Source of the DNA: a virus
IMG/VR virus record: IMGVR_UViG_3300022707_001565
Coordinates: 1 to 52,788 of that record
Reading direction: 5' to 3' (one strand)
DNA length: 52,788 nt
Every line of letters begins with the position of its first letter. Position 1 is the first letter of the stretch. Below are positions 1-52,788 of the stretch, in pieces. The notes under the pieces are model-generated. The model was not told the DNA's origin. It saw only the letters and a program-made list of their open reading frames with translations, and ran no database searches. The position numbers were made by a program, and so were the translations under genes.

Positions 1-102
1 AAAGAAGATTTACCTATTGATTTAAGTGATTATGAAAAGATTGGCGATAAGCGTGATGCAGTCAAACAGGCTATGGTTGCTCAAGCTCAAGCATCTGCTG
101 CT
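1..102. repeat. Fold-back inverted copy of positions 415-516 (likely assembly or library artefact)
   Basis: The first 102 bases are the exact reverse complement of 415-516, which lies inside the gene at 397-822. Similarity stops abruptly at 102, where the truncated gene at 103-251 begins. Only about 310 bases separate the arms, and the junction destroys a conserved gene. A chimeric fold-back read or contig end is more likely than a natural inverted repeat. Read on the plus strand, it repeats the C-terminal part of the 397-822 protein out of context. I would not annotate any gene in it. Confidence 0.9.
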
Positions 103-251
103 TGGCGAATGGCTATTTCTTTTAATGTTGTAGATAAAGCCGTCCAAGTGGCGTCAGCAACATAATCATCATTGTATGTATCAACATCAGCGATGGGCAC
201 ATACGAATCAGCATTAGCAATTATTGTCCCATCTTCAATGATTAAAGCCAT
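103..251 (-). CDS. Head-tail connector protein, DnaT-like family, N-terminal fragment (truncated by contig end)
   Basis: About 49 codons read from ATG at 251 before the fold-back junction. The start, MALIIEDGTIIANADSY followed by VPIADVDTY and later KEIAIRQA, matches the N-terminus of the phage family named putative DnaT-like ssDNA-binding protein (DnaT_2). That family usually lies between capsid and tail genes and behaves as a head-tail connector. Full members are roughly 150-190 residues, so most of the gene is missing. The start abuts the stop of the 50-residue gene upstream. Family assignment rests on the N-terminal pattern and on synteny. Confidence 0.6.
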
Positions 252-404
252 TTAACCCCCGTCAGTGCTGATTGGCTCCTGCTGCTTTTTTGCGAATTTC
301 CAGCCCTCTTTTTCAAGACGCTTAGAAACATGAATGACAACATCTTTTCTGTCCCCATCAGGATTAATCATCTTAACAGTTTCACATGAGTATTTTCTAC
401 TCAT
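252..404 (-). CDS. Small hypothetical protein, 50 aa, in head-completion cluster
   Basis: Start chosen at ATG 404, inside the overlap ATGAGTAG with the stop of the upstream gene. The longer reading upstream would run antisense-like through the 397-822 gene. The product begins MSRKYSCETVKMINPDGDRK and ends in a charged KFAKKQQEPISTDGG tail. No family recognised. Its place between the capsid/cement genes and the connector suggests a minor head or head-completion protein, by context only. Confidence 0.55.
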   Translation of the reverse strand: MSRKYSCETVKMINPDGDRKDVVIHVSKRLEKEGWKFAKKQQEPISTDGG

Positions 405-822
405 CACTGCCGCCAGCAGCAGATGCTTGAGCTTGAGCAACCATAGCCTGTTTGACTGCATCACGCTTATCGCCAATCTTTTCATAATCACTTAAATCAA
501 TAGGTAAATCTTCTTTGTCAATAATCTTTTGCAGATCCTGAGCAGTAGATTTTTCAATTGATTTATCAGCATCAGCTTCAATACCAGATGTATCGCCAGC
601 AGCAGCTTCAATACGCTTTTTCTGGTCTGCGGCAGAAAACCAGGTACCAATGCCCAAGGCAATAAATTCGCGGGCATCAACTGCATACACACGTTTGTAT
701 CCACCTTTTCTAACAGCGGCGTTTGGGCCCTCTTTATTGGGCAGCATAAAAATTCTAACTCTGCCATCAGCGGCATTTGTTATTGGAACATATACATCAT
801 TTGCATCTTTAGCTTTAGCCAT
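397..822 (-). CDS. Hypothetical head-region protein with C-terminal HeH/LEM-like helical motif, 141 aa
   Basis: Begins MAKAKDANDVYVPI, preceded by CAGGAAAATCC. The N-terminal 55 residues look like a small beta domain. Residues about 90-130 (STAQDLQKIIDKEDLPIDLS followed by DYEKIGDKRDAVKQAM) form two helices around a turn and resemble HeH/LEM or SAP-like modules, which phages often append to small head proteins. The C-terminus is Ala/Gln-rich. It sits directly downstream of the cement protein after a hairpin. Function unknown; a minor capsid or head-completion role is inferred from synteny. Confidence 0.6.
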   Translation of the reverse strand: MAKAKDANDVYVPITNAADGRVRIFMLPNKEGPNAAVRKGGYKRVYAVDAREFIALGIGTWFSAADQKKRIEAAAGDTSGIEADADKSIEKSTAQDLQKIIDKEDLPIDLSDYEKIGDKRDAVKQAMVAQAQASAAGGSDE

Positions 823-854
823 TGGATTTTCCTGTACTTATTTTTAAAAGATTC

Positions 855-881
855 CCCCTAGCTACTTGGCTTCACTAGGGG
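855..881 (-). terminator. Hairpin between cement-protein gene and the next head gene
   Basis: Perfect 7-bp arms CCCCTAG (855-861) and CTAGGGG (875-881) enclose a 13-base loop in the 88-base gap between two minus-strand genes. In the minus sense the stem is followed by GAATCTTTTAAAAAT, only a weak U-tract. It could be a leaky terminator or an RNA-processing or stability element that lets capsid and cement transcripts exceed the downstream ones. Confidence 0.5.
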
Positions 882-910
882 TTATTCGATTATCCCGACT
901 ATGAGGGAAA

Positions 911-1330
911 TTACAGATGTTTAGCAAGACGTGCTGTATAAGTCAGGATTGGTGTGGTGCCAGCAAGTGTATGTTTAATGCGCACTTTATTATGAATAAC
1001 ATCGTCACGCATATTGCTGAAAGGCACAACGACTTTATCAGCTGCTAATGAAGCAGAATCCAACTCAACTCTAACAAGGTCAATGACATTACTAAAATCA
1101 TCAGAGGTTCCTTCAAGAGTAATGAAATATGTTTCATCAGCTGTAGTGAAATCAAGGGCTGTTGGTATAATTACAAGATCACCCTTCATGCTTCCAGTGC
1201 CAAGATCAAGTTCAGCATCACTGCCGCCATCCTGACCAACACCAGTGGCGGTTTTAGCGCCAGCACCATCTTCAAGAACAAGTAAAGCATCAAAGGTTCT
1301 GTTCTCTGAACCTATAAGTGGGTTTGCCAT
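911..1330 (-). CDS. Probable capsid cement/decoration protein, Bbp16-like, 139 aa
   Basis: Follows the major capsid gene immediately, with start context AAGGAATAGCCAAATGGC. The pattern is that of the Bbp16 family of Bordetella phage BPP-1: an N-terminal DALLVLEDGAG-like stretch, a glycine/aspartate-rich loop (QDGGSDAELDLGTG), a long beta stretch, and a closing IKHTLAGTTPILTYTARLAK. Proteins of this size and position stabilise the HK97-type shell from outside. No lysins or cysteines hint at another activity. Assignment is by pattern and synteny; an unrelated head protein of similar size is possible. Confidence 0.6.
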   Translation of the reverse strand: MANPLIGSENRTFDALLVLEDGAGAKTATGVGQDGGSDAELDLGTGSMKGDLVIIPTALDFTTADETYFITLEGTSDDFSNVIDLVRVELDSASLAADKVVVPFSNMRDDVIHNKVRIKHTLAGTTPILTYTARLAKHL

Positions 1331-1366
1331 TTGGCTATTCCTTATTAATTAGAATGAAAAGAATAA

Positions 1367-2290
1367 TTAAACTACAACAGGGGCATTAGAAATATCACGG
1401 AGCCTAGCAGCAGCACGTGGGTGCCATAAGCTGATTCCATTGTACCATTCAACACGTGTACGCATAGCAGGCTTACTTTCAAGCTCGCCAATATCACGAA
1501 CATCAATGCCACCGTTCTGAATACCAGCCAACATTCCAATGCCAAGTGATACACAATAGATAGATGTAGCAGTAGAACCACCACCCGTTGCAGCTTCAGT
1601 AAATTGAAGCGTTGGGAAAGCAGAACCATTTTCATCCATAATTACAATCGGCAGATCAGCATAGATAGCAAAACGTCTGCCAAATGCATCTCTTTCATAA
1701 ACAATAGTACCAGCAACAGCAACGCTGCGAGCAGCAGCATCAATACGCCTGCGCATAGCTTTGTTCATTAAAAGATGGGTAGCTTCATCCACCAGATCAA
1801 TTAATTCATCCAGATTGGCCAGCGATAATGGATCACCACCAGATGTAGCACCATTAGACAGCACCTGTGAACCGCCAAGGCGTTTCTGCAGACCATCATA
1901 CTCTTTAAGGTTAACATCACTGTCACCCTTAATGAAAGTCTCAGCCCATTTATGCGCCAGATTTTTTACTTTCATAGCTTCATGCTGAGCACGGATATCA
2001 GTGCCACTGGTGTCGATAATAAATTTATCAACATCAAGGTCACCACCAGCAATGACCAGAGCTTCAGTCATTGGGTTTAAAACCCCAGTACTTTCTGTAA
2101 AGCCTTCATTCACACCGCGAAAGCCAACACCAGGAAGTGTTTCTTCACGGTTATATTTTAAAGCATTGCCAGGAATTTCATCAAAAGGCAACACGCGCAA
2201 AATACCAACCGTTTGAGCAAATATTTCAATAACTGCTCTGGTTAAATCATCCTGTTCGACTTTTGCCGCTTCAATAAGAGTAAGAGCCAT
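1367..2290 (-). CDS. Major capsid protein, HK97 fold, 307 aa
   Basis: Typical length for a major capsid protein without an encoded delta domain. It follows the scaffold gene, as expected. Visible hallmarks are an N-terminal arm (MALTLIEAAKVEQDDL), a P-domain-like spine helix region around residues 110-125 (NLAHKWAETFIKG), and a conserved C-terminal part with RDIGELESKPAMRTRVEWYNG and WHPRAAARLRDISNAPVV. This end pattern is seen in capsid proteins of the BPP-1/Bbp17 type. Start context is AAAAAGGAATAACCAATGGC. A separate scaffold gene explains the absence of an N-terminal scaffold domain. Confidence 0.85.
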   Translation of the reverse strand: MALTLIEAAKVEQDDLTRAVIEIFAQTVGILRVLPFDEIPGNALKYNREETLPGVGFRGVNEGFTESTGVLNPMTEALVIAGGDLDVDKFIIDTSGTDIRAQHEAMKVKNLAHKWAETFIKGDSDVNLKEYDGLQKRLGGSQVLSNGATSGGDPLSLANLDELIDLVDEATHLLMNKAMRRRIDAAARSVAVAGTIVYERDAFGRRFAIYADLPIVIMDENGSAFPTLQFTEAATGGGSTATSIYCVSLGIGMLAGIQNGGIDVRDIGELESKPAMRTRVEWYNGISLWHPRAAARLRDISNAPVVV

Positions 2291-2312
2291 TGGTTATTCC
2301 TTTTTAATTAAT

Positions 2313-3116
2313 TCAGGATACTTCTGCTTTACGCACTTGTGATAACAAGGCTGCACCATGAGCATCACCTGAAGATTTAGTTTTGTTTTTTCCACCAGCA
2401 CCGCCGCTGCCGCCGCCACCTTGGGAATTGGACCCAGCAAACACTTTGCTGAATTCATCTTTCTTGGACATTTCATCAACCAGTTCATCCAACGTCATAG
2501 GATTATTATTCTGTGACACAGGACTCAAACGTGTTCCACCTTCAGCATTTTTAATCACAACCCGTAAAGTGCCATCATCATTATCTTCAACTCTGGCCTG
2601 GGCCTCAACATGTGGTAGTAAAAGGGCAACAGCATCAGGCGCTTTATCACTTAATGCTATCGTTGCTTTAGAGGTTATTAATTCTTTGTGCAATTGACTA
2701 CGCAATTTTGAATTAGTATCATTTAAAGTCTTTGTATCAGTTTCATACTTAGTATTTAATTCAGATTGCTTATTCTCATAGCCAGATTTGACTTCATCCT
2801 CAATTGCTTTCTTAATCTTTTCTTTATCTGCTGGATCAAAATTCTTCAATTTAGTGATGGCATCAATAGCCTGTTGGGCAGTAACATCTGTGCCATCAAT
2901 AGTGTACAAGGAAAGTTTTGACTTTAAATCTTTACTAATCCCTCTTTCACTTTGAAGAGCATTATAAGCCCCCTCATTATCACCAAGAGACATTTTGTGT
3001 GCTGCAACTACATCAAGAACAAACTTTCCTTCAAGCTCACCAGTACCTGCTTTATATTCTGCTTTAATAGCATCAGGTAATGAATCAATTGAATCTAATA
3101 CGGCAGTTAAAGACAT
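2313..3116 (-). CDS. Capsid scaffolding protein, GP20-like, 267 aa
   Basis: Helical, charged protein directly upstream of the capsid gene. Residues about 75-155 are a long heptad-rich coiled coil (QSELNTKYETDTKTLNDTNS region). Residues 185-215 hold the IKNAEGGTRLSPVSQNNNPMTLDEL segment usual near the C-terminus of GP20-type scaffolds. The tail is Gly/Ser-rich and ends in a basic KNKTKSSGD stretch, which in this family can contact the capsid. Start is set by AGAGGAAATCCAATG. It acts in prohead assembly and is lost before DNA packaging. Confidence 0.85.
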   Translation of the reverse strand: MSLTAVLDSIDSLPDAIKAEYKAGTGELEGKFVLDVVAAHKMSLGDNEGAYNALQSERGISKDLKSKLSLYTIDGTDVTAQQAIDAITKLKNFDPADKEKIKKAIEDEVKSGYENKQSELNTKYETDTKTLNDTNSKLRSQLHKELITSKATIALSDKAPDAVALLLPHVEAQARVEDNDDGTLRVVIKNAEGGTRLSPVSQNNNPMTLDELVDEMSKKDEFSKVFAGSNSQGGGGSGGAGGKNKTKSSGDAHGAALLSQVRKAEVS

Positions 3117-3130
3117 TGGATTTCCTCTTA

Positions 3131-3223
3131 AGCATCACGCTTTTTTCGCCCTCAGCATCACGCATATTGGACTGGTTGTTGTCCATATTCTTATTAGGTA
3201 TCACACCACCAAAAGCATCACGC
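3131..3223. repeat. Three direct copies of AGCATCACGC upstream of the scaffold gene
   Basis: Copies at 3131-3140, 3154-3163 and 3214-3223, in the 189-base gap (3117-3305) between the Mu F-like and scaffold genes. In the minus sense each reads GCGTGATGCT. A related GCATCACGC lies within the gene at 397-822. Spacing is irregular. They lie in the untranslated leader of the scaffold/capsid genes, so a regulatory or RNA role is possible but unproven. The gap otherwise shows only a weak AT-rich promoter-like patch near 3255-3285. Confidence 0.5.
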
Positions 3224-3305
3224 AATTGGGCAACACTAATATGAACAGTTGTGGGTATAATATAATGAATTATGTTCAAGTAAATAATAATCTCTGGTGA
3301 TCAAA

Positions 3306-4379
3306 TTATTCCAACCCTTCGGCTTTTTTGATATCTGCTAGGGAAACAGATTTGAAATTATCATCAACAAACCGGTCAAACGCCTGGTCTGGATTTCGTG
3401 GATCTGCTCTAAATATGGCAGCACGACTCTTGCCCAAGACTTGATTCTGTACTTTCTTAGATTGACCAGCTAACCATTGTCGATAATTTAATCTCTCTGG
3501 GACTAATCCATTCATGCTTGCGCGTTGACCCTCATTTAAGTCTTTGAAGTTGAATCCTAGTTCCTGCCATGATTTAGTTATGGGCACCGTTGTGCTGCGG
3601 CATCGCATATGGAGAGGGGGCCGTGGTCCTTGGCCAATTTTAAATACACGTCCATCCAATGATGCGCAGATATCAGTAGTGCGAGCATCCAGCGTTGCCA
3701 AATATCGAACGCCTTTAATAACACTCCCATTTGCCTTGTAGGTTGCCTCACGGGCCTGGGTTGTCGCTGCTGTTACTGCTGTTCTGGTTATCGTAACAGC
3801 ATTGCGTCTTAATTTATTAAATACAGAGCCACCTTGGATGCCAAATAATCGTGTGGCCAATTGCTCATTACTTTCTCCAAAGGTTAAGCCAATATTTAAT
3901 TGACTTTGAATTTGTGCCTGGGTAACGATATTAACATTATTCCACCAGCCTCTTAATGTGTTACCTTGAAATGGATTACTGACCACTGCGCTATGTAATA
4001 TTTGTGTTGCTGGTAAAGTAATGCCCACATCAACAGGGAAAGCATCATCTAACATTTTAGCTTGAAATTTAGCCTCCATTTCAGCAACTTGAAAAAACTC
4101 ATCTCTGCTCTTATTATATATCTGATCAGTTGATTCTTTTAATACCCGTTCAACCCCTGCCATCATCGCCTGTAAACGCTTAGTGGATTTAATACCTTTA
4201 CTCCTGGTCAGATTTGGTGTAGCTGCTAGGACATTATCAATGCGCCGTTGTAAATCAGGCAACACATCCGTATCTAAAAAATTTAATACTTGATTTGCTT
4301 CATGCGTTTTTAATCGCTCAAGAAATACGGCATGCCTTATCGCCCTGTCTTGTAATATCTCATTAACGGTGTGCGGCAT
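3306..4379 (-). CDS. Head morphogenesis protein, Mu F / SPP1 gp7-like minor capsid protein, 357 aa
   Basis: Residues about 195-265 carry the Mu F signature: RTAVTAATTQAREATYKANG, then DARTTDICASLDGRVFKIG and the Pro-Pro-Leu-His-x-Arg-Cys-Arg-Ser motif (PPLHMRCRST). The N-terminal 190 residues are mostly helical. The family sits inside the shell or portal vertex and is involved in assembly and possibly DNA ejection. Position between portal and scaffold is canonical. RBS GAGGAAT lies 8 bases before ATG 4379, in the 3-base gap after the portal stop. Confidence 0.88.
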   Translation of the reverse strand: MPHTVNEILQDRAIRHAVFLERLKTHEANQVLNFLDTDVLPDLQRRIDNVLAATPNLTRSKGIKSTKRLQAMMAGVERVLKESTDQIYNKSRDEFFQVAEMEAKFQAKMLDDAFPVDVGITLPATQILHSAVVSNPFQGNTLRGWWNNVNIVTQAQIQSQLNIGLTFGESNEQLATRLFGIQGGSVFNKLRRNAVTITRTAVTAATTQAREATYKANGSVIKGVRYLATLDARTTDICASLDGRVFKIGQGPRPPLHMRCRSTTVPITKSWQELGFNFKDLNEGQRASMNGLVPERLNYRQWLAGQSKKVQNQVLGKSRAAIFRADPRNPDQAFDRFVDDNFKSVSLADIKKAEGLE

Positions 4380-4382
4380 TAA

Positions 4383-5948
4383 TTATTCCTCAATAGGATT
4401 GCCATCTTCATCAAGCTCAGGCTTAACTATTGGATTACCATCCTCATCTAATTCAGGTTTCTCTATCGGGTTGCCTTCTTCATCAAATTCTTGATCATCT
4501 CCAAATTGACCTAGGCCAAGACCTTTATCAATTTCCCCTTCTGCATCCTCTAATTCTTTCTCAATATCAATATCAGCAGAAATAATATCACGCCGCTGCA
4601 TTTCTTCTAATGTGGTTTTCTTGGTCAATATACCCATATCCTTAGCAGAAAAAACCTGGTCCATTGTTTTATCGCTTTGAATAGATGCAGTAAAATCTTC
4701 AAATATTTTAACAGCAAAATCTTCAGGCAATTCGTCAATACCATACCACTTAGCAGCCCATTCATAAGCTTTCACTAATCCAGCAGACGTAGCACGCACC
4801 CATGATTGAGCAAAGGTGGTTGTTTTCTTATCATTAATCACAACACCAGTAGCCAAATTTGAGGGCTGTAATAATGGCTGGGCTCCTAGCATTTCCATGC
4901 GATCTTCAATTTGTTTTAAATCTGCTGAGCCTGCCTCTATCGCATGACCCTGGAATTCGACAACTGTTAATGATGCATCAGGATTTTTAGCCTTAACCAT
5001 ATTATCAACGCCAATAATAAGCGATGTTTTTATTTCATCAGCGCTAAATCCAGCGCCAAAATAAGTACCAGTCCTAGCAAAGCGCAATATATTATTTTGA
5101 TCACTACTGGATTGATAATGTTGTAAATTTAACCATGCTAGGGATCCCATTGATGGATCTGCCTGCATGAATCCTTTACGTTTAAAATAAATATTGGTCA
5201 ATGGTATTTCGCCCAATGTATTAGTGCCGTCCTTAACCATTGACCACTCATTAGCACTATTAGCAACACGCTCCCATATCTCCCAACTGTCAGGCTCATA
5301 CACTCTGATCATATCAATAGTGTCTTCACCAAATTTGCCTTCTTCATCAGTGCGTTGATCAAACACTCTTAATTGAATTAAACGTCCTGGTTTATTTGGG
5401 TCCTCTCTGAAGCCTAATATATTTGGGCGTGGCACTAAAATAAAACATGGCCTTATATCCTCATCACGCTCCCCACCTAATGATAAAGGGTTGCCCTCTT
5501 CATCCATATTACATGAAAAATCAGTAAGGATAGAAACCATACCAAAATCAATACCACTATCATATAGGTCATGGGCAAGTTGGGTAATGTTGCGCCCCTC
5601 TTTATCAGCATCATCTTTTATCTTCTCAATAAATTCATTAAATTCATCACCAACAATAACAACTTCTTTTGAGAATGGCTTACTGGCAATAGAGCTTACT
5701 GCCTCATCATACGCATTGAACAAAAATGATCGTTTAAGACGATTCTTATATTTGGTTTTTGTCTCTTTAGTTTCCTTGGGCAAAAATTCAGTGCCTTGTG
5801 CCCGCATAGCATCTGTACCATCACGCAGTGCCTCAACCAGATTCCAGATCTCAAATTGTTGTCTATTATAATCGCTGACCGCATCAGGCTGATCCTGATC
5901 ACCTTGTGTCCGAATTATACTTGTTCGTCTTGCTACTTTATGGGGCAT
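4383..5948 (-). CDS. Portal protein, DUF4055 family, 521 aa
   Basis: The protein forms the dodecameric DNA entry/exit ring at one capsid vertex. Length fits DUF4055 portals. Family hallmarks include RSFLFNAYDEAVSSIASKPF near residue 90 and a mid-protein segment MGSLAWLNLQHYQSSSDQN followed by ILRFARTGTYFGAG (about 265-300). That segment matches the family's Leu-Asn-x-x-His-Tyr-x-Ser-Ser-x-Asp pattern. The last 35 residues are a 12-residue tandem repeat, listed separately. It overlaps the upstream lipoprotein-like gene by 11 bases. The large terminase lies further upstream, with six small genes or gaps between. Confidence 0.88.
   Translation of the reverse strand: MPHKVARRTSIIRTQGDQDQPDAVSDYNRQQFEIWNLVEALRDGTDAMRAQGTEFLPKETKETKTKYKNRLKRSFLFNAYDEAVSSIASKPFSKEVVIVGDEFNEFIEKIKDDADKEGRNITQLAHDLYDSGIDFGMVSILTDFSCNMDEEGNPLSLGGERDEDIRPCFILVPRPNILGFREDPNKPGRLIQLRVFDQRTDEEGKFGEDTIDMIRVYEPDSWEIWERVANSANEWSMVKDGTNTLGEIPLTNIYFKRKGFMQADPSMGSLAWLNLQHYQSSSDQNNILRFARTGTYFGAGFSADEIKTSLIIGVDNMVKAKNPDASLTVVEFQGHAIEAGSADLKQIEDRMEMLGAQPLLQPSNLATGVVINDKKTTTFAQSWVRATSAGLVKAYEWAAKWYGIDELPEDFAVKIFEDFTASIQSDKTMDQVFSAKDMGILTKKTTLEEMQRRDIISADIDIEKELEDAEGEIDKGLGLGQFGDDQEFDEEGNPIEKPELDEDGNPIVKPELDEDGNPIEE
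4386..4490 (-). repeat. Three 36-bp units encoding the acidic portal C-terminal tail
   Basis: Residues 487-521 of the portal read as three 12-residue units: EFDEEGNPIEKP, ELDEDGNPIVKP and ELDEDGNPIEE. Units 2 and 3 are almost identical at the protein level and close at the DNA level, so they probably arose by slippage. The tail is very acidic with a Gly-Asn-Pro turn in each unit. Confidence 0.9.
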
Positions 5949-6450
5949 TGGCAGCTCTCTTATTGATTAATTTTTCCCAGTTATATTTGGACAATGTATA
6001 ACCTTGGAATTTCAACTTCATATCCACCCAACCATAGTCAATTAATTTATTCTTTGTTTTATCGTATATCAATACATGGGCATAATGGCCCTTTACTTCT
6101 TGGATAAGGAATGGGCTATCTGGGTGGGCAATAATGGCCTCTGGTCTGAAGCCAAAGCATGAGGACAAACATAGACATAAAAATAATGGGAATAATTTGT
6201 TTATCAATCTCCTAAAGAAAGGATGTTGTCTTATAAGCCTTTCTTTAGGCGTTTCCTGATCAGGTATTACTGCTGTACAGGGCTGTGGGGTATACGCATG
6301 GCATTCTTGTAATCTGTCATCCGGCATATCAATAAGCACCACTTTTAATTCGCCACGCTTACCTAGATTGGCAGGCCTTTCATCAATTGATATGATCTTG
6401 GGCAATTGACCATCATCCTCTATCTTAGAAAATTTATATTTTTCATCCAT
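5938..6450 (-). CDS. Lipoprotein-like protein with internal lipobox, 170 aa; possible spanin-type lysis protein
   Basis: Start ATG 6450 is chosen because it overlaps the stop of the upstream gene (ATGGATGA) behind AAAAAGGAT. Residues 1-80 are hydrophilic. Residues 79-98 read RRLINKLFPLFLCLCLSSC: a basic n-region, hydrophobic core and LSSC lipobox, then FGFRPEAIIAHPDSPFLI and a small C-terminal domain ending in YTLSKYNWE. The second half looks like a complete lipoprotein by itself, yet its signal begins only at residue 79. AGGAG precedes TTG at codon 82 by one base. Either a fusion or a second start is possible. An outer-membrane spanin role is speculative. Confidence 0.5.
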   Translation of the reverse strand: MDEKYKFSKIEDDGQLPKIISIDERPANLGKRGELKVVLIDMPDDRLQECHAYTPQPCTAVIPDQETPKERLIRQHPFFRRLINKLFPLFLCLCLSSCFGFRPEAIIAHPDSPFLIQEVKGHYAHVLIYDKTKNKLIDYGWVDMKLKFQGYTLSKYNWEKLINKRAANAP

Positions 6451-6835
6451 GTTCCATATCCTTTTTCTTATTGACAATAGTGCATCCAACACCAACGCCT
6501 CTACACAATTTAGGATGCGGGCAATAGTGGAACACACAATTTGGGTGGCTATACACTTCTTTATCTCTCTCGTCAATTTTTTTCCTGCCTGCTGCTATAA
6601 CAACTGCATCATCTTTTGCGATTTCCAAGGCTTCATCGAATTCTTCTTGGCCTGGTAAAATTATATCAGTATCTGCCTCTGAGAATATCTTTTTTTCTAT
6701 ATCTGCTGCTACATCATCAACCAACTCTTTATCGCCCCCAATAAAATGTCCCTCGTCAGGCTTCTTTATTTCTTCAACTGCCTTATCTAAGAACAGGCCA
6801 AAAAACATCTTTAATATACCCATTATCCAACTCAT
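6443..6835 (-). CDS. Hypothetical protein with N-terminal membrane segment and Cys/His-rich tail, 130 aa
   Basis: Start ATG 6835 overlaps the stop of the 33-residue gene upstream (ATGA) with AAGG 9 bases before it. A longer reading to 6910 lacks a ribosome site. Residues 1-16 (MSWIMGILKMFFGLFL) can anchor the protein in the membrane. The middle is acidic and helical. Residues about 96-121 hold HPNCVFHYCPHPKLC and a later Cys, a possible zinc-binding arrangement. No family recognised. It lies in the small membrane-protein block between terminase and portal. Confidence 0.6.
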   Translation of the reverse strand: MSWIMGILKMFFGLFLDKAVEEIKKPDEGHFIGGDKELVDDVAADIEKKIFSEADTDIILPGQEEFDEALEIAKDDAVVIAAGRKKIDERDKEVYSHPNCVFHYCPHPKLCRGVGVGCTIVNKKKDMEHG

Positions 6836-6933
6836 GGCATCTGCCTTATGGTCATTACAATAGATACGATTAATAATGACACCATAATGATCAGCACAGT
6901 CGTTACCCAAAAATCAAGTCTTTTATTATCCAT
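6832..6933 (-). CDS. Small single-pass membrane protein, 33 aa
   Basis: Short reading frame from ATG 6933 (after GGGGTGGGATAATA) to TGA 6832-6834, overlapping the next start as ATGA. The product starts MDNKRLDFW and continues with VTTVLIIMVSLLIVSIVMTI, a 20-residue hydrophobic helix, then RQMP. The tight coupling and clean transmembrane profile make it a credible gene. Holin-like, spanin-partner or membrane-regulatory roles are all possible. Confidence 0.55.
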   Translation of the reverse strand: MDNKRLDFWVTTVLIIMVSLLIVSIVMTIRQMP

Positions 6934-7066
6934 TATTATCCCACCCCGAAGAGGCGAACTTTCTTAGGATAAGGCATCCACATTCCCCGTTCCAAAGCTG
7001 ATTACAGCAAAAACAACAAGCTCTGCCTCACTCAGCATCCCAAATGATCAAGCGTTTATTATTGGA

Positions 7067-7282
7067 TTATTCAACGCCCGAAGCTTTACTGGACACATTC
7101 TTGTCACGAGAAAACCACCCAATACCAAGTGATCCAAGAGCAGTGACTAATGCGGCATAACTAAATACTGTTTCAGGATCATCATCCAGAACATTGCCAA
7201 TTTGTGCAGCTAAAATACCAACAGCAACAGCGATACCTGCAACTGTGGTTTTCCAACTGGTTTTCTTTTTATCTTCAGCCAT
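7067..7282 (-). CDS. Holin-like small membrane protein, 71 aa
   Basis: Two hydrophobic segments, residues about 12-31 (TTVAGIAVAVGILAAQIGNV) and 41-57 (SYAALVTALGSLGIGWF), are joined by an acidic loop DDDPET and flanked by a basic N-terminus and a SRDKNVSSK tail. This WKTT...GIG.(F)xRDxNVxS layout is common in small phage membrane proteins that are often labelled putative holins. RBS AAGGAGATAATAATG is strong. It lies just downstream of the large terminase. The 133-base gap after it (6934-7066) contains only readings of 24 codons or fewer. Confidence 0.6.
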   Translation of the reverse strand: MAEDKKKTSWKTTVAGIAVAVGILAAQIGNVLDDDPETVFSYAALVTALGSLGIGWFSRDKNVSSKASGVE

Positions 7283-7360
7283 TATTATCTCCTTGGTTGA
7301 GAATGAATTGCTATAGGTTAGGACTATTGATCAAAAAATAAAGAATAATAATATGGACAG

Positions 7361-8728
7361 TCATAGAAGGGTCACTTCAATATTATCACCACCATCAACC
7401 GGAAAGTCTTTCACAATTTTATAGCCTAAAGCATCTGAGCTATGGGTTAATGATCTATCGAATGCCTTGTCCAATTCTCCTGCTGAGCCCTTCAATATAC
7501 GCACACCATCAAGGTCTTTAATCAACCATGGACATAAATCGGTGTCTATCATTAATCGGTTGGTTCCATTACCTGATCTAATTCGGGAATTAACCGCATT
7601 AATTCTGCCACGGACACTAGGATTTCCACGTGGTACCTCATTATCATACCGCCCGCTATAACGCTTACGAAACATCTCATCAATGAGATCCCAGTCTGAG
7701 CCTTGGAGCTTGGCCGTGCCACGATTGCCCCCGGTCGCATCACCATATACCCTGACTAGCCCTACATGGTCACCCCAATCCTCAAATATTTTATTACACA
7801 CTGCTGGCGTGTTGCTATTTTGTGGGATATAGACCTCACCCATACAGGCGGTTACTGATTCGGCGCAATTCGGGTTTTTGCCTCTGTACAATGTATCTTG
7901 TGAAACGATGGCCACTCCAGGGTCCACATTAAAGTCAAATGATACGTCCAGCATTCGCTTAGGGTCATAATGTAAGTCTTTTAATCCGTGCTCACAATTC
8001 GCCTCATCATCAAACTCATAATAAGCACGTCCAGAAAAGGTAACAAAGCTGCCCTCATACTCCTGTTGGAATGTAAGGATGTCCATCTCTGCCTTAGCTG
8101 CCTCCACTTCTTTTGGGTCTAATATATCTGCTGAAAACCAATGGAAATAAGCCCAATCTTCTTTGCCCCTCTTAGCACCCATGGCCAAATCATAATAATG
8201 ATTGCGCCCCTCTGGTACGCCAATGAGCCATGCCCATCCAAGACGCCCACGTGTTGATAATGCTGGCCTGACATTATTAGTCCATGCCTCTGATTTCATG
8301 TTGGCATATTCGTCTAATATAATACCATCAAGCGGTGGCCCTTCTACCCGCTCTGGTTTGTCCATTCCAACAACTTGTAATTTGACCCCATTAAAGAGCC
8401 ATATAGATAATTCAGTCTCTGATATTTTGACAATTGCCCATTTAGGCACTAATGCTTTTAAATCATTCCAGTAAATATTTTTGGCTTGCGTATAGGTAGG
8501 AGCGGCGCATATAAACCACCCATCAGGATAGTCGCAAAATGTTATTGCCTTATAGACAATGTATCGCTTAGCAAATTCAGTCTTACCAGATCGACGCCCT
8601 GAAGGCACCACACGAAAACGGGCATCACTATTCCATAATGCCTGCTGAGTAGCGTGTGGTATTAATTCTGTCCATCGTGAAGTTAATCCAGCACTACCAG
8701 TCTTTGGATTCCTGGCTATAGCTACCAT
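7361..8728 (-). CDS. Terminase large subunit (packaging ATPase/nuclease), 455 aa
   Basis: This is the motor that pumps DNA into the prohead and cuts the concatemer. ATPase: Walker A SGRRSGKT at 43-50, Walker B GIILDEY at 135-141, and a coupling-motif-like GVPEGRN near 170. RNase H-like nuclease: SFDFN (Asp265), YGDATGG (Asp330) and THSSDALGY (Asp432) supply the three expected acidic residues. The full-length protein appears intact. Start ATG 8728 follows AGGGATGTAACCT, three bases after the preceding stop. Separated from the small subunit by three small genes. Confidence 0.93.
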   Translation of the reverse strand: MVAIARNPKTGSAGLTSRWTELIPHATQQALWNSDARFRVVPSGRRSGKTEFAKRYIVYKAITFCDYPDGWFICAAPTYTQAKNIYWNDLKALVPKWAIVKISETELSIWLFNGVKLQVVGMDKPERVEGPPLDGIILDEYANMKSEAWTNNVRPALSTRGRLGWAWLIGVPEGRNHYYDLAMGAKRGKEDWAYFHWFSADILDPKEVEAAKAEMDILTFQQEYEGSFVTFSGRAYYEFDDEANCEHGLKDLHYDPKRMLDVSFDFNVDPGVAIVSQDTLYRGKNPNCAESVTACMGEVYIPQNSNTPAVCNKIFEDWGDHVGLVRVYGDATGGNRGTAKLQGSDWDLIDEMFRKRYSGRYDNEVPRGNPSVRGRINAVNSRIRSGNGTNRLMIDTDLCPWLIKDLDGVRILKGSAGELDKAFDRSLTHSSDALGYKIVKDFPVDGGDNIEVTLL

Positions 8729-8731
8729 AGG

Positions 8732-8986
8732 TTACATCCCTGGTCTATTCACATGGAATCTACTTGTCTCAAATTGTTCGAGCAATAATGATTGCCTTAT
8801 TGTTTTATAAATATAACTATTACTGCTGGGCATTGGGTGCCTTATTATTAATTGGTCATCAACCTTGCCTCTAATCTCCCATTGTATCACCATGTCAGGT
8901 ACACAATGCTCATAAAATATATAGCCTTTTACTAAAGACCATGGCCATGGTATATTAACCCAACACTCTGGTGGGAAGTCTTTCAT
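8732..8986 (-). CDS. Hypothetical protein, 84 aa, in terminase cluster
   Basis: Starts MKDFPPECWVNIPWPWSLVK; Trp/Pro-rich N-terminus, no transmembrane helix and no family recognised. The start overlaps the previous stop (TTATGA) and the stop lies 3 bases before the terminase start, so it is co-translated with the packaging genes. A packaging accessory role is only a contextual guess. Confidence 0.6.
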   Translation of the reverse strand: MKDFPPECWVNIPWPWSLVKGYIFYEHCVPDMVIQWEIRGKVDDQLIIRHPMPSSNSYIYKTIRQSLLLEQFETSRFHVNRPGM

Positions 8987-9171
8987 AATTTATCCTCACC
9001 CTCATCCTTTATTTGATCAACAGCTTTTTGTATATTAAAAGCCACGCAATGCAACACTCCAACGACATCAGCAATAGTAAGGCCCCATTCATCTATACTT
9101 GAACAGGCAACATTAGTAATCCGTTCCATTAAGTCATCTTGGCCTTTATTTGTATCGCCATCCTCACCCAT
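8983..9171 (-). CDS. Hypothetical acidic protein, 62 aa
   Basis: Starts MGEDGDTNKGQDDLMERI; acidic at both ends, with a central amphipathic helix (WGLTIADVVGVLHCVAFNIQ). It lies 4 bases after the stop of the 32-residue basic gene and overlaps the next start by 4 bases. No family recognised. An acidic and a basic small protein side by side within the terminase operon is notable. Confidence 0.55.
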   Translation of the reverse strand: MGEDGDTNKGQDDLMERITNVACSSIDEWGLTIADVVGVLHCVAFNIQKAVDQIKDEGEDKL

Positions 9172-9175
9172 TAAT

Positions 9176-9274
9176 TTACTTCTTTTTAGATTTGGGCTTC
9201 ATAAGACCTGACGATTTAGACTTGGGCTTTGATGCTGCTGCCTTTTTAACGTTCTGCTTGATATGTAGTGCCAT
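9176..9274 (-). CDS. Very small, highly basic protein, 32 aa
   Basis: Reads from ATG 9274 to TAA 9176-9178, with one of the best ribosome sites in the window (AGGAGGAGAATAAC) embedded in the last codons of the small terminase gene. The product, MALHIKQNVKKAAAS followed by KPKSKSSGLMKPKSKKK, is almost entirely Lys/Ser/Ala with a repeated KPKSK motif. It would bind nucleic acid or an acidic partner non-specifically. No family recognised. Confidence 0.6.
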   Translation of the reverse strand: MALHIKQNVKKAAASKPKSKSSGLMKPKSKKK

Positions 9275-9275
9275 G

Positions 9276-9983
9276 TTATTCTCCTCCTGTTATTCTGGCC
9301 ATTTCCTGGGCCGCTGCTATTGCTTTGATTGCTATCTCTGCTGGGGTCTCATCATTCCTATCCTCATCAACAAGACCCTCATGCTTAGCCAACATTTCTA
9401 ATGCCTTCATTTTATCATGTTGGGTTATTTTAATAGTTGTGGATTTCTCACCTACTGTTTCCTGTATGCTGGACACACCACGCCTTGCATCTTCACCCAT
9501 TTCCTCAAACGGCTTAACTTTTACACGGCCATCTTTAAATTCAACCACCTCACCAATATCAGCAAACGCTATCCGAGCATACTCAGCCAGTATCCGTTCT
9601 TTAGTAATTCCTTGAGCCTGGATCTGACTACGTGATTTATTATTAATGTAATGCTGAACACATGGCTCTTTCAATGCTGATTTTGACCAGCCCTTAGCAT
9701 TATAATTTTCTATACCAATATGAATGGCCACCGCAATAGCATAGTCCTCATCATTGCGTGCTGAAATGGTCCCGATATTATCAACATACGCATCACCAAA
9801 CTTTCGCTCAAGCGGCGTCATATGATACAATTTACGAGACATTATTTTGTATAGATCTTGGTCAACCAGATCAGTTTTCTTGGTAGACTTTTTCGCTGCC
9901 CGTTTGGATGAGGACTTTGTGCGCTTGCTCGGTGGTTTACCAGTCTGTGGCTCTACCGAATCTTTGGGATGGTTTTTGGCCAT
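9276..9983 (-). CDS. Terminase small subunit, 235 aa
   Basis: This DNA-recognition subunit for packaging lies first in the minus-strand operon. Residues about 10-40 are a basic, Lys/Ser-rich tail (KRTKSSSKRAAKKSTKK). The core (VQHYINNKSRSQIQAQGITK, then ILAEYARIAFADIGEVVEFK, then the DKMKALEMLAKHEGL end) matches the Terminase_2 family of small terminase subunits. Start ATG 9983 gives the usual MAKNHPK beginning. An in-frame ATG at 10031 and TTG at 10052 extend it. None has a clear Shine-Dalgarno, and a TATAAT lies 4 bases before ATG 9983, so leaderless translation is conceivable. Confidence 0.82.
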   Translation of the reverse strand: MAKNHPKDSVEPQTGKPPSKRTKSSSKRAAKKSTKKTDLVDQDLYKIMSRKLYHMTPLERKFGDAYVDNIGTISARNDEDYAIAVAIHIGIENYNAKGWSKSALKEPCVQHYINNKSRSQIQAQGITKERILAEYARIAFADIGEVVEFKDGRVKVKPFEEMGEDARRGVSSIQETVGEKSTTIKITQHDKMKALEMLAKHEGLVDEDRNDETPAEIAIKAIAAAQEMARITGGE

Positions 9984-10093
9984 GGTGATTATAAAATAAG
10001 GATTGTCTGGGCAAAGTCGATAAGAATTCATAAAAGATGCTGAAAAAACCAAAGCGTACCGAAAGGATGTAAAAGTGGCAAAAACATTGAGAG

Positions 10094-10635
10094 ACTGGGT
10101 TTCAACTGGGTATCCTTAGAGGAAACTTTGGCATAAAATCAGGGGTTTTTGGCAAAGTTGGAGTGTAATATTTTCTTACGATACGCCGTAACCCCTTGTC
10201 AGACTACATTTTACATGGACAGCTGGTCAAAAGACTGGGTTTCTTAGAACCCCCTAGTAATTAGCGTAAACCCTTGGTATCAATACAATTAAAAAGTTCA
10301 ACTAACCCCTTAATACTGGGTAACTAGGTACGTTTTGGTCTAAGCTCGGACGATTTTGCTAGGAGTGGAGCACGTCTACTCGACTATATATAATCAATTC
10401 TAAATATAACTGAGGTAAAGAATATGGCTTAACCCAGTTGCCTTTGCCATTCCTTCAAACATAAACCATTCACACAACTCAACTTACCACGATACTGGGT
10501 TCTAGAAAAATCATTGTTTTCTTTTTTCTTTATTAATATAATATCATATATATAATAGACATACGACAGAATGCCTTTTAAATCGTACCCAGTTATTTTA
10601 CACATAAAAACTGGGTACAGAGCTTCAAACCCAGT
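10094..10635. repeat. Nine copies of the heptamer ACTGGGT
   Basis: Plus orientation starts at 10094, 10105, 10234, 10315, 10494 and 10610. Minus orientation (ACCCAGT) starts at 10432, 10587 and 10629. Often followed by T/A then TC or AC. Expected chance occurrence in this length is well below one. The copies stop just before the first plus-strand gene, the last one lying inside its ribosome-site region. Consistent with repeated sites for one DNA-binding protein (repressor/activator or replication initiator). Confidence 0.8.
10585..10618. repeat. Perfect 10-bp inverted repeat made from two ACTGGGT sites
   Basis: GTACCCAGTT (10585-10594) and AACTGGGTAC (10609-10618) are separated by 14 bases. 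The palindrome lies 32-65 bases upstream of the first plus-strand start, the right place for an operator over the early promoter. As RNA it could also form a hairpin in the leader. Confidence 0.7.
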
Positions 10636-10649
10636 TAGGAATAAAAACT

Positions 10650-11141
10650 ATGGATATAGTTGAAAAAGATATGGAGGCATCTGATCCACAGCCAAACATC
10701 ATTCATGGCTATAAATTAATTAAGAGGGGGTTAATAGCACCAAATGACATGTATTGGGCCCCAGAAAGAAAAGATTGGATACTCATGTCTGCAGGTCATT
10801 CCTATGTAGGACGTAAAATAATTCATGTAGGGCGAGTCATTAGACCACAAGACCAAACCATCAAAGAGGCAGGACGACAATTCAAAATCTATCGCTATGA
10901 AATACATGGCCAAGCAAACAGGCGTGGCATAGTCACAGCCCTGATGTATGCGGTTACGATTCGCCGCAATACCCACTTCAAACATTTAGTGGCTACCATC
11001 ACATGCACAGAAATGCAGTTCAAGTCGATAATTCAAATGCTCCACAGACCAGCAATGGCCAATATAAACTTCGATGACATCGAACATTTCCACACAGCAT
11101 TTGAGAACAGAGTAGAAGTAACAGGAGAGCGTAATGAGTAG
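10650..11141 (+). CDS. Hypothetical protein, first gene of the plus-strand operon, 163 aa
   Basis: Start ATG after AGGAATAAAAACT, directly downstream of the ACTGGGT cluster. Begins MDIVEKDMEASDPQPN. Middle part rich in basic and aromatic residues (YWAPERKDWILMSAGHSYVG, then RKIIHVGRVIRPQ). No recognised domain or membrane segment. As the operator-proximal gene it is a candidate early regulator or host-takeover protein, but no helix-turn-helix can be asserted. Confidence 0.7.
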   Translation: MDIVEKDMEASDPQPNIIHGYKLIKRGLIAPNDMYWAPERKDWILMSAGHSYVGRKIIHVGRVIRPQDQTIKEAGRQFKIYRYEIHGQANRRGIVTALMYAVTIRRNTHFKHLVATITCTEMQFKSIIQMLHRPAMANINFDDIEHFHTAFENRVEVTGERNE

Positions 11142-11370
11142 ACAAGAGAGGCGGCAAAAAATCGCAGATAAAATACATATACTGGCCAACAAAGGGAATG
11201 CATATTCCTATGAGTATTACAATCTTGTGCTCTGTGCCTCTCCAACAGATCATGGTTGGGTGGCTACATATCTAATCATCAATAAGGATGATCGCTGTAG
11301 CAATTCCCATTGCTGCATGTCTGCGGGAGAGGCAGCACGCTGGCTGATTGAAATCCTAGAATGGTACTAA
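11134..11370 (+). CDS. Hypothetical protein, 78 aa
   Basis: Starts MSRQERRQKIADKIHILANK with GGAGAG 5 bases upstream, inside the end of the previous gene (8-base overlap). Basic helical N-terminus, then a compact part with a Cys-rich NSHCCMSAGEAARWLIEIL end. No family recognised. Coupled translation with the first operon gene. Confidence 0.6.
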   Translation: MSRQERRQKIADKIHILANKGNAYSYEYYNLVLCASPTDHGWVATYLIINKDDRCSNSHCCMSAGEAARWLIEILEWY

Positions 11371-11424
11371 ACATGGCCAAGCAAACAACTTATACAAATT
11401 TAAGACACCAGACCAAAATAGTTG

Positions 11425-11451
11425 TTTACTTTCACAATTACGCTATATGAT
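11425..11451 (+). promoter_or_regulatory. Promoter-like element 1 (TTTACTTT-N13-TATGAT)
   Basis: TTTACTTT at 11425-11432 and TATGAT at 11446-11451, spaced by 13 bases, 25 bases before the start of the 20-residue gene. The 20 bases CCAAAATAGTTGTTTACTTT (11413-11432) recur exactly at 35824-35843. Read as a standard promoter it is TTGTTT-N18-TATGAT. Part of a seven-member series. Confidence 0.6.
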
Positions 11452-11476
11452 CTAATTCAGATAAAAGGAAAACATA

Positions 11477-11539
11477 ATGCTCGCTGCTTTCATCCTCATT
11501 TGGATACTTATCATCTTCACCATCATGGCCTGCACATAG
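11477..11539 (+). CDS. Hydrophobic micropeptide, 20 aa
   Basis: ATG 11477 to TAG 11537-11539, preceded by AAAAGGAAAACATA. The peptide is MLAAFILIWILIIFTIMACT, one membrane-spanning helix and nothing else. It is the first reading frame after promoter-like element 1 and ends 9 bases before the next gene. Very short, so a leader peptide or chance frame cannot be excluded. Confidence 0.4.
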   Translation: MLAAFILIWILIIFTIMACT

Positions 11540-11548
11540 GAACCAACC

Positions 11549-11755
11549 ATGCACCCAGACGCCTTAGAGCCCCGCACTGACAGAAAATTCCGCTTGACTT
11601 TTACCTCAGGCAAATCGCATATCATCTGGGCAGAAAGTGAAGAGCACGCGCTTTACAGAGCATCAGTTGAACAATGGCTCCAGCCTTATGGTCCCGTCAA
11701 TTACGTTGAAGAAATCGGAATCCCTAGCACAGAAAGAAATGACAGATGCGCATAA
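11549..11755 (+). CDS. Hypothetical protein, 68 aa
   Basis: Starts MHPDALEPRTDRKFRLTFTS. A beta-rich opening is followed by a helix with SEEHALYRASVEQWL. This F..TF.SG...I.AESEEHAL..A layout is seen in small phage proteins of unknown role. The ribosome site is weak (AGGAACCAACC). The stop overlaps the start of the 58-residue gene. Confidence 0.6.
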   Translation: MHPDALEPRTDRKFRLTFTSGKSHIIWAESEEHALYRASVEQWLQPYGPVNYVEEIGIPSTERNDRCA

Positions 11756-11922
11756 TCCCAAAATGCAAATTCCATCCATTCGCCGCAGAAAGAGCAGAGC
11801 GTGAGGGCAGATATGAGGATGCCATCGAGTTATATAAACTGGCCATCATCAATGCTGATACCCTAGCAGATAAAGAAATGTACCAAGACAGTATCGACTT
11901 TTGCAAATCATTAATCCCATAA
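11746..11922 (+). CDS. Small TPR-like protein, 58 aa
   Basis: Reads from ATG 11746, overlapping the previous stop by 10 bases, to TAA 11920-11922, which lies next to the AAAGGAATAAAAG site of the next gene. Residues 12-34 (FAAERAEREGRYEDAIELYK plus LAI) match the helix A/helix B pattern of a tetratricopeptide repeat, followed by DTLADKEMYQDSIDFCKSL as a further helix. It probably binds a protein partner. The target is unknown. Confidence 0.6.
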   Translation: MRIIPKCKFHPFAAERAEREGRYEDAIELYKLAIINADTLADKEMYQDSIDFCKSLIP

Positions 11923-11933
11923 AGGAATAAAAG

Positions 11934-12131
11934 ATGCTCTATAAAATTACTTTTGAATCCACACTGATGAACTGTTTTGGTGGCACTGCAATAATCCGCG
12001 CTGGCAACAGCAATGAAGCGCATGCTATATTACGAGTTCATTTCCGCCAAGTACCTACAAAAGATGAATGCGATATTGATGAATTATCTGAAGGCGCAGG
12101 CATTTTATATTATAAAAGTAGCGATCAATAA
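11934..12131 (+). CDS. Hypothetical protein, 65 aa
   Basis: Start fixed by AAAGGAATAAAAG directly before ATG. Begins MLYKITFESTLMNCFGGTAI. A small alpha/beta protein with a Cys and an acidic C-terminal half (KDECDIDELSEG). No family recognised. Confidence 0.6.
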   Translation: MLYKITFESTLMNCFGGTAIIRAGNSNEAHAILRVHFRQVPTKDECDIDELSEGAGILYYKSSDQ

Positions 12132-12140
12132 GGAGCAACC

Positions 12141-12341
12141 ATGCCATTAACAATCCACAATCAGAAAACCAAAGCAGCAATAGATGAACGCTGCCACGGG
12201 CATTTAAAACGGGAAATTACAAAACATTTCGCCTGCGTCACCCTAGCAGAATCTGTCTACCACCGTTATGCTTTACGCAATCCCCGCGATTATAATATCG
12301 TGATCAACCGCACCATGGCAGTGATAACACCTAGGGGCTAA
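12141..12341 (+). CDS. Hypothetical basic protein, 66 aa
   Basis: Starts MPLTIHNQKTKAAIDERCHG with AAGGAGCAACC upstream. Rich in Arg/His, two Cys, no recognised motif. Lies 9 bases after one gene and 2 bases before the next, so cotranscribed. Confidence 0.6.
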   Translation: MPLTIHNQKTKAAIDERCHGHLKREITKHFACVTLAESVYHRYALRNPRDYNIVINRTMAVITPRG

Positions 12342-12343
12342 GC

Positions 12344-12553
12344 ATGAAAATAGAATTCAACAAGAAAAATTTCGCCTGCGTGACTGTAGTCATTGATGGG
12401 ACAGGTATTGGCAGGATTACTTTAACTGTTGATGGGTATGTATTTTGGGATCTGCTCCCTGAATTTGCCCTTGGCCAGATAGAATTAGAAATAATATTGA
12501 GACAGATAAAGGAATTGAATAAACATTTAAACACTGACCACCCACCAAAATAA
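12344..12553 (+). CDS. Hypothetical protein, 69 aa
   Basis: Starts MKIEFNKKNFACVTVVIDGT behind TAGGGGCTAAGC. Predicted beta strands are followed by a C-terminal amphipathic helix (IELEIILRQIKELNKHLN). No family recognised. Last gene before promoter-like element 2. Confidence 0.6.
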   Translation: MKIEFNKKNFACVTVVIDGTGIGRITLTVDGYVFWDLLPEFALGQIELEIILRQIKELNKHLNTDHPPK

Positions 12554-12557
12554 AAGC

Positions 12558-12584
12558 TTTAACTTAAAAATAACGCTCTATAGT
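12558..12584 (+). promoter_or_regulatory. Promoter-like element 2 (TTTAACTT-N13-TATAGT)
   Basis: TTTAACTT at 12558-12565 and TATAGT at 12579-12584, in the 55-base gap before the gene at 12609. One mismatch to the TTTACTTT form and the same 13-base spacing. Confidence 0.5.
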
Positions 12585-12608
12585 CAAATTCAATTAAAGG
12601 AACTAAAG

Positions 12609-12824
12609 ATGAAGATCCAAAAAATAATCTCTCAACATCGCAGAGACTTCCAAGCTATATATGAATGCGAGCATTGCAGCCACACACATAAAGGCTCAGG
12701 CTATGACGATACAAATTTTCACCAGAATGTAATTCCAGATATGGAATGCCCTGAGTGTGGTAAAAAAGCTCCAGAGGATAATAGGCCATTGGCTCCAAAA
12801 TATCCTGATGGGTTGACAGTTTAA
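12609..12824 (+). CDS. Small zinc-ribbon-like protein, 71 aa
   Basis: Start set by AAAGGAACTAAAG. Contains CEHCSHTH near residue 20 and CPECGKK near residue 47, the two-knuckle layout of a zinc ribbon, with a His-rich linker. Begins MKIQKIISQHRRDFQAIYEC. Such phage proteins can bind nucleic acid or host polymerase, but the target cannot be inferred. The stop overlaps the next start (TAATG). Confidence 0.6.
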   Translation: MKIQKIISQHRRDFQAIYECEHCSHTHKGSGYDDTNFHQNVIPDMECPECGKKAPEDNRPLAPKYPDGLTV

Positions 12825-13057
12825 TGAAAACAATTGCAGGCATCCCAACAGAATTAATACTCCAATCAATAGCTGCTCAGCTGGCCAGGCTGGATGATAA
12901 AGTCCAAGGTGAATTCTTTAATACATTCTGTAATGAATTGCGAATCAACTGTGTAACAAATTACAATGCATGTATTCAATTAAGAAACGCTCAAAGCTAT
13001 ATAGAAGAAAATAATCAAGAGCTGTTGGGCCACATGCTTCCAAGTGAAGGGGATTAA
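12824..13057 (+). CDS. Hypothetical helical protein, 77 aa
   Basis: Starts MKTIAGIPTELILQSIAAQL. All-helical and moderately acidic, with three Cys. One-base overlap with the upstream stop and 2 bases from the next start. No family recognised. Confidence 0.6.
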   Translation: MKTIAGIPTELILQSIAAQLARLDDKVQGEFFNTFCNELRINCVTNYNACIQLRNAQSYIEENNQELLGHMLPSEGD

Positions 13058-13059
13058 AG

Positions 13060-13788
13060 ATGGGACGTGAAATAAAAAGAGTAGCATTAGATTTTGAATG
13101 GCCACCCAACCAGATTTGGAAAGGCTATTGGAATCCTTATAGCGGATTAAAATGCAGCACCTGTGATGGCTCAGGCATGGCACCTGAATATAAAATATTA
13201 AGCGATGGCTGGTATAATATAAATTGGTGCTATGAAATAACCCAAGATGAAGTGCAAGCTCTTTGGGATGATGGCAGGCTCAGAGATTTTGAAAATAAAA
13301 ATAATGAAGTCCCAACCGCAGCTGAAGTTAATGCATGGGCGCGAACAAATGGCATGGGCCATGATGCTATTAATAAATATATATGTGTTGACCAGCGAGC
13401 AAAACGCCTTGGCATAACAGAAAAGAAATGCAAATGGTGTGGTGAAGATGGAGAATTGTGGCCCAGTGAAGAAATTAAAACCCTAGCAGAAAACTTTAAA
13501 CATATAGAACCGCCTGAAGGCGAAGGATATCAAATGTGGGAAACAACAAGCGAAGGCTCACCACAATCGCCTGTATGTGAAACGCCAGAAGAATTAGCGC
13601 ATTGGTTAACAGATAATAAAGCATCAGTGTTTGGATATGACACAACAACATATGAAAATTGGTTGGCATTTTGCAAAGGCCCTGGATGGGCTCCAGATTT
13701 AATTGTTAACATTCCAGGCAAAATACAAAGCGGCGTTGATGCCATGGCAGAGAAAGACCGAGCTGTTAAGCTAGGGGATATGCCATGA
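13060..13788 (+). CDS. Conserved-type phage protein with two Cys knuckles, 242 aa
   Basis: Begins MGREIKRVALDFEWPPNQIW. Residues 32-39 (CSTCDGSG) and about 124-131 (CKWCGEDG) are CxxCxGxG-type zinc knuckles separated by about 90 residues with many Trp/Asp. Proteins that start with a R.PLDFDWP-like motif and carry these knuckles occur in many siphophage early regions and have no assigned role. Zinc binding is inferred from the cysteines. It overlaps the 41-residue gene by ATGA. Confidence 0.65.
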   Translation: MGREIKRVALDFEWPPNQIWKGYWNPYSGLKCSTCDGSGMAPEYKILSDGWYNINWCYEITQDEVQALWDDGRLRDFENKNNEVPTAAEVNAWARTNGMGHDAINKYICVDQRAKRLGITEKKCKWCGEDGELWPSEEIKTLAENFKHIEPPEGEGYQMWETTSEGSPQSPVCETPEELAHWLTDNKASVFGYDTTTYENWLAFCKGPGWAPDLIVNIPGKIQSGVDAMAEKDRAVKLGDMP

Positions 13789-13910
13789 CTAAGAAAACAA
13801 CACAACAAGCTTGTCAAGATTTATCTGATGCATGGGATAATTTTATTAAAGTCCTAGCAAAAGAAATAAGCAGACCAATCATATTTTTATTTATCAGGAA
13901 TAAAAGATGA
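13785..13910 (+). CDS. Small hypothetical protein, 41 aa
   Basis: Reads from ATG 13785 (ATGA overlap with the previous stop, AGGGGATATGCC upstream) to TGA 13908-13910, which overlaps the next ATG. Begins MTKKTTQQACQDLSDAWDNF and ends with a hydrophobic-basic IIFLFIRNKR. It fills the gap exactly with overlaps at both ends, good evidence that it is translated. No family recognised. Confidence 0.55.
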   Translation: MTKKTTQQACQDLSDAWDNFIKVLAKEISRPIIFLFIRNKR

Positions 13911-14107
13911 CTAAGAAAAAAAGGAATCTCCACACTCCATGGCACCCTGCTTTACAAACCATGCGAGAGGATGAAAACTTTGCACCTTACTGTATGGAAT
14001 GTCCTGGATTAAGGCGCATGGTAAGAGTTGATTTTGATACTGCCAACTGCAGTATGTGCGGTGAAACATATTCATTAAAAGAATATAACCCTAGCTCAGG
14101 GAGATAA
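13907..14107 (+). CDS. Small zinc-ribbon-like protein, 66 aa
   Basis: Start set by CAGGAATAAAAG. Contains CMEC near residue 29 and CSMC near residue 48, the Cys pairs of a zinc ribbon. Begins MTKKKRNLHTPWHPALQTMR. The first 13 bases (ATGACTAAGAAAA) repeat the start of the preceding 41-residue gene, possibly a local duplication of the initiation region. Confidence 0.6.
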   Translation: MTKKKRNLHTPWHPALQTMREDENFAPYCMECPGLRRMVRVDFDTANCSMCGETYSLKEYNPSSGR

Positions 14108-14109
14108 TC

Positions 14110-14295
14110 ATGACCACTTGCCCCACGTGTAATGGTACTGGCTCAACAGGATCAACTGGTGGCTGTAAAGAATATAGAGCACAGATAAGGTGCTGGACCT
14201 GTAATGGCACTGGCAGAGATACATGGGATGATTTTATGACAACTAAACATGGCGCTAATTGGCGCAACATTATATGGGATGATCATCATGATTAA
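14110..14295 (+). CDS. Small protein with DnaJ-type zinc knuckles, 61 aa
   Basis: Contains CPTCNGTGSTG at residues 4-14 and CWTCNGTGRD at about 28-37. These are two CxxCxGxG motifs as in the DnaJ Cys-rich domain, too few for a full DnaJ module (which has four). Probably a compact zinc-binding fold. The C-terminus is Trp/Asp/His-rich. Starts 2 bases after the previous stop with GGGAGATAATC upstream. Confidence 0.6.
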   Translation: MTTCPTCNGTGSTGSTGGCKEYRAQIRCWTCNGTGRDTWDDFMTTKHGANWRNIIWDDHHD

Positions 14296-14461
14296 AGCTT
14301 CAAAACTTAAAAGATTGTTGCATCAAATACCAGATGATGCTGAAGTATACGCTTATGAAGGGGAACAGACAGGCATTGTTATTAAACGTGATTACGAGTT
14401 GTGGTTCATTGGTTGTTATGATTCTAAAGAAAAAGATACATACACAGAAGGATTTGAATAA
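14288..14461 (+). CDS. Hypothetical protein, 57 aa
   Basis: ATG 14288 (after GGGATGATCATC) is preferred to the in-frame ATG at 14249, which has no ribosome site and lies deep in the previous gene. Begins MIKASKLKRLLHQIPDDAEV. The L..LL..IPDDAEV.AYEGE start is common in small phage proteins of unknown function. One-base overlap with the next gene. Confidence 0.55.
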   Translation: MIKASKLKRLLHQIPDDAEVYAYEGEQTGIVIKRDYELWFIGCYDSKEKDTYTEGFE

Positions 14462-14748
14462 TGATTAAATTATTATGCATCAATGACTATTTCCCTAGCA
14501 ATTGCGACAGACCGTGGATGCCAATAGAAGGGGGAATATACACTGCATCAATTATAAAAGGCAGGCAGGTTACATTAATTGAAGATGAACTTATCGAACG
14601 ACCTGGAAAGTCAGATAGCGTTGGACGCATAGCATTCCATAATGGTCGCTGGCCATTCAGATCCAACCGTTTTGTCGATATTACAACTATTGCTAAATCT
14701 GAATCACACGCAGCTTATGCACAAGAGAAAATAAAATCTGATGTCTGA
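14461..14748 (+). CDS. Hypothetical protein, 95 aa
   Basis: Begins MIKLLCINDYFPSNCDRPWM. A beta-rich small domain with GGIYTASIIKGRQVTLIEDE suggests an SH3-like barrel, as often seen in small phage proteins; no family confirmed. The stop overlaps the next start by 8 bases. Confidence 0.6.
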   Translation: MIKLLCINDYFPSNCDRPWMPIEGGIYTASIIKGRQVTLIEDELIERPGKSDSVGRIAFHNGRWPFRSNRFVDITTIAKSESHAAYAQEKIKSDV

Positions 14749-15025
14749 CACGTTGCGTGGGCATCCTATTTATCAAGACGATAATGGTGATTTTAGATTC
14801 TGTGATGATGATACATTAACGGTTGAAAACTGGTTTAATAGACCGTGTGGGCATTGCGGAAAGTATGGAAACAGTAACACGGGGTTGCCCGATCCATGCT
14901 TGGGTGTCTTAGATGGCGTCACGAATGCATGCTGTGGCCATGGAGATCCTGGCCAGGCATATATTTGTTTTGAGAATGGACTTAGAATAGAAGGATTTAA
15001 AATAGATAGCAAAAGGATTAAATAA
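14741..15025 (+). CDS. Conserved-type Cys-rich phage protein, 94 aa
   Basis: Starts MSDTLRGHPIYQDDNGDFRF and has RPCGHCGKYGN, DPCLGVLDGVTNACCGHG and a final FENGLRIEGF. This arrangement of CGHCG, PCLG and ACCGHG recurs in many phage and prophage small proteins of unknown role. It probably binds zinc. One base before the next start. Confidence 0.65.
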   Translation: MSDTLRGHPIYQDDNGDFRFCDDDTLTVENWFNRPCGHCGKYGNSNTGLPDPCLGVLDGVTNACCGHGDPGQAYICFENGLRIEGFKIDSKRIK

Positions 15026-15511
15026 ATGAAAATTGAAATCAGCAACACCAATTTTCATAATGAAGATAAGACTAAGCAATGGAAACAATATCTGGTTAGT
15101 ATAACTGATCGTAACGAAATAATGAATTGCAAAGAGAAGCGTACATTCTGGCTTAATGGCCCTGATGAGATGCGACAGTTGGCAAATGGATTATTAAAAA
15201 AGGCTGAAGAATTAGACCCAATAACTGAACTTCTATCCCCAACAACTAAAGCCCTACAGAATATACATGAAAATAACGCAGCAATTATTGCAGCAAGCGA
15301 ACAGGATGCAGTCCTAAGAACAGGCGCTGGCCATATGGCAGTAAAACTAAAACCAGTTATGCGCCCCAAAAACAGATCCAGAGGTTTGCTTGCACAAATA
15401 AATAATTCAAATGATCTTGGAAAGCAGCGTCTTGTATTAAACACAGATATGCATGGCAGCTCATGCATTAAACTGCTTGATGCACACAACAATTTAATAG
15501 GATACATCTAA
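15026..15511 (+). CDS. Hypothetical protein, 161 aa
   Basis: Begins MKIEISNTNFHNEDKTKQWK. No recognised motif. The N-terminal half looks like a beta domain, the centre is a helix-rich Ala/Glu region and the end (LVLNTDMHGSSCIKLLDAHN) is again beta-like. Overlaps the next start by one base. Confidence 0.6.
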   Translation: MKIEISNTNFHNEDKTKQWKQYLVSITDRNEIMNCKEKRTFWLNGPDEMRQLANGLLKKAEELDPITELLSPTTKALQNIHENNAAIIAASEQDAVLRTGAGHMAVKLKPVMRPKNRSRGLLAQINNSNDLGKQRLVLNTDMHGSSCIKLLDAHNNLIGYI

Positions 15512-16215
15512 TGGCCAAAACAAGAGAATTAATTATCCCTGTGCTTGATGATATTATGAGTGATTTTGATCGCTATTACATTAGGCACCCAACTGCGGAT
15601 GGTAAAAAGCCTGAGCCATATTTATTATTGAGTGAACATGATTTTTGTAGGCTACGCATAGAAGCGCGCTCTGCATTTGTGCAACAAGTTCATGATGAAT
15701 ATAATATGAAAGCACAAGAGTTCAATGGGTATAAAATCCTGAGAACTAGCAAACGGGTCGAACCACAAATGGTAATTAAATGCCCTAGCTATACCGAAAG
15801 AGGCAGGAGTGTTAATATTAAAATAGAAGGCAGTTTGTGGCCAACGCAAAGCGCCATGAAACAATTTGCAAAGGCTGTTGGCGAAATTGATCCAGAGAAA
15901 TATGAACTGGACCCTCCCAACATCAGACCAGATAGACAGAATAACCTAGCTAAATATCCAACGGATAAAAACTTTCTTGAGATGGTAGATAAAGAAAAGA
16001 AAGCCAAAACTACTGAAATAATATCTGGTGGGCACCGTGGTGGCAAAACAGCCAAAATCCAGCAACACAGAGATGAAATTAAAAAATCAATATCCAATCG
16101 CTTCAGATCTATACTAGACAAAACGAAAAACAAAGTACCAAAGCAGCCCCCGTGGTGGGTCCGTATGCTCAAGCTCAAACACAAAAAGAAACATGAGGAC
16201 AATTACGACAAATGA
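15511..16215 (+). CDS. Hypothetical protein with P-loop-like segment, 234 aa
   Basis: Begins MAKTRELIIPVLDDIMSDFD. Near residue 177 the stretch SGGHRGGKTAK formally fits G-x4-G-K-T, but the surroundings are hydrophilic with no beta strand before it and no visible Walker B, so nucleotide binding is doubtful. The C-terminus is strongly basic (MLKLKHKKKHEDNYDK). No family recognised. Last gene before promoter-like element 3. Confidence 0.6.
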   Translation: MAKTRELIIPVLDDIMSDFDRYYIRHPTADGKKPEPYLLLSEHDFCRLRIEARSAFVQQVHDEYNMKAQEFNGYKILRTSKRVEPQMVIKCPSYTERGRSVNIKIEGSLWPTQSAMKQFAKAVGEIDPEKYELDPPNIRPDRQNNLAKYPTDKNFLEMVDKEKKAKTTEIISGGHRGGKTAKIQQHRDEIKKSISNRFRSILDKTKNKVPKQPPWWVRMLKLKHKKKHEDNYDK

Positions 16216-16235
16216 CCATCAGCCTTAATTAATAC

Positions 16236-16262
16236 TTTACTTTCAAATCAACCCGCTACCCT
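16236..16262 (+). promoter_or_regulatory. Promoter-like element 3 (TTTACTTT-N13-TACCCT)
   Basis: TTTACTTT at 16236-16243, then 13 bases, then TACCCT at 16257-16262. The upstream 17 bases AATTAATACTTTACTTT (16227-16243) recur exactly at 24833-24849. It sits in the 75-base gap before the gene at 16291. Confidence 0.5.
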
Positions 16263-16290
16263 AGGTAGCTCACCCAAAAAGGAATAAAAG

Positions 16291-16920
16291 ATGACAACCG
16301 CATTAATAGAGCCTGACCAGGCTAAAGTTGCACAGCAAATTAGAAAGCCAACAAAGAAACAGGCAGTATTAGCCGCATTGCTCCGCTATAAAGCAAAGCA
16401 AGAGGATAAGTTGGATGCGATTGAAGCAAAAAATACGCCACTCATAAAAGAATTGAAGAAAGAACGATCTTTAAAAGAAAATGAATTGGCAGAATTAATT
16501 ATTGCAACAGCTAAGAAAATGGGATTCACCTTAAAGAAATCAGATATTACAATTGATGCAAATTATTATAATCCTATTAAATTCAGCAAGACTAAAGATG
16601 GATATAGATTAGAGTCACATACCTATATGGATGGCTGGAAAGGCACTGAAGAATTTAAACGATTAAAAGCGCTTCAAAAAATTGAGAAGGATGCAGAAAA
16701 ACTACAAGATGAAATTGATAATGTTGAAAATAATTTAAGCGCAGACCACCTTGATGATGTTCGCAGAAGATTAGGTCTACACATGAGTGGCACTCAGGAA
16801 TATTCAGACATGCAAGTAGCTACTGCACTGTTAGAAGATAAAGCAACATCACAAAGTATTGATGCAGTCTTAAAATCTTTATCTGGGGAGCATGATACGC
16901 TTGGCATTGCACTTAAGTAA
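16291..16920 (+). CDS. Coiled-coil hypothetical protein, 209 aa
   Basis: Start set by AAAGGAATAAAAG. Residues about 30-75 and 125-155 are heptad-like, Lys/Glu-rich helices (LIKELKKERSLKENELAELI; IEKDAEKLQDEIDNVENNL). Between them lies a small beta part (ITIDANYYNPIKFSKTKDGY). Probably an oligomer. No family recognised. First gene after promoter-like element 3. Its end overlaps a 47-residue gene. Confidence 0.65.
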   Translation: MTTALIEPDQAKVAQQIRKPTKKQAVLAALLRYKAKQEDKLDAIEAKNTPLIKELKKERSLKENELAELIIATAKKMGFTLKKSDITIDANYYNPIKFSKTKDGYRLESHTYMDGWKGTEEFKRLKALQKIEKDAEKLQDEIDNVENNLSADHLDDVRRRLGLHMSGTQEYSDMQVATALLEDKATSQSIDAVLKSLSGEHDTLGIALK

Positions 16921-17035
16921 TATCGCTGTTGGACTCTATCACACACAGGGTCAGGTTACGTTCACCGACTGGGACAGAACAGGTCAGCCAAAAAGCAAGA
17001 AACATGGTGGCAGTATTAAAGGAATAAAAGATTGA
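16892..17035 (+). CDS. Small hypothetical protein, 47 aa
   Basis: Reads from ATG 16892 (GGGGAGC just upstream; in-frame TTG codons at 16901 and 16907 are alternatives) across the whole 111-base gap to TGA 17033-17035. That stop overlaps the TTG start of the next gene as TTGA. The product ends YHTQGQVTFTDWDRTGQPKS plus KKHGGSIKGIKD, a normal-looking composition. The exact fit into the gap supports it; the start is uncertain. Confidence 0.5.
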   Translation: MIRLALHLSNIAVGLYHTQGQVTFTDWDRTGQPKSKKHGGSIKGIKD

Positions 17036-17331
17036 ACCCAAAGCGCAGAATAAGCAAAGCAACATTTATTTGCAGGCATTTACTGCGCAGTGGGAAGTTT
17101 TACTATAACATTTATCAAGGGCAAGATGGAATATATTTTAGCGATCCAGAAACATTTAACTGTGAGGACTTAACTGAATTAAAAATAAACATTAACAATA
17201 AAAAGAATATCAGCATGACTGGAGGCGAGCATTTTAAGCGCATGCAGGAATGCCAATCCAACCAAATCAAACTCCAACAGATAAAGGACAATCCAAATGT
17301 TGAACCAATTACGAAAACCAAACGTCGATAG
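17032..17331 (+). CDS. Hypothetical protein with TTG start, 99 aa
   Basis: The conserved leader AAAGGAATAAAAGA stands directly before TTG 17032, so an unusual TTG start is favoured. Begins (M)NPKRRISKATFICRHLLRSG. Basic N-terminus, beta-like middle (FYYNIYQGQDGIYFSDPETF) and a helical C-terminus. No family recognised. Overlaps the MazG gene by 35 bases. Confidence 0.6.
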   Translation: MNPKRRISKATFICRHLLRSGKFYYNIYQGQDGIYFSDPETFNCEDLTELKININNKKNISMTGGEHFKRMQECQSNQIKLQQIKDNPNVEPITKTKRR

Positions 17332-17863
17332 ATGCCTCGAAGTATTCCACGATTCGCTTGAGGAATGGTCAGTGTCTGACTGGGCATGCGCTGCTGCAGG
17401 CGAATGTGGCGAAGTGTGTGACGCTGTTAAGAAATTAAGGCGATTGGAAACAGGCGCACCAAATAAGGAAACAGACCCATATGATATTGAAACTGCTGTT
17501 AAGGCAATTGGGGAAGAAATTGCAGACACTATTATCTATTTGGATTTATTGGCTGCTCGATTAAACATTGATTTAGATTGGGCAATCCAAGAAAAATTCA
17601 ACGCAGTGTCCAAGCGATTAAATAGCAAAGTATTTATTGACACATCCCCTGAAGAAGAAAAATCAAAAGATTATCTGGTTTGGGATTGTAAAATTGTCAT
17701 CCCTATTGATTCAGACACGCCAAGCGGATTTGATGCACCGCCAAGATCTGCCGCATGCGCGGCAGTAGAAGCGGCAGGCTTTGAAGTGCTTGGTTGTTTC
17801 TCTGGCTGGAATGGCAATTTAGAAAAAAGGGAATTACAGGTCTTAGAAAGCAATCCATTGTGA
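17297..17863 (+). CDS. MazG-like nucleotide pyrophosphohydrolase with C-terminal extension, 188 aa
   Basis: Residues about 20-108 are a MazG-type helical bundle: WACAAAGECGEVCDAVKKLR supplies the E-x2-E metal-binding pair (Glu36, Glu39), and AIGEEIADTIIYLDLLAARL the E-E-x2-D set (Glu73, Glu74, Asp77). The enzyme hydrolyses (d)NTPs or an alarmone-type nucleotide to monophosphate and PPi. Residues 115-188 form a second, unrecognised small domain (DYLVWDCKIVIPIDSDTPSG, then an Ala-rich helix). RBS AAAGGACAATCCAA. Substrate unknown; dNTP sanitation or ppGpp control are the usual proposals. Confidence 0.8.
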   Translation: MLNQLRKPNVDRCLEVFHDSLEEWSVSDWACAAAGECGEVCDAVKKLRRLETGAPNKETDPYDIETAVKAIGEEIADTIIYLDLLAARLNIDLDWAIQEKFNAVSKRLNSKVFIDTSPEEEKSKDYLVWDCKIVIPIDSDTPSGFDAPPRSAACAAVEAAGFEVLGCFSGWNGNLEKRELQVLESNPL

Positions 17864-18108
17864 AAGCAGTCAAATTCCCCCAAGCCAATAAAATATTAAC
17901 AGCACCTGCAGGCAAAGAAAAAGAAGTATATGATTTGCATGTCTGCCAGACAGAGGATTCTAATGGCCAGACTGTTGTTATATCCTGCTTTGAATTAGAT
18001 GATGATGATTTAATAAACTTAAATTTGAATCGCAAATTATATCTAAGCTTCCATGGCACTACCCACCCACCTGTTGCAATTTATTGTGAAGATCCATGGA
18101 AGGAATAA
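17860..18108 (+). CDS. Hypothetical protein, 82 aa (GTG start)
   Basis: GTG 17860 overlaps the MazG stop as GTGA and is preferred to an upstream in-frame ATG inside MazG. Begins (M)KAVKFPQANKILTAPAGKEK; a small beta protein with an acidic DLHVCQTEDSNGQTVVISCF core and ELDDDDL. No family recognised. Overlaps the next start by one base. Confidence 0.55.
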   Translation: MKAVKFPQANKILTAPAGKEKEVYDLHVCQTEDSNGQTVVISCFELDDDDLINLNLNRKLYLSFHGTTHPPVAIYCEDPWKE

Positions 18109-18749
18109 TGCCCAATAAACCTGTAGCAACAGACACAATCCACGAGCAGCAAACAATAGGCGAAATACCAAATCACCTGCTCGATTATCCTATTAAAAAT
18201 GCCGCAGCATCCCGACCTTTGATTGGGGAAATTGCAGAAGATTTTGCAATGAGTCTTTACACTTGCAATGTGCGACGATTGCGAGTTAATAGTGGGCGCA
18301 TATGCCCTGATATTAAATTAGGTGATGACGCATATGCAGAAGTAAAAGCAATTGGTCAAGGTGGCGCATCTCATTTATTTAAAACACGTATAGAAAAATA
18401 TCATACATTCATGAATAGTAAAGTTTCACCGCGCATAGAATATGTTTATATATTTCATGATGCAAAATGGGAGCAGGATGACACTAGGGATTCAATGCGC
18501 CATAAAGTTATAGAATCTATTTACCGTGTTTTATTTATTGATGCGAAAAAGTTGCATCAAGTTGTCCTTTTTCTGCCTGAGAAGAAATTTAATATTAAAG
18601 GCAGGCCTGAATTGGATAAAGGGTATAGGCTGACCAAGAATATAATGAACGTGATGTGGGCTTTATCTGAACGCTCGTACACACAAAAGAAATATATTTA
18701 TACTGCTTATAGATCCATGAACAATTTGCCAATAGGATTAATCCAATGA
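18108..18749 (+). CDS. Putative PD-(D/E)XK-type nuclease, 213 aa
   Basis: ATG 18108 follows GAAGGAATA and is preferred to the ATG 12 bases upstream. A plausible nuclease core is visible: Glu41 in GEIAEDFAM, Asp68 in CPDIKLGDD and Glu78-x-Lys80 in YAEVKAIG, with a following HLFKTRIEKY helix. Length and spacing fit a restriction-endonuclease-like fold. Target unknown: host DNA degradation, recombination or branch cleavage are options. Family not confirmed. Confidence 0.5.
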   Translation: MPNKPVATDTIHEQQTIGEIPNHLLDYPIKNAAASRPLIGEIAEDFAMSLYTCNVRRLRVNSGRICPDIKLGDDAYAEVKAIGQGGASHLFKTRIEKYHTFMNSKVSPRIEYVYIFHDAKWEQDDTRDSMRHKVIESIYRVLFIDAKKLHQVVLFLPEKKFNIKGRPELDKGYRLTKNIMNVMWALSERSYTQKKYIYTAYRSMNNLPIGLIQ

Positions 18750-19117
18750 GTGCAAAAACCAAAAAAATAACCAAGCACCAATTCGATTTCTTTCAGGACT
18801 GCTGCTATGAATACATTGAAAAATTTGGATGCAAACAATATGAAGTTGAGATAAAAAAGGCTAAGCTGGATGGCCAATGCGCCCGTGTTAAAGTATCGCA
18901 GGGCGGTGCGTGGGCTAACATAGAAATTAATCAGGATATGACAATTCCTGTAGGGCAAACTATAAATGAATATCTGCGAGTCACTGCATTACATGAATGT
19001 TTGCATATATTATTATCTAATTATCGCATGCTTTCCGAATGTCGTTTTAATGTTGATGGTGAAGATGTTAGCTCTGAAGAAGAAAAGATTATAAGAGTCT
19101 TGGAGAAATTATTATGA
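18746..19117 (+). CDS. Putative zinc metalloprotease-like protein (HECLH), 123 aa
   Basis: RVTALHECLHILLSNYRM at 79-96 contains HExxH (His83, Glu84, His87) in a hydrophobic helix, as in zincin active sites. The spacing from an amphipathic N-terminal part fits small SprT/IrrE-like or phage metallopeptidase-fold proteins. The third zinc ligand is uncertain; an Glu-rich segment follows. Overlaps both neighbours by ATGA. Substrate unknown. A second HExxH protein is encoded at 35894. Confidence 0.55.
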   Translation: MSAKTKKITKHQFDFFQDCCYEYIEKFGCKQYEVEIKKAKLDGQCARVKVSQGGAWANIEINQDMTIPVGQTINEYLRVTALHECLHILLSNYRMLSECRFNVDGEDVSSEEEKIIRVLEKLL

Positions 19118-19275
19118 GTGCAACTCAGAAAAGACGCAGAGAACGCCAGCGCGAATACGTGCGGCAGATAATCCAAGCCCCATGCTCAAAGTGCGGGAAA
19201 AAAGAAAAACATTTTATCCATGCCTCTTTAGGCGAACCATCATTTTATTTATGCGAGGTAGAAAATAATGACTAA
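19114..19275 (+). CDS. Small basic protein with CxxC, 53 aa
   Basis: ATG 19114 overlaps the previous stop (ATGA) and TAA 19273-19275 overlaps the next start by 8 bases. TTGGAG lies upstream. Begins MSATQKRRRERQREYVRQII and continues with PCSKCGKKEKHF, a zinc-knuckle-like pair, with later His and Cys. It could bind nucleic acid. It exactly fills a 150-base gap. Confidence 0.6.
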   Translation: MSATQKRRRERQREYVRQIIQAPCSKCGKKEKHFIHASLGEPSFYLCEVENND

Positions 19276-19693
19276 ACTATTTAGTTTTGGCTATGGCCAC
19301 TGTGCACCAAACAGATGGGTGCGAATGGAATCACGCGAAGCAATGGTTGAAGCATTTTCCATGTACTGGTACACGGAGTATGATGATACTCCAAAAAAGA
19401 TTGAAGATTTTGGCCTGTACAACATGCATGAAATATCCCTAGAGGATGCTGAAATTGCTTTTATTAAATGGCGAACCGAAAAGGTCACTAAAATGTGCAT
19501 AGAACAGCAATATAAAATAAAATATTATGATGGCGAGTCAAACGATTGTTCAGAAGAAATTGATGAAGCCAAAGGTGTTATCGCAGACTGTTTGGTAGAG
19601 CTTGGCTGGCTTTTAGAGCGAGCTAGAAAATACAATATAGAAATGCCTACAATCCCTGATACTATCCCAACTGGAGAAGCAAATGAGATATGA
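19268..19693 (+). CDS. Hypothetical protein, 141 aa
   Basis: Begins MTKLFSFGYGHCAPNRWVRM. Acidic, helical second half (DCSEEIDEAKGVIADCLVEL). No family recognised. RBS GAGGTAGAAAATA; overlaps both neighbours. Confidence 0.6.
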   Translation: MTKLFSFGYGHCAPNRWVRMESREAMVEAFSMYWYTEYDDTPKKIEDFGLYNMHEISLEDAEIAFIKWRTEKVTKMCIEQQYKIKYYDGESNDCSEEIDEAKGVIADCLVELGWLLERARKYNIEMPTIPDTIPTGEANEI

Positions 19694-19877
19694 AATAAGA
19701 AACACAAGCAATGGTAGCATCCACATGCATATTATTAATGATGATATGCAAATTGGTTTATGCTCTATTAAAGATGCATATTTTACAGAATTTATGTTGA
19801 AAGTTAGCTCTGCAGATGATGAACAACAGGTTGCTGATTTTCTTGCTGGCAATATTAAATCTTTGGATGCAGCGTAA
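19683..19877 (+). CDS. Hypothetical protein, 64 aa
   Basis: Begins MRYEIRNTSNGSIHMHIIND with GGAGAAGCAAATG 5-9 bases upstream, inside the previous gene (11-base overlap). Small alpha/beta domain ending ADDEQQVADFLAGNIKSL. The stop overlaps a possible 48-residue gene as TAATG. Confidence 0.55.
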   Translation: MRYEIRNTSNGSIHMHIINDDMQIGLCSIKDAYFTEFMLKVSSADDEQQVADFLAGNIKSLDAA

Positions 19878-20023
19878 TGGGGCCTCCAGACGAAATCCCA
19901 AACAATACCTTTCACCTATTAACAGAACCTATAATCGAAAGAGCACAGCCATGGAATCCTCCCAAGAAGTTGGCCAGCCAAAACAACCTGATGAAGAAAC
20001 GCATGAAAAATATCCCGCGATAG
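19877..20023 (+). CDS. Possible small protein, 48 aa, overlapping the next gene
   Basis: ATG 19877 shares its A with the previous stop (TAATG); TAG at 20021-20023. Begins MGPPDEIPNNTFHLLTEPII and ends basic. It covers the 73-base gap and then overlaps the 19951 gene by 73 bases in another frame. TAATG coupling and a Pro-rich but plausible composition support it; the long overlap argues for caution. Confidence 0.35.
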   Translation: MGPPDEIPNNTFHLLTEPIIERAQPWNPPKKLASQNNLMKKRMKNIPR

Positions 20024-20358
20024 AAGGCACTGTTGAAGAAACTATGTCAGAATATAATGAGCAAGAAATGATTTCATTTCCTTTGCCTGAGTGGAATACA
20101 ATCCACGCAGAATATAACGCGATGGTGGCTGAGATTGATAATCTTAAGAGCGCATTGAAAGTTTTATATCATGATGTGGAAGGCTACTTGAATTTATTCA
20201 GTCCACATATTAATAAAAGCCCACAGATATCTTTTAAATTAATAAAAGAAAAACGTGAAAGCTTAGCTAAGCGATTGGGAACACTTGGCCCACTCATCAG
20301 ACAACTCCAACATGAAAAGTTGATGGAATTAAATAAAAAGGAAAAGAAGCATGATTGA
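19951..20358 (+). CDS. Coiled-coil hypothetical protein, 135 aa
   Basis: Start ATG 19951 gives a hydrophilic N-terminus (MESSQEVGQPKQPDEETHEK). The longer in-frame reading to 19816 would run through the previous gene and add a spurious hydrophobic stretch. Residues 50-130 are helical with heptads (MVAEIDNLKSALKVLYHDVE; KLIKEKRESLAKRLGTL). No family recognised. Ribosome site weak; probably coupled to upstream translation. Confidence 0.5.
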   Translation: MESSQEVGQPKQPDEETHEKYPAIEGTVEETMSEYNEQEMISFPLPEWNTIHAEYNAMVAEIDNLKSALKVLYHDVEGYLNLFSPHINKSPQISFKLIKEKRESLAKRLGTLGPLIRQLQHEKLMELNKKEKKHD

Positions 20359-21169
20359 AGTCTATCACGAAATAGGCCCAGACACTGAGGCAGCCATCCT
20401 AGTGAAAGCATATGAGGATGCTGCAGCTATATTCATGCTGCATGTTCACAAATGCCGACAATTAATTGGTGAGCTGCTAGGGATTGATGTTGATAAAGAA
20501 AAATTGTTGGTGTCGCACAATCAGGATGAAGGAATAACCCATTTCACCTATGCTGGGTATTTAAATGATATCAAGGAATTTAATAAAGAGTGTGGCAATA
20601 TATTTGTTGATGTCCAAGGTAAAGCATTTACATGGGAAAAAGATATAGTCAAATCTCAGAATGAGGCTATTGCCCAGACTTTAAATGAAACTATCATTGG
20701 TGTTAAACATCCACCCCAATCAATGCTCTGGCCATTACTTGGACGTACAGCATTTACTATGTGCCCTGGGCCCGAAGGCGCAATTAAAGCTCCTGGGATT
20801 ATTGTTAATAGTGGTAAGGTCAGGTATATTGTTGGTAATGAATATACATTGTATGGTAAAAAAGGACATAAATTGCCGCTGATGGAAGGCATTAGACAAA
20901 TTGACCCATTACTTATTATTGAAGAAATGCTTGCTGAATATAAATCAGAACAGGAGAAAAATATGAGCATTGAATTCAAAGAGGCTGCTGCTTTTGTTAT
21001 GCACTTTGGTAAGTATGCAGGCAAATCCCTCGATCATATTGCTGAAGATGATCTTGATTATTTAGTCTGGTTATATGAAAAACGTAAAAAAGATGGTGAT
21101 GATCAGGTTCTTGATAGATTTCTTAATGATTATTTAAATGATCCAACAATTGCTAAGGACTGGCAATAA
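20351..21169 (+). CDS. Hypothetical protein with C-terminal DUF3820/ExoX-tail-like domain, 272 aa
   Basis: Two parts. Residues 1-200 begin MIEVYHEIGPDTEAAILVKA and are unrecognised. Residues 205-272 contain FGKYAGKSLDHIAEDDLDYL followed by VWLYEKR, matching the F-G-K-Y-x-G-K-x(n)-D-x-x-Y-L-x-W-L motif of DUF3820-type and exonuclease X C-terminal domains, thought to bind nucleic acid. An internal ATG at 20963 has its own strong site (CAGGAGAAAAAT), so the C-terminal domain may also be made alone. Overlaps the next start by one base. Confidence 0.6.
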   Translation: MIEVYHEIGPDTEAAILVKAYEDAAAIFMLHVHKCRQLIGELLGIDVDKEKLLVSHNQDEGITHFTYAGYLNDIKEFNKECGNIFVDVQGKAFTWEKDIVKSQNEAIAQTLNETIIGVKHPPQSMLWPLLGRTAFTMCPGPEGAIKAPGIIVNSGKVRYIVGNEYTLYGKKGHKLPLMEGIRQIDPLLIIEEMLAEYKSEQEKNMSIEFKEAAAFVMHFGKYAGKSLDHIAEDDLDYLVWLYEKRKKDGDDQVLDRFLNDYLNDPTIAKDWQ

Positions 21170-21447
21170 TGTTAACACATTGCCCTTTTTGTGATAGACT
21201 TTTAGATAATACAATGGTTAAAGTTATTGGGAGTCAAAGAAAAGTTGGGCAATTGCATTGTTCTATTCATGGACATATAGATGCAGATATTGAAGCACTA
21301 GGGACAAAACATTTAGCACTGAAAAAGATCTTTGCAAAGTATCATGAACAAACCGAAATATTTATGGGTGATAAAATATCAGATATAGAAAGAGTATTCA
21401 CGCCAGCAGAATGGGAAGCCATAGAAAGTTTAAATAATGAATCCTAA
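21169..21447 (+). CDS. Small protein with N-terminal Cys/His cluster, 92 aa
   Basis: Begins MLTHCPFCDRLLDNTMVKVI, with CPFC at 5-8 and LHCSIHGHID at about 29-38, a likely zinc ribbon. The rest is a helical acidic tail. No family recognised. One-base overlap upstream, 11-base overlap downstream. Confidence 0.6.
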   Translation: MLTHCPFCDRLLDNTMVKVIGSQRKVGQLHCSIHGHIDADIEALGTKHLALKKIFAKYHEQTEIFMGDKISDIERVFTPAEWEAIESLNNES

Positions 21448-21973
21448 TGAAACAATTAATAAATGGCTTGATGAACACAAAGCTGAATATATAACACTAC
21501 CTTACCACCATGTGCAGAAAGCTCATTATTTAATCGCGGGCGAATATGAAAAGCTAAATGCATTCCCTAGTAGAGTTGAAGCCATCGATGATTATTTAAA
21601 AGATAAGTATGAGAAAATCAAACAGGCATGCTTTGATGAGAAAATGATAACCTTATCAACAATGGCCACATTGAAAGTGCCATTGCTTGATGAATATATT
21701 AAAGGTGAAGATATTATTGGAGCCATAAATAATAATATTTATAATGCACATGGTGTCCAAGGGCAGGTATTAACAACGGATGTTGAAGATGATGCTTTTG
21801 AGTTTTTGGACAGTGCAGTCAAAAATTTGGTTGCTACCTTTATGACCCGATTTAAAATAAAAACACATGTCCATATAATGTGCCACCCAAGACAACATGC
21901 AATGGGCACAGAAGAAATGCAGGATTTTCTATTAAAGTATGAAACAAAAAAGAAGCTGGCCAGTAATGAATAA
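21437..21973 (+). CDS. Hypothetical protein, 178 aa
   Basis: Begins MNPNETINKWLDEHKAEYIT. Mixed alpha/beta, with a C-terminal His-rich stretch THVHIMCHPRQHAMG near 148-160 that could bind a metal. No family recognised. Last gene before promoter-like element 4. Confidence 0.6.
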   Translation: MNPNETINKWLDEHKAEYITLPYHHVQKAHYLIAGEYEKLNAFPSRVEAIDDYLKDKYEKIKQACFDEKMITLSTMATLKVPLLDEYIKGEDIIGAINNNIYNAHGVQGQVLTTDVEDDAFEFLDSAVKNLVATFMTRFKIKTHVHIMCHPRQHAMGTEEMQDFLLKYETKKKLASNE

Positions 21974-21980
21974 ATAATGC

Positions 21981-22007
21981 TATCTTTTCCTGCAGACTGT
22001 GTAACAT
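21981..22007 (+). promoter_or_regulatory. Promoter-like element 4 (TATCTTTT-N13-TAACAT), weak
   Basis: TATCTTTT at 21981-21988, 13 bases, then TAACAT at 22002-22007, in the 63-base gap before the gene at 22037. The poorest match in the series (two changes in the upstream box), kept because spacing and position agree. Confidence 0.35.
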
Positions 22008-22036
22008 ATTTATCCCGCTGAATAAAAGGAATTAAA

Positions 22037-22438
22037 GTGGAAGTGCCGCAACCGCCAGACCCCTTCTGCAGAGACATTCAAGAAGCATATCAATATATGT
22101 TTTATAGTTTGAAAAATGAGCACCTTGATGTTGTCTTAGTTCCTGCGCCAAGCCCACAATTTGAAGGGCATAAAATCCGAGTTGTGCAAAATAGAAATCC
22201 TGATTGGTACCAATATGCCTGCTGGTGGTATGGAACAGACAGAGTAAGACGAAAAAGATTTATAGATTATCTGTCACGAATAATTAAAAAAGATGAATTG
22301 CATCACGCAGCAACACATTTAATAAATGAAATTGCTAACAGTTTAATACTTGATGGCAAATTCACAGACCCGTATGAAGGGATGGAGATTGATGGGGAAT
22401 TAAGCACAATACCAGAGCCACATGATATGCTTTCCTGA
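22037..22438 (+). CDS. Hypothetical protein with GTG start, 133 aa
   Basis: The conserved leader AAAGGAATTAAA stands directly before GTG 22037. Begins (M)EVPQPPDPFCRDIQEAYQYM. Central WYQYACWWYGTDRVRRKRF is rich in aromatics and Arg. Its location just before the primase gene suggests a replication accessory role; no family recognised. Confidence 0.6.
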   Translation: MEVPQPPDPFCRDIQEAYQYMFYSLKNEHLDVVLVPAPSPQFEGHKIRVVQNRNPDWYQYACWWYGTDRVRRKRFIDYLSRIIKKDELHHAATHLINEIANSLILDGKFTDPYEGMEIDGELSTIPEPHDMLS

Positions 22439-22456
22439 CGATGAAACTCCATTTTA

Positions 22457-24817
22457 ATGAGTGATAGCGCATATGAACAAATCAAACAGTATGTTGACAA
22501 TGGGTGGAAGCTTGTACCAATTCCACGTGGTTCTAAAGCACCAAAAGGAAAGCATGCGAAGGGTTGGCAAACTAATTTTATTACAGACCCCATGGCCATT
22601 GGCGATGGTAATTGTGGGATTCTGCTTGGTGAACCATCTGGCTGGCTTATTGATATTGATTTTGACTGGCGTGAGGCAGCAGAGCTTGCAAGCTATTTCC
22701 TTCCACCGACTGATGCAGTCTTTGGGCGCACAACTAATAAATCGTCTCACTATTTATATATATGCAGTGGCGCAAAGACAAAAAAATTCCAGATAGGGAA
22801 AAAACAGGATGGAGGAATGATCTTAGAATTAAGATCAACTGGCCATCAAACCGTATTCCCACCCAGCGAGCACAAGACTGGTGAAATAATCACCTGGGAA
22901 AATCAGGGCAAGCCTGCTGAAATATCTATAACAGAATTAGAATCAGGTTGCCGACAATTAGCAGCAGCAGCATTAATTGCGCGTAATTGGAGTGACGGCA
23001 ATCGCCAAGACTTATCCCTAGCAATTGCTGGATTGATGATTAAGGGCGGGATAGAAGTTGATAAAGTAAAACATTTAATTCAATCAGTGTGCGAATATAC
23101 GGGTGACCCTGAAACTGAAGATAGATTGCGATGCATTACTGTTACTGAAGAAAAAGTTGCTGATGATATACCTGTGGCTGGCTATCAGAAATTAGTTGAT
23201 ATACTAGGGGAACAGACAGCATCCCATATTAGTAAATTTTTAAAAGCATCAGTCAAGCAACAAGTACCAGAAGGATCAATTCAAACATCCAACAGACCCA
23301 GTAAAGATATTGCAAATCATGCGTGGCACCAAATAGCTGAAGAACAGAAAGATGGTCCAACATTATTTCGCTTTGGAAAAGAAATTGCCCGTGTTGACGG
23401 GAAAGTTGAAATATTACCGAATGATAGATTGTGGCAGGAAATGTGTGACCGATTAGACTGGGTTCGATCTATTGGTGAAGGTAAAATTGTTAGGTGTGAC
23501 CCGCCGCAATCAGTCATCACATATATGCGAAATCAGAAAACCAGCAGCATACCATTACCACGATTATCCCATACAACATCCACGCCAGTCATAACTCAAA
23601 ATGGCGATATTCATGCTAATGCAGGGTATGATGATAAAAGTGAAACGTATAATTTTGCTGAATTAAGTCTACCAAAAATAATGGATGCGCCCACTGAATC
23701 TGATATTACTATTGCTAAGGAATTATTGGAGGATGTGCTTTGTGATTTCCCTTTTGTGCATGAGAGTGATAAAGCGCATGCTTATGCTATGATGATTTTA
23801 CCTTTTGTTAGGCCTATGATTAATGGACCAACACCGCTACATTTAATAGATAAACCAAGACAGGGAACGGGTGCAACATTATTAGGTGAAATATGTATGT
23901 TAATAAAAACTGGAGAGCAAATAGCAGCACAGCCCCCTTGTCATCGTGAAGAAGAATGGCAAAAAACATTATTAAGTAATTTAGTGAAAATGCCTGAATT
24001 TATTTTTATGGATAATGTTAAAGCAATTTACTCTATGAGTCTTGCTTTAGCGTTAACCAGTGGCGCATACACTGCACGTAAATTAGGTTCAACTGAAATG
24101 ATCGAAGTCCCCGTCCAATGCACATGGATTTTTACGGGGAACAATGTTGAGATGGGTGCCGATTTCCCTAGGAGAATTGTTCATATCCGTATTGATTCAA
24201 ATATTGAAGATCCAACTAACAGAGTATTTAAGTATTCTGATTTAAAAACCCATGTTGAAAATAACCGTGGTAAATTAGTATGGGCTATTTTAACAATAGC
24301 AAGAGCATGGGTGACATTAGGATCACCACCACCAAAAAAAGATTTACCATCATTCACTTCATGGAGTAATATTGTTGGAGGCATTGTTGAGTTTATGGGT
24401 ATTAAAGGATTTTTGGATACACCATTGGCCAGGAAAAATCGCATTGACCCGTATATGGAATTGGAAATTGAATTTGTAAGATGCTGGGCTGCTCATTTAT
24501 TAAAAGATTTTGACATTTATTATTGCTTGCGATCTAAACAATTGATTCAAATGTGTGAGATGTGCGAATTAGAATATGGACAAGGTGATCGTGGCTATTA
24601 TAATTCCATGGCCTTCACCCATAGATGTATGAATAAATTATCAGATAGAGTATTTACTATTCATACATTAGCAGGTGAACCAATAACTATAAAAATAATT
24701 CGAGAAACAAAAGGTGGTAATGGTGGCTGGGCATTGTCTATTTTTGAATCATCACAAGTATTCTTTGACCAATTAAATTTTGTAGAAATATGGAATGGAT
24801 CACAATGGGACAGATAA
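22457..24817 (+). CDS. Prim-pol type primase/polymerase fused to a D5/AAA-like ATPase region, 786 aa
   Basis: N-terminal bifunctional primase-polymerase domain: KLVPIPRGSKAPKGK near residue 18, the catalytic WLIDIDFD (Asp66/Asp68), SSHYLY (His98) and GHQTVFPPSEH at 129-139. A helical linker follows. The C-terminal half (about 430-640) has a helicase/ATPase layout: DKPRQGTGATLLGE where Walker A should be, FIFMDNV as Walker B-like and WIFTGNNVEMGADFPRR as sensor. The Walker A lysine is missing. It probably synthesises primers and may open the origin. Start MSDSAYEQIK follows a weak site 19 bases after the previous stop. Confidence 0.8.
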   Translation: MSDSAYEQIKQYVDNGWKLVPIPRGSKAPKGKHAKGWQTNFITDPMAIGDGNCGILLGEPSGWLIDIDFDWREAAELASYFLPPTDAVFGRTTNKSSHYLYICSGAKTKKFQIGKKQDGGMILELRSTGHQTVFPPSEHKTGEIITWENQGKPAEISITELESGCRQLAAAALIARNWSDGNRQDLSLAIAGLMIKGGIEVDKVKHLIQSVCEYTGDPETEDRLRCITVTEEKVADDIPVAGYQKLVDILGEQTASHISKFLKASVKQQVPEGSIQTSNRPSKDIANHAWHQIAEEQKDGPTLFRFGKEIARVDGKVEILPNDRLWQEMCDRLDWVRSIGEGKIVRCDPPQSVITYMRNQKTSSIPLPRLSHTTSTPVITQNGDIHANAGYDDKSETYNFAELSLPKIMDAPTESDITIAKELLEDVLCDFPFVHESDKAHAYAMMILPFVRPMINGPTPLHLIDKPRQGTGATLLGEICMLIKTGEQIAAQPPCHREEEWQKTLLSNLVKMPEFIFMDNVKAIYSMSLALALTSGAYTARKLGSTEMIEVPVQCTWIFTGNNVEMGADFPRRIVHIRIDSNIEDPTNRVFKYSDLKTHVENNRGKLVWAILTIARAWVTLGSPPPKKDLPSFTSWSNIVGGIVEFMGIKGFLDTPLARKNRIDPYMELEIEFVRCWAAHLLKDFDIYYCLRSKQLIQMCEMCELEYGQGDRGYYNSMAFTHRCMNKLSDRVFTIHTLAGEPITIKIIRETKGGNGGWALSIFESSQVFFDQLNFVEIWNGSQWDR

Positions 24818-24841
24818 TTGATCAGGTGCCCAAATTAATAC

Positions 24842-24868
24842 TTTACTTTATAAAATTACGTCAATACT
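24842..24868 (+). promoter_or_regulatory. Promoter-like element 5 (TTTACTTT-N13-AATACT)
   Basis: TTTACTTT at 24842-24849 and AATACT at 24863-24868. Shares 17 upstream bases exactly with element 3. Only 8 bases separate the -10-like box from ATG 24877, too short for a leader carrying AGGAG. If it is a promoter, it serves a later start or the downstream genes. Confidence 0.45.
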
Positions 24869-24876
24869 AGGAGATT

Positions 24877-25251
24877 ATGATGCCGACCGTTTATGTAACG
24901 CAACGTCCACAACGCAGTAAGGCTGGTTGGAAGCCCAATCTATTGCCTGCTACTGTTTATGGTGAACTTAAATATGTTTTTGAAAGTGATGATTATGTTT
25001 TTTCATCACCAAATGAAAGCATGGCCAAAGCAAAAGAAATTCTCAACCAATTTGATCCGAGTGTTGATTATATATTATATCCTAACACTGGTGATCCTGC
25101 TGCTATCTATGCTATCTGTTTAATTCTTGGTTATTGGTTTAGCCAGTGCACCATTAATTTTTTATATTGGGACAGAACTATAGATGAAGATGGGAACCGA
25201 TCACACGATAAAGGATCATATAAAGTCATACCAATGCCACTTCACAATTAA
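24877..25251 (+). CDS. Hypothetical protein, 124 aa
   Basis: Two adjacent ATGs (24877, 24880) follow AGGAGATT. Begins MMPTVYVTQRPQRSKAGWKP. The middle (FDPSVDYILYPNTGDPAAIY) resembles small phage proteins found beside replication genes, function unknown. The end reads YWDRTIDEDGNRSHDKGSY. Overlaps a spurious ATG at 25251; the real next start is GTG 25266. Confidence 0.65.
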   Translation: MMPTVYVTQRPQRSKAGWKPNLLPATVYGELKYVFESDDYVFSSPNESMAKAKEILNQFDPSVDYILYPNTGDPAAIYAICLILGYWFSQCTINFLYWDRTIDEDGNRSHDKGSYKVIPMPLHN

Positions 25252-25265
25252 TGAAAGGAATTAAA

Positions 25266-25868
25266 GTGAGCAATACAGATATTGATGTACTTGAAGATGC
25301 GAAGCCTGCAGGATCTGAAGATTTATTACAAAAAATTTATGATTATGCTGATAAAATGCTGGCTGTTGGCACACGCATAGAAAAAGGTGTAATATTGTTA
25401 AAAGAATTGGGTGATGATTATAAAGAAATTGAAACACACATATTACCTGAATTGATGGCTGAAGCTGGCATGAAGGAATTTACTACTGAAGCAGGTAAAT
25501 TTAAAATCAAAGATATATTAAAAGCATCATTGCCAAGCAAAGGTGCTATTGATAAAGCTAAGGGTGAAGAAAGAGACAAGCTTGAAGATAGACTTGCCAG
25601 AGCATTAGTCTGGTTGCGAGAGCACGAAGCTGAATCTTTAATCAAAAATATTATATCTGCAGATGTTGGTAAAGATAATGAGATTGCTGATAAAATAGTT
25701 AAATTTCTAACTAAAATTAAAGCTGTGTACAAGAGAGATGAAAATGTTAATGGTAATACGTTATCATCTTACATTAAAGAACAAATTGGCGCTGGTGTTG
25801 AAATTGATTTTGAATTGTTTGGCGTGTTTTCCGGTAAACAAGTTAAGGTGACCAAGGCCAAAAAATAA
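25266..25868 (+). CDS. Conserved-type phage replication-region protein, 200 aa (GTG start)
   Basis: AAAGGAATTAAA stands directly before GTG 25266, so this start is preferred to ATG 25251. The pattern is that of a family common beside phage replication genes: a helical N-terminal half (LLQKIYDYADKMLAVGTRIE), then ILPELMAEAGMKEFTTEAGKF, ALVWLREHEAESLIKN, and a final VEIDFELFGVFSGKQVKVTK. No catalytic residues are evident and the role is unknown. Adjacent to the single-strand-binding candidate. Confidence 0.65.
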   Translation: MSNTDIDVLEDAKPAGSEDLLQKIYDYADKMLAVGTRIEKGVILLKELGDDYKEIETHILPELMAEAGMKEFTTEAGKFKIKDILKASLPSKGAIDKAKGEERDKLEDRLARALVWLREHEAESLIKNIISADVGKDNEIADKIVKFLTKIKAVYKRDENVNGNTLSSYIKEQIGAGVEIDFELFGVFSGKQVKVTKAKK

Positions 25869-25871
25869 ATG

Positions 25872-25898
25872 TTTACTCTAGTAAAAATGAATTATAAC
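25872..25898 (+). promoter_or_regulatory. Promoter-like element 6 (TTTACTCT-N13-TATAAC)
   Basis: TTTACTCT at 25872-25879, 13 bases, TATAAC at 25893-25898, 40 bases before ATG 25939. One mismatch in the upstream box; good -10-like box. Confidence 0.55.
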
Positions 25899-25938
25899 AC
25901 AGGACCAAAATAAGCCTACTATCCAAGAAAGGACACTC

Positions 25939-26760
25939 ATGGCTAATAAAAATGAAGTTGCAGGTTCTTCACCAAAATCTGTTGCCATCCCTGATGATAT
26001 TGATTTACTTGATGATGCAGGCTCTGGTGGTGAAACCATCGACAAAGATGATTTGGCAATCCCACGTATTAATATATTGCAGGCATTAAGCCCACAATGT
26101 TTAATTAAAACTGATACATTTATTGAAGGTTGTGAGCCAGGAAAATTCTGGAACACTGTTGAAGAAATAGCCATTGATGGCGAAATTGGTATGTTTGTTA
26201 TATTTGTTTCTTATCGCCGCACATACCTTGAGTGGCGCATCCGTGAATCTGGTGGAGGCTTTATTGCTGACCACGGCAATACTCCAGAACTCATTAATAA
26301 ATGCGAGAAAGATGAAAAGAATCGCATGATTAATGCTGATGGTCATGAAATTAAACAAACTGCTGAATATTATGTATTAATTATTGATGATGATGGCACT
26401 GCTAAGCCTGCTGTTATTTCTATGGTTAGTACACAGCTGAAAAAGTCTCGTCAATTAAATACTAAATTGACCCAGCTACAAATTGATAGACCTGATAAGC
26501 AGGGCAAATTCAATCCTGCATTCTTCTATTCAGTCTTTAAATGTACCACTGTTCCTGAAAAGAATGATGCTGGTAATTGGATGGGATGGAAAATAGAAAG
26601 TTATAAGCCAACCCTGGAATTAGAAAATGGCGCTGAGATTTATAAAGCTGCCAAAGCATTCCGTGAACAAATTGCTGCTGGAACCATCAAAGTTGACTCT
26701 CAGGATAAAGGCGCTGATGCTGTTAGCGAAAATGAAGAGGATGACACCGCCCCAATGTAA
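25939..26760 (+). CDS. Probable single-stranded-DNA-binding-like replication protein, 273 aa
   Basis: Begins MANKNEVAGSSPKSVAIPDD. A core with IPRINILQALSPQCLIKTD, GMFVIFVSYRRTYLEWR and ESYKPTLELENGAEIYKAAK matches a phage family often placed where SSB would be. The last 20 residues are acidic and end EEDDTAPM, like the protein-interaction tail of SSBs. No OB fold can be proven by eye. Has its own promoter-like element, and its start context is AAGAAAGGACACTC. It would coat ssDNA and recruit polymerase or helicase. Confidence 0.5.
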   Translation: MANKNEVAGSSPKSVAIPDDIDLLDDAGSGGETIDKDDLAIPRINILQALSPQCLIKTDTFIEGCEPGKFWNTVEEIAIDGEIGMFVIFVSYRRTYLEWRIRESGGGFIADHGNTPELINKCEKDEKNRMINADGHEIKQTAEYYVLIIDDDGTAKPAVISMVSTQLKKSRQLNTKLTQLQIDRPDKQGKFNPAFFYSVFKCTTVPEKNDAGNWMGWKIESYKPTLELENGAEIYKAAKAFREQIAAGTIKVDSQDKGADAVSENEEDDTAPM

Positions 26761-26769
26761 TTAAAACTT

Positions 26770-26841
26770 TCTCTGGGTTTTAACGTAACCGTTAAACGGG
26801 CAAATGTTGTGGAGGCATGGAACCCAGCCCAGAGATTTTTT
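26770..26841 (+). promoter_or_regulatory. Structured RNA candidate (attenuator or terminator-like leader)
   Basis: In the 93-base gap before the AT-hook gene: outer arms TCTCTGGG (26770-26777) and CCCAGAGA (26828-26835) pair over 8 bp. An inner hairpin TTTAACG-TAAC-CGTTAAA (26779-26796) is perfect. CTGGGTT (26773-26779) can alternatively pair with AACCCAG (26821-26827). Six T follow at 26836-26841, as in an intrinsic terminator. Two mutually exclusive pairings next to a U-run suggest a switchable terminator, but an ordinary terminator is simpler. Confidence 0.5.
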
Positions 26842-26853
26842 GAAAGGAATAGC

Positions 26854-27066
26854 ATGGAAGATAAACGCAGACGTGGCCGCCCCAGTGAATTTGATGGATG
26901 TACATTTAAAAAAATTAAAGAAACAACACGCAAAGATGGATCACTTGGCCAACAACAATGGAAAATATTAAAAGATGGAATGACCTATGAAGAATTTAAA
27001 AAGGCTGGTGGCATTCGGAAATATCTTGCTTGGGAAATTAAGCAAGGGCATGTAGTCATTATTTAA
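26854..27066 (+). CDS. Small AT-hook DNA-binding protein, 70 aa
   Basis: ATG 26854 follows GAAAGGAATAGC and is preferred to GTG 26809, which lacks a ribosome site. Residues 4-12 (KRRRGRPSE) are a textbook AT-hook (R-G-R-P) that would bind the minor groove of AT-rich DNA. The rest (WKILKDGMTYEEFKKAGGIR) could be a small helix-turn-helix-like domain. Likely a nucleoid-type or regulatory protein. It sits directly after the structured leader. Confidence 0.6.
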   Translation: MEDKRRRGRPSEFDGCTFKKIKETTRKDGSLGQQQWKILKDGMTYEEFKKAGGIRKYLAWEIKQGHVVII

Positions 27067-27092
27067 AGCACATTTAATAAAAGGAATGAAAG

Positions 27093-28052
27093 ATGAAGAT
27101 ATTGGGCGCAGGCATGGCAGGATTAATCGCTGCAAATTTATTACACAGATATAATCTCCTAGTGCTAGAAAAAGCAGACAACTTGCCAAAAAACCATGCT
27201 GCAGTTTTGCGATTTAGAACTGATGAAATTTCTAAGGCTACGCAGATCCCATTTAAAAAGGTCCATGTGTCCAAGTCTATTTATTATGATCGCAAGCATT
27301 ATAATGAATCCAATTTATTCTTTGCCAATATGTATTCAATAAAAGTGACTGGCAGGATATTAACACGCTCAATTATTAATTTGAATGATTGTGAGCGTTA
27401 TATTTCACCACCAGATTTTATTCAGCAGTTATCTAAGGGTGTTGAAATATGTTTTGGAGTAGAGATTGGCAATGATTTATTCAATCACAGATATCCTGAC
27501 AAGATTATTTCCACACTGCCTATGCCATTGATGATGGATATGTGTGGCACTTCTCTTGCAAAACGAAATTTTACGTCAAATCCTATTTGGGTTGCATCGT
27601 GCACCATTGATAATCCTGAGTGTGATATTTACCAAACTGTCTATTGTCCAGATAAAACAAAAGATTGGTACAGGGCAAGTATAACAGGAAGCGAATTAAT
27701 TGTTGAGTTTATTACCAAGCCGCATGATTTTCACAATATGAAGTCTGGACAGAATGATCACGACCAACAACATCATTTTATAAATATGCTTGAGAAAATA
27801 TTTGGTATTGAAGTTGATATGGTTTCAAATATGAAATTCAAAGAGCAGCCTTATGGAAAGATTGCCCCAATGAATGAGGAACACAGAAAGGAATTCATCC
27901 ACCATCTAACTACAGAATATGGCATTTATTCCCTGGGACGTTTTGCAACGTGGCGCAATTTATTACTTGACGATATTGTAAAAGATGTTAATGTCATTAA
28001 GCAATTAATTGAATCAGATTCAACATATGATTTAGCAAAGGCAAATCTATAA
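27093..28052 (+). CDS. FAD/NAD(P)-binding oxidoreductase-like protein, 319 aa
   Basis: Start set by AAAGGAATGAAAG. N-terminal Rossmann dinucleotide-binding motif ILGAGMAGLIAANLL (3-17), with an acidic end of strand 2 (LLVLEKAD). C-terminal YSLGRFATWRNLLLDDIVKD resembles the FAD-contact segment of amine-oxidase/UDP-galactopyranose-mutase-like flavoproteins. Related phage proteins often precede thyX, as here with a one-base TAATG overlap. The reaction is unknown; a flavin or nucleotide substrate is a contextual guess. Confidence 0.65.
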   Translation: MKILGAGMAGLIAANLLHRYNLLVLEKADNLPKNHAAVLRFRTDEISKATQIPFKKVHVSKSIYYDRKHYNESNLFFANMYSIKVTGRILTRSIINLNDCERYISPPDFIQQLSKGVEICFGVEIGNDLFNHRYPDKIISTLPMPLMMDMCGTSLAKRNFTSNPIWVASCTIDNPECDIYQTVYCPDKTKDWYRASITGSELIVEFITKPHDFHNMKSGQNDHDQQHHFINMLEKIFGIEVDMVSNMKFKEQPYGKIAPMNEEHRKEFIHHLTTEYGIYSLGRFATWRNLLLDDIVKDVNVIKQLIESDSTYDLAKANL

Positions 28053-28873
28053 TGAAAGTTACCTTATTAAAATATACACCAGATGCTTTAGAGACATTAT
28101 TGTTCACAAAGCAAACCAGATTAAAAGTCAACCCAAATGCAATGGATGAAGTTGCTGCTTGGAGTGATGAAAAGAAAATGTCTGAGTTAGAATATATGTT
28201 GAACACTATCAAAAGCTCATGGGAATTTATTGACTACATATTTGTCATTGAAGATGTTACCAGAGCATTCACGCACCAATTAGTAAGACACAGAGCAGGA
28301 ACCAGCTTTGCTCAACAAGCGATGCGTGTTGTTGATATGTCTGGATTCAGTTATGAAACTGGGGATAGTATTGACACTGAAGAAGCACTTGAATTATACG
28401 GTGATGGCATGGATGAAATTAATGATTGTTATCAAGACCTAGTGAGTGCAGGCGTCAAGCCACAAGATGCTAGGGGCATTCTCCCCACAAATATACATAC
28501 CAACATTGTCTTTAAAGCGAATTTGCGCTGCTTACATGATATGGCGCAAACTCGATTGTGCGTTAAAGCGCAGGGCGAATTCCAAAAAGTATTTAGAGCT
28601 ATTAAAGCTGCAATGATTGAAGTTCATCCATGGACTGAAAATATGATTCAGGTTGCCTGTGCTGCTACTGGCGTTTGTAAATTCCCTACAGTACCAAATG
28701 AAGATTGTCATGTGAAGCCTTTTGTATTTAATCCAAAGACTGGTGTAGCATTTAATGGTGGGCAACCTTACACGCTGGATGAAATTAAAGTGCAATATGC
28801 CTCTGAAGAAAGAGAAATTCAACCTATTGTTATTGGCGATGATGCTGTAACTACAACTGAGAGCCAATCATGA
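28052..28873 (+). CDS. thyX: ThyX-like flavin-dependent thymidylate synthase, 273 aa
   Basis: ThyX transfers a methylene group from folate to dUMP with FADH2. The signature region is FTHQLVRHRAGTSFAQQAMR (73-92), with Arg79, His80, Arg81 as the flavin-binding RHR. Downstream ILPTNIHTNIVFKANLRCL and TRLCVKAQGEFQKVFR match the dUMP-binding second half. In the usual R-H-R-x(7)-S-x-R motif, the Ser position reads Ala90 with one extra residue before it, so the substrate-binding serine appears lost. Could be a true ThyX or a relative acting on another pyrimidine. Overlaps both neighbours. Confidence 0.78.
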   Translation: MKVTLLKYTPDALETLLFTKQTRLKVNPNAMDEVAAWSDEKKMSELEYMLNTIKSSWEFIDYIFVIEDVTRAFTHQLVRHRAGTSFAQQAMRVVDMSGFSYETGDSIDTEEALELYGDGMDEINDCYQDLVSAGVKPQDARGILPTNIHTNIVFKANLRCLHDMAQTRLCVKAQGEFQKVFRAIKAAMIEVHPWTENMIQVACAATGVCKFPTVPNEDCHVKPFVFNPKTGVAFNGGQPYTLDEIKVQYASEEREIQPIVIGDDAVTTTESQS

Positions 28874-29331
28874 GACAGTGGATAATAGTAGACATGGATG
28901 GAACAATTGCAGACTGCAGGCATAGATTGCATTTAATTAAGGATGATGGTAAGAACAGAGAGACGCGCAATTGGTTTCCATTTTTTGAGCAATTGATTAA
29001 TGATGATCCAATATGGCCAATTATTAATCTTATTAAATTATTAGCCACTCAACATCAAATATGCATAATGACAGCGAGAATGATTGAATTTAGTACAGAA
29101 ACGCAATCATGGCTCCAATGGCATGGCGTTATATATGATGAATTGTTAATGCGTCCAGCAGCAGATTTTAGAAATGATGATATTGTTAAAAAGCAATTGT
29201 ATCAAGATTCATTTAAGCAAAGGGATATGCTAAGGAATGTTGCTTTAGTTTTAGAAGATCGTAACAGGTGCGTCAAGATGTGGCGCGAATTAGGCTTAAC
29301 ATGCTTACAGGTTCAAGAAGGGAATTATTGA
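28870..29331 (+). CDS. HAD-family 3'-phosphatase, polynucleotide-kinase C-terminal-domain-like, 153 aa
   Basis: HAD motif I IVDMDGTIADC (Asp8, Asp10), motif II IMTARM, motif III Lys in DDIVKKQLY, and motif IV NVALVLEDRNRCVKMWRELG. Spacing and the closing LTCLQVQEGNY match the phosphatase half of T4 polynucleotide kinase (which removes 3'-phosphates from DNA or RNA ends). The kinase half is absent. A role in repair of nicks or RNA ends, or as a nucleotidase in the surrounding cluster, is plausible. ATGA overlap with thyX. Confidence 0.7.
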   Translation: MRQWIIVDMDGTIADCRHRLHLIKDDGKNRETRNWFPFFEQLINDDPIWPIINLIKLLATQHQICIMTARMIEFSTETQSWLQWHGVIYDELLMRPAADFRNDDIVKKQLYQDSFKQRDMLRNVALVLEDRNRCVKMWRELGLTCLQVQEGNY

Positions 29332-30074
29332 TGAGTAATATTGTTGTGACAGGGTGCACAAGCGGATTGGGCGAATTAATTGCTACAAAACTATCAGCAA
29401 ATGGGCATTATATCATTGGCATTGGGCAAGAGGCTGATTTTGATTTGCCTCACATTCATGAATATCATACAGTTGATTTAGCAAGGATGGATGCGCATGC
29501 AAAGTTGGATGCCATTGCACAAGATCACCTGGGATTGGGCCATCGCTTACTTGATTGTGTTATTAATTGCGCAGGCGTTAATATAATAAATTATCTTGAG
29601 AGCGCAACAGAGCATGACTGGTATCAAATGATGGACGTTAATGCAAAGAGCATCTTTTTAACATCCAAAGCATTCTTGTCCAATCTCAGATTAACACACG
29701 GCACCATACTCAATATTATATCAAATGCCAGCCACATGCCAATGACCTGCTCTCTAGCATACAATGCTAGCAAAGGCGCAGCAGAAATAATGACTAAACA
29801 ATTAGCTAGGGAATTAACAAAACGCCATGGCATTACTGTGTTTGGGATAAGCCCAAATAAATTAAAAGGTACAGGTATGAGTGATTCTATTGATAAACAG
29901 GTTATGGAATCGCGTGGATGGAGTTTAGAAGAAACTCAGGAATACCAGCGCAAAGGTTTATTATGCGGTGAAGAAACAGACCCAGTACAATTGGCAGAGT
30001 TCATAGGATTTTTATTAAAGAGCAAAGAGCGTCACAAATATTTAACTGGATGCATCATCCCATACGGACTTTAA
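29331..30074 (+). CDS. Short-chain dehydrogenase/reductase (SDR), 247 aa
   Basis: ATG 29331 shares a base with the previous stop (TGATG), with AAGGGAATTATTG upstream. Classical SDR features: TGCTSGLGELIA (TGxxxGxG, 7-14), CVINCAG (NAG), a Ser in NIISNASHMP, and the catalytic YNASKGAA (Tyr144, Lys148). C-terminal GYxI-like GCIIPYGL. NAD(P)-dependent oxidation or reduction of an alcohol/ketone; the substrate is unknown. An SDR is unusual in a phage replication cluster. Confidence 0.85.
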   Translation: MSNIVVTGCTSGLGELIATKLSANGHYIIGIGQEADFDLPHIHEYHTVDLARMDAHAKLDAIAQDHLGLGHRLLDCVINCAGVNIINYLESATEHDWYQMMDVNAKSIFLTSKAFLSNLRLTHGTILNIISNASHMPMTCSLAYNASKGAAEIMTKQLARELTKRHGITVFGISPNKLKGTGMSDSIDKQVMESRGWSLEETQEYQRKGLLCGEETDPVQLAEFIGFLLKSKERHKYLTGCIIPYGL

Positions 30075-30083
30075 GGAACAATC

Positions 30084-30569
30084 ATGGCCATTGAGTTACA
30101 GAAGATAGAACAGATTGCAATTTATAGTGATGATCAGGGTGAGTTGAAATCTGAGTTATCCAAACTTGGGATTACAGAATGGGTTGAAGATATTGTAACT
30201 GCTCATGGATTTGTCTTTGGTAGTGAAGAAACAAAGAGCGTGGCGCATTTATCTTTTAATTATCAACTTGGATATGAATTTGAATTGTTAACATATCTGG
30301 AAGGTGATAATTGGCACAATTCTAGACAGAGTGATGCTTATTTAAGAGGTGATTCATTCCTTAGTCACAAAGGTGTCCACGTAGACAATGCTGATGTGAT
30401 ACGACAACAGATGATTGATATGGGAATTAATATTGCACAGGAATTATGGACTGACCATCACACAAATCCTTATTTAATTGAAAAGAAAAGGAAATTTCAT
30501 TACATTGTTTTTGATACGCAGCATTTATTTGGTTTTGATTATAAAGTCATAGAGAGAATAGAAAAATGA
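30084..30569 (+). CDS. Glyoxalase/VOC-like metal-binding-fold protein, 161 aa
   Basis: Two beta-alpha-beta-beta-beta halves are visible. The first half is IEQIAIYSDDQGELKSELSK ... HLSFNYQLGYEFELLTYL; the second is SHKGVHVDNADVIRQQMIDM ... FHYIVFDTQHLFGFDYKV. These match the vicinal-oxygen-chelate fold used by glyoxalases, dioxygenases and resistance proteins. Possible metal ligands are His95 and Glu67. Starts 9 bases after the SDR, and overlaps the next gene by ATGA. Substrate unknown. Confidence 0.6.
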   Translation: MAIELQKIEQIAIYSDDQGELKSELSKLGITEWVEDIVTAHGFVFGSEETKSVAHLSFNYQLGYEFELLTYLEGDNWHNSRQSDAYLRGDSFLSHKGVHVDNADVIRQQMIDMGINIAQELWTDHHTNPYLIEKKRKFHYIVFDTQHLFGFDYKVIERIEK

Positions 30570-30940
30570 TAAATACGCCTGACATATTAAAAAAGATGGC
30601 AGAGACATATGCTGAGCGCAATGCAGTGTATGGAGACAACTTTCGCAATGTCGGCAGAATAATGATGATATTATTTCCAGAAGGATTGAACTTAGAATCA
30701 GAAAGTGATTTTACACGCTGGCACATATTTGAATTAATTGTTGTTAAGTTAACCCGCTATTCAATAAACTTTAAAAATGGCGGCCACCCAGATTCCGTGC
30801 ACGATGCTGCTGTTTATAATGCTATGCTTGAAATGCTTGACTATGAATTAACATGTGAGGATGAAGAGGAACATTCAATCTCAGCAAAAGATAAATTCAT
30901 GCAAGGCATTCGCCAGGAGATTAGAAATGATAATATTTGA
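30566..30940 (+). CDS. Conserved-type phage protein, DUF6378-like, 124 aa
   Basis: Begins MINTPDILKKMAETYAERNA. The pattern AVYGDNFRNVGRIMMILFPE, VVKLTRYSINFKNGGHPDS and VHDAAVYNAMLEML is that of a phage protein family with a conserved G-G-H-x-D-S. That motif suggests a metal-dependent helical bundle, perhaps related to MazG-type nucleotide hydrolases. The role is not established. Overlaps the exonuclease start by 14 bases. Confidence 0.6.
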   Translation: MINTPDILKKMAETYAERNAVYGDNFRNVGRIMMILFPEGLNLESESDFTRWHIFELIVVKLTRYSINFKNGGHPDSVHDAAVYNAMLEMLDYELTCEDEEEHSISAKDKFMQGIRQEIRNDNI

Positions 30941-31469
30941 CACAGAGACAACTGGACTGCCTAAAAAGAAAAACCAGCCAATGGATGAACATCCTGAGAT
31001 TGTAGAATTCGCAGCCATTAAAGTTGACTTTAATACTCTGGAACGAATAGACAGCATGGAATTCCTGTGCAAGCCAATGCGCCCAAGCGATGAAGGTGCA
31101 TTTAAAACCCATGGCATCACAGAAGAAATGCTGAAAGATGAAAAACCTTTCAAGGCGCATTATCTATGGCTGGCTAAATTCTTTTTGGGTGCGCGTTATT
31201 TAGCCGCACACAATGTAAACTTTGATGAATATATGCTCTGGACAGAATTTACACGCATGGATAAAATAACTAAATTCCCATGGCCGCCAGAGCGTATTTG
31301 TACGGTAGAAAAAAGCATGTCAATACAAAACGGGAAACGCAGCAAGCTTGATTTCCTAGTGGAACATTACCTAGGAATTAAAAAGCGTAAAGGTTCCCAC
31401 CGCGCTATGAAAGATGTTGAAGATTTATATGAAGTCATTAAATGCATGAGGGCAGATAATTTATTATAA
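30927..31469 (+). CDS. DnaQ-like 3'-5' exonuclease (DEDDh), 180 aa
   Basis: Start ATG 30927 follows CAGGAGATTAGAA; a longer frame to 30855 would overlap the previous gene heavily. Exo I IIFDTETTGLP (Asp5, Glu7), Exo II LAAHNVNFDEYML, and Exo III HRAMKDVEDLYEV with the His and Asp of DEDDh enzymes. It supplies proofreading as a separate subunit for the DnaE-type polymerase at 32969, as epsilon does in bacteria. Confidence 0.85.
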   Translation: MIIFDTETTGLPKKKNQPMDEHPEIVEFAAIKVDFNTLERIDSMEFLCKPMRPSDEGAFKTHGITEEMLKDEKPFKAHYLWLAKFFLGARYLAAHNVNFDEYMLWTEFTRMDKITKFPWPPERICTVEKSMSIQNGKRSKLDFLVEHYLGIKKRKGSHRAMKDVEDLYEVIKCMRADNLL

Positions 31470-31484
31470 TCAAAGGAATAAAAG

Positions 31485-32690
31485 ATGAAGTTGACAATAG
31501 AACAGAATGATGCGCTTAATAAAATAAGCAAATGGATAAAAAATACTGACCAGCAAGTATTTTGCTTGGGTGGTTATGCAGGCACAGGCAAAACTACAGT
31601 GCTGCAGGAATTAATTAACAATCTTGATATTGCTCCTGTGTGTTGTGCTCCAACAGGGAAAGCTGCATCAGTATTGAAAAAGAAATTGTATGGAGCAATA
31701 GATGTAAGAACTATTCACAAAGTTTTATATAATCCGCGTGATAGGTCCAAAGCAAAATTAATTGATTTGCAAGTACAAATGAGAAAAAATCCAGCTGATA
31801 AACGGATTGAAATTGCTTACAATAGAGAATTAAAAAAACAAGGTGATGTTACTTTCTCATTAAAAGATATTCACGAAGTGACGCCAAACAGAATTGTTAT
31901 CATTGATGAAAGCTCCATGGTGACAGGAACAATATCAACAGATATAATAAATACAGGGGCTAAGATATTATTTGTTGGTGATCCTGGACAGTTACCTCCT
32001 GTTGGTGATGAAGGTTATTTTAATAAAAGCAACAAAGATTTTATCCTGCAACAAATTCACCGTCAAGCCCTAGGCAGTCCAATCACTGCCCTAGCCAGTG
32101 CTGTACGATTAAATGAACTTGCGCCACCCAAGTCAGATAAAATTAGATGTGTTGGCAGAGGCGTATTACAGGATGAAGATTATTTGAATGCTGGGCAAAT
32201 ATTATGTGGTAAAAATATAACCAGAAGGAAAATGAATAAGTTTATTAGAAAGAAGCTTGGCAAATCAAGCGTGATGCCAACTGAAGGTGAGAAGATTATT
32301 TGTTTAAAAAATAAATATCAAGGGGGAGTGTCGCATTTCATCAATGGAGTGGATGCAATCACTTTATCTGATGCACGATGGGATGAAATGCTACAGTGTT
32401 TTATTTGTGTTATAATGTATGATGGAAAAGAAGTGCCTGTAGCATTTTATGATTATCATTTTAAGTTACATTATGATTCTGAAATAGAGCCAACAGACTG
32501 GCGCGAAAGAGAAGGGCAAGCAGAATTTGATTATGGATATGCAATCACTGTTCATAAATCGCAAGGCAGTGAATGGGATAATATTATAATATGTGATGAT
32601 GGATTTAAAGCGAATGATCATAGCTTCAGACGTAAATGGTTATATACTGCGATAACTCGCGCAAAGGATTCTTTAATATGGATAAAGTAA
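31485..32690 (+). CDS. SF1 DNA helicase, RecD/Dda-like, 401 aa
   Basis: Start set by AAAGGAATAAAAG. All core motifs are present: I GGYAGTGKTT (29-38), Ia CAPTGKAA (54-61), II VIIDESSM (138-145), III VGDPGQLPPVG (164-174), IV IHRQ, V YAITVHKSQGSEWD, and VI LYTAITRAKD. It is a small 5'-3' helicase like T4 Dda or RecD2, for fork progression or recombination. Overlaps the next gene by 13 bases. Confidence 0.9.
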   Translation: MKLTIEQNDALNKISKWIKNTDQQVFCLGGYAGTGKTTVLQELINNLDIAPVCCAPTGKAASVLKKKLYGAIDVRTIHKVLYNPRDRSKAKLIDLQVQMRKNPADKRIEIAYNRELKKQGDVTFSLKDIHEVTPNRIVIIDESSMVTGTISTDIINTGAKILFVGDPGQLPPVGDEGYFNKSNKDFILQQIHRQALGSPITALASAVRLNELAPPKSDKIRCVGRGVLQDEDYLNAGQILCGKNITRRKMNKFIRKKLGKSSVMPTEGEKIICLKNKYQGGVSHFINGVDAITLSDARWDEMLQCFICVIMYDGKEVPVAFYDYHFKLHYDSEIEPTDWREREGQAEFDYGYAITVHKSQGSEWDNIIICDDGFKANDHSFRRKWLYTAITRAKDSLIWIK

Positions 32691-32968
32691 TATTTGATAT
32701 TAAAGATGAATCAATTTTTTCTATAAAGTTGATGCAGCAACTTGGCTGTATGCAATTGTTGCTTTATGAATCAGTTTGGGATTTCAATTGGAATATTGGT
32801 TTATTAAAATCCTTTATAGATTTATATAAATCTGATCCCGACGATGAATATATGAATTCTATTAATTATTATAACCGTAATCTTGAGCGTAGTAAAAAAG
32901 AAATTGATGCATGGGTTTTTGGCATTGATCATATAGATAAAAAATTAAGAAATAGGCGAAAAGATTAA
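32678..32968 (+). CDS. Hypothetical protein, 96 aa
   Basis: ATG 32678 lies within the end of the helicase gene behind GCAAAGGATTC. Begins MDKVIFDIKDESIFSIKLMQ; helical, with YNRNLERSKKEIDAWVFGID and a basic end. It abuts the polymerase start with no gap, so it may be a polymerase or helicase accessory factor. No family recognised. Confidence 0.6.
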   Translation: MDKVIFDIKDESIFSIKLMQQLGCMQLLLYESVWDFNWNIGLLKSFIDLYKSDPDDEYMNSINYYNRNLERSKKEIDAWVFGIDHIDKKLRNRRKD

Positions 32969-35809
32969 ATGATCAACATTAAAGTTAGAACAGAATACAG
33001 TTTCAAATATGCCTATGGCCATCTTCAAAAGATAATTGATGCTTGTGATGAAGATTGTATGGGCATCTGTGACAGGAACAGTACATGGGGCCACGTGCAA
33101 TTCCAAAAGAAAATGAAAGAGGCAGGCAAGAAACCTATATTTGGTGTTGAGATTGGTGTGGTTAAAGATGCATTCATAAAAGAAAAACAAGGCTTTAACT
33201 ACATGAGCTTCATTGCAAAAAATAATGACGGGTTAAAAGAAATATATGCACTAGTGACAGAATCCACTAGGAACTTCTACTATGAACCGCGCTTAGATTA
33301 TTCACACATCAGAAATATATCTGAGAATGTTTTTATATTATCAGGCATACTGCCTGACTTTGATCAATTAATAAAACACATGCCAAATTTATATATCGAA
33401 TTGTGCCCTGGATTTATTAATGCACATAATGTGCCGCAATCATATAAAGATAAATTGAAATTTGTAGCAACCAGCAATAATTGTTATCCAAAAATTGAAG
33501 ATAAATTGAATTATACTGTTGCAATAAATTTTGCCAGCGAGCAGACTTATCCTCAGCATATTCTTGATGAATTTGATTGGAAAGAAATATTCCCAGGTTA
33601 TGATGTCAATTATCCTTTAACCAGAGCTAAGATTATAGCAGATCAATGCAATGCAGAATTGCCTAAAGCGCAGATGGTAAAATATCACAGTGATATTAGT
33701 TTGCATGATCTGTGTATTGAGTTGGCTCCAAAAAAGAATATTGATTTATCAGATCCAATTTATAAAGAAAGGTTTGAACGTGAAATTAAACTTATTGATG
33801 AAAAAAATTATAATGATTACTTCTTTGTTATTTGGGATATGTTACGCTATGCCAAACAACATATGCTTGTTGGTCCAGCACGCGGTAGCTCGTGCGGATC
33901 ATTGGTGTGCTTCATTCTCTCCATCACTGAAATTGATCCTATACCCTTCAGCCTTATTTTTGAGCGTTTTATTGACATCAATAGAACTGACATGCCTGAT
34001 ATTGATATTGATTTTCCTGACAATAAACGTGATATGGTTTTTGATTATGCTAAGTCAAAGTATGGTAGTGATTGTGTTGCTCGGCTTGGGACTGTGGCTA
34101 GGTTTAAGGCTAAATCAACAATTACACATGTGGCTAAACAATTAAATATTCCTGCTTGGGAAGTGAATGAATTAAAAGATGCAATCATTGAACGCAGCAG
34201 CGGTGATGCGCGTGCAACATTTTGTATAATGGATACCTTTAAAGAATTAGATATTGGTAAACGAATCATCCAAAAATATCCACACATACAAATTGCCGAA
34301 CAATTAGAAGGGCATGCAACTCATCATGGCCAACATGCAGCTGGTATAGTCGTAACAGAGCACCCTGTTAATTGGTACTGTTCTGTTAATGCACAAAATG
34401 GTGCTACTCAAATTGATAAAGATGATGCTGAAGAATTAAACCTATTAAAAATTGATGCCCTAGGATTGAGAACATTATCAGTAATACAAGATTGCCTAGA
34501 TCAGATTGGTTGGAGCAGAGAGAAAATAATGTGCTGGCCTATTGATGATGAGGGTGCATTTAAAATTTTACAAAATAAAAAGTATGCAGGGATATTTCAA
34601 TTTGAAGGCTATGCGCTACAAAGTTTATGTGGCCAGATGGTCGTGGAAAACTTTGAAGACATTTCAGCCTTGACAGCCCTAGCCAGACCAGGACCGTTGA
34701 TGAGTGGAGGCGCAGCGGAATATGTTGCGAGGCGAACAGGCAAGAAAAAAGTTGAATACATGAACAAGATGGTTGAGGAACTAACCCAAGTAACATTTGG
34801 CGTTATTATTTATCAAGAACAGGTAATGCATATTGCACGCCATGTTGGCAAAATGGAATGGGAGGATGTATCATTTTTAAGAAAAGCAATGAGTAAATCC
34901 CTAGGGAAAGAAATATTTGATAGTTACTGGGAGAAATTCAAAAAAGGTGCTTTGGAAAATGGATTGGCTGAAGATAATGCTAGAGAAATCTGGGACAGTA
35001 TTAATACGATGGGCTCATGGTCTTTTAATAGATCGCACGCAATTGCTTATGGTATGGTTTCTTATTGGACTTGTGTTCTCAAATCAAGATTTCCTATGGA
35101 ATATGCTGCTGCCTGTTTGCGTCATTCTAAAGATGATGAACAATGCATTAAATTGTTAAGGGAGTTGGTGCGTGAAGGTCACAGCTATGTTGACTTTGAT
35201 AAAGATAGATCAGAAATTAACTGGAGTGTGCAAGATGGAATATTGTATGGTGGGTTAACTGGAGTGAAAGGAATTGGATTAAAAACAGCTCAATTGATTA
35301 TGGATAAAAGAAAAGCAGGTGAAGCATTAACTGCAGCGCAACAAAATAAATTAGACAATGCAGCAACGCCTTTTAAACATGCATTCAAACGTGATGCTTT
35401 ATTCAGAGATTTAATTGAGAACCCTGAAAAATATAATATTGCTTCCAAGATAACTGACATTGCAATGATTGATGAAGATAGCAAAGGTGAATTTTTGATA
35501 TTTGGAGAATTAAAAAAGAAAGTCCAGCGTGATCACAATGAATTAAAATTGATTGCCAAGCGTAAATATAAGATGTCTGGCCAAACATTATTTTTAAATT
35601 TAACAATAGAAGATGATACAGGCCCAATCATGTGTACCATTACCAGAGATAAATATAGAAGGCTAGGACATCACATTGTAGAAAATGTTAAAGTTGGATC
35701 ATGGATAATGATCAAAGGGCGAATTGATAGTGCATTCCGATCTATCAAAGTGGCTAGATACAAGATCATTGATCCCAGTGAAGTCGATGTAAGTAGTGTG
35801 ACTGAGTGA
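32969..35809 (+). CDS. DNA polymerase III alpha subunit-like replicative polymerase (DnaE type), 946 aa
   Basis: C-family polymerase. The N-terminal PHP domain is degraded: the usual H-x-H-S-x-Y-S reads VRTEYSFKYAYG, so metal-dependent proofreading by PHP is unlikely. Palm: GPARGSSCGSLV (302-313) and the catalytic MPDIDIDFPD with Asp344/346/348. Further conserved blocks include LLKIDALGLRTLSVI and ALTALARPGPL. A helix-hairpin-helix (LTGVKGIGLKTAQLIMDK, about 760-777) and a C-terminal OB fold (about 840-930) follow. It is shorter than the E. coli 1160-residue protein, mainly at the tau-binding end. DnaQ-like and helicase genes lie just upstream. Confidence 0.92.
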   Translation: MINIKVRTEYSFKYAYGHLQKIIDACDEDCMGICDRNSTWGHVQFQKKMKEAGKKPIFGVEIGVVKDAFIKEKQGFNYMSFIAKNNDGLKEIYALVTESTRNFYYEPRLDYSHIRNISENVFILSGILPDFDQLIKHMPNLYIELCPGFINAHNVPQSYKDKLKFVATSNNCYPKIEDKLNYTVAINFASEQTYPQHILDEFDWKEIFPGYDVNYPLTRAKIIADQCNAELPKAQMVKYHSDISLHDLCIELAPKKNIDLSDPIYKERFEREIKLIDEKNYNDYFFVIWDMLRYAKQHMLVGPARGSSCGSLVCFILSITEIDPIPFSLIFERFIDINRTDMPDIDIDFPDNKRDMVFDYAKSKYGSDCVARLGTVARFKAKSTITHVAKQLNIPAWEVNELKDAIIERSSGDARATFCIMDTFKELDIGKRIIQKYPHIQIAEQLEGHATHHGQHAAGIVVTEHPVNWYCSVNAQNGATQIDKDDAEELNLLKIDALGLRTLSVIQDCLDQIGWSREKIMCWPIDDEGAFKILQNKKYAGIFQFEGYALQSLCGQMVVENFEDISALTALARPGPLMSGGAAEYVARRTGKKKVEYMNKMVEELTQVTFGVIIYQEQVMHIARHVGKMEWEDVSFLRKAMSKSLGKEIFDSYWEKFKKGALENGLAEDNAREIWDSINTMGSWSFNRSHAIAYGMVSYWTCVLKSRFPMEYAAACLRHSKDDEQCIKLLRELVREGHSYVDFDKDRSEINWSVQDGILYGGLTGVKGIGLKTAQLIMDKRKAGEALTAAQQNKLDNAATPFKHAFKRDALFRDLIENPEKYNIASKITDIAMIDEDSKGEFLIFGELKKKVQRDHNELKLIAKRKYKMSGQTLFLNLTIEDDTGPIMCTITRDKYRRLGHHIVENVKVGSWIMIKGRIDSAFRSIKVARYKIIDPSEVDVSSVTE

Positions 35810-35835
35810 ATTAAGACATATGGCCAAAATAGTTG

Positions 35836-35862
35836 TTTACTTTGACCATATGACGTTATACT
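35836..35862 (+). promoter_or_regulatory. Promoter-like element 7 (TTTACTTT-N13-TATACT)
   Basis: TTTACTTT at 35836-35843 and TATACT at 35857-35862, 31 bases before ATG 35894. Shares 20 bases exactly (35824-35843) with element 1. Read as a standard promoter it is TTGTTT-N18-TATACT. The best -10 box of the series. A 25-codon frame from ATG 35820 also crosses it. Confidence 0.65.
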
Positions 35863-35893
35863 GCACGCATACCCCAAACAAAAGGAATGAAAG

Positions 35894-36736
35894 ATGACTG
35901 CAACAGTTAAAGACCTTGGCCACTTCCCAGCCTCAGACCTTGCATTGGTCTGGAACCTGCTGGCTAAGAAAAGCATTAAACGATTCAGCACCAAAGCCAT
36001 CGCATGGCAACGGCTGAAGAAAGCCTTTTCCCTGGATCAAATTGAGAAAGCTTTTGCCAAACTCGGATTGATTACTGCCAAAAAGGCACAGCCTAAAGCT
36101 GATACTCCACCAGTAGCTGTTGAAAAACAGACTGCTGATGAAGTTATTGCTCATAAGAAGTTAAACAGAGAGCAATGGCTAAATAAGCTGGCAATGGCTA
36201 TGATCCCTCAGTTCAATAAGCTAGGCTATGTCCTGCCCCGTATTGCGATATCATGTGGCTTTACATCTTCAGGTACCCGTGGAACGCGCATTGGCGAATG
36301 CTGGCACGCAAAAGATGGCGGCATTGCAGAAATATTTATCAAACCAGACCAAGTAGACCAATACGAAGTTGCTGGCATCTTGTGTCACGAAATGATTCAC
36401 GCTTGCCTTGGAAGTAAAGTTGGCCATACAAAGCCTTTTGCGGATGCTGCTAAAAAATTAGGTTTGGAAGGCAAGCCAAAGAGCGCAGGCAATGGGCCTG
36501 AGTTTCAGAAATGGGCAAAGCCTTTAATGGAAAAGATTGGTGGGTATCCACAAGAAAAATTAAATTGCTCACCAAATATTAAAGCCCAGAAGCACCCAAA
36601 GATGATTAACATGCGATGCACAAATGATGGATACTTTATAAAGTGTTCTGATTTCTCGCTGGCAATGGCTGTTCCAAAATGTCCTGTGTGTGGCGATGAA
36701 TTACTCACTGCTGCAGAAAGGGGAATGGCGCATTGA
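35894..36736 (+). CDS. SprT-like zinc metalloprotease-type protein, 280 aa
   Basis: Start set by AAAGGAATGAAAG after promoter-like element 7. The central SprT-type core: GTRIGECWHAKDGGIAEIFI, then GILCHEMIHACLG with HExxH (165-169) and GHTKPFADAAKKLGL, where the His is the likely third ligand. A C-terminal zinc ribbon is suggested by MRCTNDGYFIKCS and KCPVCGDEL. SprT/Spartan proteins cleave DNA-protein crosslinks or handle DNA-bound proteins. The residues needed for catalysis are present. Overlaps the helicase gene by TTGA. Confidence 0.8.
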   Translation: MTATVKDLGHFPASDLALVWNLLAKKSIKRFSTKAIAWQRLKKAFSLDQIEKAFAKLGLITAKKAQPKADTPPVAVEKQTADEVIAHKKLNREQWLNKLAMAMIPQFNKLGYVLPRIAISCGFTSSGTRGTRIGECWHAKDGGIAEIFIKPDQVDQYEVAGILCHEMIHACLGSKVGHTKPFADAAKKLGLEGKPKSAGNGPEFQKWAKPLMEKIGGYPQEKLNCSPNIKAQKHPKMINMRCTNDGYFIKCSDFSLAMAVPKCPVCGDELLTAAERGMAH

Positions 36737-38502
36737 TAACCGTTCACGCGCACAAGCTGGAAGGTGCTAGGCAGCGATTGCGCCTAGTGTCATCCAGCTT
36801 TGGTTTAGATTTTTTTGATCTGGGACGGTTCCCAGGGTTCAGTAAATGGAATCCTGGGAACCAACGTCAATTATTAATAGAGCCAACCTTTGGGAATCTT
36901 AAACATTTATTTGCCTGCTGGATTGATGATGTGGAGTGGAGCGACGATGGGTGCAAAAAATACTTAGAAGATTATGAGCGCATGGCAGAAGAGCATGCAG
37001 CAACAATGGCGGCAAAAGCAAGTGATGATATACCTGATGATGGAATTTATAAATATAAAACCAAGCCATACATGCACCAGCATAAATGTTTTGTCATCTC
37101 TAGGGATTTAGAAAAGTTTGCAATCTTTGCTGACCAAGGTACAGGCAAAACTAAAATAATAATTGACAATGCAGCATACCTTTGGGAGCAGGATAAAATT
37201 GATATGATGGTTGTTATTGCGCCTAATGGAGTGCATCGCAATTGGTGTGACAATGAAATTCCTGCGCATCTGCCAGATCGCATTCCTTATAAAATGGCAT
37301 TCCAACGCCCAGGTAAAACAAAGAAGCAGCAGAAATTAATTGACAGTGTGATAAGTGATCTCAGCGAATTGAATAATGAATTGCGCATATACGCTTTCAA
37401 CATTGAATCATTTATGGGCACAACAGGGCGAGAACTGCTGACAACTATATTAAATAAATTTCGTGTGTTTCTTATCTTAGATGAGAGTGACACAATAAAA
37501 AATCACAATACCATGCGCACTAAGTTTTTAATCAAAACTTCAACAAATGTAAAATACAAACGCATCCTAACAGGAACCCCAATCACAGAAGGCGTTGAAA
37601 ATTTATTCTCACAATGTAAATGGCTTGATCCAAACATCCTTGGCTATAATACATTCACAACATTCCGCAATCAATATTGCACAATGGGTGGCTATCAAGG
37701 AACACAGGTCACAGGCTATAAAAATCTTGATGAATTAATTGAACGTATTAAAGGCTTTTCATTCCGTGTATTAAAATCAGAATGCTTGGACCTACCAGAG
37801 AAAATTTATAAACTCTGGCCTGTAGAAATGGCAACAGAGCAGAAAAAATTATTCAAAGAAATGCAAAAAGAATGGAAAACAGAATATGAAGGCGAAACAT
37901 TAACAGAAGGCATGGCCATCAGTAGAATCATACGGTGTCAGCAAATATCTGCAGGCTGGTGGCCGCACAAAGATGAAGACACGGTTAAAATGATTCCTCT
38001 TAAAAGCAATCCAAAATTAGATGCATTAAAACAATTATTGTCATTAAATAGAGGATCAGCAAATATATGGACACGGTTCAAAGCTGATGCGCGACTCATC
38101 AATGCCACCCTAGGGGAGCAATGTGTTCCTTATTACGGGGATATAAGCGCAGACGCTAGGGCAAACAATATGGACCGATTTCAGAATGATCCCGATATTA
38201 AATGGATGGTGACCAGCCTACAGACAGGCGCAGCAGGTTTAACATTAACGGCTGCGGATTTTGTAATTTTCTACACAAATCACCACGGCTTGCGTTTCCG
38301 TATACAAGCTGAAGATCGGCACCACCGCATTGATGAAGTGCGGAATAAGGACAGAAAATCTATAATATATTATGATATGTCAATGATTGGGTCTTTAGAT
38401 TTGGGAATTATTCGCTGCTTAAAAGAAAAGAAACAAATATCAGATTATGTTATGCAAGATCCACCCTCAATGTTCTTGGAGTTTGAAAATGAGTACACCT
38501 GA
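36733..38502 (+). CDS. SNF2-type SF2 helicase/translocase, 589 aa (TTG start)
   Basis: TTG 36733 overlaps the previous stop (TTGA), with AAAGGGGAATGGCGCA upstream. Motif I ADQGTGKTK (133-141), II LILDESD (247-253), III ILTGTPITEG (278-287), V TSLQTGAAGLTLTAAD and VI QAEDRHHRID. The N-terminal 110 residues are a separate small domain. Phage SNF2-type proteins are often followed, as here, by a VRR-type nuclease, suggesting a joint function in recombination or branch processing. Confidence 0.9.
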   Translation: MITVHAHKLEGARQRLRLVSSSFGLDFFDLGRFPGFSKWNPGNQRQLLIEPTFGNLKHLFACWIDDVEWSDDGCKKYLEDYERMAEEHAATMAAKASDDIPDDGIYKYKTKPYMHQHKCFVISRDLEKFAIFADQGTGKTKIIIDNAAYLWEQDKIDMMVVIAPNGVHRNWCDNEIPAHLPDRIPYKMAFQRPGKTKKQQKLIDSVISDLSELNNELRIYAFNIESFMGTTGRELLTTILNKFRVFLILDESDTIKNHNTMRTKFLIKTSTNVKYKRILTGTPITEGVENLFSQCKWLDPNILGYNTFTTFRNQYCTMGGYQGTQVTGYKNLDELIERIKGFSFRVLKSECLDLPEKIYKLWPVEMATEQKKLFKEMQKEWKTEYEGETLTEGMAISRIIRCQQISAGWWPHKDEDTVKMIPLKSNPKLDALKQLLSLNRGSANIWTRFKADARLINATLGEQCVPYYGDISADARANNMDRFQNDPDIKWMVTSLQTGAAGLTLTAADFVIFYTNHHGLRFRIQAEDRHHRIDEVRNKDRKSIIYYDMSMIGSLDLGIIRCLKEKKQISDYVMQDPPSMFLEFENEYT

Positions 38503-38905
38503 AAGTAAATTGTGGCTTTGGTTTGATAAACATGTTGGCAAAAAATTAGACTATTGTGAACGTATAGAGACCAAGCGTGAAGATGGTTTGCCAGATGTTA
38601 TGATTGTTAATAATTCCAGAACTATATTTATTGAATTAAAACAAAATGTTCAGGCTCACAGACCAAAATATGTCCCATTGAGAAAAGATCAAATAATGTG
38701 GTGGGAGAAATTTACCAGAGCTGGTGGCGTTGGATATATTTTATTCAAATATAATATTGATAAAATGGTAATGATAGGTGGCAAATTTGCTAGGGCTATT
38801 TCTGAGGATGAATATTTCTGGGAAGAATGGTGTCAGTGGGTTATTCCCAATGATGATATGGGGCTTTATATTCGTAATGTTATATTGCTTGCTACTTCTG
38901 ATTAA
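38489..38905 (+). CDS. VRR-NUC domain nuclease, 138 aa
   Basis: ATG 38489 behind TTGGAGTTTGAAA is preferred to the in-frame 38447. The PD-(D/E)XK core is compact: REDGLPDVMIV (Asp36), FIELKQ (Glu49, Lys51), then PLRKDQIMWWEKFTRAGGVG as the VRR-NUC Gln/Trp helix. Stand-alone VRR-NUC proteins cut branched DNA or flaps. It overlaps the SNF2-type gene by 14 bases. It is the last plus-strand gene; its stop overlaps the convergent minus-strand stop by 3 bases, leaving no room for a terminator. Confidence 0.85.
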   Translation: MSTPESKLWLWFDKHVGKKLDYCERIETKREDGLPDVMIVNNSRTIFIELKQNVQAHRPKYVPLRKDQIMWWEKFTRAGGVGYILFKYNIDKMVMIGGKFARAISEDEYFWEEWCQWVIPNDDMGLYIRNVILLATSD

Positions 38906-39189
38906 CCCCAAAGGAATTTAAAGAACCCTGCAAGACCCATACAGATCATAGATCCAACAATGGTCCTGTTCAACCACAGCTTATCAGATTTAATATAAGC
39001 AATATCTTTTTTCATATTCGCAACATTGGTCACGTCCTGTACTCTCAAAACTTTATAGTCTGAGACTATAGCCTGTGTTTTATTTTGTGAATTCAATATG
39101 TCTGTTAATCCATTTTCAATACGCTTTGTAGCTGCATCTTGGGTCTTAACATACATATCAAACTCCTCACGAGTAATAAAATCAGGCAC
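38902..39189 (-). CDS. Membrane-anchored coiled-coil protein (XhlA-like), 95 aa
   Basis: GTG 39189 overlaps the previous stop, with GGAAGAACA upstream. Residues 15-70 are helical, with coiled-coil potential (KTQDAATKRIENGLTDILNS). Residues 75-93 are one transmembrane helix (TIVGSMICMGLAGFFKFLWG). Hemolysin XhlA-like and holin-associated proteins at the end of tail operons have this shape. It could be part of lysis, though no endolysin lies nearby. Last gene of the tail operon. Confidence 0.55.
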   Translation of the reverse strand: MPDFITREEFDMYVKTQDAATKRIENGLTDILNSQNKTQAIVSDYKVLRVQDVTNVANMKKDIAYIKSDKLWLNRTIVGSMICMGLAGFFKFLWG

Positions 39190-40282
39190 TGTTCTTCCAG
39201 CTGAATTTCACGGGTGTGACGCCTTCTGGAGTTGAGCGATTAATGGTATCATTATTTAATTCTATATAACCTTCATACAACATATCAGAAATATATAATC
39301 CAGCTTCATGTTTCTCTAATAAATCCAATGTGTCTGGTGGATCTAACAGCGCGATGGTGACGCCAGTTTGTTTAACAGTGTGGTGTGGCAATATGTCCAT
39401 ATCTCTATTTTTTCTTTCTTGATCCATTGGTATTATTTTCATTTCATCTTTATATTCTTTAGTCTGTTGTGTAGAATATAAACGGACATCATCATCAGTT
39501 GGTATTGCAATGCCTTTTGCTTTCAGTCGATTAAATTTCTCAACAGCTAATTCATAGCGAGACATTTTCAATATTTTATTAATAACTTTACCAGATTTAT
39601 TCCTAGTTATTTTATCAGCACGCAAACGGGTTGGCCCATTATATGCCCAAGGTGGAATTGGAGCAACATATGACCCTAAAATATTTCCACCAGAATCTAT
39701 TTCGACAAATATAAATAATGGAATCTCTCCATCACCTAAATCAAAAGGTGGAGAAGCATTTATAAATGTAGTGCGCACACTTATAGCTGTGACAGGAGAA
39801 ACATCGCCCTGGAGATATATATTTGTAGCAAAGCTTGTCCCTAATGCTGCAGCAGTAGCACCAGGACCCACTATTTGCGCCTGAACATCGCCTGCATTAC
39901 TTACTGTTGCTCTCGATTCTGGATAAAATGCATATTGGCCACCTGGTAATGTTCTCTTTGATGGAGTGCCACTAATACTATCAACCGTCCCTGTTGATGT
40001 ATCCAAAGCTGCTTGGTCAACAGAACCTGCCCCTGGAGTATTTACACCCCACACAGCGCCATCAACTCCATCAGGTACTAAAACTTTTGTTGTATCAGTC
40101 TCATCCGTGAATATTGCAAATTGCGAATTAAAATCAATTGCCACGCCTTTTAATGCAGTGCGAGCAGTAGCGTCACCCTCAAATATTGCTAAAGGATTAT
40201 CACGATTTTTAAATGTGACCGCCGCCGTCCACGGAGACTCAGCATCAATTTCACCATTCGTTATTTCATCATAAACAGACAT
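39182..40282 (-). CDS. Virion-associated tail protein, 366 aa
   Basis: Follows the hub-like protein, with GAGAGGAATAATGA before ATG. The N-terminal 120 residues are beta-rich and Thr/Asp-rich. The centre has a jelly-roll-like Gly/Ala part. Residues about 225-290 are Lys-rich helices (RADKITRNKSGKVINKILKM). The end is DLLEKHEAGLYISDMLYEGY. No enzymatic motif. A distal tail or fibre-attachment role is inferred from position. Confidence 0.55.
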   Translation of the reverse strand: MSVYDEITNGEIDAESPWTAAVTFKNRDNPLAIFEGDATARTALKGVAIDFNSQFAIFTDETDTTKVLVPDGVDGAVWGVNTPGAGSVDQAALDTSTGTVDSISGTPSKRTLPGGQYAFYPESRATVSNAGDVQAQIVGPGATAAALGTSFATNIYLQGDVSPVTAISVRTTFINASPPFDLGDGEIPLFIFVEIDSGGNILGSYVAPIPPWAYNGPTRLRADKITRNKSGKVINKILKMSRYELAVEKFNRLKAKGIAIPTDDDVRLYSTQQTKEYKDEMKIIPMDQERKNRDMDILPHHTVKQTGVTIALLDPPDTLDLLEKHEAGLYISDMLYEGYIELNNDTINRSTPEGVTPVKFSWKNSA

Positions 40283-40294
40283 TCATTATTCCTC

Positions 40295-42088
40295 TCATAT
40301 AAGTCTATAAGGTGCATCGCCATTCCCAAAGCCCTGATTTATTAAAGTATCATCTCCAACCCATCCATATCTAGCTTTATCTTCATCACTAGCGGCGGGA
40401 TAATCAATTGCTGAAAATTCAGCAGTTGGGCTGACCAAGAAGTATCTGCCCTCAAAGCGCACATCTTCAGCCTTCATAGCAATCTTGCCATTCTTCATTG
40501 TTTTGGCTTGCAGTATTTTAATAAATATACCAGGGCTTAATCCGTCAGCGTCTTGTAATTGATTACTTTGGAATAGAACCGTATCACCAGTCCAAATATC
40601 CTGGTCTTTAACTTCGATCATGAAATCAATAAACTTTGGATTGTTTCTAAATCTGCTTAATTCTCTTGATGTCATTTGCTGAACCAGACCCCTTTGGGCA
40701 GCAGTCAACCACCTGCAATGCTTTGTCCTAGTTCTACGCTCATCATATTCTTGCACACTTTCGGCATTAACATCAATTGGATTATCAGTCCTAGTATAAT
40801 TTTTCTTTTTCTCTAAATCGTCAGTTGGGTCAGTAATATTATAATGGAAAACTACATTTGATATTCTATCTTTAACTCGCTCGGTGACCTTCACGGAATT
40901 CTGTACCACAGACCCTTCTTTGGTTAAGCTAGGGAAATCCTGCGCGAATGGCGGTTGAATTGCAGATAATTTAATCTCAACATCAATTTCATCAGCCCAT
41001 ATATATAAAGGGAATAATCTTAGCCACTCGTCAACTAATGCTAATACACCCATTGGCTCAACAATAATTCCTGTGAGATCTAAATCAGGGAGCCATGTTT
41101 CTAATTCATCCTCCCAATCAGTTTTAGGTATATGTGTTTGCAATACATTTCCAAATTCAACAAGTGCTTCTTCAAGTGCATCTGCAAAAGGCACATCAGT
41201 ATAATTATGGCACTGCTGCACTGTGTCATCAATGTCATGCGATTCTTTTGCTCCATTAAATAATGCACGTCCAGAAGTTGTTAGATCATTTCCGCTAATT
41301 GCAGAATAAGAAAAGATCTCATCGCCAATAATAACAAATTCAGTTAGTAGTGTTACAGCAGGATCACGGTATTCAGTTGAATCATCAAGCTCAATGGTTG
41401 GTGTTGCATCCGTATCATTAATAGCTGTCTGCAATTCTCCAACAGTTACTTTTGGAATCAATGCCTTTTTATTACTAGCTACTTTCATTATATCTTTGGC
41501 AACAACTTTAAATATCCCTGCAGCATCAGGCGCAGTCATACTTTCTATTTGATATGTCCGTATCTGGAATGCACCTATTTCAAATGGATCAGTTAAAAAT
41601 CCTTCAAGGACTCTTAATTCTCTATTTTGATAGAACGTATTGCGTGCAAAGAACCTGCCCCAATATGTTCCTTGCTTTTCAATATCAAATGCACGATCTG
41701 CAAAATATTTATCAATGCCGCGATCATGCCATGTGTGATCTTGGAATGTTATTGTCACACTGCCTCTTTTGCCTAAGCCATCTCCAGGGGTTATAGTCGT
41801 TGGACTTATATTTACATCCAAGACGCTAGGGATTGCATTGAGTGGGGGCCGTATTGTTGGAGTGCAGAATCTATATGTTTTTAATGTTTGATTAAAATTT
41901 GCAACATCCTGGCAATTTGCTTTTGCACTTTTTGATCTCACATTAAAACATTTGTCAGGACCCGTTGCAGGAATAGATGCAACACAAGGAGCAACGCCAT
42001 ATGTCTCAGCACAAAAATCTAGATCCATCTCAATAATTGTGAGCTGTGTGCGTATTGGCTCCTTACGTTGCGCATCAAAATTAGCCAT
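40295..42088 (-). CDS. Tail hub-like protein (phage BR0599/DUF2163-type), 597 aa
   Basis: ATG 42088 is preferred to the adjoining TTG 42091. The N-terminus MANFDAQRKEPIRTQLTIIE, then ETYGVAPCVASIPATGPDKC and ANFNQTLKTYRFCTPTI, matches a Cys-containing siphophage tail protein class placed at the tail tip. Later, LEGFLTDPFEIGAF and a TRELSRFRNNPKFIDFMIEV segment resemble hub domains that thread from tube to fibres. Overlaps the 100-residue gene by 8 bases. Probably the central hub below the tape measure. Confidence 0.65.
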   Translation of the reverse strand: MANFDAQRKEPIRTQLTIIEMDLDFCAETYGVAPCVASIPATGPDKCFNVRSKSAKANCQDVANFNQTLKTYRFCTPTIRPPLNAIPSVLDVNISPTTITPGDGLGKRGSVTITFQDHTWHDRGIDKYFADRAFDIEKQGTYWGRFFARNTFYQNRELRVLEGFLTDPFEIGAFQIRTYQIESMTAPDAAGIFKVVAKDIMKVASNKKALIPKVTVGELQTAINDTDATPTIELDDSTEYRDPAVTLLTEFVIIGDEIFSYSAISGNDLTTSGRALFNGAKESHDIDDTVQQCHNYTDVPFADALEEALVEFGNVLQTHIPKTDWEDELETWLPDLDLTGIIVEPMGVLALVDEWLRLFPLYIWADEIDVEIKLSAIQPPFAQDFPSLTKEGSVVQNSVKVTERVKDRISNVVFHYNITDPTDDLEKKKNYTRTDNPIDVNAESVQEYDERRTRTKHCRWLTAAQRGLVQQMTSRELSRFRNNPKFIDFMIEVKDQDIWTGDTVLFQSNQLQDADGLSPGIFIKILQAKTMKNGKIAMKAEDVRFEGRYFLVSPTAEFSAIDYPAASDEDKARYGWVGDDTLINQGFGNGDAPYRLI

Positions 42089-42383
42089 CAATCAGTTTCA
42101 ATCTTTTAAGTATTCTTTTCAATATTTCTTTTGTTGCCGTTTTTGATATTGCATCATCAGCATCATCAATTTTATTCCATATGTTTCTCATTTGTGCAAA
42201 TGCCTTTGCATCATCACTTTGTTCCTCATCCATCACAGTAAAATCATCTTCAAATGATTTTTTTAAATGTAACATGAAATCAGCAAACGATCTTCCATCA
42301 TCATCAGTCCACATCCACTCTTTGGGAGTGTTATCAGGCTTTTTTAATATATTATGTTTTACTCGTCTTTGTTTAGTAGCCAT
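42081..42383 (-). CDS. Hypothetical protein in tail cluster, 100 aa
   Basis: Begins MATKQRRVKHNILKKPDNTP. Basic start, acidic middle and a basic helical end (TKEILKRILKRLKLIDG). No family recognised. Lies between the repeat tail protein and the hub; an assembly factor is possible. Confidence 0.6.
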   Translation of the reverse strand: MATKQRRVKHNILKKPDNTPKEWMWTDDDGRSFADFMLHLKKSFEDDFTVMDEEQSDDAKAFAQMRNIWNKIDDADDAISKTATKEILKRILKRLKLIDG

Positions 42384-42387
42384 AGTT

Positions 42388-43782
42388 TTATCCTATCCTT
42401 GAAATTGACATGCTGTTGACATCGCCATTAGAACTTCGTGTGCCTCCACCATCAGATCTAAATTCTATAGTATCGCCAACATTACAGAAAAATGTACCAA
42501 ATACCGTAAACACTCCAGTGCTTGTTCCCCCAAAATCGTTGCCATATGCTCTTGTATTACCTTGATGTTTAAGAAATGCACTGGCACCACCCGATGTGAA
42601 ATTTAATGAACACCGCGCAGCATAGATACCAGGTTGGGGCACAACATATTGATTGCCATCCCACGCTCCATGCAAATCCGAACCATCAAGCTTAGTTCCA
42701 TAATCTAAATTTTCACTACTGGCAGTTACCGCTTGACTTGATGTATCGCTATAAATTGCATGAGTGACATATACCTCGTGAACAATTTGCCAATCAGACC
42801 CATCACTACGAATAGATAAAAATTCCCCATCAACAATTTTATACGTTGTGTTTCCAGCAATATCCTGAAATCCACTTGCGGCAATTGTGTAGATTCCTGT
42901 CTCTCCTGCCTGTACTAATATATTCAACACCCTGCCAGCTTGCCCAACAGCAGTCTGTAATGTTAAAGTAAAGGTTGCACCGGAAAGTATTACTGTCTTG
43001 CCCCAATCCGCTAATACCAATGTTGATGTAGATGATTTTGGATTTTCTGCAACATCAATTAAATTGCTTTTAGAATCTATAATCTCCCAATTAGCTCCAT
43101 CACTCCTTACTTGTAAATAATCGCCAGCCACCATTTTTACATCTGCATTGCCACCAAGAGTCTGGGCACCGCTGCCATCAATCGTATAAATACCCACAGC
43201 CGTAGGATCAACAAGAATCCCCATAATCCTTCCAGCTTGACCAACAGCAGTTTGCATTGTCAAAGTAAATGTTGCACCTGACAATGTTATTAATTTGCCC
43301 CAATCCAAAACTGTCAATGTTGTTGTAACAGCTACAGGCTTGTCTGATAATGCTAATGCATTATTTTTATTTCTCGTCACCTGCCAATTAGCACCATCAC
43401 TACGCAATTCAATAAAATCCCCATCAATCATATCAATAGTTAATGCGCCATCAATCGTTTGAGATCCTGTAGGGTCAATTGTATAAATACCAACAGAACC
43501 AGGATCAACAGATACCCGCATTGTCCTGCCAGCTTGCCCAACAGCAGTCTGTAATGTTAAAGTAAAGGTTGCACCTGATAAAGATATCTCTTGGCCCCAA
43601 TTAGCTGAAGTCAATATAGTTGTTACAGCAATTGGTGTTATTTCAAAATTAAGTATATCCAGAATTGATTGTGCAGGGTTCCATTTATTACCTGAACCTG
43701 CAGTCGTATCCCCAATGCCAAATAAGCTTGACGTTAATAATTTTGTTATAACTGTTTTATCTTTAAATTTCTGATCAGTCAT
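42388..43782 (-). CDS. Tail fibre/receptor-binding protein candidate with three 99-residue repeats and C1q-like end, 464 aa
   Basis: Residues 1-50 form an N-terminal attachment part. Residues 51-149, 150-248 and 249-347 are three tandem copies of one 99-residue unit, each with W-G-x(5)-LSGATFTLT, QTAVGQAGR, GIYTI and RSDG-x-x-W. Residues 348-464 are a compact beta domain (GAWDGNQYVVPQPGIYAARC, ending SMSISRIG) in the style of C1q/TNF-like trimer heads. Modular repeats plus such a head are typical of host-recognition fibres. No protease or chaperone motif seen. Stop lies 4 bases before the next start. Confidence 0.65.
   Translation of the reverse strand: MTDQKFKDKTVITKLLTSSLFGIGDTTAGSGNKWNPAQSILDILNFEITPIAVTTILTSANWGQEISLSGATFTLTLQTAVGQAGRTMRVSVDPGSVGIYTIDPTGSQTIDGALTIDMIDGDFIELRSDGANWQVTRNKNNALALSDKPVAVTTTLTVLDWGKLITLSGATFTLTMQTAVGQAGRIMGILVDPTAVGIYTIDGSGAQTLGGNADVKMVAGDYLQVRSDGANWEIIDSKSNLIDVAENPKSSTSTLVLADWGKTVILSGATFTLTLQTAVGQAGRVLNILVQAGETGIYTIAASGFQDIAGNTTYKIVDGEFLSIRSDGSDWQIVHEVYVTHAIYSDTSSQAVTASSENLDYGTKLDGSDLHGAWDGNQYVVPQPGIYAARCSLNFTSGGASAFLKHQGNTRAYGNDFGGTSTGVFTVFGTFFCNVGDTIEFRSDGGGTRSSNGDVNSMSISRIG
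42742..43632 (-). repeat. Three tandem 297-bp units in the fibre gene
   Basis: Units at 43632-43336, 43335-43039 and 43038-42742, exactly 297 bp apart. The segment encoding LSGATFTLT(L/M)QTAVGQAGR is nearly identical in all three at the DNA level. Elsewhere they have diverged, pointing to old duplication with ongoing exchange or selection on the core. Confidence 0.9.
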
Positions 43783-44661
43783 TTAATTCTCCCAAATCAT
43801 ATTGTTGCCATCATCCCAAACCATGTTATTGCCATCATCCCAAACCATGTTATTAAATGCAGGAGCCAATATTGGTGCATCGCCAGGATTGCCATAAGCT
43901 AATATTTTAAGTGTGCCATCAGTACCATCTCTTGTCGTATAACTTTGCTTCCCAGGGGTTCTATCCGAAACGCAGAAAACAGCCTCCCTAGGGAAATCAA
44001 CTTCGTTCCATGAAATATAAAATACCCCGTCATTATCGTCATCTAAATCACCATAAGCATAATCTATAAATGGTAACCAAGATGCATGAAAGAAATCATG
44101 CGACATATCTAATTGTGATATGATTAAATGCTTTCCTGATTGCTCAATTAATTTTCCTAAAGGGAATCCATCTTCACTATATAATTCTGTATATTGATAA
44201 TCATCAGCGCCAGGTGGCCTCATGAAATCCGTTTCCATTGGCCTTTCAAATATTAATTTTTCGCCAATCATAATATTAACCATTTTTGCAGGACCATCAA
44301 AAACAAAACGCCAGAAGCGATGGCTTACGCCTGAAATGGATTCAAAGAATGTTTCATTGGCAAACAATGTGCCAGTTAAAATTGATGCGGCAGGATCTGT
44401 TGCTGCGCCTGCAAATATTTCAAATCCATGATCATCAGTACTATCACCTTCCAATCCAAACATGCCAATGGCATCTATTGTTTGTGCGGAGCCTAAATCA
44501 AATTCAATAAATGGATTAGCGTCAACACTATCCTGCCACGCTGAATATAAGTAACGATCTGTTACATTTTCTTTAAATGTATCAGTATCCTCTCCAGAAG
44601 TAATTATCGTTGAACCAATTGCTTTATTAGTAAATAGTGTGGAAGATTCACATGAGGTCAT
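43783..44661 (-). CDS. Tail tip/fibre-region protein with discoidin-like N-terminal half, 292 aa
   Basis: Residues about 30-135 (YLYSAWQDSVDANPFIEFDL, then GSAQTIDAIGMFG and HRFWRFVFDGP) resemble a discoidin/F5-8C-type carbohydrate-binding beta sandwich. The C-terminus is a short tandem repeat (separate entry) that ends next to the fibre gene. Start ATGA-overlaps the previous stop. Likely part of the tail tip that presents or contacts host glycans. Confidence 0.55.
   Translation of the reverse strand: MTSCESSTLFTNKAIGSTIITSGEDTDTFKENVTDRYLYSAWQDSVDANPFIEFDLGSAQTIDAIGMFGLEGDSTDDHGFEIFAGAATDPAASILTGTLFANETFFESISGVSHRFWRFVFDGPAKMVNIMIGEKLIFERPMETDFMRPPGADDYQYTELYSEDGFPLGKLIEQSGKHLIISQLDMSHDFFHASWLPFIDYAYGDLDDDNDGVFYISWNEVDFPREAVFCVSDRTPGKQSYTTRDGTDGTLKILAYGNPGDAPILAPAFNNMVWDDGNNMVWDDGNNMIWEN
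43786..43854 (-). repeat. 24-bp tandem repeat encoding NNMVWDDG units
   Basis: Residues 270-292 read NNMVWDDG, NNMVWDDG, NNMIWEN. Two DNA units (43807-43830 and 43831-43854) are identical and the third is degenerate. The units end at the stop codon. Confidence 0.9.
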
Positions 44662-45437
44662 ACATAGCCCCTTCCACTTACAATCATATTATTAGTCACA
44701 AGCGTATCATATTTTTCGTGTTTCTTTTTCTCTTTACGATATAAAAGCATTGGCCTATAATATTTTGTGCTCATATTCCAAACAAGAAATACAGGCTTAA
44801 TATTATAATTAGTCCAAAACGATCTAACCACAGAACTATTTTCACTTAATAAAGATAATGTGCCTGTAAAATTTACACGTCTGTTATAGTATTTTCTACC
44901 TAATGGCATCCCTGTAGATTGTGGCTGCCCAACTGCTTTAATGGATTGATCAAACCCAGGGACTGCCTGCCCAACATTAAATCCTCTTTCAAAAAATATA
45001 CCTTCACCTAAAGCAGCTTGCCTAATCGTCACAGCAACTTGACTGGGATTATTAATCCTAATGCGCCAAAATTTATGCGACTCACTTGGCGTTATTTCTG
45101 TAGTGAAATCAAAGGATACTTCCACATGCACTTTTTTAGTTTCATCAATAGCAGTTGCAGCGATTAAATCTGTATAGGATATTCCATCATCACTGTGTTG
45201 AAACTGATATGTTAAATCTGTTCCATCTGTTTCTAAAAATAATCCAAACGCTGTTTGGACTCTTGCAGTATTATATTCTGAAATAATATCTATAGTGGTC
45301 CCGCTCAAATCATAAATAGCAGGGTCGCCAAGTCGATATGATATTACATTTCGTTGATCATCCACATTTGTTGCAGTAAACATTTTCTGATCAACTTCAT
45401 CGTAAAATAAGAAAAATCCTTTATATAATAAAGACAT
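44658..45437 (-). CDS. Distal-tail-like tail protein, 259 aa
   Basis: Directly follows the tape measure (TAATG overlap), where distal tail proteins lie. Beta-rich; FWRIRINNPSQVAVTIRQAA in the middle and GMPLGRKYYNRRVNFTGTLS in the second half resemble Dit-type belt domains. Begins MSLLYKGFFLFYDEVDQKMF. It would form the ring joining the tube to hub and fibres. Family not proven. Confidence 0.55.
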   Translation of the reverse strand: MSLLYKGFFLFYDEVDQKMFTATNVDDQRNVISYRLGDPAIYDLSGTTIDIISEYNTARVQTAFGLFLETDGTDLTYQFQHSDDGISYTDLIAATAIDETKKVHVEVSFDFTTEITPSESHKFWRIRINNPSQVAVTIRQAALGEGIFFERGFNVGQAVPGFDQSIKAVGQPQSTGMPLGRKYYNRRVNFTGTLSLLSENSSVVRSFWTNYNIKPVFLVWNMSTKYYRPMLLYRKEKKKHEKYDTLVTNNMIVSGRGYV

Positions 45438-47998
45438 TATCGCAGCACCGCAATACTTCCCAGACTAAAGTCATCATCAATTAATTCATTAGCCTTATCA
45501 AATATTGCTTCAACCATTTCAGTCGTTACTAGCTGGCCAGGTTGTAATCCGCTAATGCGCAAATCAACTTCTGATCGTGGTGGTGCCTCGCCCCCTGCGC
45601 CTCCACTGTCTGGCGCTGATGCTGTTTGTGCTGCTGCGCCTCCACCTGTTGGCGGTGCTGAAATTGTGCCTGAACCTTTTGATGCCCCTAGGATTGTTGC
45701 TATCTGTGCTGCGCCTGTTGCCGCAGCTAATGCCATAGCTGGATATGCCGCTGGGAAACCAAGTTCCATTGCACGAGCAATACCAATAGATGTAGAAACA
45801 GCTGCCTGTGCTACACCAAACAATTTACTATTGGCTAATGATCCTGAACCAAATGCCTCAGATAAAATTGATGCCGCTTCCAGAAATTGACTTGCCCCTT
45901 GCAGACGCATGCGGAATTTTTTGGCATCGCGTTTAACACGTTCATTATGGAATTCATCTTCCATTTTATTCAAACGCTCAAGATGTTTGGAATTTATATC
46001 CTCAAGTATTTTAGCTTTTTCTTCTTCACTTTCAAAAGCAGATTCATGCAATGAATTAATAAATTCTTTATCAAGCTCTGCACGTTCAATTTCCTTTTCC
46101 ATTTTCTTATCAAATGCCTCTTGCCGCATTTGTTCTTCAATGCTTAAGCCTGAAGATAATAATTCAAGTCTGCGTGCCTGGGTATCAGTTAATATTGCAT
46201 CAATTTCATCTTGAGCTTCTTTTAATTCATCAGGAGTAGGCCCACCAGCAGCTTCTTTTTCTTTTGCTTCAGGACTATCTTTTTCTGCAGACCTTTCGCC
46301 AAGACCACGTGCGGCAGCTTCAGCAGCATCATTAATGCCTTTAATTTGTGCCTCAAATTCTTCTTCACGTTTCTTTTTACGCTCTTCAATTGCATTAGCT
46401 TCATTACCAATATTAATTATTGCTTGCTCATTATTTTTCTTAGCAATTTCAGCAGCTGCATTTACTTTTTCCTGCTCTTCTGCTGCTGCTTTTCCTGCTT
46501 TACCTATTTCCTGACTCAGAGTTCTATTGACTGTTAATGTTGCTGTGTAGGTATCTGCTAAGGCTTGAGAACTAACTCCCAATTTTTCAAGTATAGCAGT
46601 TGCAGCCCCACTTTGCATTATAACTTTTATTATATCATTAATCCCACGCTTAAATGTATTGACCGTAAAATTAAGAATACCTTGAACAACAGCCATTGAG
46701 CTTCTAAGTACAGAACCTAAACCGCCTGTGAAAACAATCCACGCATCACTTAAATTGCTCGTAATAATTACCCATGTAGCCTCCAATCCCAATAATATTT
46801 TTTCCATGAACTCAACAGTAACAGCTAATCCATTCTTTATATTCAACCATACAATGCTGAATTGTCTACCCAATTCAATACTAATTAAATTCATTTGCAA
46901 CATCTGTGCTTCTGCGCCAGAGAATAATCGTATGACATCTGCAACAACATCAACCGTATCTCTGAATACTGCAAGCAAGCCTGAATCTCCTGCACTCAAT
47001 AACATTTCTTCAAAAGCAGAATTTAAACCTTTTAGAGATCCGCTAAGAGTATCTCTCATTTCAGCAGCAAGCTCTTTGGTTGTTCCTTTAGCAGCTTCAT
47101 TTGCCATTGTTAATTCTTCTAATGCTTTATTATTTTTGGAAAGTATTAATGCTGCTGCAGCATTTCTGCGTCCAAATATTTCTACAGCTTGTGCAGCAGT
47201 TAAATTGGCATCGCCAAACCTTTTGAATATTTCAGGCAAACCTCTTTTAGCAGGATCAACATCATCCAATGCTAGGCCCATTTGGCGCATTGTTGCCTCC
47301 GCGCCGTCCGTTGTTTTTAATAGCGCAGCCATAACACCACGCAGATTAGTACCAGCCAAACTGGCTTGGATGCCACTATTACCTAAAATACCAATAGCAG
47401 CTGCAGTAGTTTCTACAGATTGTCCAAGAGCACCAGCAATTGGGCCTGCAGATTTCATAGCCTCAGCTAATTGCCCCACAGTGGTATTTGCACTATTTGC
47501 TGTATTAGTTAATGTGTCAATGACTCTTTCAGTTTCATTGACACCTAAACCGAATTGTGCTAAAACATTTGAGGCAATATCAGCAGCTGTTCCTAGGTCT
47601 AACATTCCTGTCACAGCTAAATCTAAGGTACTGGGTAATGCTGATATTGCTTCTTCAGCGCTAAATCCTGCGCGTGCTAGGAATAATAAACCTTCACCAG
47701 CTTCTTTTGCAGAAAACTGCGTGGTGGCCCCCATCTCTCTGGCAGTTTCATTTAATTTTCTAAATTGTTCCTCTGTTGCCCCTGAAACACCTTTCAAGGT
47801 ACGCATGGTCAATTCAAATTCTGACCAGACCTTAATTGTTTTGCGAATGGTTGCAATGCCGCCAAGTATCCCAATTAATTTTTTAACTGATATGCCAGCA
47901 GACTTTGATGACTTCTCGATACCACCAGCAGCTTTTTCATATTGCTTACCGCCAATAGCAGCTTTAGCAGCATCAATTAGTAATCTTAATATTGGCAT
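45437..47998 (-). CDS. Tape measure protein, TP901 type, 853 aa
   Basis: Sets tail length. The core at about 60-330 has the TP901 signature: FELTMRTLKGVSGATEEQFR, LARAGFSAEEAISALPSTLD, then AEAMKSAGPIAGALGQSVET. A hydrophobic central segment follows at about 370-420. Residues 520-700 are charged coiled coil (ANAIEERKKKREEEFEAQIK). The C-terminus is Ala/Gly-rich. By the usual rule of about 0.15 nm per residue, the tail would be near 130 nm. It follows the G/GT chaperone pair, as in lambda. Confidence 0.93.
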   Translation of the reverse strand: MPILRLLIDAAKAAIGGKQYEKAAGGIEKSSKSAGISVKKLIGILGGIATIRKTIKVWSEFELTMRTLKGVSGATEEQFRKLNETAREMGATTQFSAKEAGEGLLFLARAGFSAEEAISALPSTLDLAVTGMLDLGTAADIASNVLAQFGLGVNETERVIDTLTNTANSANTTVGQLAEAMKSAGPIAGALGQSVETTAAAIGILGNSGIQASLAGTNLRGVMAALLKTTDGAEATMRQMGLALDDVDPAKRGLPEIFKRFGDANLTAAQAVEIFGRRNAAAALILSKNNKALEELTMANEAAKGTTKELAAEMRDTLSGSLKGLNSAFEEMLLSAGDSGLLAVFRDTVDVVADVIRLFSGAEAQMLQMNLISIELGRQFSIVWLNIKNGLAVTVEFMEKILLGLEATWVIITSNLSDAWIVFTGGLGSVLRSSMAVVQGILNFTVNTFKRGINDIIKVIMQSGAATAILEKLGVSSQALADTYTATLTVNRTLSQEIGKAGKAAAEEQEKVNAAAEIAKKNNEQAIINIGNEANAIEERKKKREEEFEAQIKGINDAAEAAARGLGERSAEKDSPEAKEKEAAGGPTPDELKEAQDEIDAILTDTQARRLELLSSGLSIEEQMRQEAFDKKMEKEIERAELDKEFINSLHESAFESEEEKAKILEDINSKHLERLNKMEDEFHNERVKRDAKKFRMRLQGASQFLEAASILSEAFGSGSLANSKLFGVAQAAVSTSIGIARAMELGFPAAYPAMALAAATGAAQIATILGASKGSGTISAPPTGGGAAAQTASAPDSGGAGGEAPPRSEVDLRISGLQPGQLVTTEMVEAIFDKANELIDDDFSLGSIAVLR

Positions 47999-48001
47999 TA
48001 A

Positions 48002-48424
48002 TTACTCGCTGGATTGTTTTTGTCTTTTTTTATTTTCTTTCTTTTCTCTTGCCTTTCGTTTTTTCTCTTTTTCTTTGGCTTCTTTTTTTAATTCTCTTTC
48101 ATTAGCCTGATATGTCATCCAGACGGTATCAAGTTCTTGAATATATTTGATAAAATCAAGTCTATCATCTACATTCTCAATACAGGCAATATCCAACCAT
48201 GATTTAATATCTGTTATTGATATTGCCGATGGTCCCCAGCCATTGTCCCCTCTTGAATTATTTAATTGAAAAAAAGCAACATAAATATATTCAAGGTCAT
48301 CATATAATTCTGGTTGATCTTCAAGAGGCCTTGGGAGCTTTCCTGTCTTTTTAAAAATCTTCCATAAATTATTCTGGAACTTTTCTTCACCAAAACGAAG
48401 CTGCCACTCTAAGCAGCTGGCAAG
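48002..48424 (-). CDS. Tail assembly chaperone T part, expressed by -1 frameshift as G-T fusion (140 codons after the slip)
   Basis: The -1 frame opens at ACT GGG AAA CTT just after a TGA and stays open to TAA 48002-48004. It has no usable start before an ATG at 48196. Residues after the slip begin LASCLEWQLRFGEEKFQNNL and end in a strongly charged KKRKAREKKENKKRQKQSSE. Fusion with the first 133 residues of G gives 273 residues. The T part binds the tape measure while G parts bind tube subunits in known systems. Stop lies 4 bases before the tape measure start. Confidence 0.85.
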   Translation of the reverse strand, partial: LASCLEWQLRFGEEKFQNNLWKIFKKTGKLPRPLEDQPELYDDLEYIYVAFFQLNNSRGDNGWGPSAISITDIKSWLDIACIENVDDRLDFIKYIQELDTVWMTYQANERELKKEAKEKEKKRKAREKKENKKRQKQSSE

Positions 48425-48822
48425 TTTCCCAGTTCATCCTCCATAGATTGTTTGCGAAAATTCTGTTCCTCACTTGCAGCTTCAAGTACCCAAGTATAAA
48501 ACAGATCATTTTCTGGGTCAGAAATAATTTCATATGCTTTTTCTTCAGAATATTTAATTTCTTTGCCTTTTTCATCGAGTAAATTTTTCCAATCTAAAAG
48601 AATATATCGAGCAACGACTTTTTTAGCGATATCAGATAAGACGTCATCAGAAACCATATCTTTTGCTATTTGTTTACGAAGTGGTTTGTGTAAACGGTTA
48701 GTCATTTCTTTGCACTTAGCATTACCTGCACGTGCAATTAATAATTTTAAGCCCTCTGGAAGATTAACCCAGACGCCTTTCTCCTGTTTCTCTAGGTCAG
48801 TTTTAATTGATCCTAATCTCAT
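48409..48822 (-). CDS. Tail assembly chaperone G-like protein, 137 aa
   Basis: Begins MRLGSIKTDLEKQEKGVWVN and has the usual helical chaperone composition (RLHKPLRKQIAKDMVSDDVL). Located between tail tube and tape measure, as in lambda G. Ends EDELGNLPAA* five codons past a slippery GGGAAAC, so a fraction of ribosomes continue into the T frame. Start context is AAGGAGAGTAAA. Confidence 0.85.
   Translation of the reverse strand: MRLGSIKTDLEKQEKGVWVNLPEGLKLLIARAGNAKCKEMTNRLHKPLRKQIAKDMVSDDVLSDIAKKVVARYILLDWKNLLDEKGKEIKYSEEKAYEIISDPENDLFYTWVLEAASEEQNFRKQSMEDELGNLPAA
48424..48430 (-). promoter_or_regulatory. Programmed -1 frameshift site GGGAAAC
   Basis: In the zero frame the codons are CTG GGA AAC. 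The heptamer fits X-XXY-YYZ and lets both tRNAs re-pair on GGG AAA. Lambda uses GGGAAAG at the equivalent place. The -1 frame opens three bases upstream of the heptamer and the zero-frame stop is 12 bases downstream, so the slip is confined to this window. Confidence 0.88.
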
Positions 48823-48851
48823 TTTACTCTCCTTGGATTAGAGTAGTTAGT

Positions 48852-50012
48852 TTATGGTGCGATGAATCGTGCTATTTTTAAAGTGAAGCCTAGTACATCA
48901 TCTCTGAAAGCTGAGTAAGCCATATCAGCAAGAATGTCACTATTCTGTCCACCAGCAACGCGCTGACCTGATGAATATTTGACACGTGGCATCCAGAACA
49001 CATAGCCATTGCCATCTTCATCCTGAACCACAAAAGCTAAATCAGCATCAGTGAATGATAAATATTTATCAATCAAAACAGCAGACTCATAATATTTCTG
49101 GAATGTTCCAGTAACATTAAATTGACCTGTACCAATAGAATCAGTATCAAGCTTGCCAATACATTTTCTGCTGCGCAGATTATTATTAATATCCATAGTG
49201 AATGCAACAGTACATTCATCAAGACCATCATTAAACACACCATCAATATCATCAACGCTTGACAACACTTCATTTTCATTTTTAGCAGGAACAGCGCCAC
49301 CCGTTAAAGATGATCTGCTATCCTCTTTAATTCCCATGAATCCAACAGTGCCAGTAATAATTGCATCACTTGCTAAAGCTAAATTAAGCGTATTAACTTC
49401 CATACCATTGTAATAAGCAAAATTAGTTGAAAGGTCTGCATATTCTCTTTCAATACCAAATGATCGTTGCTCAGTGCCATTAACAATTTCACCAAGCTGA
49501 TTAAAGGTAATAGCAGCACCAGCAGCTTCAGTCACAAGTGTTAATAAATCCACAACCAAATCTGTAGTTGTAACAGACACAACACGGGCAAATCCATTAT
49601 TTGCAGGATCTGTATATCCAGCAACACGCAAAATCTGACCAACAACAAATCCATCAGAAACAAAGCCAGCGGCAGAATCAGTATATTTATTACCAGTAGT
49701 AGCGGCAGCATAGGTTGTATCAGTAATATTAACTTGAGCTGTCCAATCAGCAGACAGTAAACCAGCTTCAAGAAAATCATCAAATGTTTCTGCGCTAAAT
49801 TCGATATTAACATCACCATCAGCGCCAATGCTTGTTCTTACAACATCAGCAGTCTGGCGATCATCACGAATTTCTGCACTATTAGATGAGCCTGTGGTTT
49901 GCTTTAAAGATTCCCCAGTGAAACGAATAGCCTTCTTAGTACCTGGAGCAGTGTCCAGTCCAAAAGTTGACTCTTCAAAATATGATAAATTTACGCGATC
50001 AGCATCAGACAC
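48852..50012 (-). CDS. Major tail tube protein, 386 aa (GTG start)
   Basis: GTG 50012 has AAAGGAGCACACC upstream, a strong site. N-terminal LSYFEESTFGLDTAPGTKKA and C-terminal FQKYYESAVLIDKYLSFTDA, then WMPRVKYSSGQRVAGGQNSD are typical of the phage tail tube protein family. Residues about 95-170 (QVNITDTTYAAATTGNKYTD ... VVSVTTTDLVVD) look like an inserted beta domain that would decorate the tube surface. Forms stacked hexamers around the tape measure. Confidence 0.82.
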   Translation of the reverse strand: MSDADRVNLSYFEESTFGLDTAPGTKKAIRFTGESLKQTTGSSNSAEIRDDRQTADVVRTSIGADGDVNIEFSAETFDDFLEAGLLSADWTAQVNITDTTYAAATTGNKYTDSAAGFVSDGFVVGQILRVAGYTDPANNGFARVVSVTTTDLVVDLLTLVTEAAGAAITFNQLGEIVNGTEQRSFGIEREYADLSTNFAYYNGMEVNTLNLALASDAIITGTVGFMGIKEDSRSSLTGGAVPAKNENEVLSSVDDIDGVFNDGLDECTVAFTMDINNNLRSRKCIGKLDTDSIGTGQFNVTGTFQKYYESAVLIDKYLSFTDADLAFVVQDEDGNGYVFWMPRVKYSSGQRVAGGQNSDILADMAYSAFRDDVLGFTLKIARFIAP

Positions 50013-50028
50013 GGTGTGCTCCTTTTAT

Positions 50029-50472
50029 TTATGCTATATGGTCAAAGTAATAAGGACAAATGACGTTTATAAGATACCACACATTTGGTTCAATGGCACC
50101 AAGATTATTTGTATTTCCTATTCGTTCAATTGATGGAGTTCTATATGTTACAGCATTTTCCTTTACAGCTGTGAAAGCAGGTTTAATTTGATCAACAATG
50201 TTCATTATATCTTTATCGCCATTCTCTATCCTACCATAAACACCAGCAACCGCTAGTCCTAAATTACGATGGCGATTTTTCTGGCCGAATGATGCTTGGC
50301 TAGATTCTCCAGGAGTAATCCTGAAATCAAGCCATAGCTGAACATTACGATGATCAATGGAAGGTCCATTATCATACTGGACAGGTATATCTGATCCACC
50401 ACCCAGAACCCCTATTTCAATATCATTCTTGAATTTAGTTCTAATAAAATTAAAAGCAGCACCATCAAGCAT
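50029..50472 (-). CDS. Tail terminator-like protein, 147 aa
   Basis: Position between the HK97 gp10-like and tail tube genes is that of the tail terminator. The pattern FNFIRTKFKNDIEIGVLGGG, VQLWLDFRITPGESSQASFG and HRNLGLAVAGVYGRIENGD fits DUF4128-type terminators. It caps the finished tail and joins it to the neck. Start overlaps the previous stop by one base. Confidence 0.75.
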   Translation of the reverse strand: MLDGAAFNFIRTKFKNDIEIGVLGGGSDIPVQYDNGPSIDHRNVQLWLDFRITPGESSQASFGQKNRHRNLGLAVAGVYGRIENGDKDIMNIVDQIKPAFTAVKENAVTYRTPSIERIGNTNNLGAIEPNVWYLINVICPYYFDHIA

Positions 50473-50930
50473 TATACTAAAATCTCCCGCTTCAATTCTT
50501 CAACAGCTAATTTGACCATATCACGAGACTGCCTTGAATGGCCATCTTCTAAGAACAAAATGTATGGAACACTGTTTGATAAATAATATGCACCATATGG
50601 TTTTAATGAATCAATTACACGCAACCCAACTTGAATTGCTGGCCCTCCATCTTCACCAAATGGTGTAGGGTCAATCCTTTCAGTACCATCTCTAAATCCT
50701 TTAATAGATGATTGCCACCCACCCCTGGCGCGACCAGTGTCCACTGGAGTTCTAGTAACAACTTTTCTTAAAGCATCCAGCGATATTTTTTGATGGAATG
50801 CTAGGAGCATATCTTGTGTCATCAACTTAGTAATTTTTCTGACCGCGCCAGTGAATCCAGCAACACTTGTGTGTATTTCTGCATTCACTCGATCTATTCG
50901 TCTCTGTGTATTTTCAATTGACCTAGCCAT
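50472..50930 (-). CDS. HK97 gp10-like neck/tail-completion protein, 152 aa
   Basis: Helical N-terminus, then TRTPVDTGRARGGWQSSIKG and the characteristic SNSVPYILFLEDGHSRQSRD end. This is the TPVDTG...W...N..PYA..LE.G.S pattern of the gp10 family. It forms part of the neck between connector and tail. One-base overlaps on both sides. Confidence 0.85.
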   Translation of the reverse strand: MARSIENTQRRIDRVNAEIHTSVAGFTGAVRKITKLMTQDMLLAFHQKISLDALRKVVTRTPVDTGRARGGWQSSIKGFRDGTERIDPTPFGEDGGPAIQVGLRVIDSLKPYGAYYLSNSVPYILFLEDGHSRQSRDMVKLAVEELKREILV

Positions 50931-52780
50931 TATTGTCTCATCTGCAATTCATATAAGGCTATGCGGGCACCAGAGCGGATAGGTCCGACTTCACTAATAG
51001 TAAATTCATCACAATCAATATCAACTTTCATTCCTTTAACGGGGGTAAATGGAATATCTTCAGCGGCAATAAAAGAAATCAGTTTAGAAATTTCTGAATT
51101 ATTATCTCTGCTGAATTTAGCTTTCTGAGGGAATGGTGGAGTTATTTTCCAGCGATACTTTACATTGGAAACAGTAGAAACGCTACCATCAGTTGGATCA
51201 TAACTTGTTCCTGTTTCCTCTGTGAATTCTGCAGTCTTACCAAATTTCTTTAAAAGCCTAGTTGCAAGAGGCACAAACTTTTTATCAAGTACAGTTTCTT
51301 CATTATCGAAAAAACTACAATCTTTAAATTGTGCTTCAGTATTATCTGATTGAATTAATACTCCTGCAGAGTTTGCATTGATGGCACCAACTGATGCCTG
51401 GGTATCATCTGATTGTATTAATTCAGTTCCAGGTCCAGAATTTAATCCAGGGATAAATGTTGCATTGGCATCATTCGCTGAAATTAATATTCCCGAAGCA
51501 AACACAGACATGCCGGTATCTGATCCTCGGTCAATAGTATCTGGTTGGCGCAATCGTGCGCGTGCGGTGAATCCTAAAAGGCTTGATGCGCATAGTTCAT
51601 CTGCATTATCTAAATGTGCATTTGTTGACCTGTTAAAATCTTCAAGCACATATCCTTCACTACCATCAAAGAAGTTATTAATAGTATCAAAAGAATTTTC
51701 ACTATTCGCATAAAGTATGAATGCTTTAAAATGGGAATCTGATACATCAAGATGCTCTGATCCAGCAGGATTTTGTTGTGCGAGAGTTATTGAATATTGG
51801 TTGGTTGGTACTTTTGACACAAAAGTTGTTTTAAATGATCCTGCCCCAATTGACTCGATTGTATCTATAGAATATGCGACTAAATGATCCCACTCAACAT
51901 CTGGATTTCCTAGAGTTGCATCAGGAATTATTTTTGATACAGCATTAATAGGTCCATCAACCATTTTAATTGTACCCAATATATTTTTTATAACTATGGT
52001 TGATGGTTCTGCTTTTCCTGCGAATGTTAGAGATTGATCCGCAACTCCATCCAATTCTAAAATTACACTTGTATTCCAACTTATTACTGAAGTTGCTGTT
52101 ACCAAATAGTCACCAGCCAGATTAATTTGTCCTGTGAATGCTGATAAATCTAAAGTAGCTCCAGCCCCAATAGTTAAGTTGCCACCAATTACATTATTTA
52201 AAGCCCCCAAAAGTATCGTCAAACCATTAATTTCCACGCCATCATCTGCAAACACAATTGCATTACTTGTACAATTAATCTTGCTACCGGATGCCTGAGT
52301 AACATCATAGCCTGCACCAGGAGTCCCTGAAACTCCTATTTCAAAATCACCACTATTAATTATTCCTGTTATGGTTGCCGTTTCTGTAACGCCACCATTG
52401 AAATTCTGGAAGGCGAATATGTCAGTTGTAGTCCATACGCCTCCAATAGTGGTCACATTATTACGAATAAAGATTCTAAAACTACCAAAGTCTGCACCTG
52501 TTGGCGTTGCGACCTGACTTACAGATAGTCGAATAGCTCCACCTGATGAGGCTGTAAATGTGCAGTTTTCTGGCGTAACTAATACCCCTTGAATAGCCCA
52601 TGTTTTAGAACCAATACCGTCATCAGTCATAATTGTGCCAGTTTCAAACGTATCAATTTCTGACGCTAAATTGTTTGTAAGATTAATAGTCTGATTTTGT
52701 CCCCATGTTCTATTCGTTGCGACAGACTTATCATCGAGCCAGTCTACATCATGAGTTTTTGCAACGGTTGGGGTAGCCAT
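50930..52780 (-). CDS. Neck/head-completion protein domain fused to a large beta-rich N-terminal region, 616 aa
   Basis: Residues 503-616 (51271-50933 approximately) resemble a whole small head-tail joining protein: ATRLLKKFGKTAEFTEETGT, YDPTDGSVSTVSNV and a closing GPIRSGARIALYELQMR. Such proteins are normally about 110 residues. Here about 500 residues precede it with no internal start: an acidic/Thr-rich opening (MATPTVAKTHDVDWLDD), then repeated beta strands with VIGGNLTIGAGATLDLSAFT in beta-helix style, and paired LIQSDDTQA/LIQSDNTEA near 465-495. It may be a neck-mounted adhesin or whisker. Only 8 bases of upstream sequence remain. Confidence 0.6.
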   Translation of the reverse strand: MATPTVAKTHDVDWLDDKSVATNRTWGQNQTINLTNNLASEIDTFETGTIMTDDGIGSKTWAIQGVLVTPENCTFTASSGGAIRLSVSQVATPTGADFGSFRIFIRNNVTTIGGVWTTTDIFAFQNFNGGVTETATITGIINSGDFEIGVSGTPGAGYDVTQASGSKINCTSNAIVFADDGVEINGLTILLGALNNVIGGNLTIGAGATLDLSAFTGQINLAGDYLVTATSVISWNTSVILELDGVADQSLTFAGKAEPSTIVIKNILGTIKMVDGPINAVSKIIPDATLGNPDVEWDHLVAYSIDTIESIGAGSFKTTFVSKVPTNQYSITLAQQNPAGSEHLDVSDSHFKAFILYANSENSFDTINNFFDGSEGYVLEDFNRSTNAHLDNADELCASSLLGFTARARLRQPDTIDRGSDTGMSVFASGILISANDANATFIPGLNSGPGTELIQSDDTQASVGAINANSAGVLIQSDNTEAQFKDCSFFDNEETVLDKKFVPLATRLLKKFGKTAEFTEETGTSYDPTDGSVSTVSNVKYRWKITPPFPQKAKFSRDNNSEISKLISFIAAEDIPFTPVKGMKVDIDCDEFTISEVGPIRSGARIALYELQMRQ

Positions 52781-52788
52781 GCTATGAT

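Follow-up and report, generated by a model that had tools for sequence, protein, structure and literature searches.

Private promoter sets are known in other phages, and activator-dependent phage promoters of the lambda CII, Mu Mor/C and P2 Ogr class combine weak -35 and -10 sequences with small phage activators that work with the host RNA polymerase. Among repeated sites of other kinds, stoperators keep one orientation relative to transcription. They are spread as repeated sites across the genomes of cluster A mycobacteriophages (PMC9283540, PMC6550527). T4 middle promoters are characterized by a MotA box and by sigma appropriation through MotA and AsiA (PMC2988021, PMC6755090). In these promoters, a distance of 12 +/- 1 bp separates the -10, which must be excellent, from the MotA box, (a/t)(a/t)(a/t)TGCTTtA, and promoter P46 has an ACTT centre (PMC2988021).

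Here, we describe a family of six promoter-like elements in the IMG/VR record IMGVR_UViG_3300022707_001565, analysed over its whole stretch of 52,788 bases (the window; 38% G+C). An earlier note on this DNA had proposed a seven-member series, TTTACTTT-N13-TATANT, with a layout similar to that of T4 middle promoters and an activator of its own. From the series, a likely scheme of gene regulation can be drawn for an uncultured phage lineage, in which a divergent hub would lead to a first pair of early genes and from there to six operons with one common element.

Genome setting and position of the elements

The minus strand carries head and packaging genes (terminase, portal, scaffold and major head protein) at 1-10031 and genes for tail, holin and fibre at 38902-52780. 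The early and replication genes (primase-like, DnaE-type DNA polymerase, ThyX-like, helicases and exonuclease) lie between them on the plus strand at 10650-38905, and a divergent gap of 618 bases (10032-10649) separates the minus-strand from the plus-strand direction. No tRNA gene is present anywhere in the window. The elements and the features around the divergent gap are listed in Table 1.

Table 1. Promoter-like elements and associated early features of the window
Feature	Coordinates	Strand	Sequence	Setting
Candidate ordinary sigma-70-type promoter of the first early genes	10514..10542	+	TTGTTT-N17-TATAAT, read from the sequence	AT-rich stretch; weak evidence
First two plus-strand genes (163 and 78 aa)	10650..11370	+		only plus-strand genes 5' of element 1
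Element 1	11402..11451 (-56 to -7)	+	upstream block, TTTACTTT at 11425, N13, TATGAT	opens the small early gene block from 11477
Element 2	12535..12584	+	TGACCA...CCAAAATAA...TTTAACTT at 12558, N13, TATAGT	opens 12609-16215
Element 3	16213..16262	+	TTTACTTT at 16236, N13, TACCCT	opens 16291 onward
Element 4 (doubtful)	21958..22007	+	TATCTTTT at 21981...TAACAT	only the -46 to -34 block fits the family
Element 5	24819..24868	+	TGATCA...CCCAAATTAATAC-TTTACTTT at 24842, N13, AATACT	about 8 bases 5' of the start codon at 24877
Element 6	25849..25898	+	TGACCA...CCAAAAAATAAATG-TTTACTCT at 25872, N13, TATAAC	opens the replication block 25939-35809
Element 7	35813..35862	+	TTTACTTT at 35836, N13, TATACT	opens the SprT-like, helicase and nuclease genes 35894-38905

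Architecture of the element

The full element, from -56 to -7, reads TGAC-CA-N4-GCC-N-AAAWTA-N3-S-TTTACTTT-N13-TATANT. The CA at -52/-51 is invariant in all six elements, and elements 1 and 7 have AGA, displaced by one base, in place of the TGAC start. These are followed by GCC-N-AAAWTA at -47 to -38, G or C at -34, TTTACTTT at -33 to -26 (exact in four copies, those at 11425, 16236, 24842 and 35836, as previously reported) and, after 13 bases, TATANT at -12 to -7. The string described in the earlier note is present but covers only half of the element, as the conserved block reaches -56; the longer identical blocks that the note saw in two pairs belong to an upstream box which it left undescribed and which is conserved in all six copies.

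At elements 2 and 6, the final codons of the gene in front lie within the upstream block (at element 2, this is the 3' end of the gene at 12344-12553), and at element 3 the gene in front has the TGA of TGACCA as its stop codon. Three unrelated coding ends thus share the same words, which argues for a constraint on the DNA. At no element does a TTGACA-like hexamer matching at more than three of six bases stand 16-18 bp from the -10; the best -35 match is TTTACT (4/6 bases), with just 15 bp between it and the -10, or 14 bp in element 2. The -10 hexamers themselves are weak or degenerate at half of the sites (TACCCT, AATACT and TATAAC). In five of the six elements, the distance from the predicted start to the start codon is 18-34 nt, with an AAAGGA-type ribosome site between. 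In element 5, whose poor fit to its gene start had been recognized previously, the predicted start is 2-5 nt from the ATG, and the element as a promoter would yield an almost leaderless mRNA.

The inner block contains an imperfect dyad, AAANTAA-N4-TTANTTT, centred at -34.5, which was the best of 26 centres tested (36 of 72 complementary pairs over the six sites, the next best reaching 29); because column shuffles equal this symmetry in 2.4% of trials, the dyad is suggestive only. Element 7 sits in a 36-bp imperfect palindrome (35817-35852) that extends the dyad to about 36 bp and is among the eight most symmetric stretches of that length in the genome, and the TACCCT of element 3 lies within the palindrome GCTACC-CTA-GGTAGC. 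RNA folding gave hairpins in elements 3 and 7 and no hairpin common to the six (z-scores 0.5, 1.1, -2.3, 1.6, 0.7 and -1.7).

Statistical support for a single family

The elements at 11425, 12558, 16236, 24842, 25872 and 35836 form one family. By leave-one-out matrix, each ranks within the top seven plus-strand positions, and at most four minus-strand places score as well as any of the six. The composite pattern CA-N5-C-NN-AAWTA-N3-S-TTTACTTT-N13-TANNNT, allowing up to three mismatches, has six forward matches in the whole window, which are exactly the six elements, and no reverse match; the reversed-pattern control matches nowhere on either strand. The earlier note's statement that the series is never seen in minus-strand gaps accordingly applies to the full element, whereas a short near-miss lacking the upstream block occurs on the minus strand at 3284. 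Equal frequency inside coding sequence, which the note had named as grounds for refutation, was not observed: the 49.8 kb of coding DNA contain TTTACTTT by itself 7 times, and the 3.0 kb of gap contain it 4 times.

Information content was compared with a null of random sets of six positions in gaps. Upstream of TTTACTTT, the 23 columns carry 24.3 bits, versus 10.1 +/- 1.45 for the null (z = 9.8), and none of 4000 sets was as high. Corresponding values are 12.4 bits versus 3.5 +/- 0.85 (z = 10.5) for the box TTTACTTT and 6.4 bits versus 2.6 +/- 0.76 (z = 5.0) for the -10 columns, both of which are partly selected scores, as the box and the -10 had been picked in the earlier note. The TATAAT-like -10 of canonical sigma-70 promoters is thus recovered at block level, single sites being degenerate. 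The 13-base spacer is weakly above the null (z = 2.9), and flanks upstream beyond -57 show chance-level conservation. The upstream block is independent proof of the family, because the sites were chosen without it, the note's remark on two pairs excepted. A de novo motif search of the kind the note had suggested (width 50) scored 159, versus 116-126 in four shuffles, and put six sites in one register; these include element 4, element 1 having been masked out of the search by its gene-start call.

All seven proposed sequences exist at their coordinates, but only six belong together. Element 4 (21981) ranks 931 on the plus strand in the leave-one-out matrix, and scores -17.6 to -0.2, depending on the pseudocount, versus at least 31 for any true member of the six-site training set. 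Its -46 to -34 block is among the best 0.1-0.2% of positions, and its TGGCCA is displaced by one base; at best, it is a decayed copy of the family.

Candidate regulators

Searches of the genome for MotA_activ and MotCF (PF09114, PF09158) and for AsiA (PF09010) gave no match at E <= 1, a threshold that a very diverged MotA-type protein could escape. Some 50 of the approximately 77 predicted proteins were scanned, including nearly all of the large ones, with about 25 small genes outside the scan; among those scanned, no phage RNA polymerase or sigma factor, no repressor or integrase and no activator was recognized. Promoters for a single-subunit phage RNA polymerase were set aside, as no such polymerase is among these proteins. 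The first two plus-strand genes (10650-11370) match no known family, and an AlphaFold model of the 163-aa product of the first was uninformative (mean pLDDT 45). By their position, these two genes are candidate immediate-early regulators.

Occurrence in other phages

An exact scan of 2.9 million viral contigs, possibly not covering the records nearest the window, gave no match to the strict composite pattern. The looser pattern CCAAAATA-N4-TTTACTTT-N13-TA was found at 32 loci in viral contigs, mostly a few coding sequences repeated; a gap match in an unrelated phage (L020) was rejected as a second carrier, since its geometry is the normal TTTACT-N17-TATACT. The series was absent in a matrix scan of four relatives by DNA polymerase (L009, L051, L054 and L056; 52-56% identical). 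The closest relative, G002, whose terminase is also 57% identical, likewise lacks it; its gaps may reuse TTTGRCCA words, a hint seen post hoc and too weak to use. Two terminase relatives, MW202621 and MW202657, show no excess of the element's words, and their replication genes differ. Related-locus searches with the helicase, portal, primase or terminase alone gave no match, and a scan of genome contigs for the host returned mainly distant polymerases and no close relative.

One relative (G004, locus L054; DNA polymerase 52% identical) carries a private promoter-like series of its own, with at least five members in gaps and a common upstream sequence. Both series are phage-private, multi-copy and located in gaps, with shared upstream sequence, although that of G004 has an ordinary TTGCAA-N17-TATAAT-like geometry and an unrelated sequence. 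Because this relative has a different series, such private sets may be widespread in this loose phage group. The six-copy sequence is previously unseen, and its general kind is already known.

Proposed mechanism and alternative explanations

A phage-specific promoter class is well supported, because the elements share one register, lie only in plus-strand gaps, each open a gene block and have no -35 at the normal distance; this part of the earlier proposal holds by register, strand and position, whereas its activator has no identified gene among the proteins scanned. Whether the six are host-RNA-polymerase promoters in which a regulator-recognized block replaces the -35 is, in our estimate, evenly balanced, their transcription being predicted from sequence. 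Host RNA polymerase with its main sigma factor would use them to drive the early and replication operons, and a recognition block of about 31 bp (-56 to -26) would take the place of the missing host -35 hexamer. Of the two parts of this block, the first would combine CA (-52/-51) with GCC-N-AAAWTA (-47 to -38), and the second would be TTTACTTT (-33 to -26); the inner portion of the block may form an imperfect dyad. The block would be read by a regulator that binds DNA sequence-specifically and is most likely encoded by the phage, and that would recruit the polymerase to a mediocre -10 or reorient it there. Expression would begin with the genes at 10650-11370, which would be transcribed from the divergent region (10032-10649), and the regulator may be among their products. 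Positive control by a protein is the leading reading, with a chance of about one half, and we infer activation rather than repression. A more specific version, that a MotA-like -35 replacement has arisen independently without MotA/AsiA, with a small early protein (or pair of proteins) reading the 31-bp composite site and redirecting host polymerase to all replication operons, is put forward only tentatively. If such a regulator does replace sigma region 4 recognition without MotA/AsiA, the phage would have solved the same problem independently. The 31-bp site offers a long, defined DNA bait for fishing out a phage transcription regulator.

The elements could instead be ordinary strong early promoters used by host RNA polymerase alone, with a proximal UP element (A-rich, -46 to -38) offsetting the poor -35 (TTTACT, 15 bp) and no phage regulator. 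The C-terminal domain of the RNA polymerase alpha subunit binds around the region where the A-rich run (-43 to -38) lies, the -10-like hexamers stand at a fixed distance, and the five-member gap series of the relative G004 has ordinary geometry. Yet neither the invariant or near-invariant C-52, C-45 and G-47 nor the eight-base box TTTACTTT is characteristic of UP elements, sigma-70 is poorly served by a spacer of 15 bp, and the -10 is weak at three sites, so that we hold this explanation to be rather doubtful. It is unlikely that the elements are operators at which a phage repressor or early shut-off protein covers a weak sigma-70 promoter, the dyad being the putative binding site. Such an operator would accord with -34.5 being the best dyad centre and with the exceptional symmetry of site 7, but the symmetry is modest and is aided by an A-rich left arm and a T-rich right arm, the base at -29 is unpaired with -40 in most sites, TGACCA falls outside the dyad, and no repressor or integrase gene was recognized among the scanned proteins.

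True sigma appropriation by diverged MotA and AsiA homologues would explain why the box stands in MotA-box register (12-bp spacing) with an ACTT centre as in T4 P46 (PMC2988021). We judge it very improbable, given that MotA_activ, MotCF and AsiA are unmatched even at E <= 1, that an upstream block is present and that the -10 is not stringent. Least probable of all is that the elements are not promoters and act in the RNA between operons as terminators, RNA-processing sites or antitermination sites: they do directly follow stop codons, and two of them form hairpins, but folding shows no common structure, and the fixed spacing to a -10-like hexamer and the compact leaders with ribosome sites downstream speak against such a role.

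Comparison with known systems

As in the lambda CII, Mu Mor/C and P2 Ogr class, most of the information in the elements lies upstream of the -10, overlapping or abutting the -35; the sequence, site length and spacing are different, and no homologue of those activators was recognized here. Like stoperators, the elements are repeated, genome-spread sites with a single orientation to transcription. Unlike stoperators, all six stand at the head of a gene block and are followed by a -10-like hexamer after a constant 13 bases, and no repressor was recognized among the scanned proteins.

The T4-like layout proposed in the earlier note is borne out in the register of the box, which in all six elements is centred near -30 and lies 12 +/- 1 bp from the -10, and in that register 7 of the 8 positions of TTTACTTT agree with the MotA box. 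Relative to the consensus WWWTGCTTtA, A replaces G at -30 in all six copies, giving the P46-type ACTT centre, and G or C stands at -34 instead of A or T. The T4 pattern is not followed at the -10, which is degenerate at three of the six sites, or above the box, where conservation extends to -56 in DNA that is outside the T4 consensus. The phage has no recognizable MotA or AsiA, and it belongs to a different phage group, with tape-measure tail genes and a DnaE-type polymerase. The series was thus rejected as a true T4 middle promoter on -10 stringency, MotA and AsiA. By analogy, it is nevertheless possible that it works like one, with a phage box in place of the -35 and replication genes being served.

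Candidate control sites

Nine of the 13 copies of ACTGGGT in the whole genome (both orientations counted) lie inside the 618-base gap that separates the minus-strand head/packaging genes from the plus-strand early/replication genes, as do all five copies of AACTGGGT; with these clustered motifs, the gap is a candidate for an origin of replication or an array of operators. Within the six-member plus-strand promoter-like series, a GCTACC-CTA-GGTAGC hairpin (folding z = -2.3) spans the -10 of element 3 and may provide additional control on its operon. A minus-strand gap carries a shorter promoter-like site, TTTACT-N16-TATTAT, which lacks the upstream block and is perhaps an ordinary late promoter.

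Predicted gene products

Directly 3' of element 1 lies a hydrophobic open frame of 20 codons (MLAAFILIWILIIFTIMACT); it has a good ribosome site and likely encodes a membrane peptide. The element 6 operon includes a 70-aa protein with an AT-hook-like N-terminus, MEDKRRRGRPSEF, for which a search for a family match found none; it is a possible DNA-binding protein. Because TTTACTTTRACA... recurs at a spacing of exactly 297 bases, an unassigned 464-aa minus-strand protein seems to contain 99-residue tandem repeats.

Coordinates of the features discussed (G004 positions refer to its own contig)
Feature	Position	Strand
Promoter-like site without upstream block	3284-3257	minus
Divergent gap	10032-10649	
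Hydrophobic open frame	11477-11539	plus
Hairpin at element 3	16255-16269	
Pam3_gp32 match	24877-25251	plus
70-aa protein	26854-27066	plus
464-aa protein	42388-43782	minus
TTTACTTTRACA... copies	43566, 43269, 42972	minus
G004 gap promoter series (L134-L136)	29168, 29578, 50768, 52226, 54821	minus

Comparison with other phages

The product encoded behind element 5 matches Pfam Pam3_gp32 (E 1.4e-14), a family named for phage Pam3, whereas the primase-like protein has its nearest relatives in alphaproteobacterial phages. The distant relative G004 has its own gap promoter series, centred on TTGTTGCAAACAAATAAGTTTATTG-TATAAT; one of the sites also carries the palindrome TTGTTTGCAAACAA.
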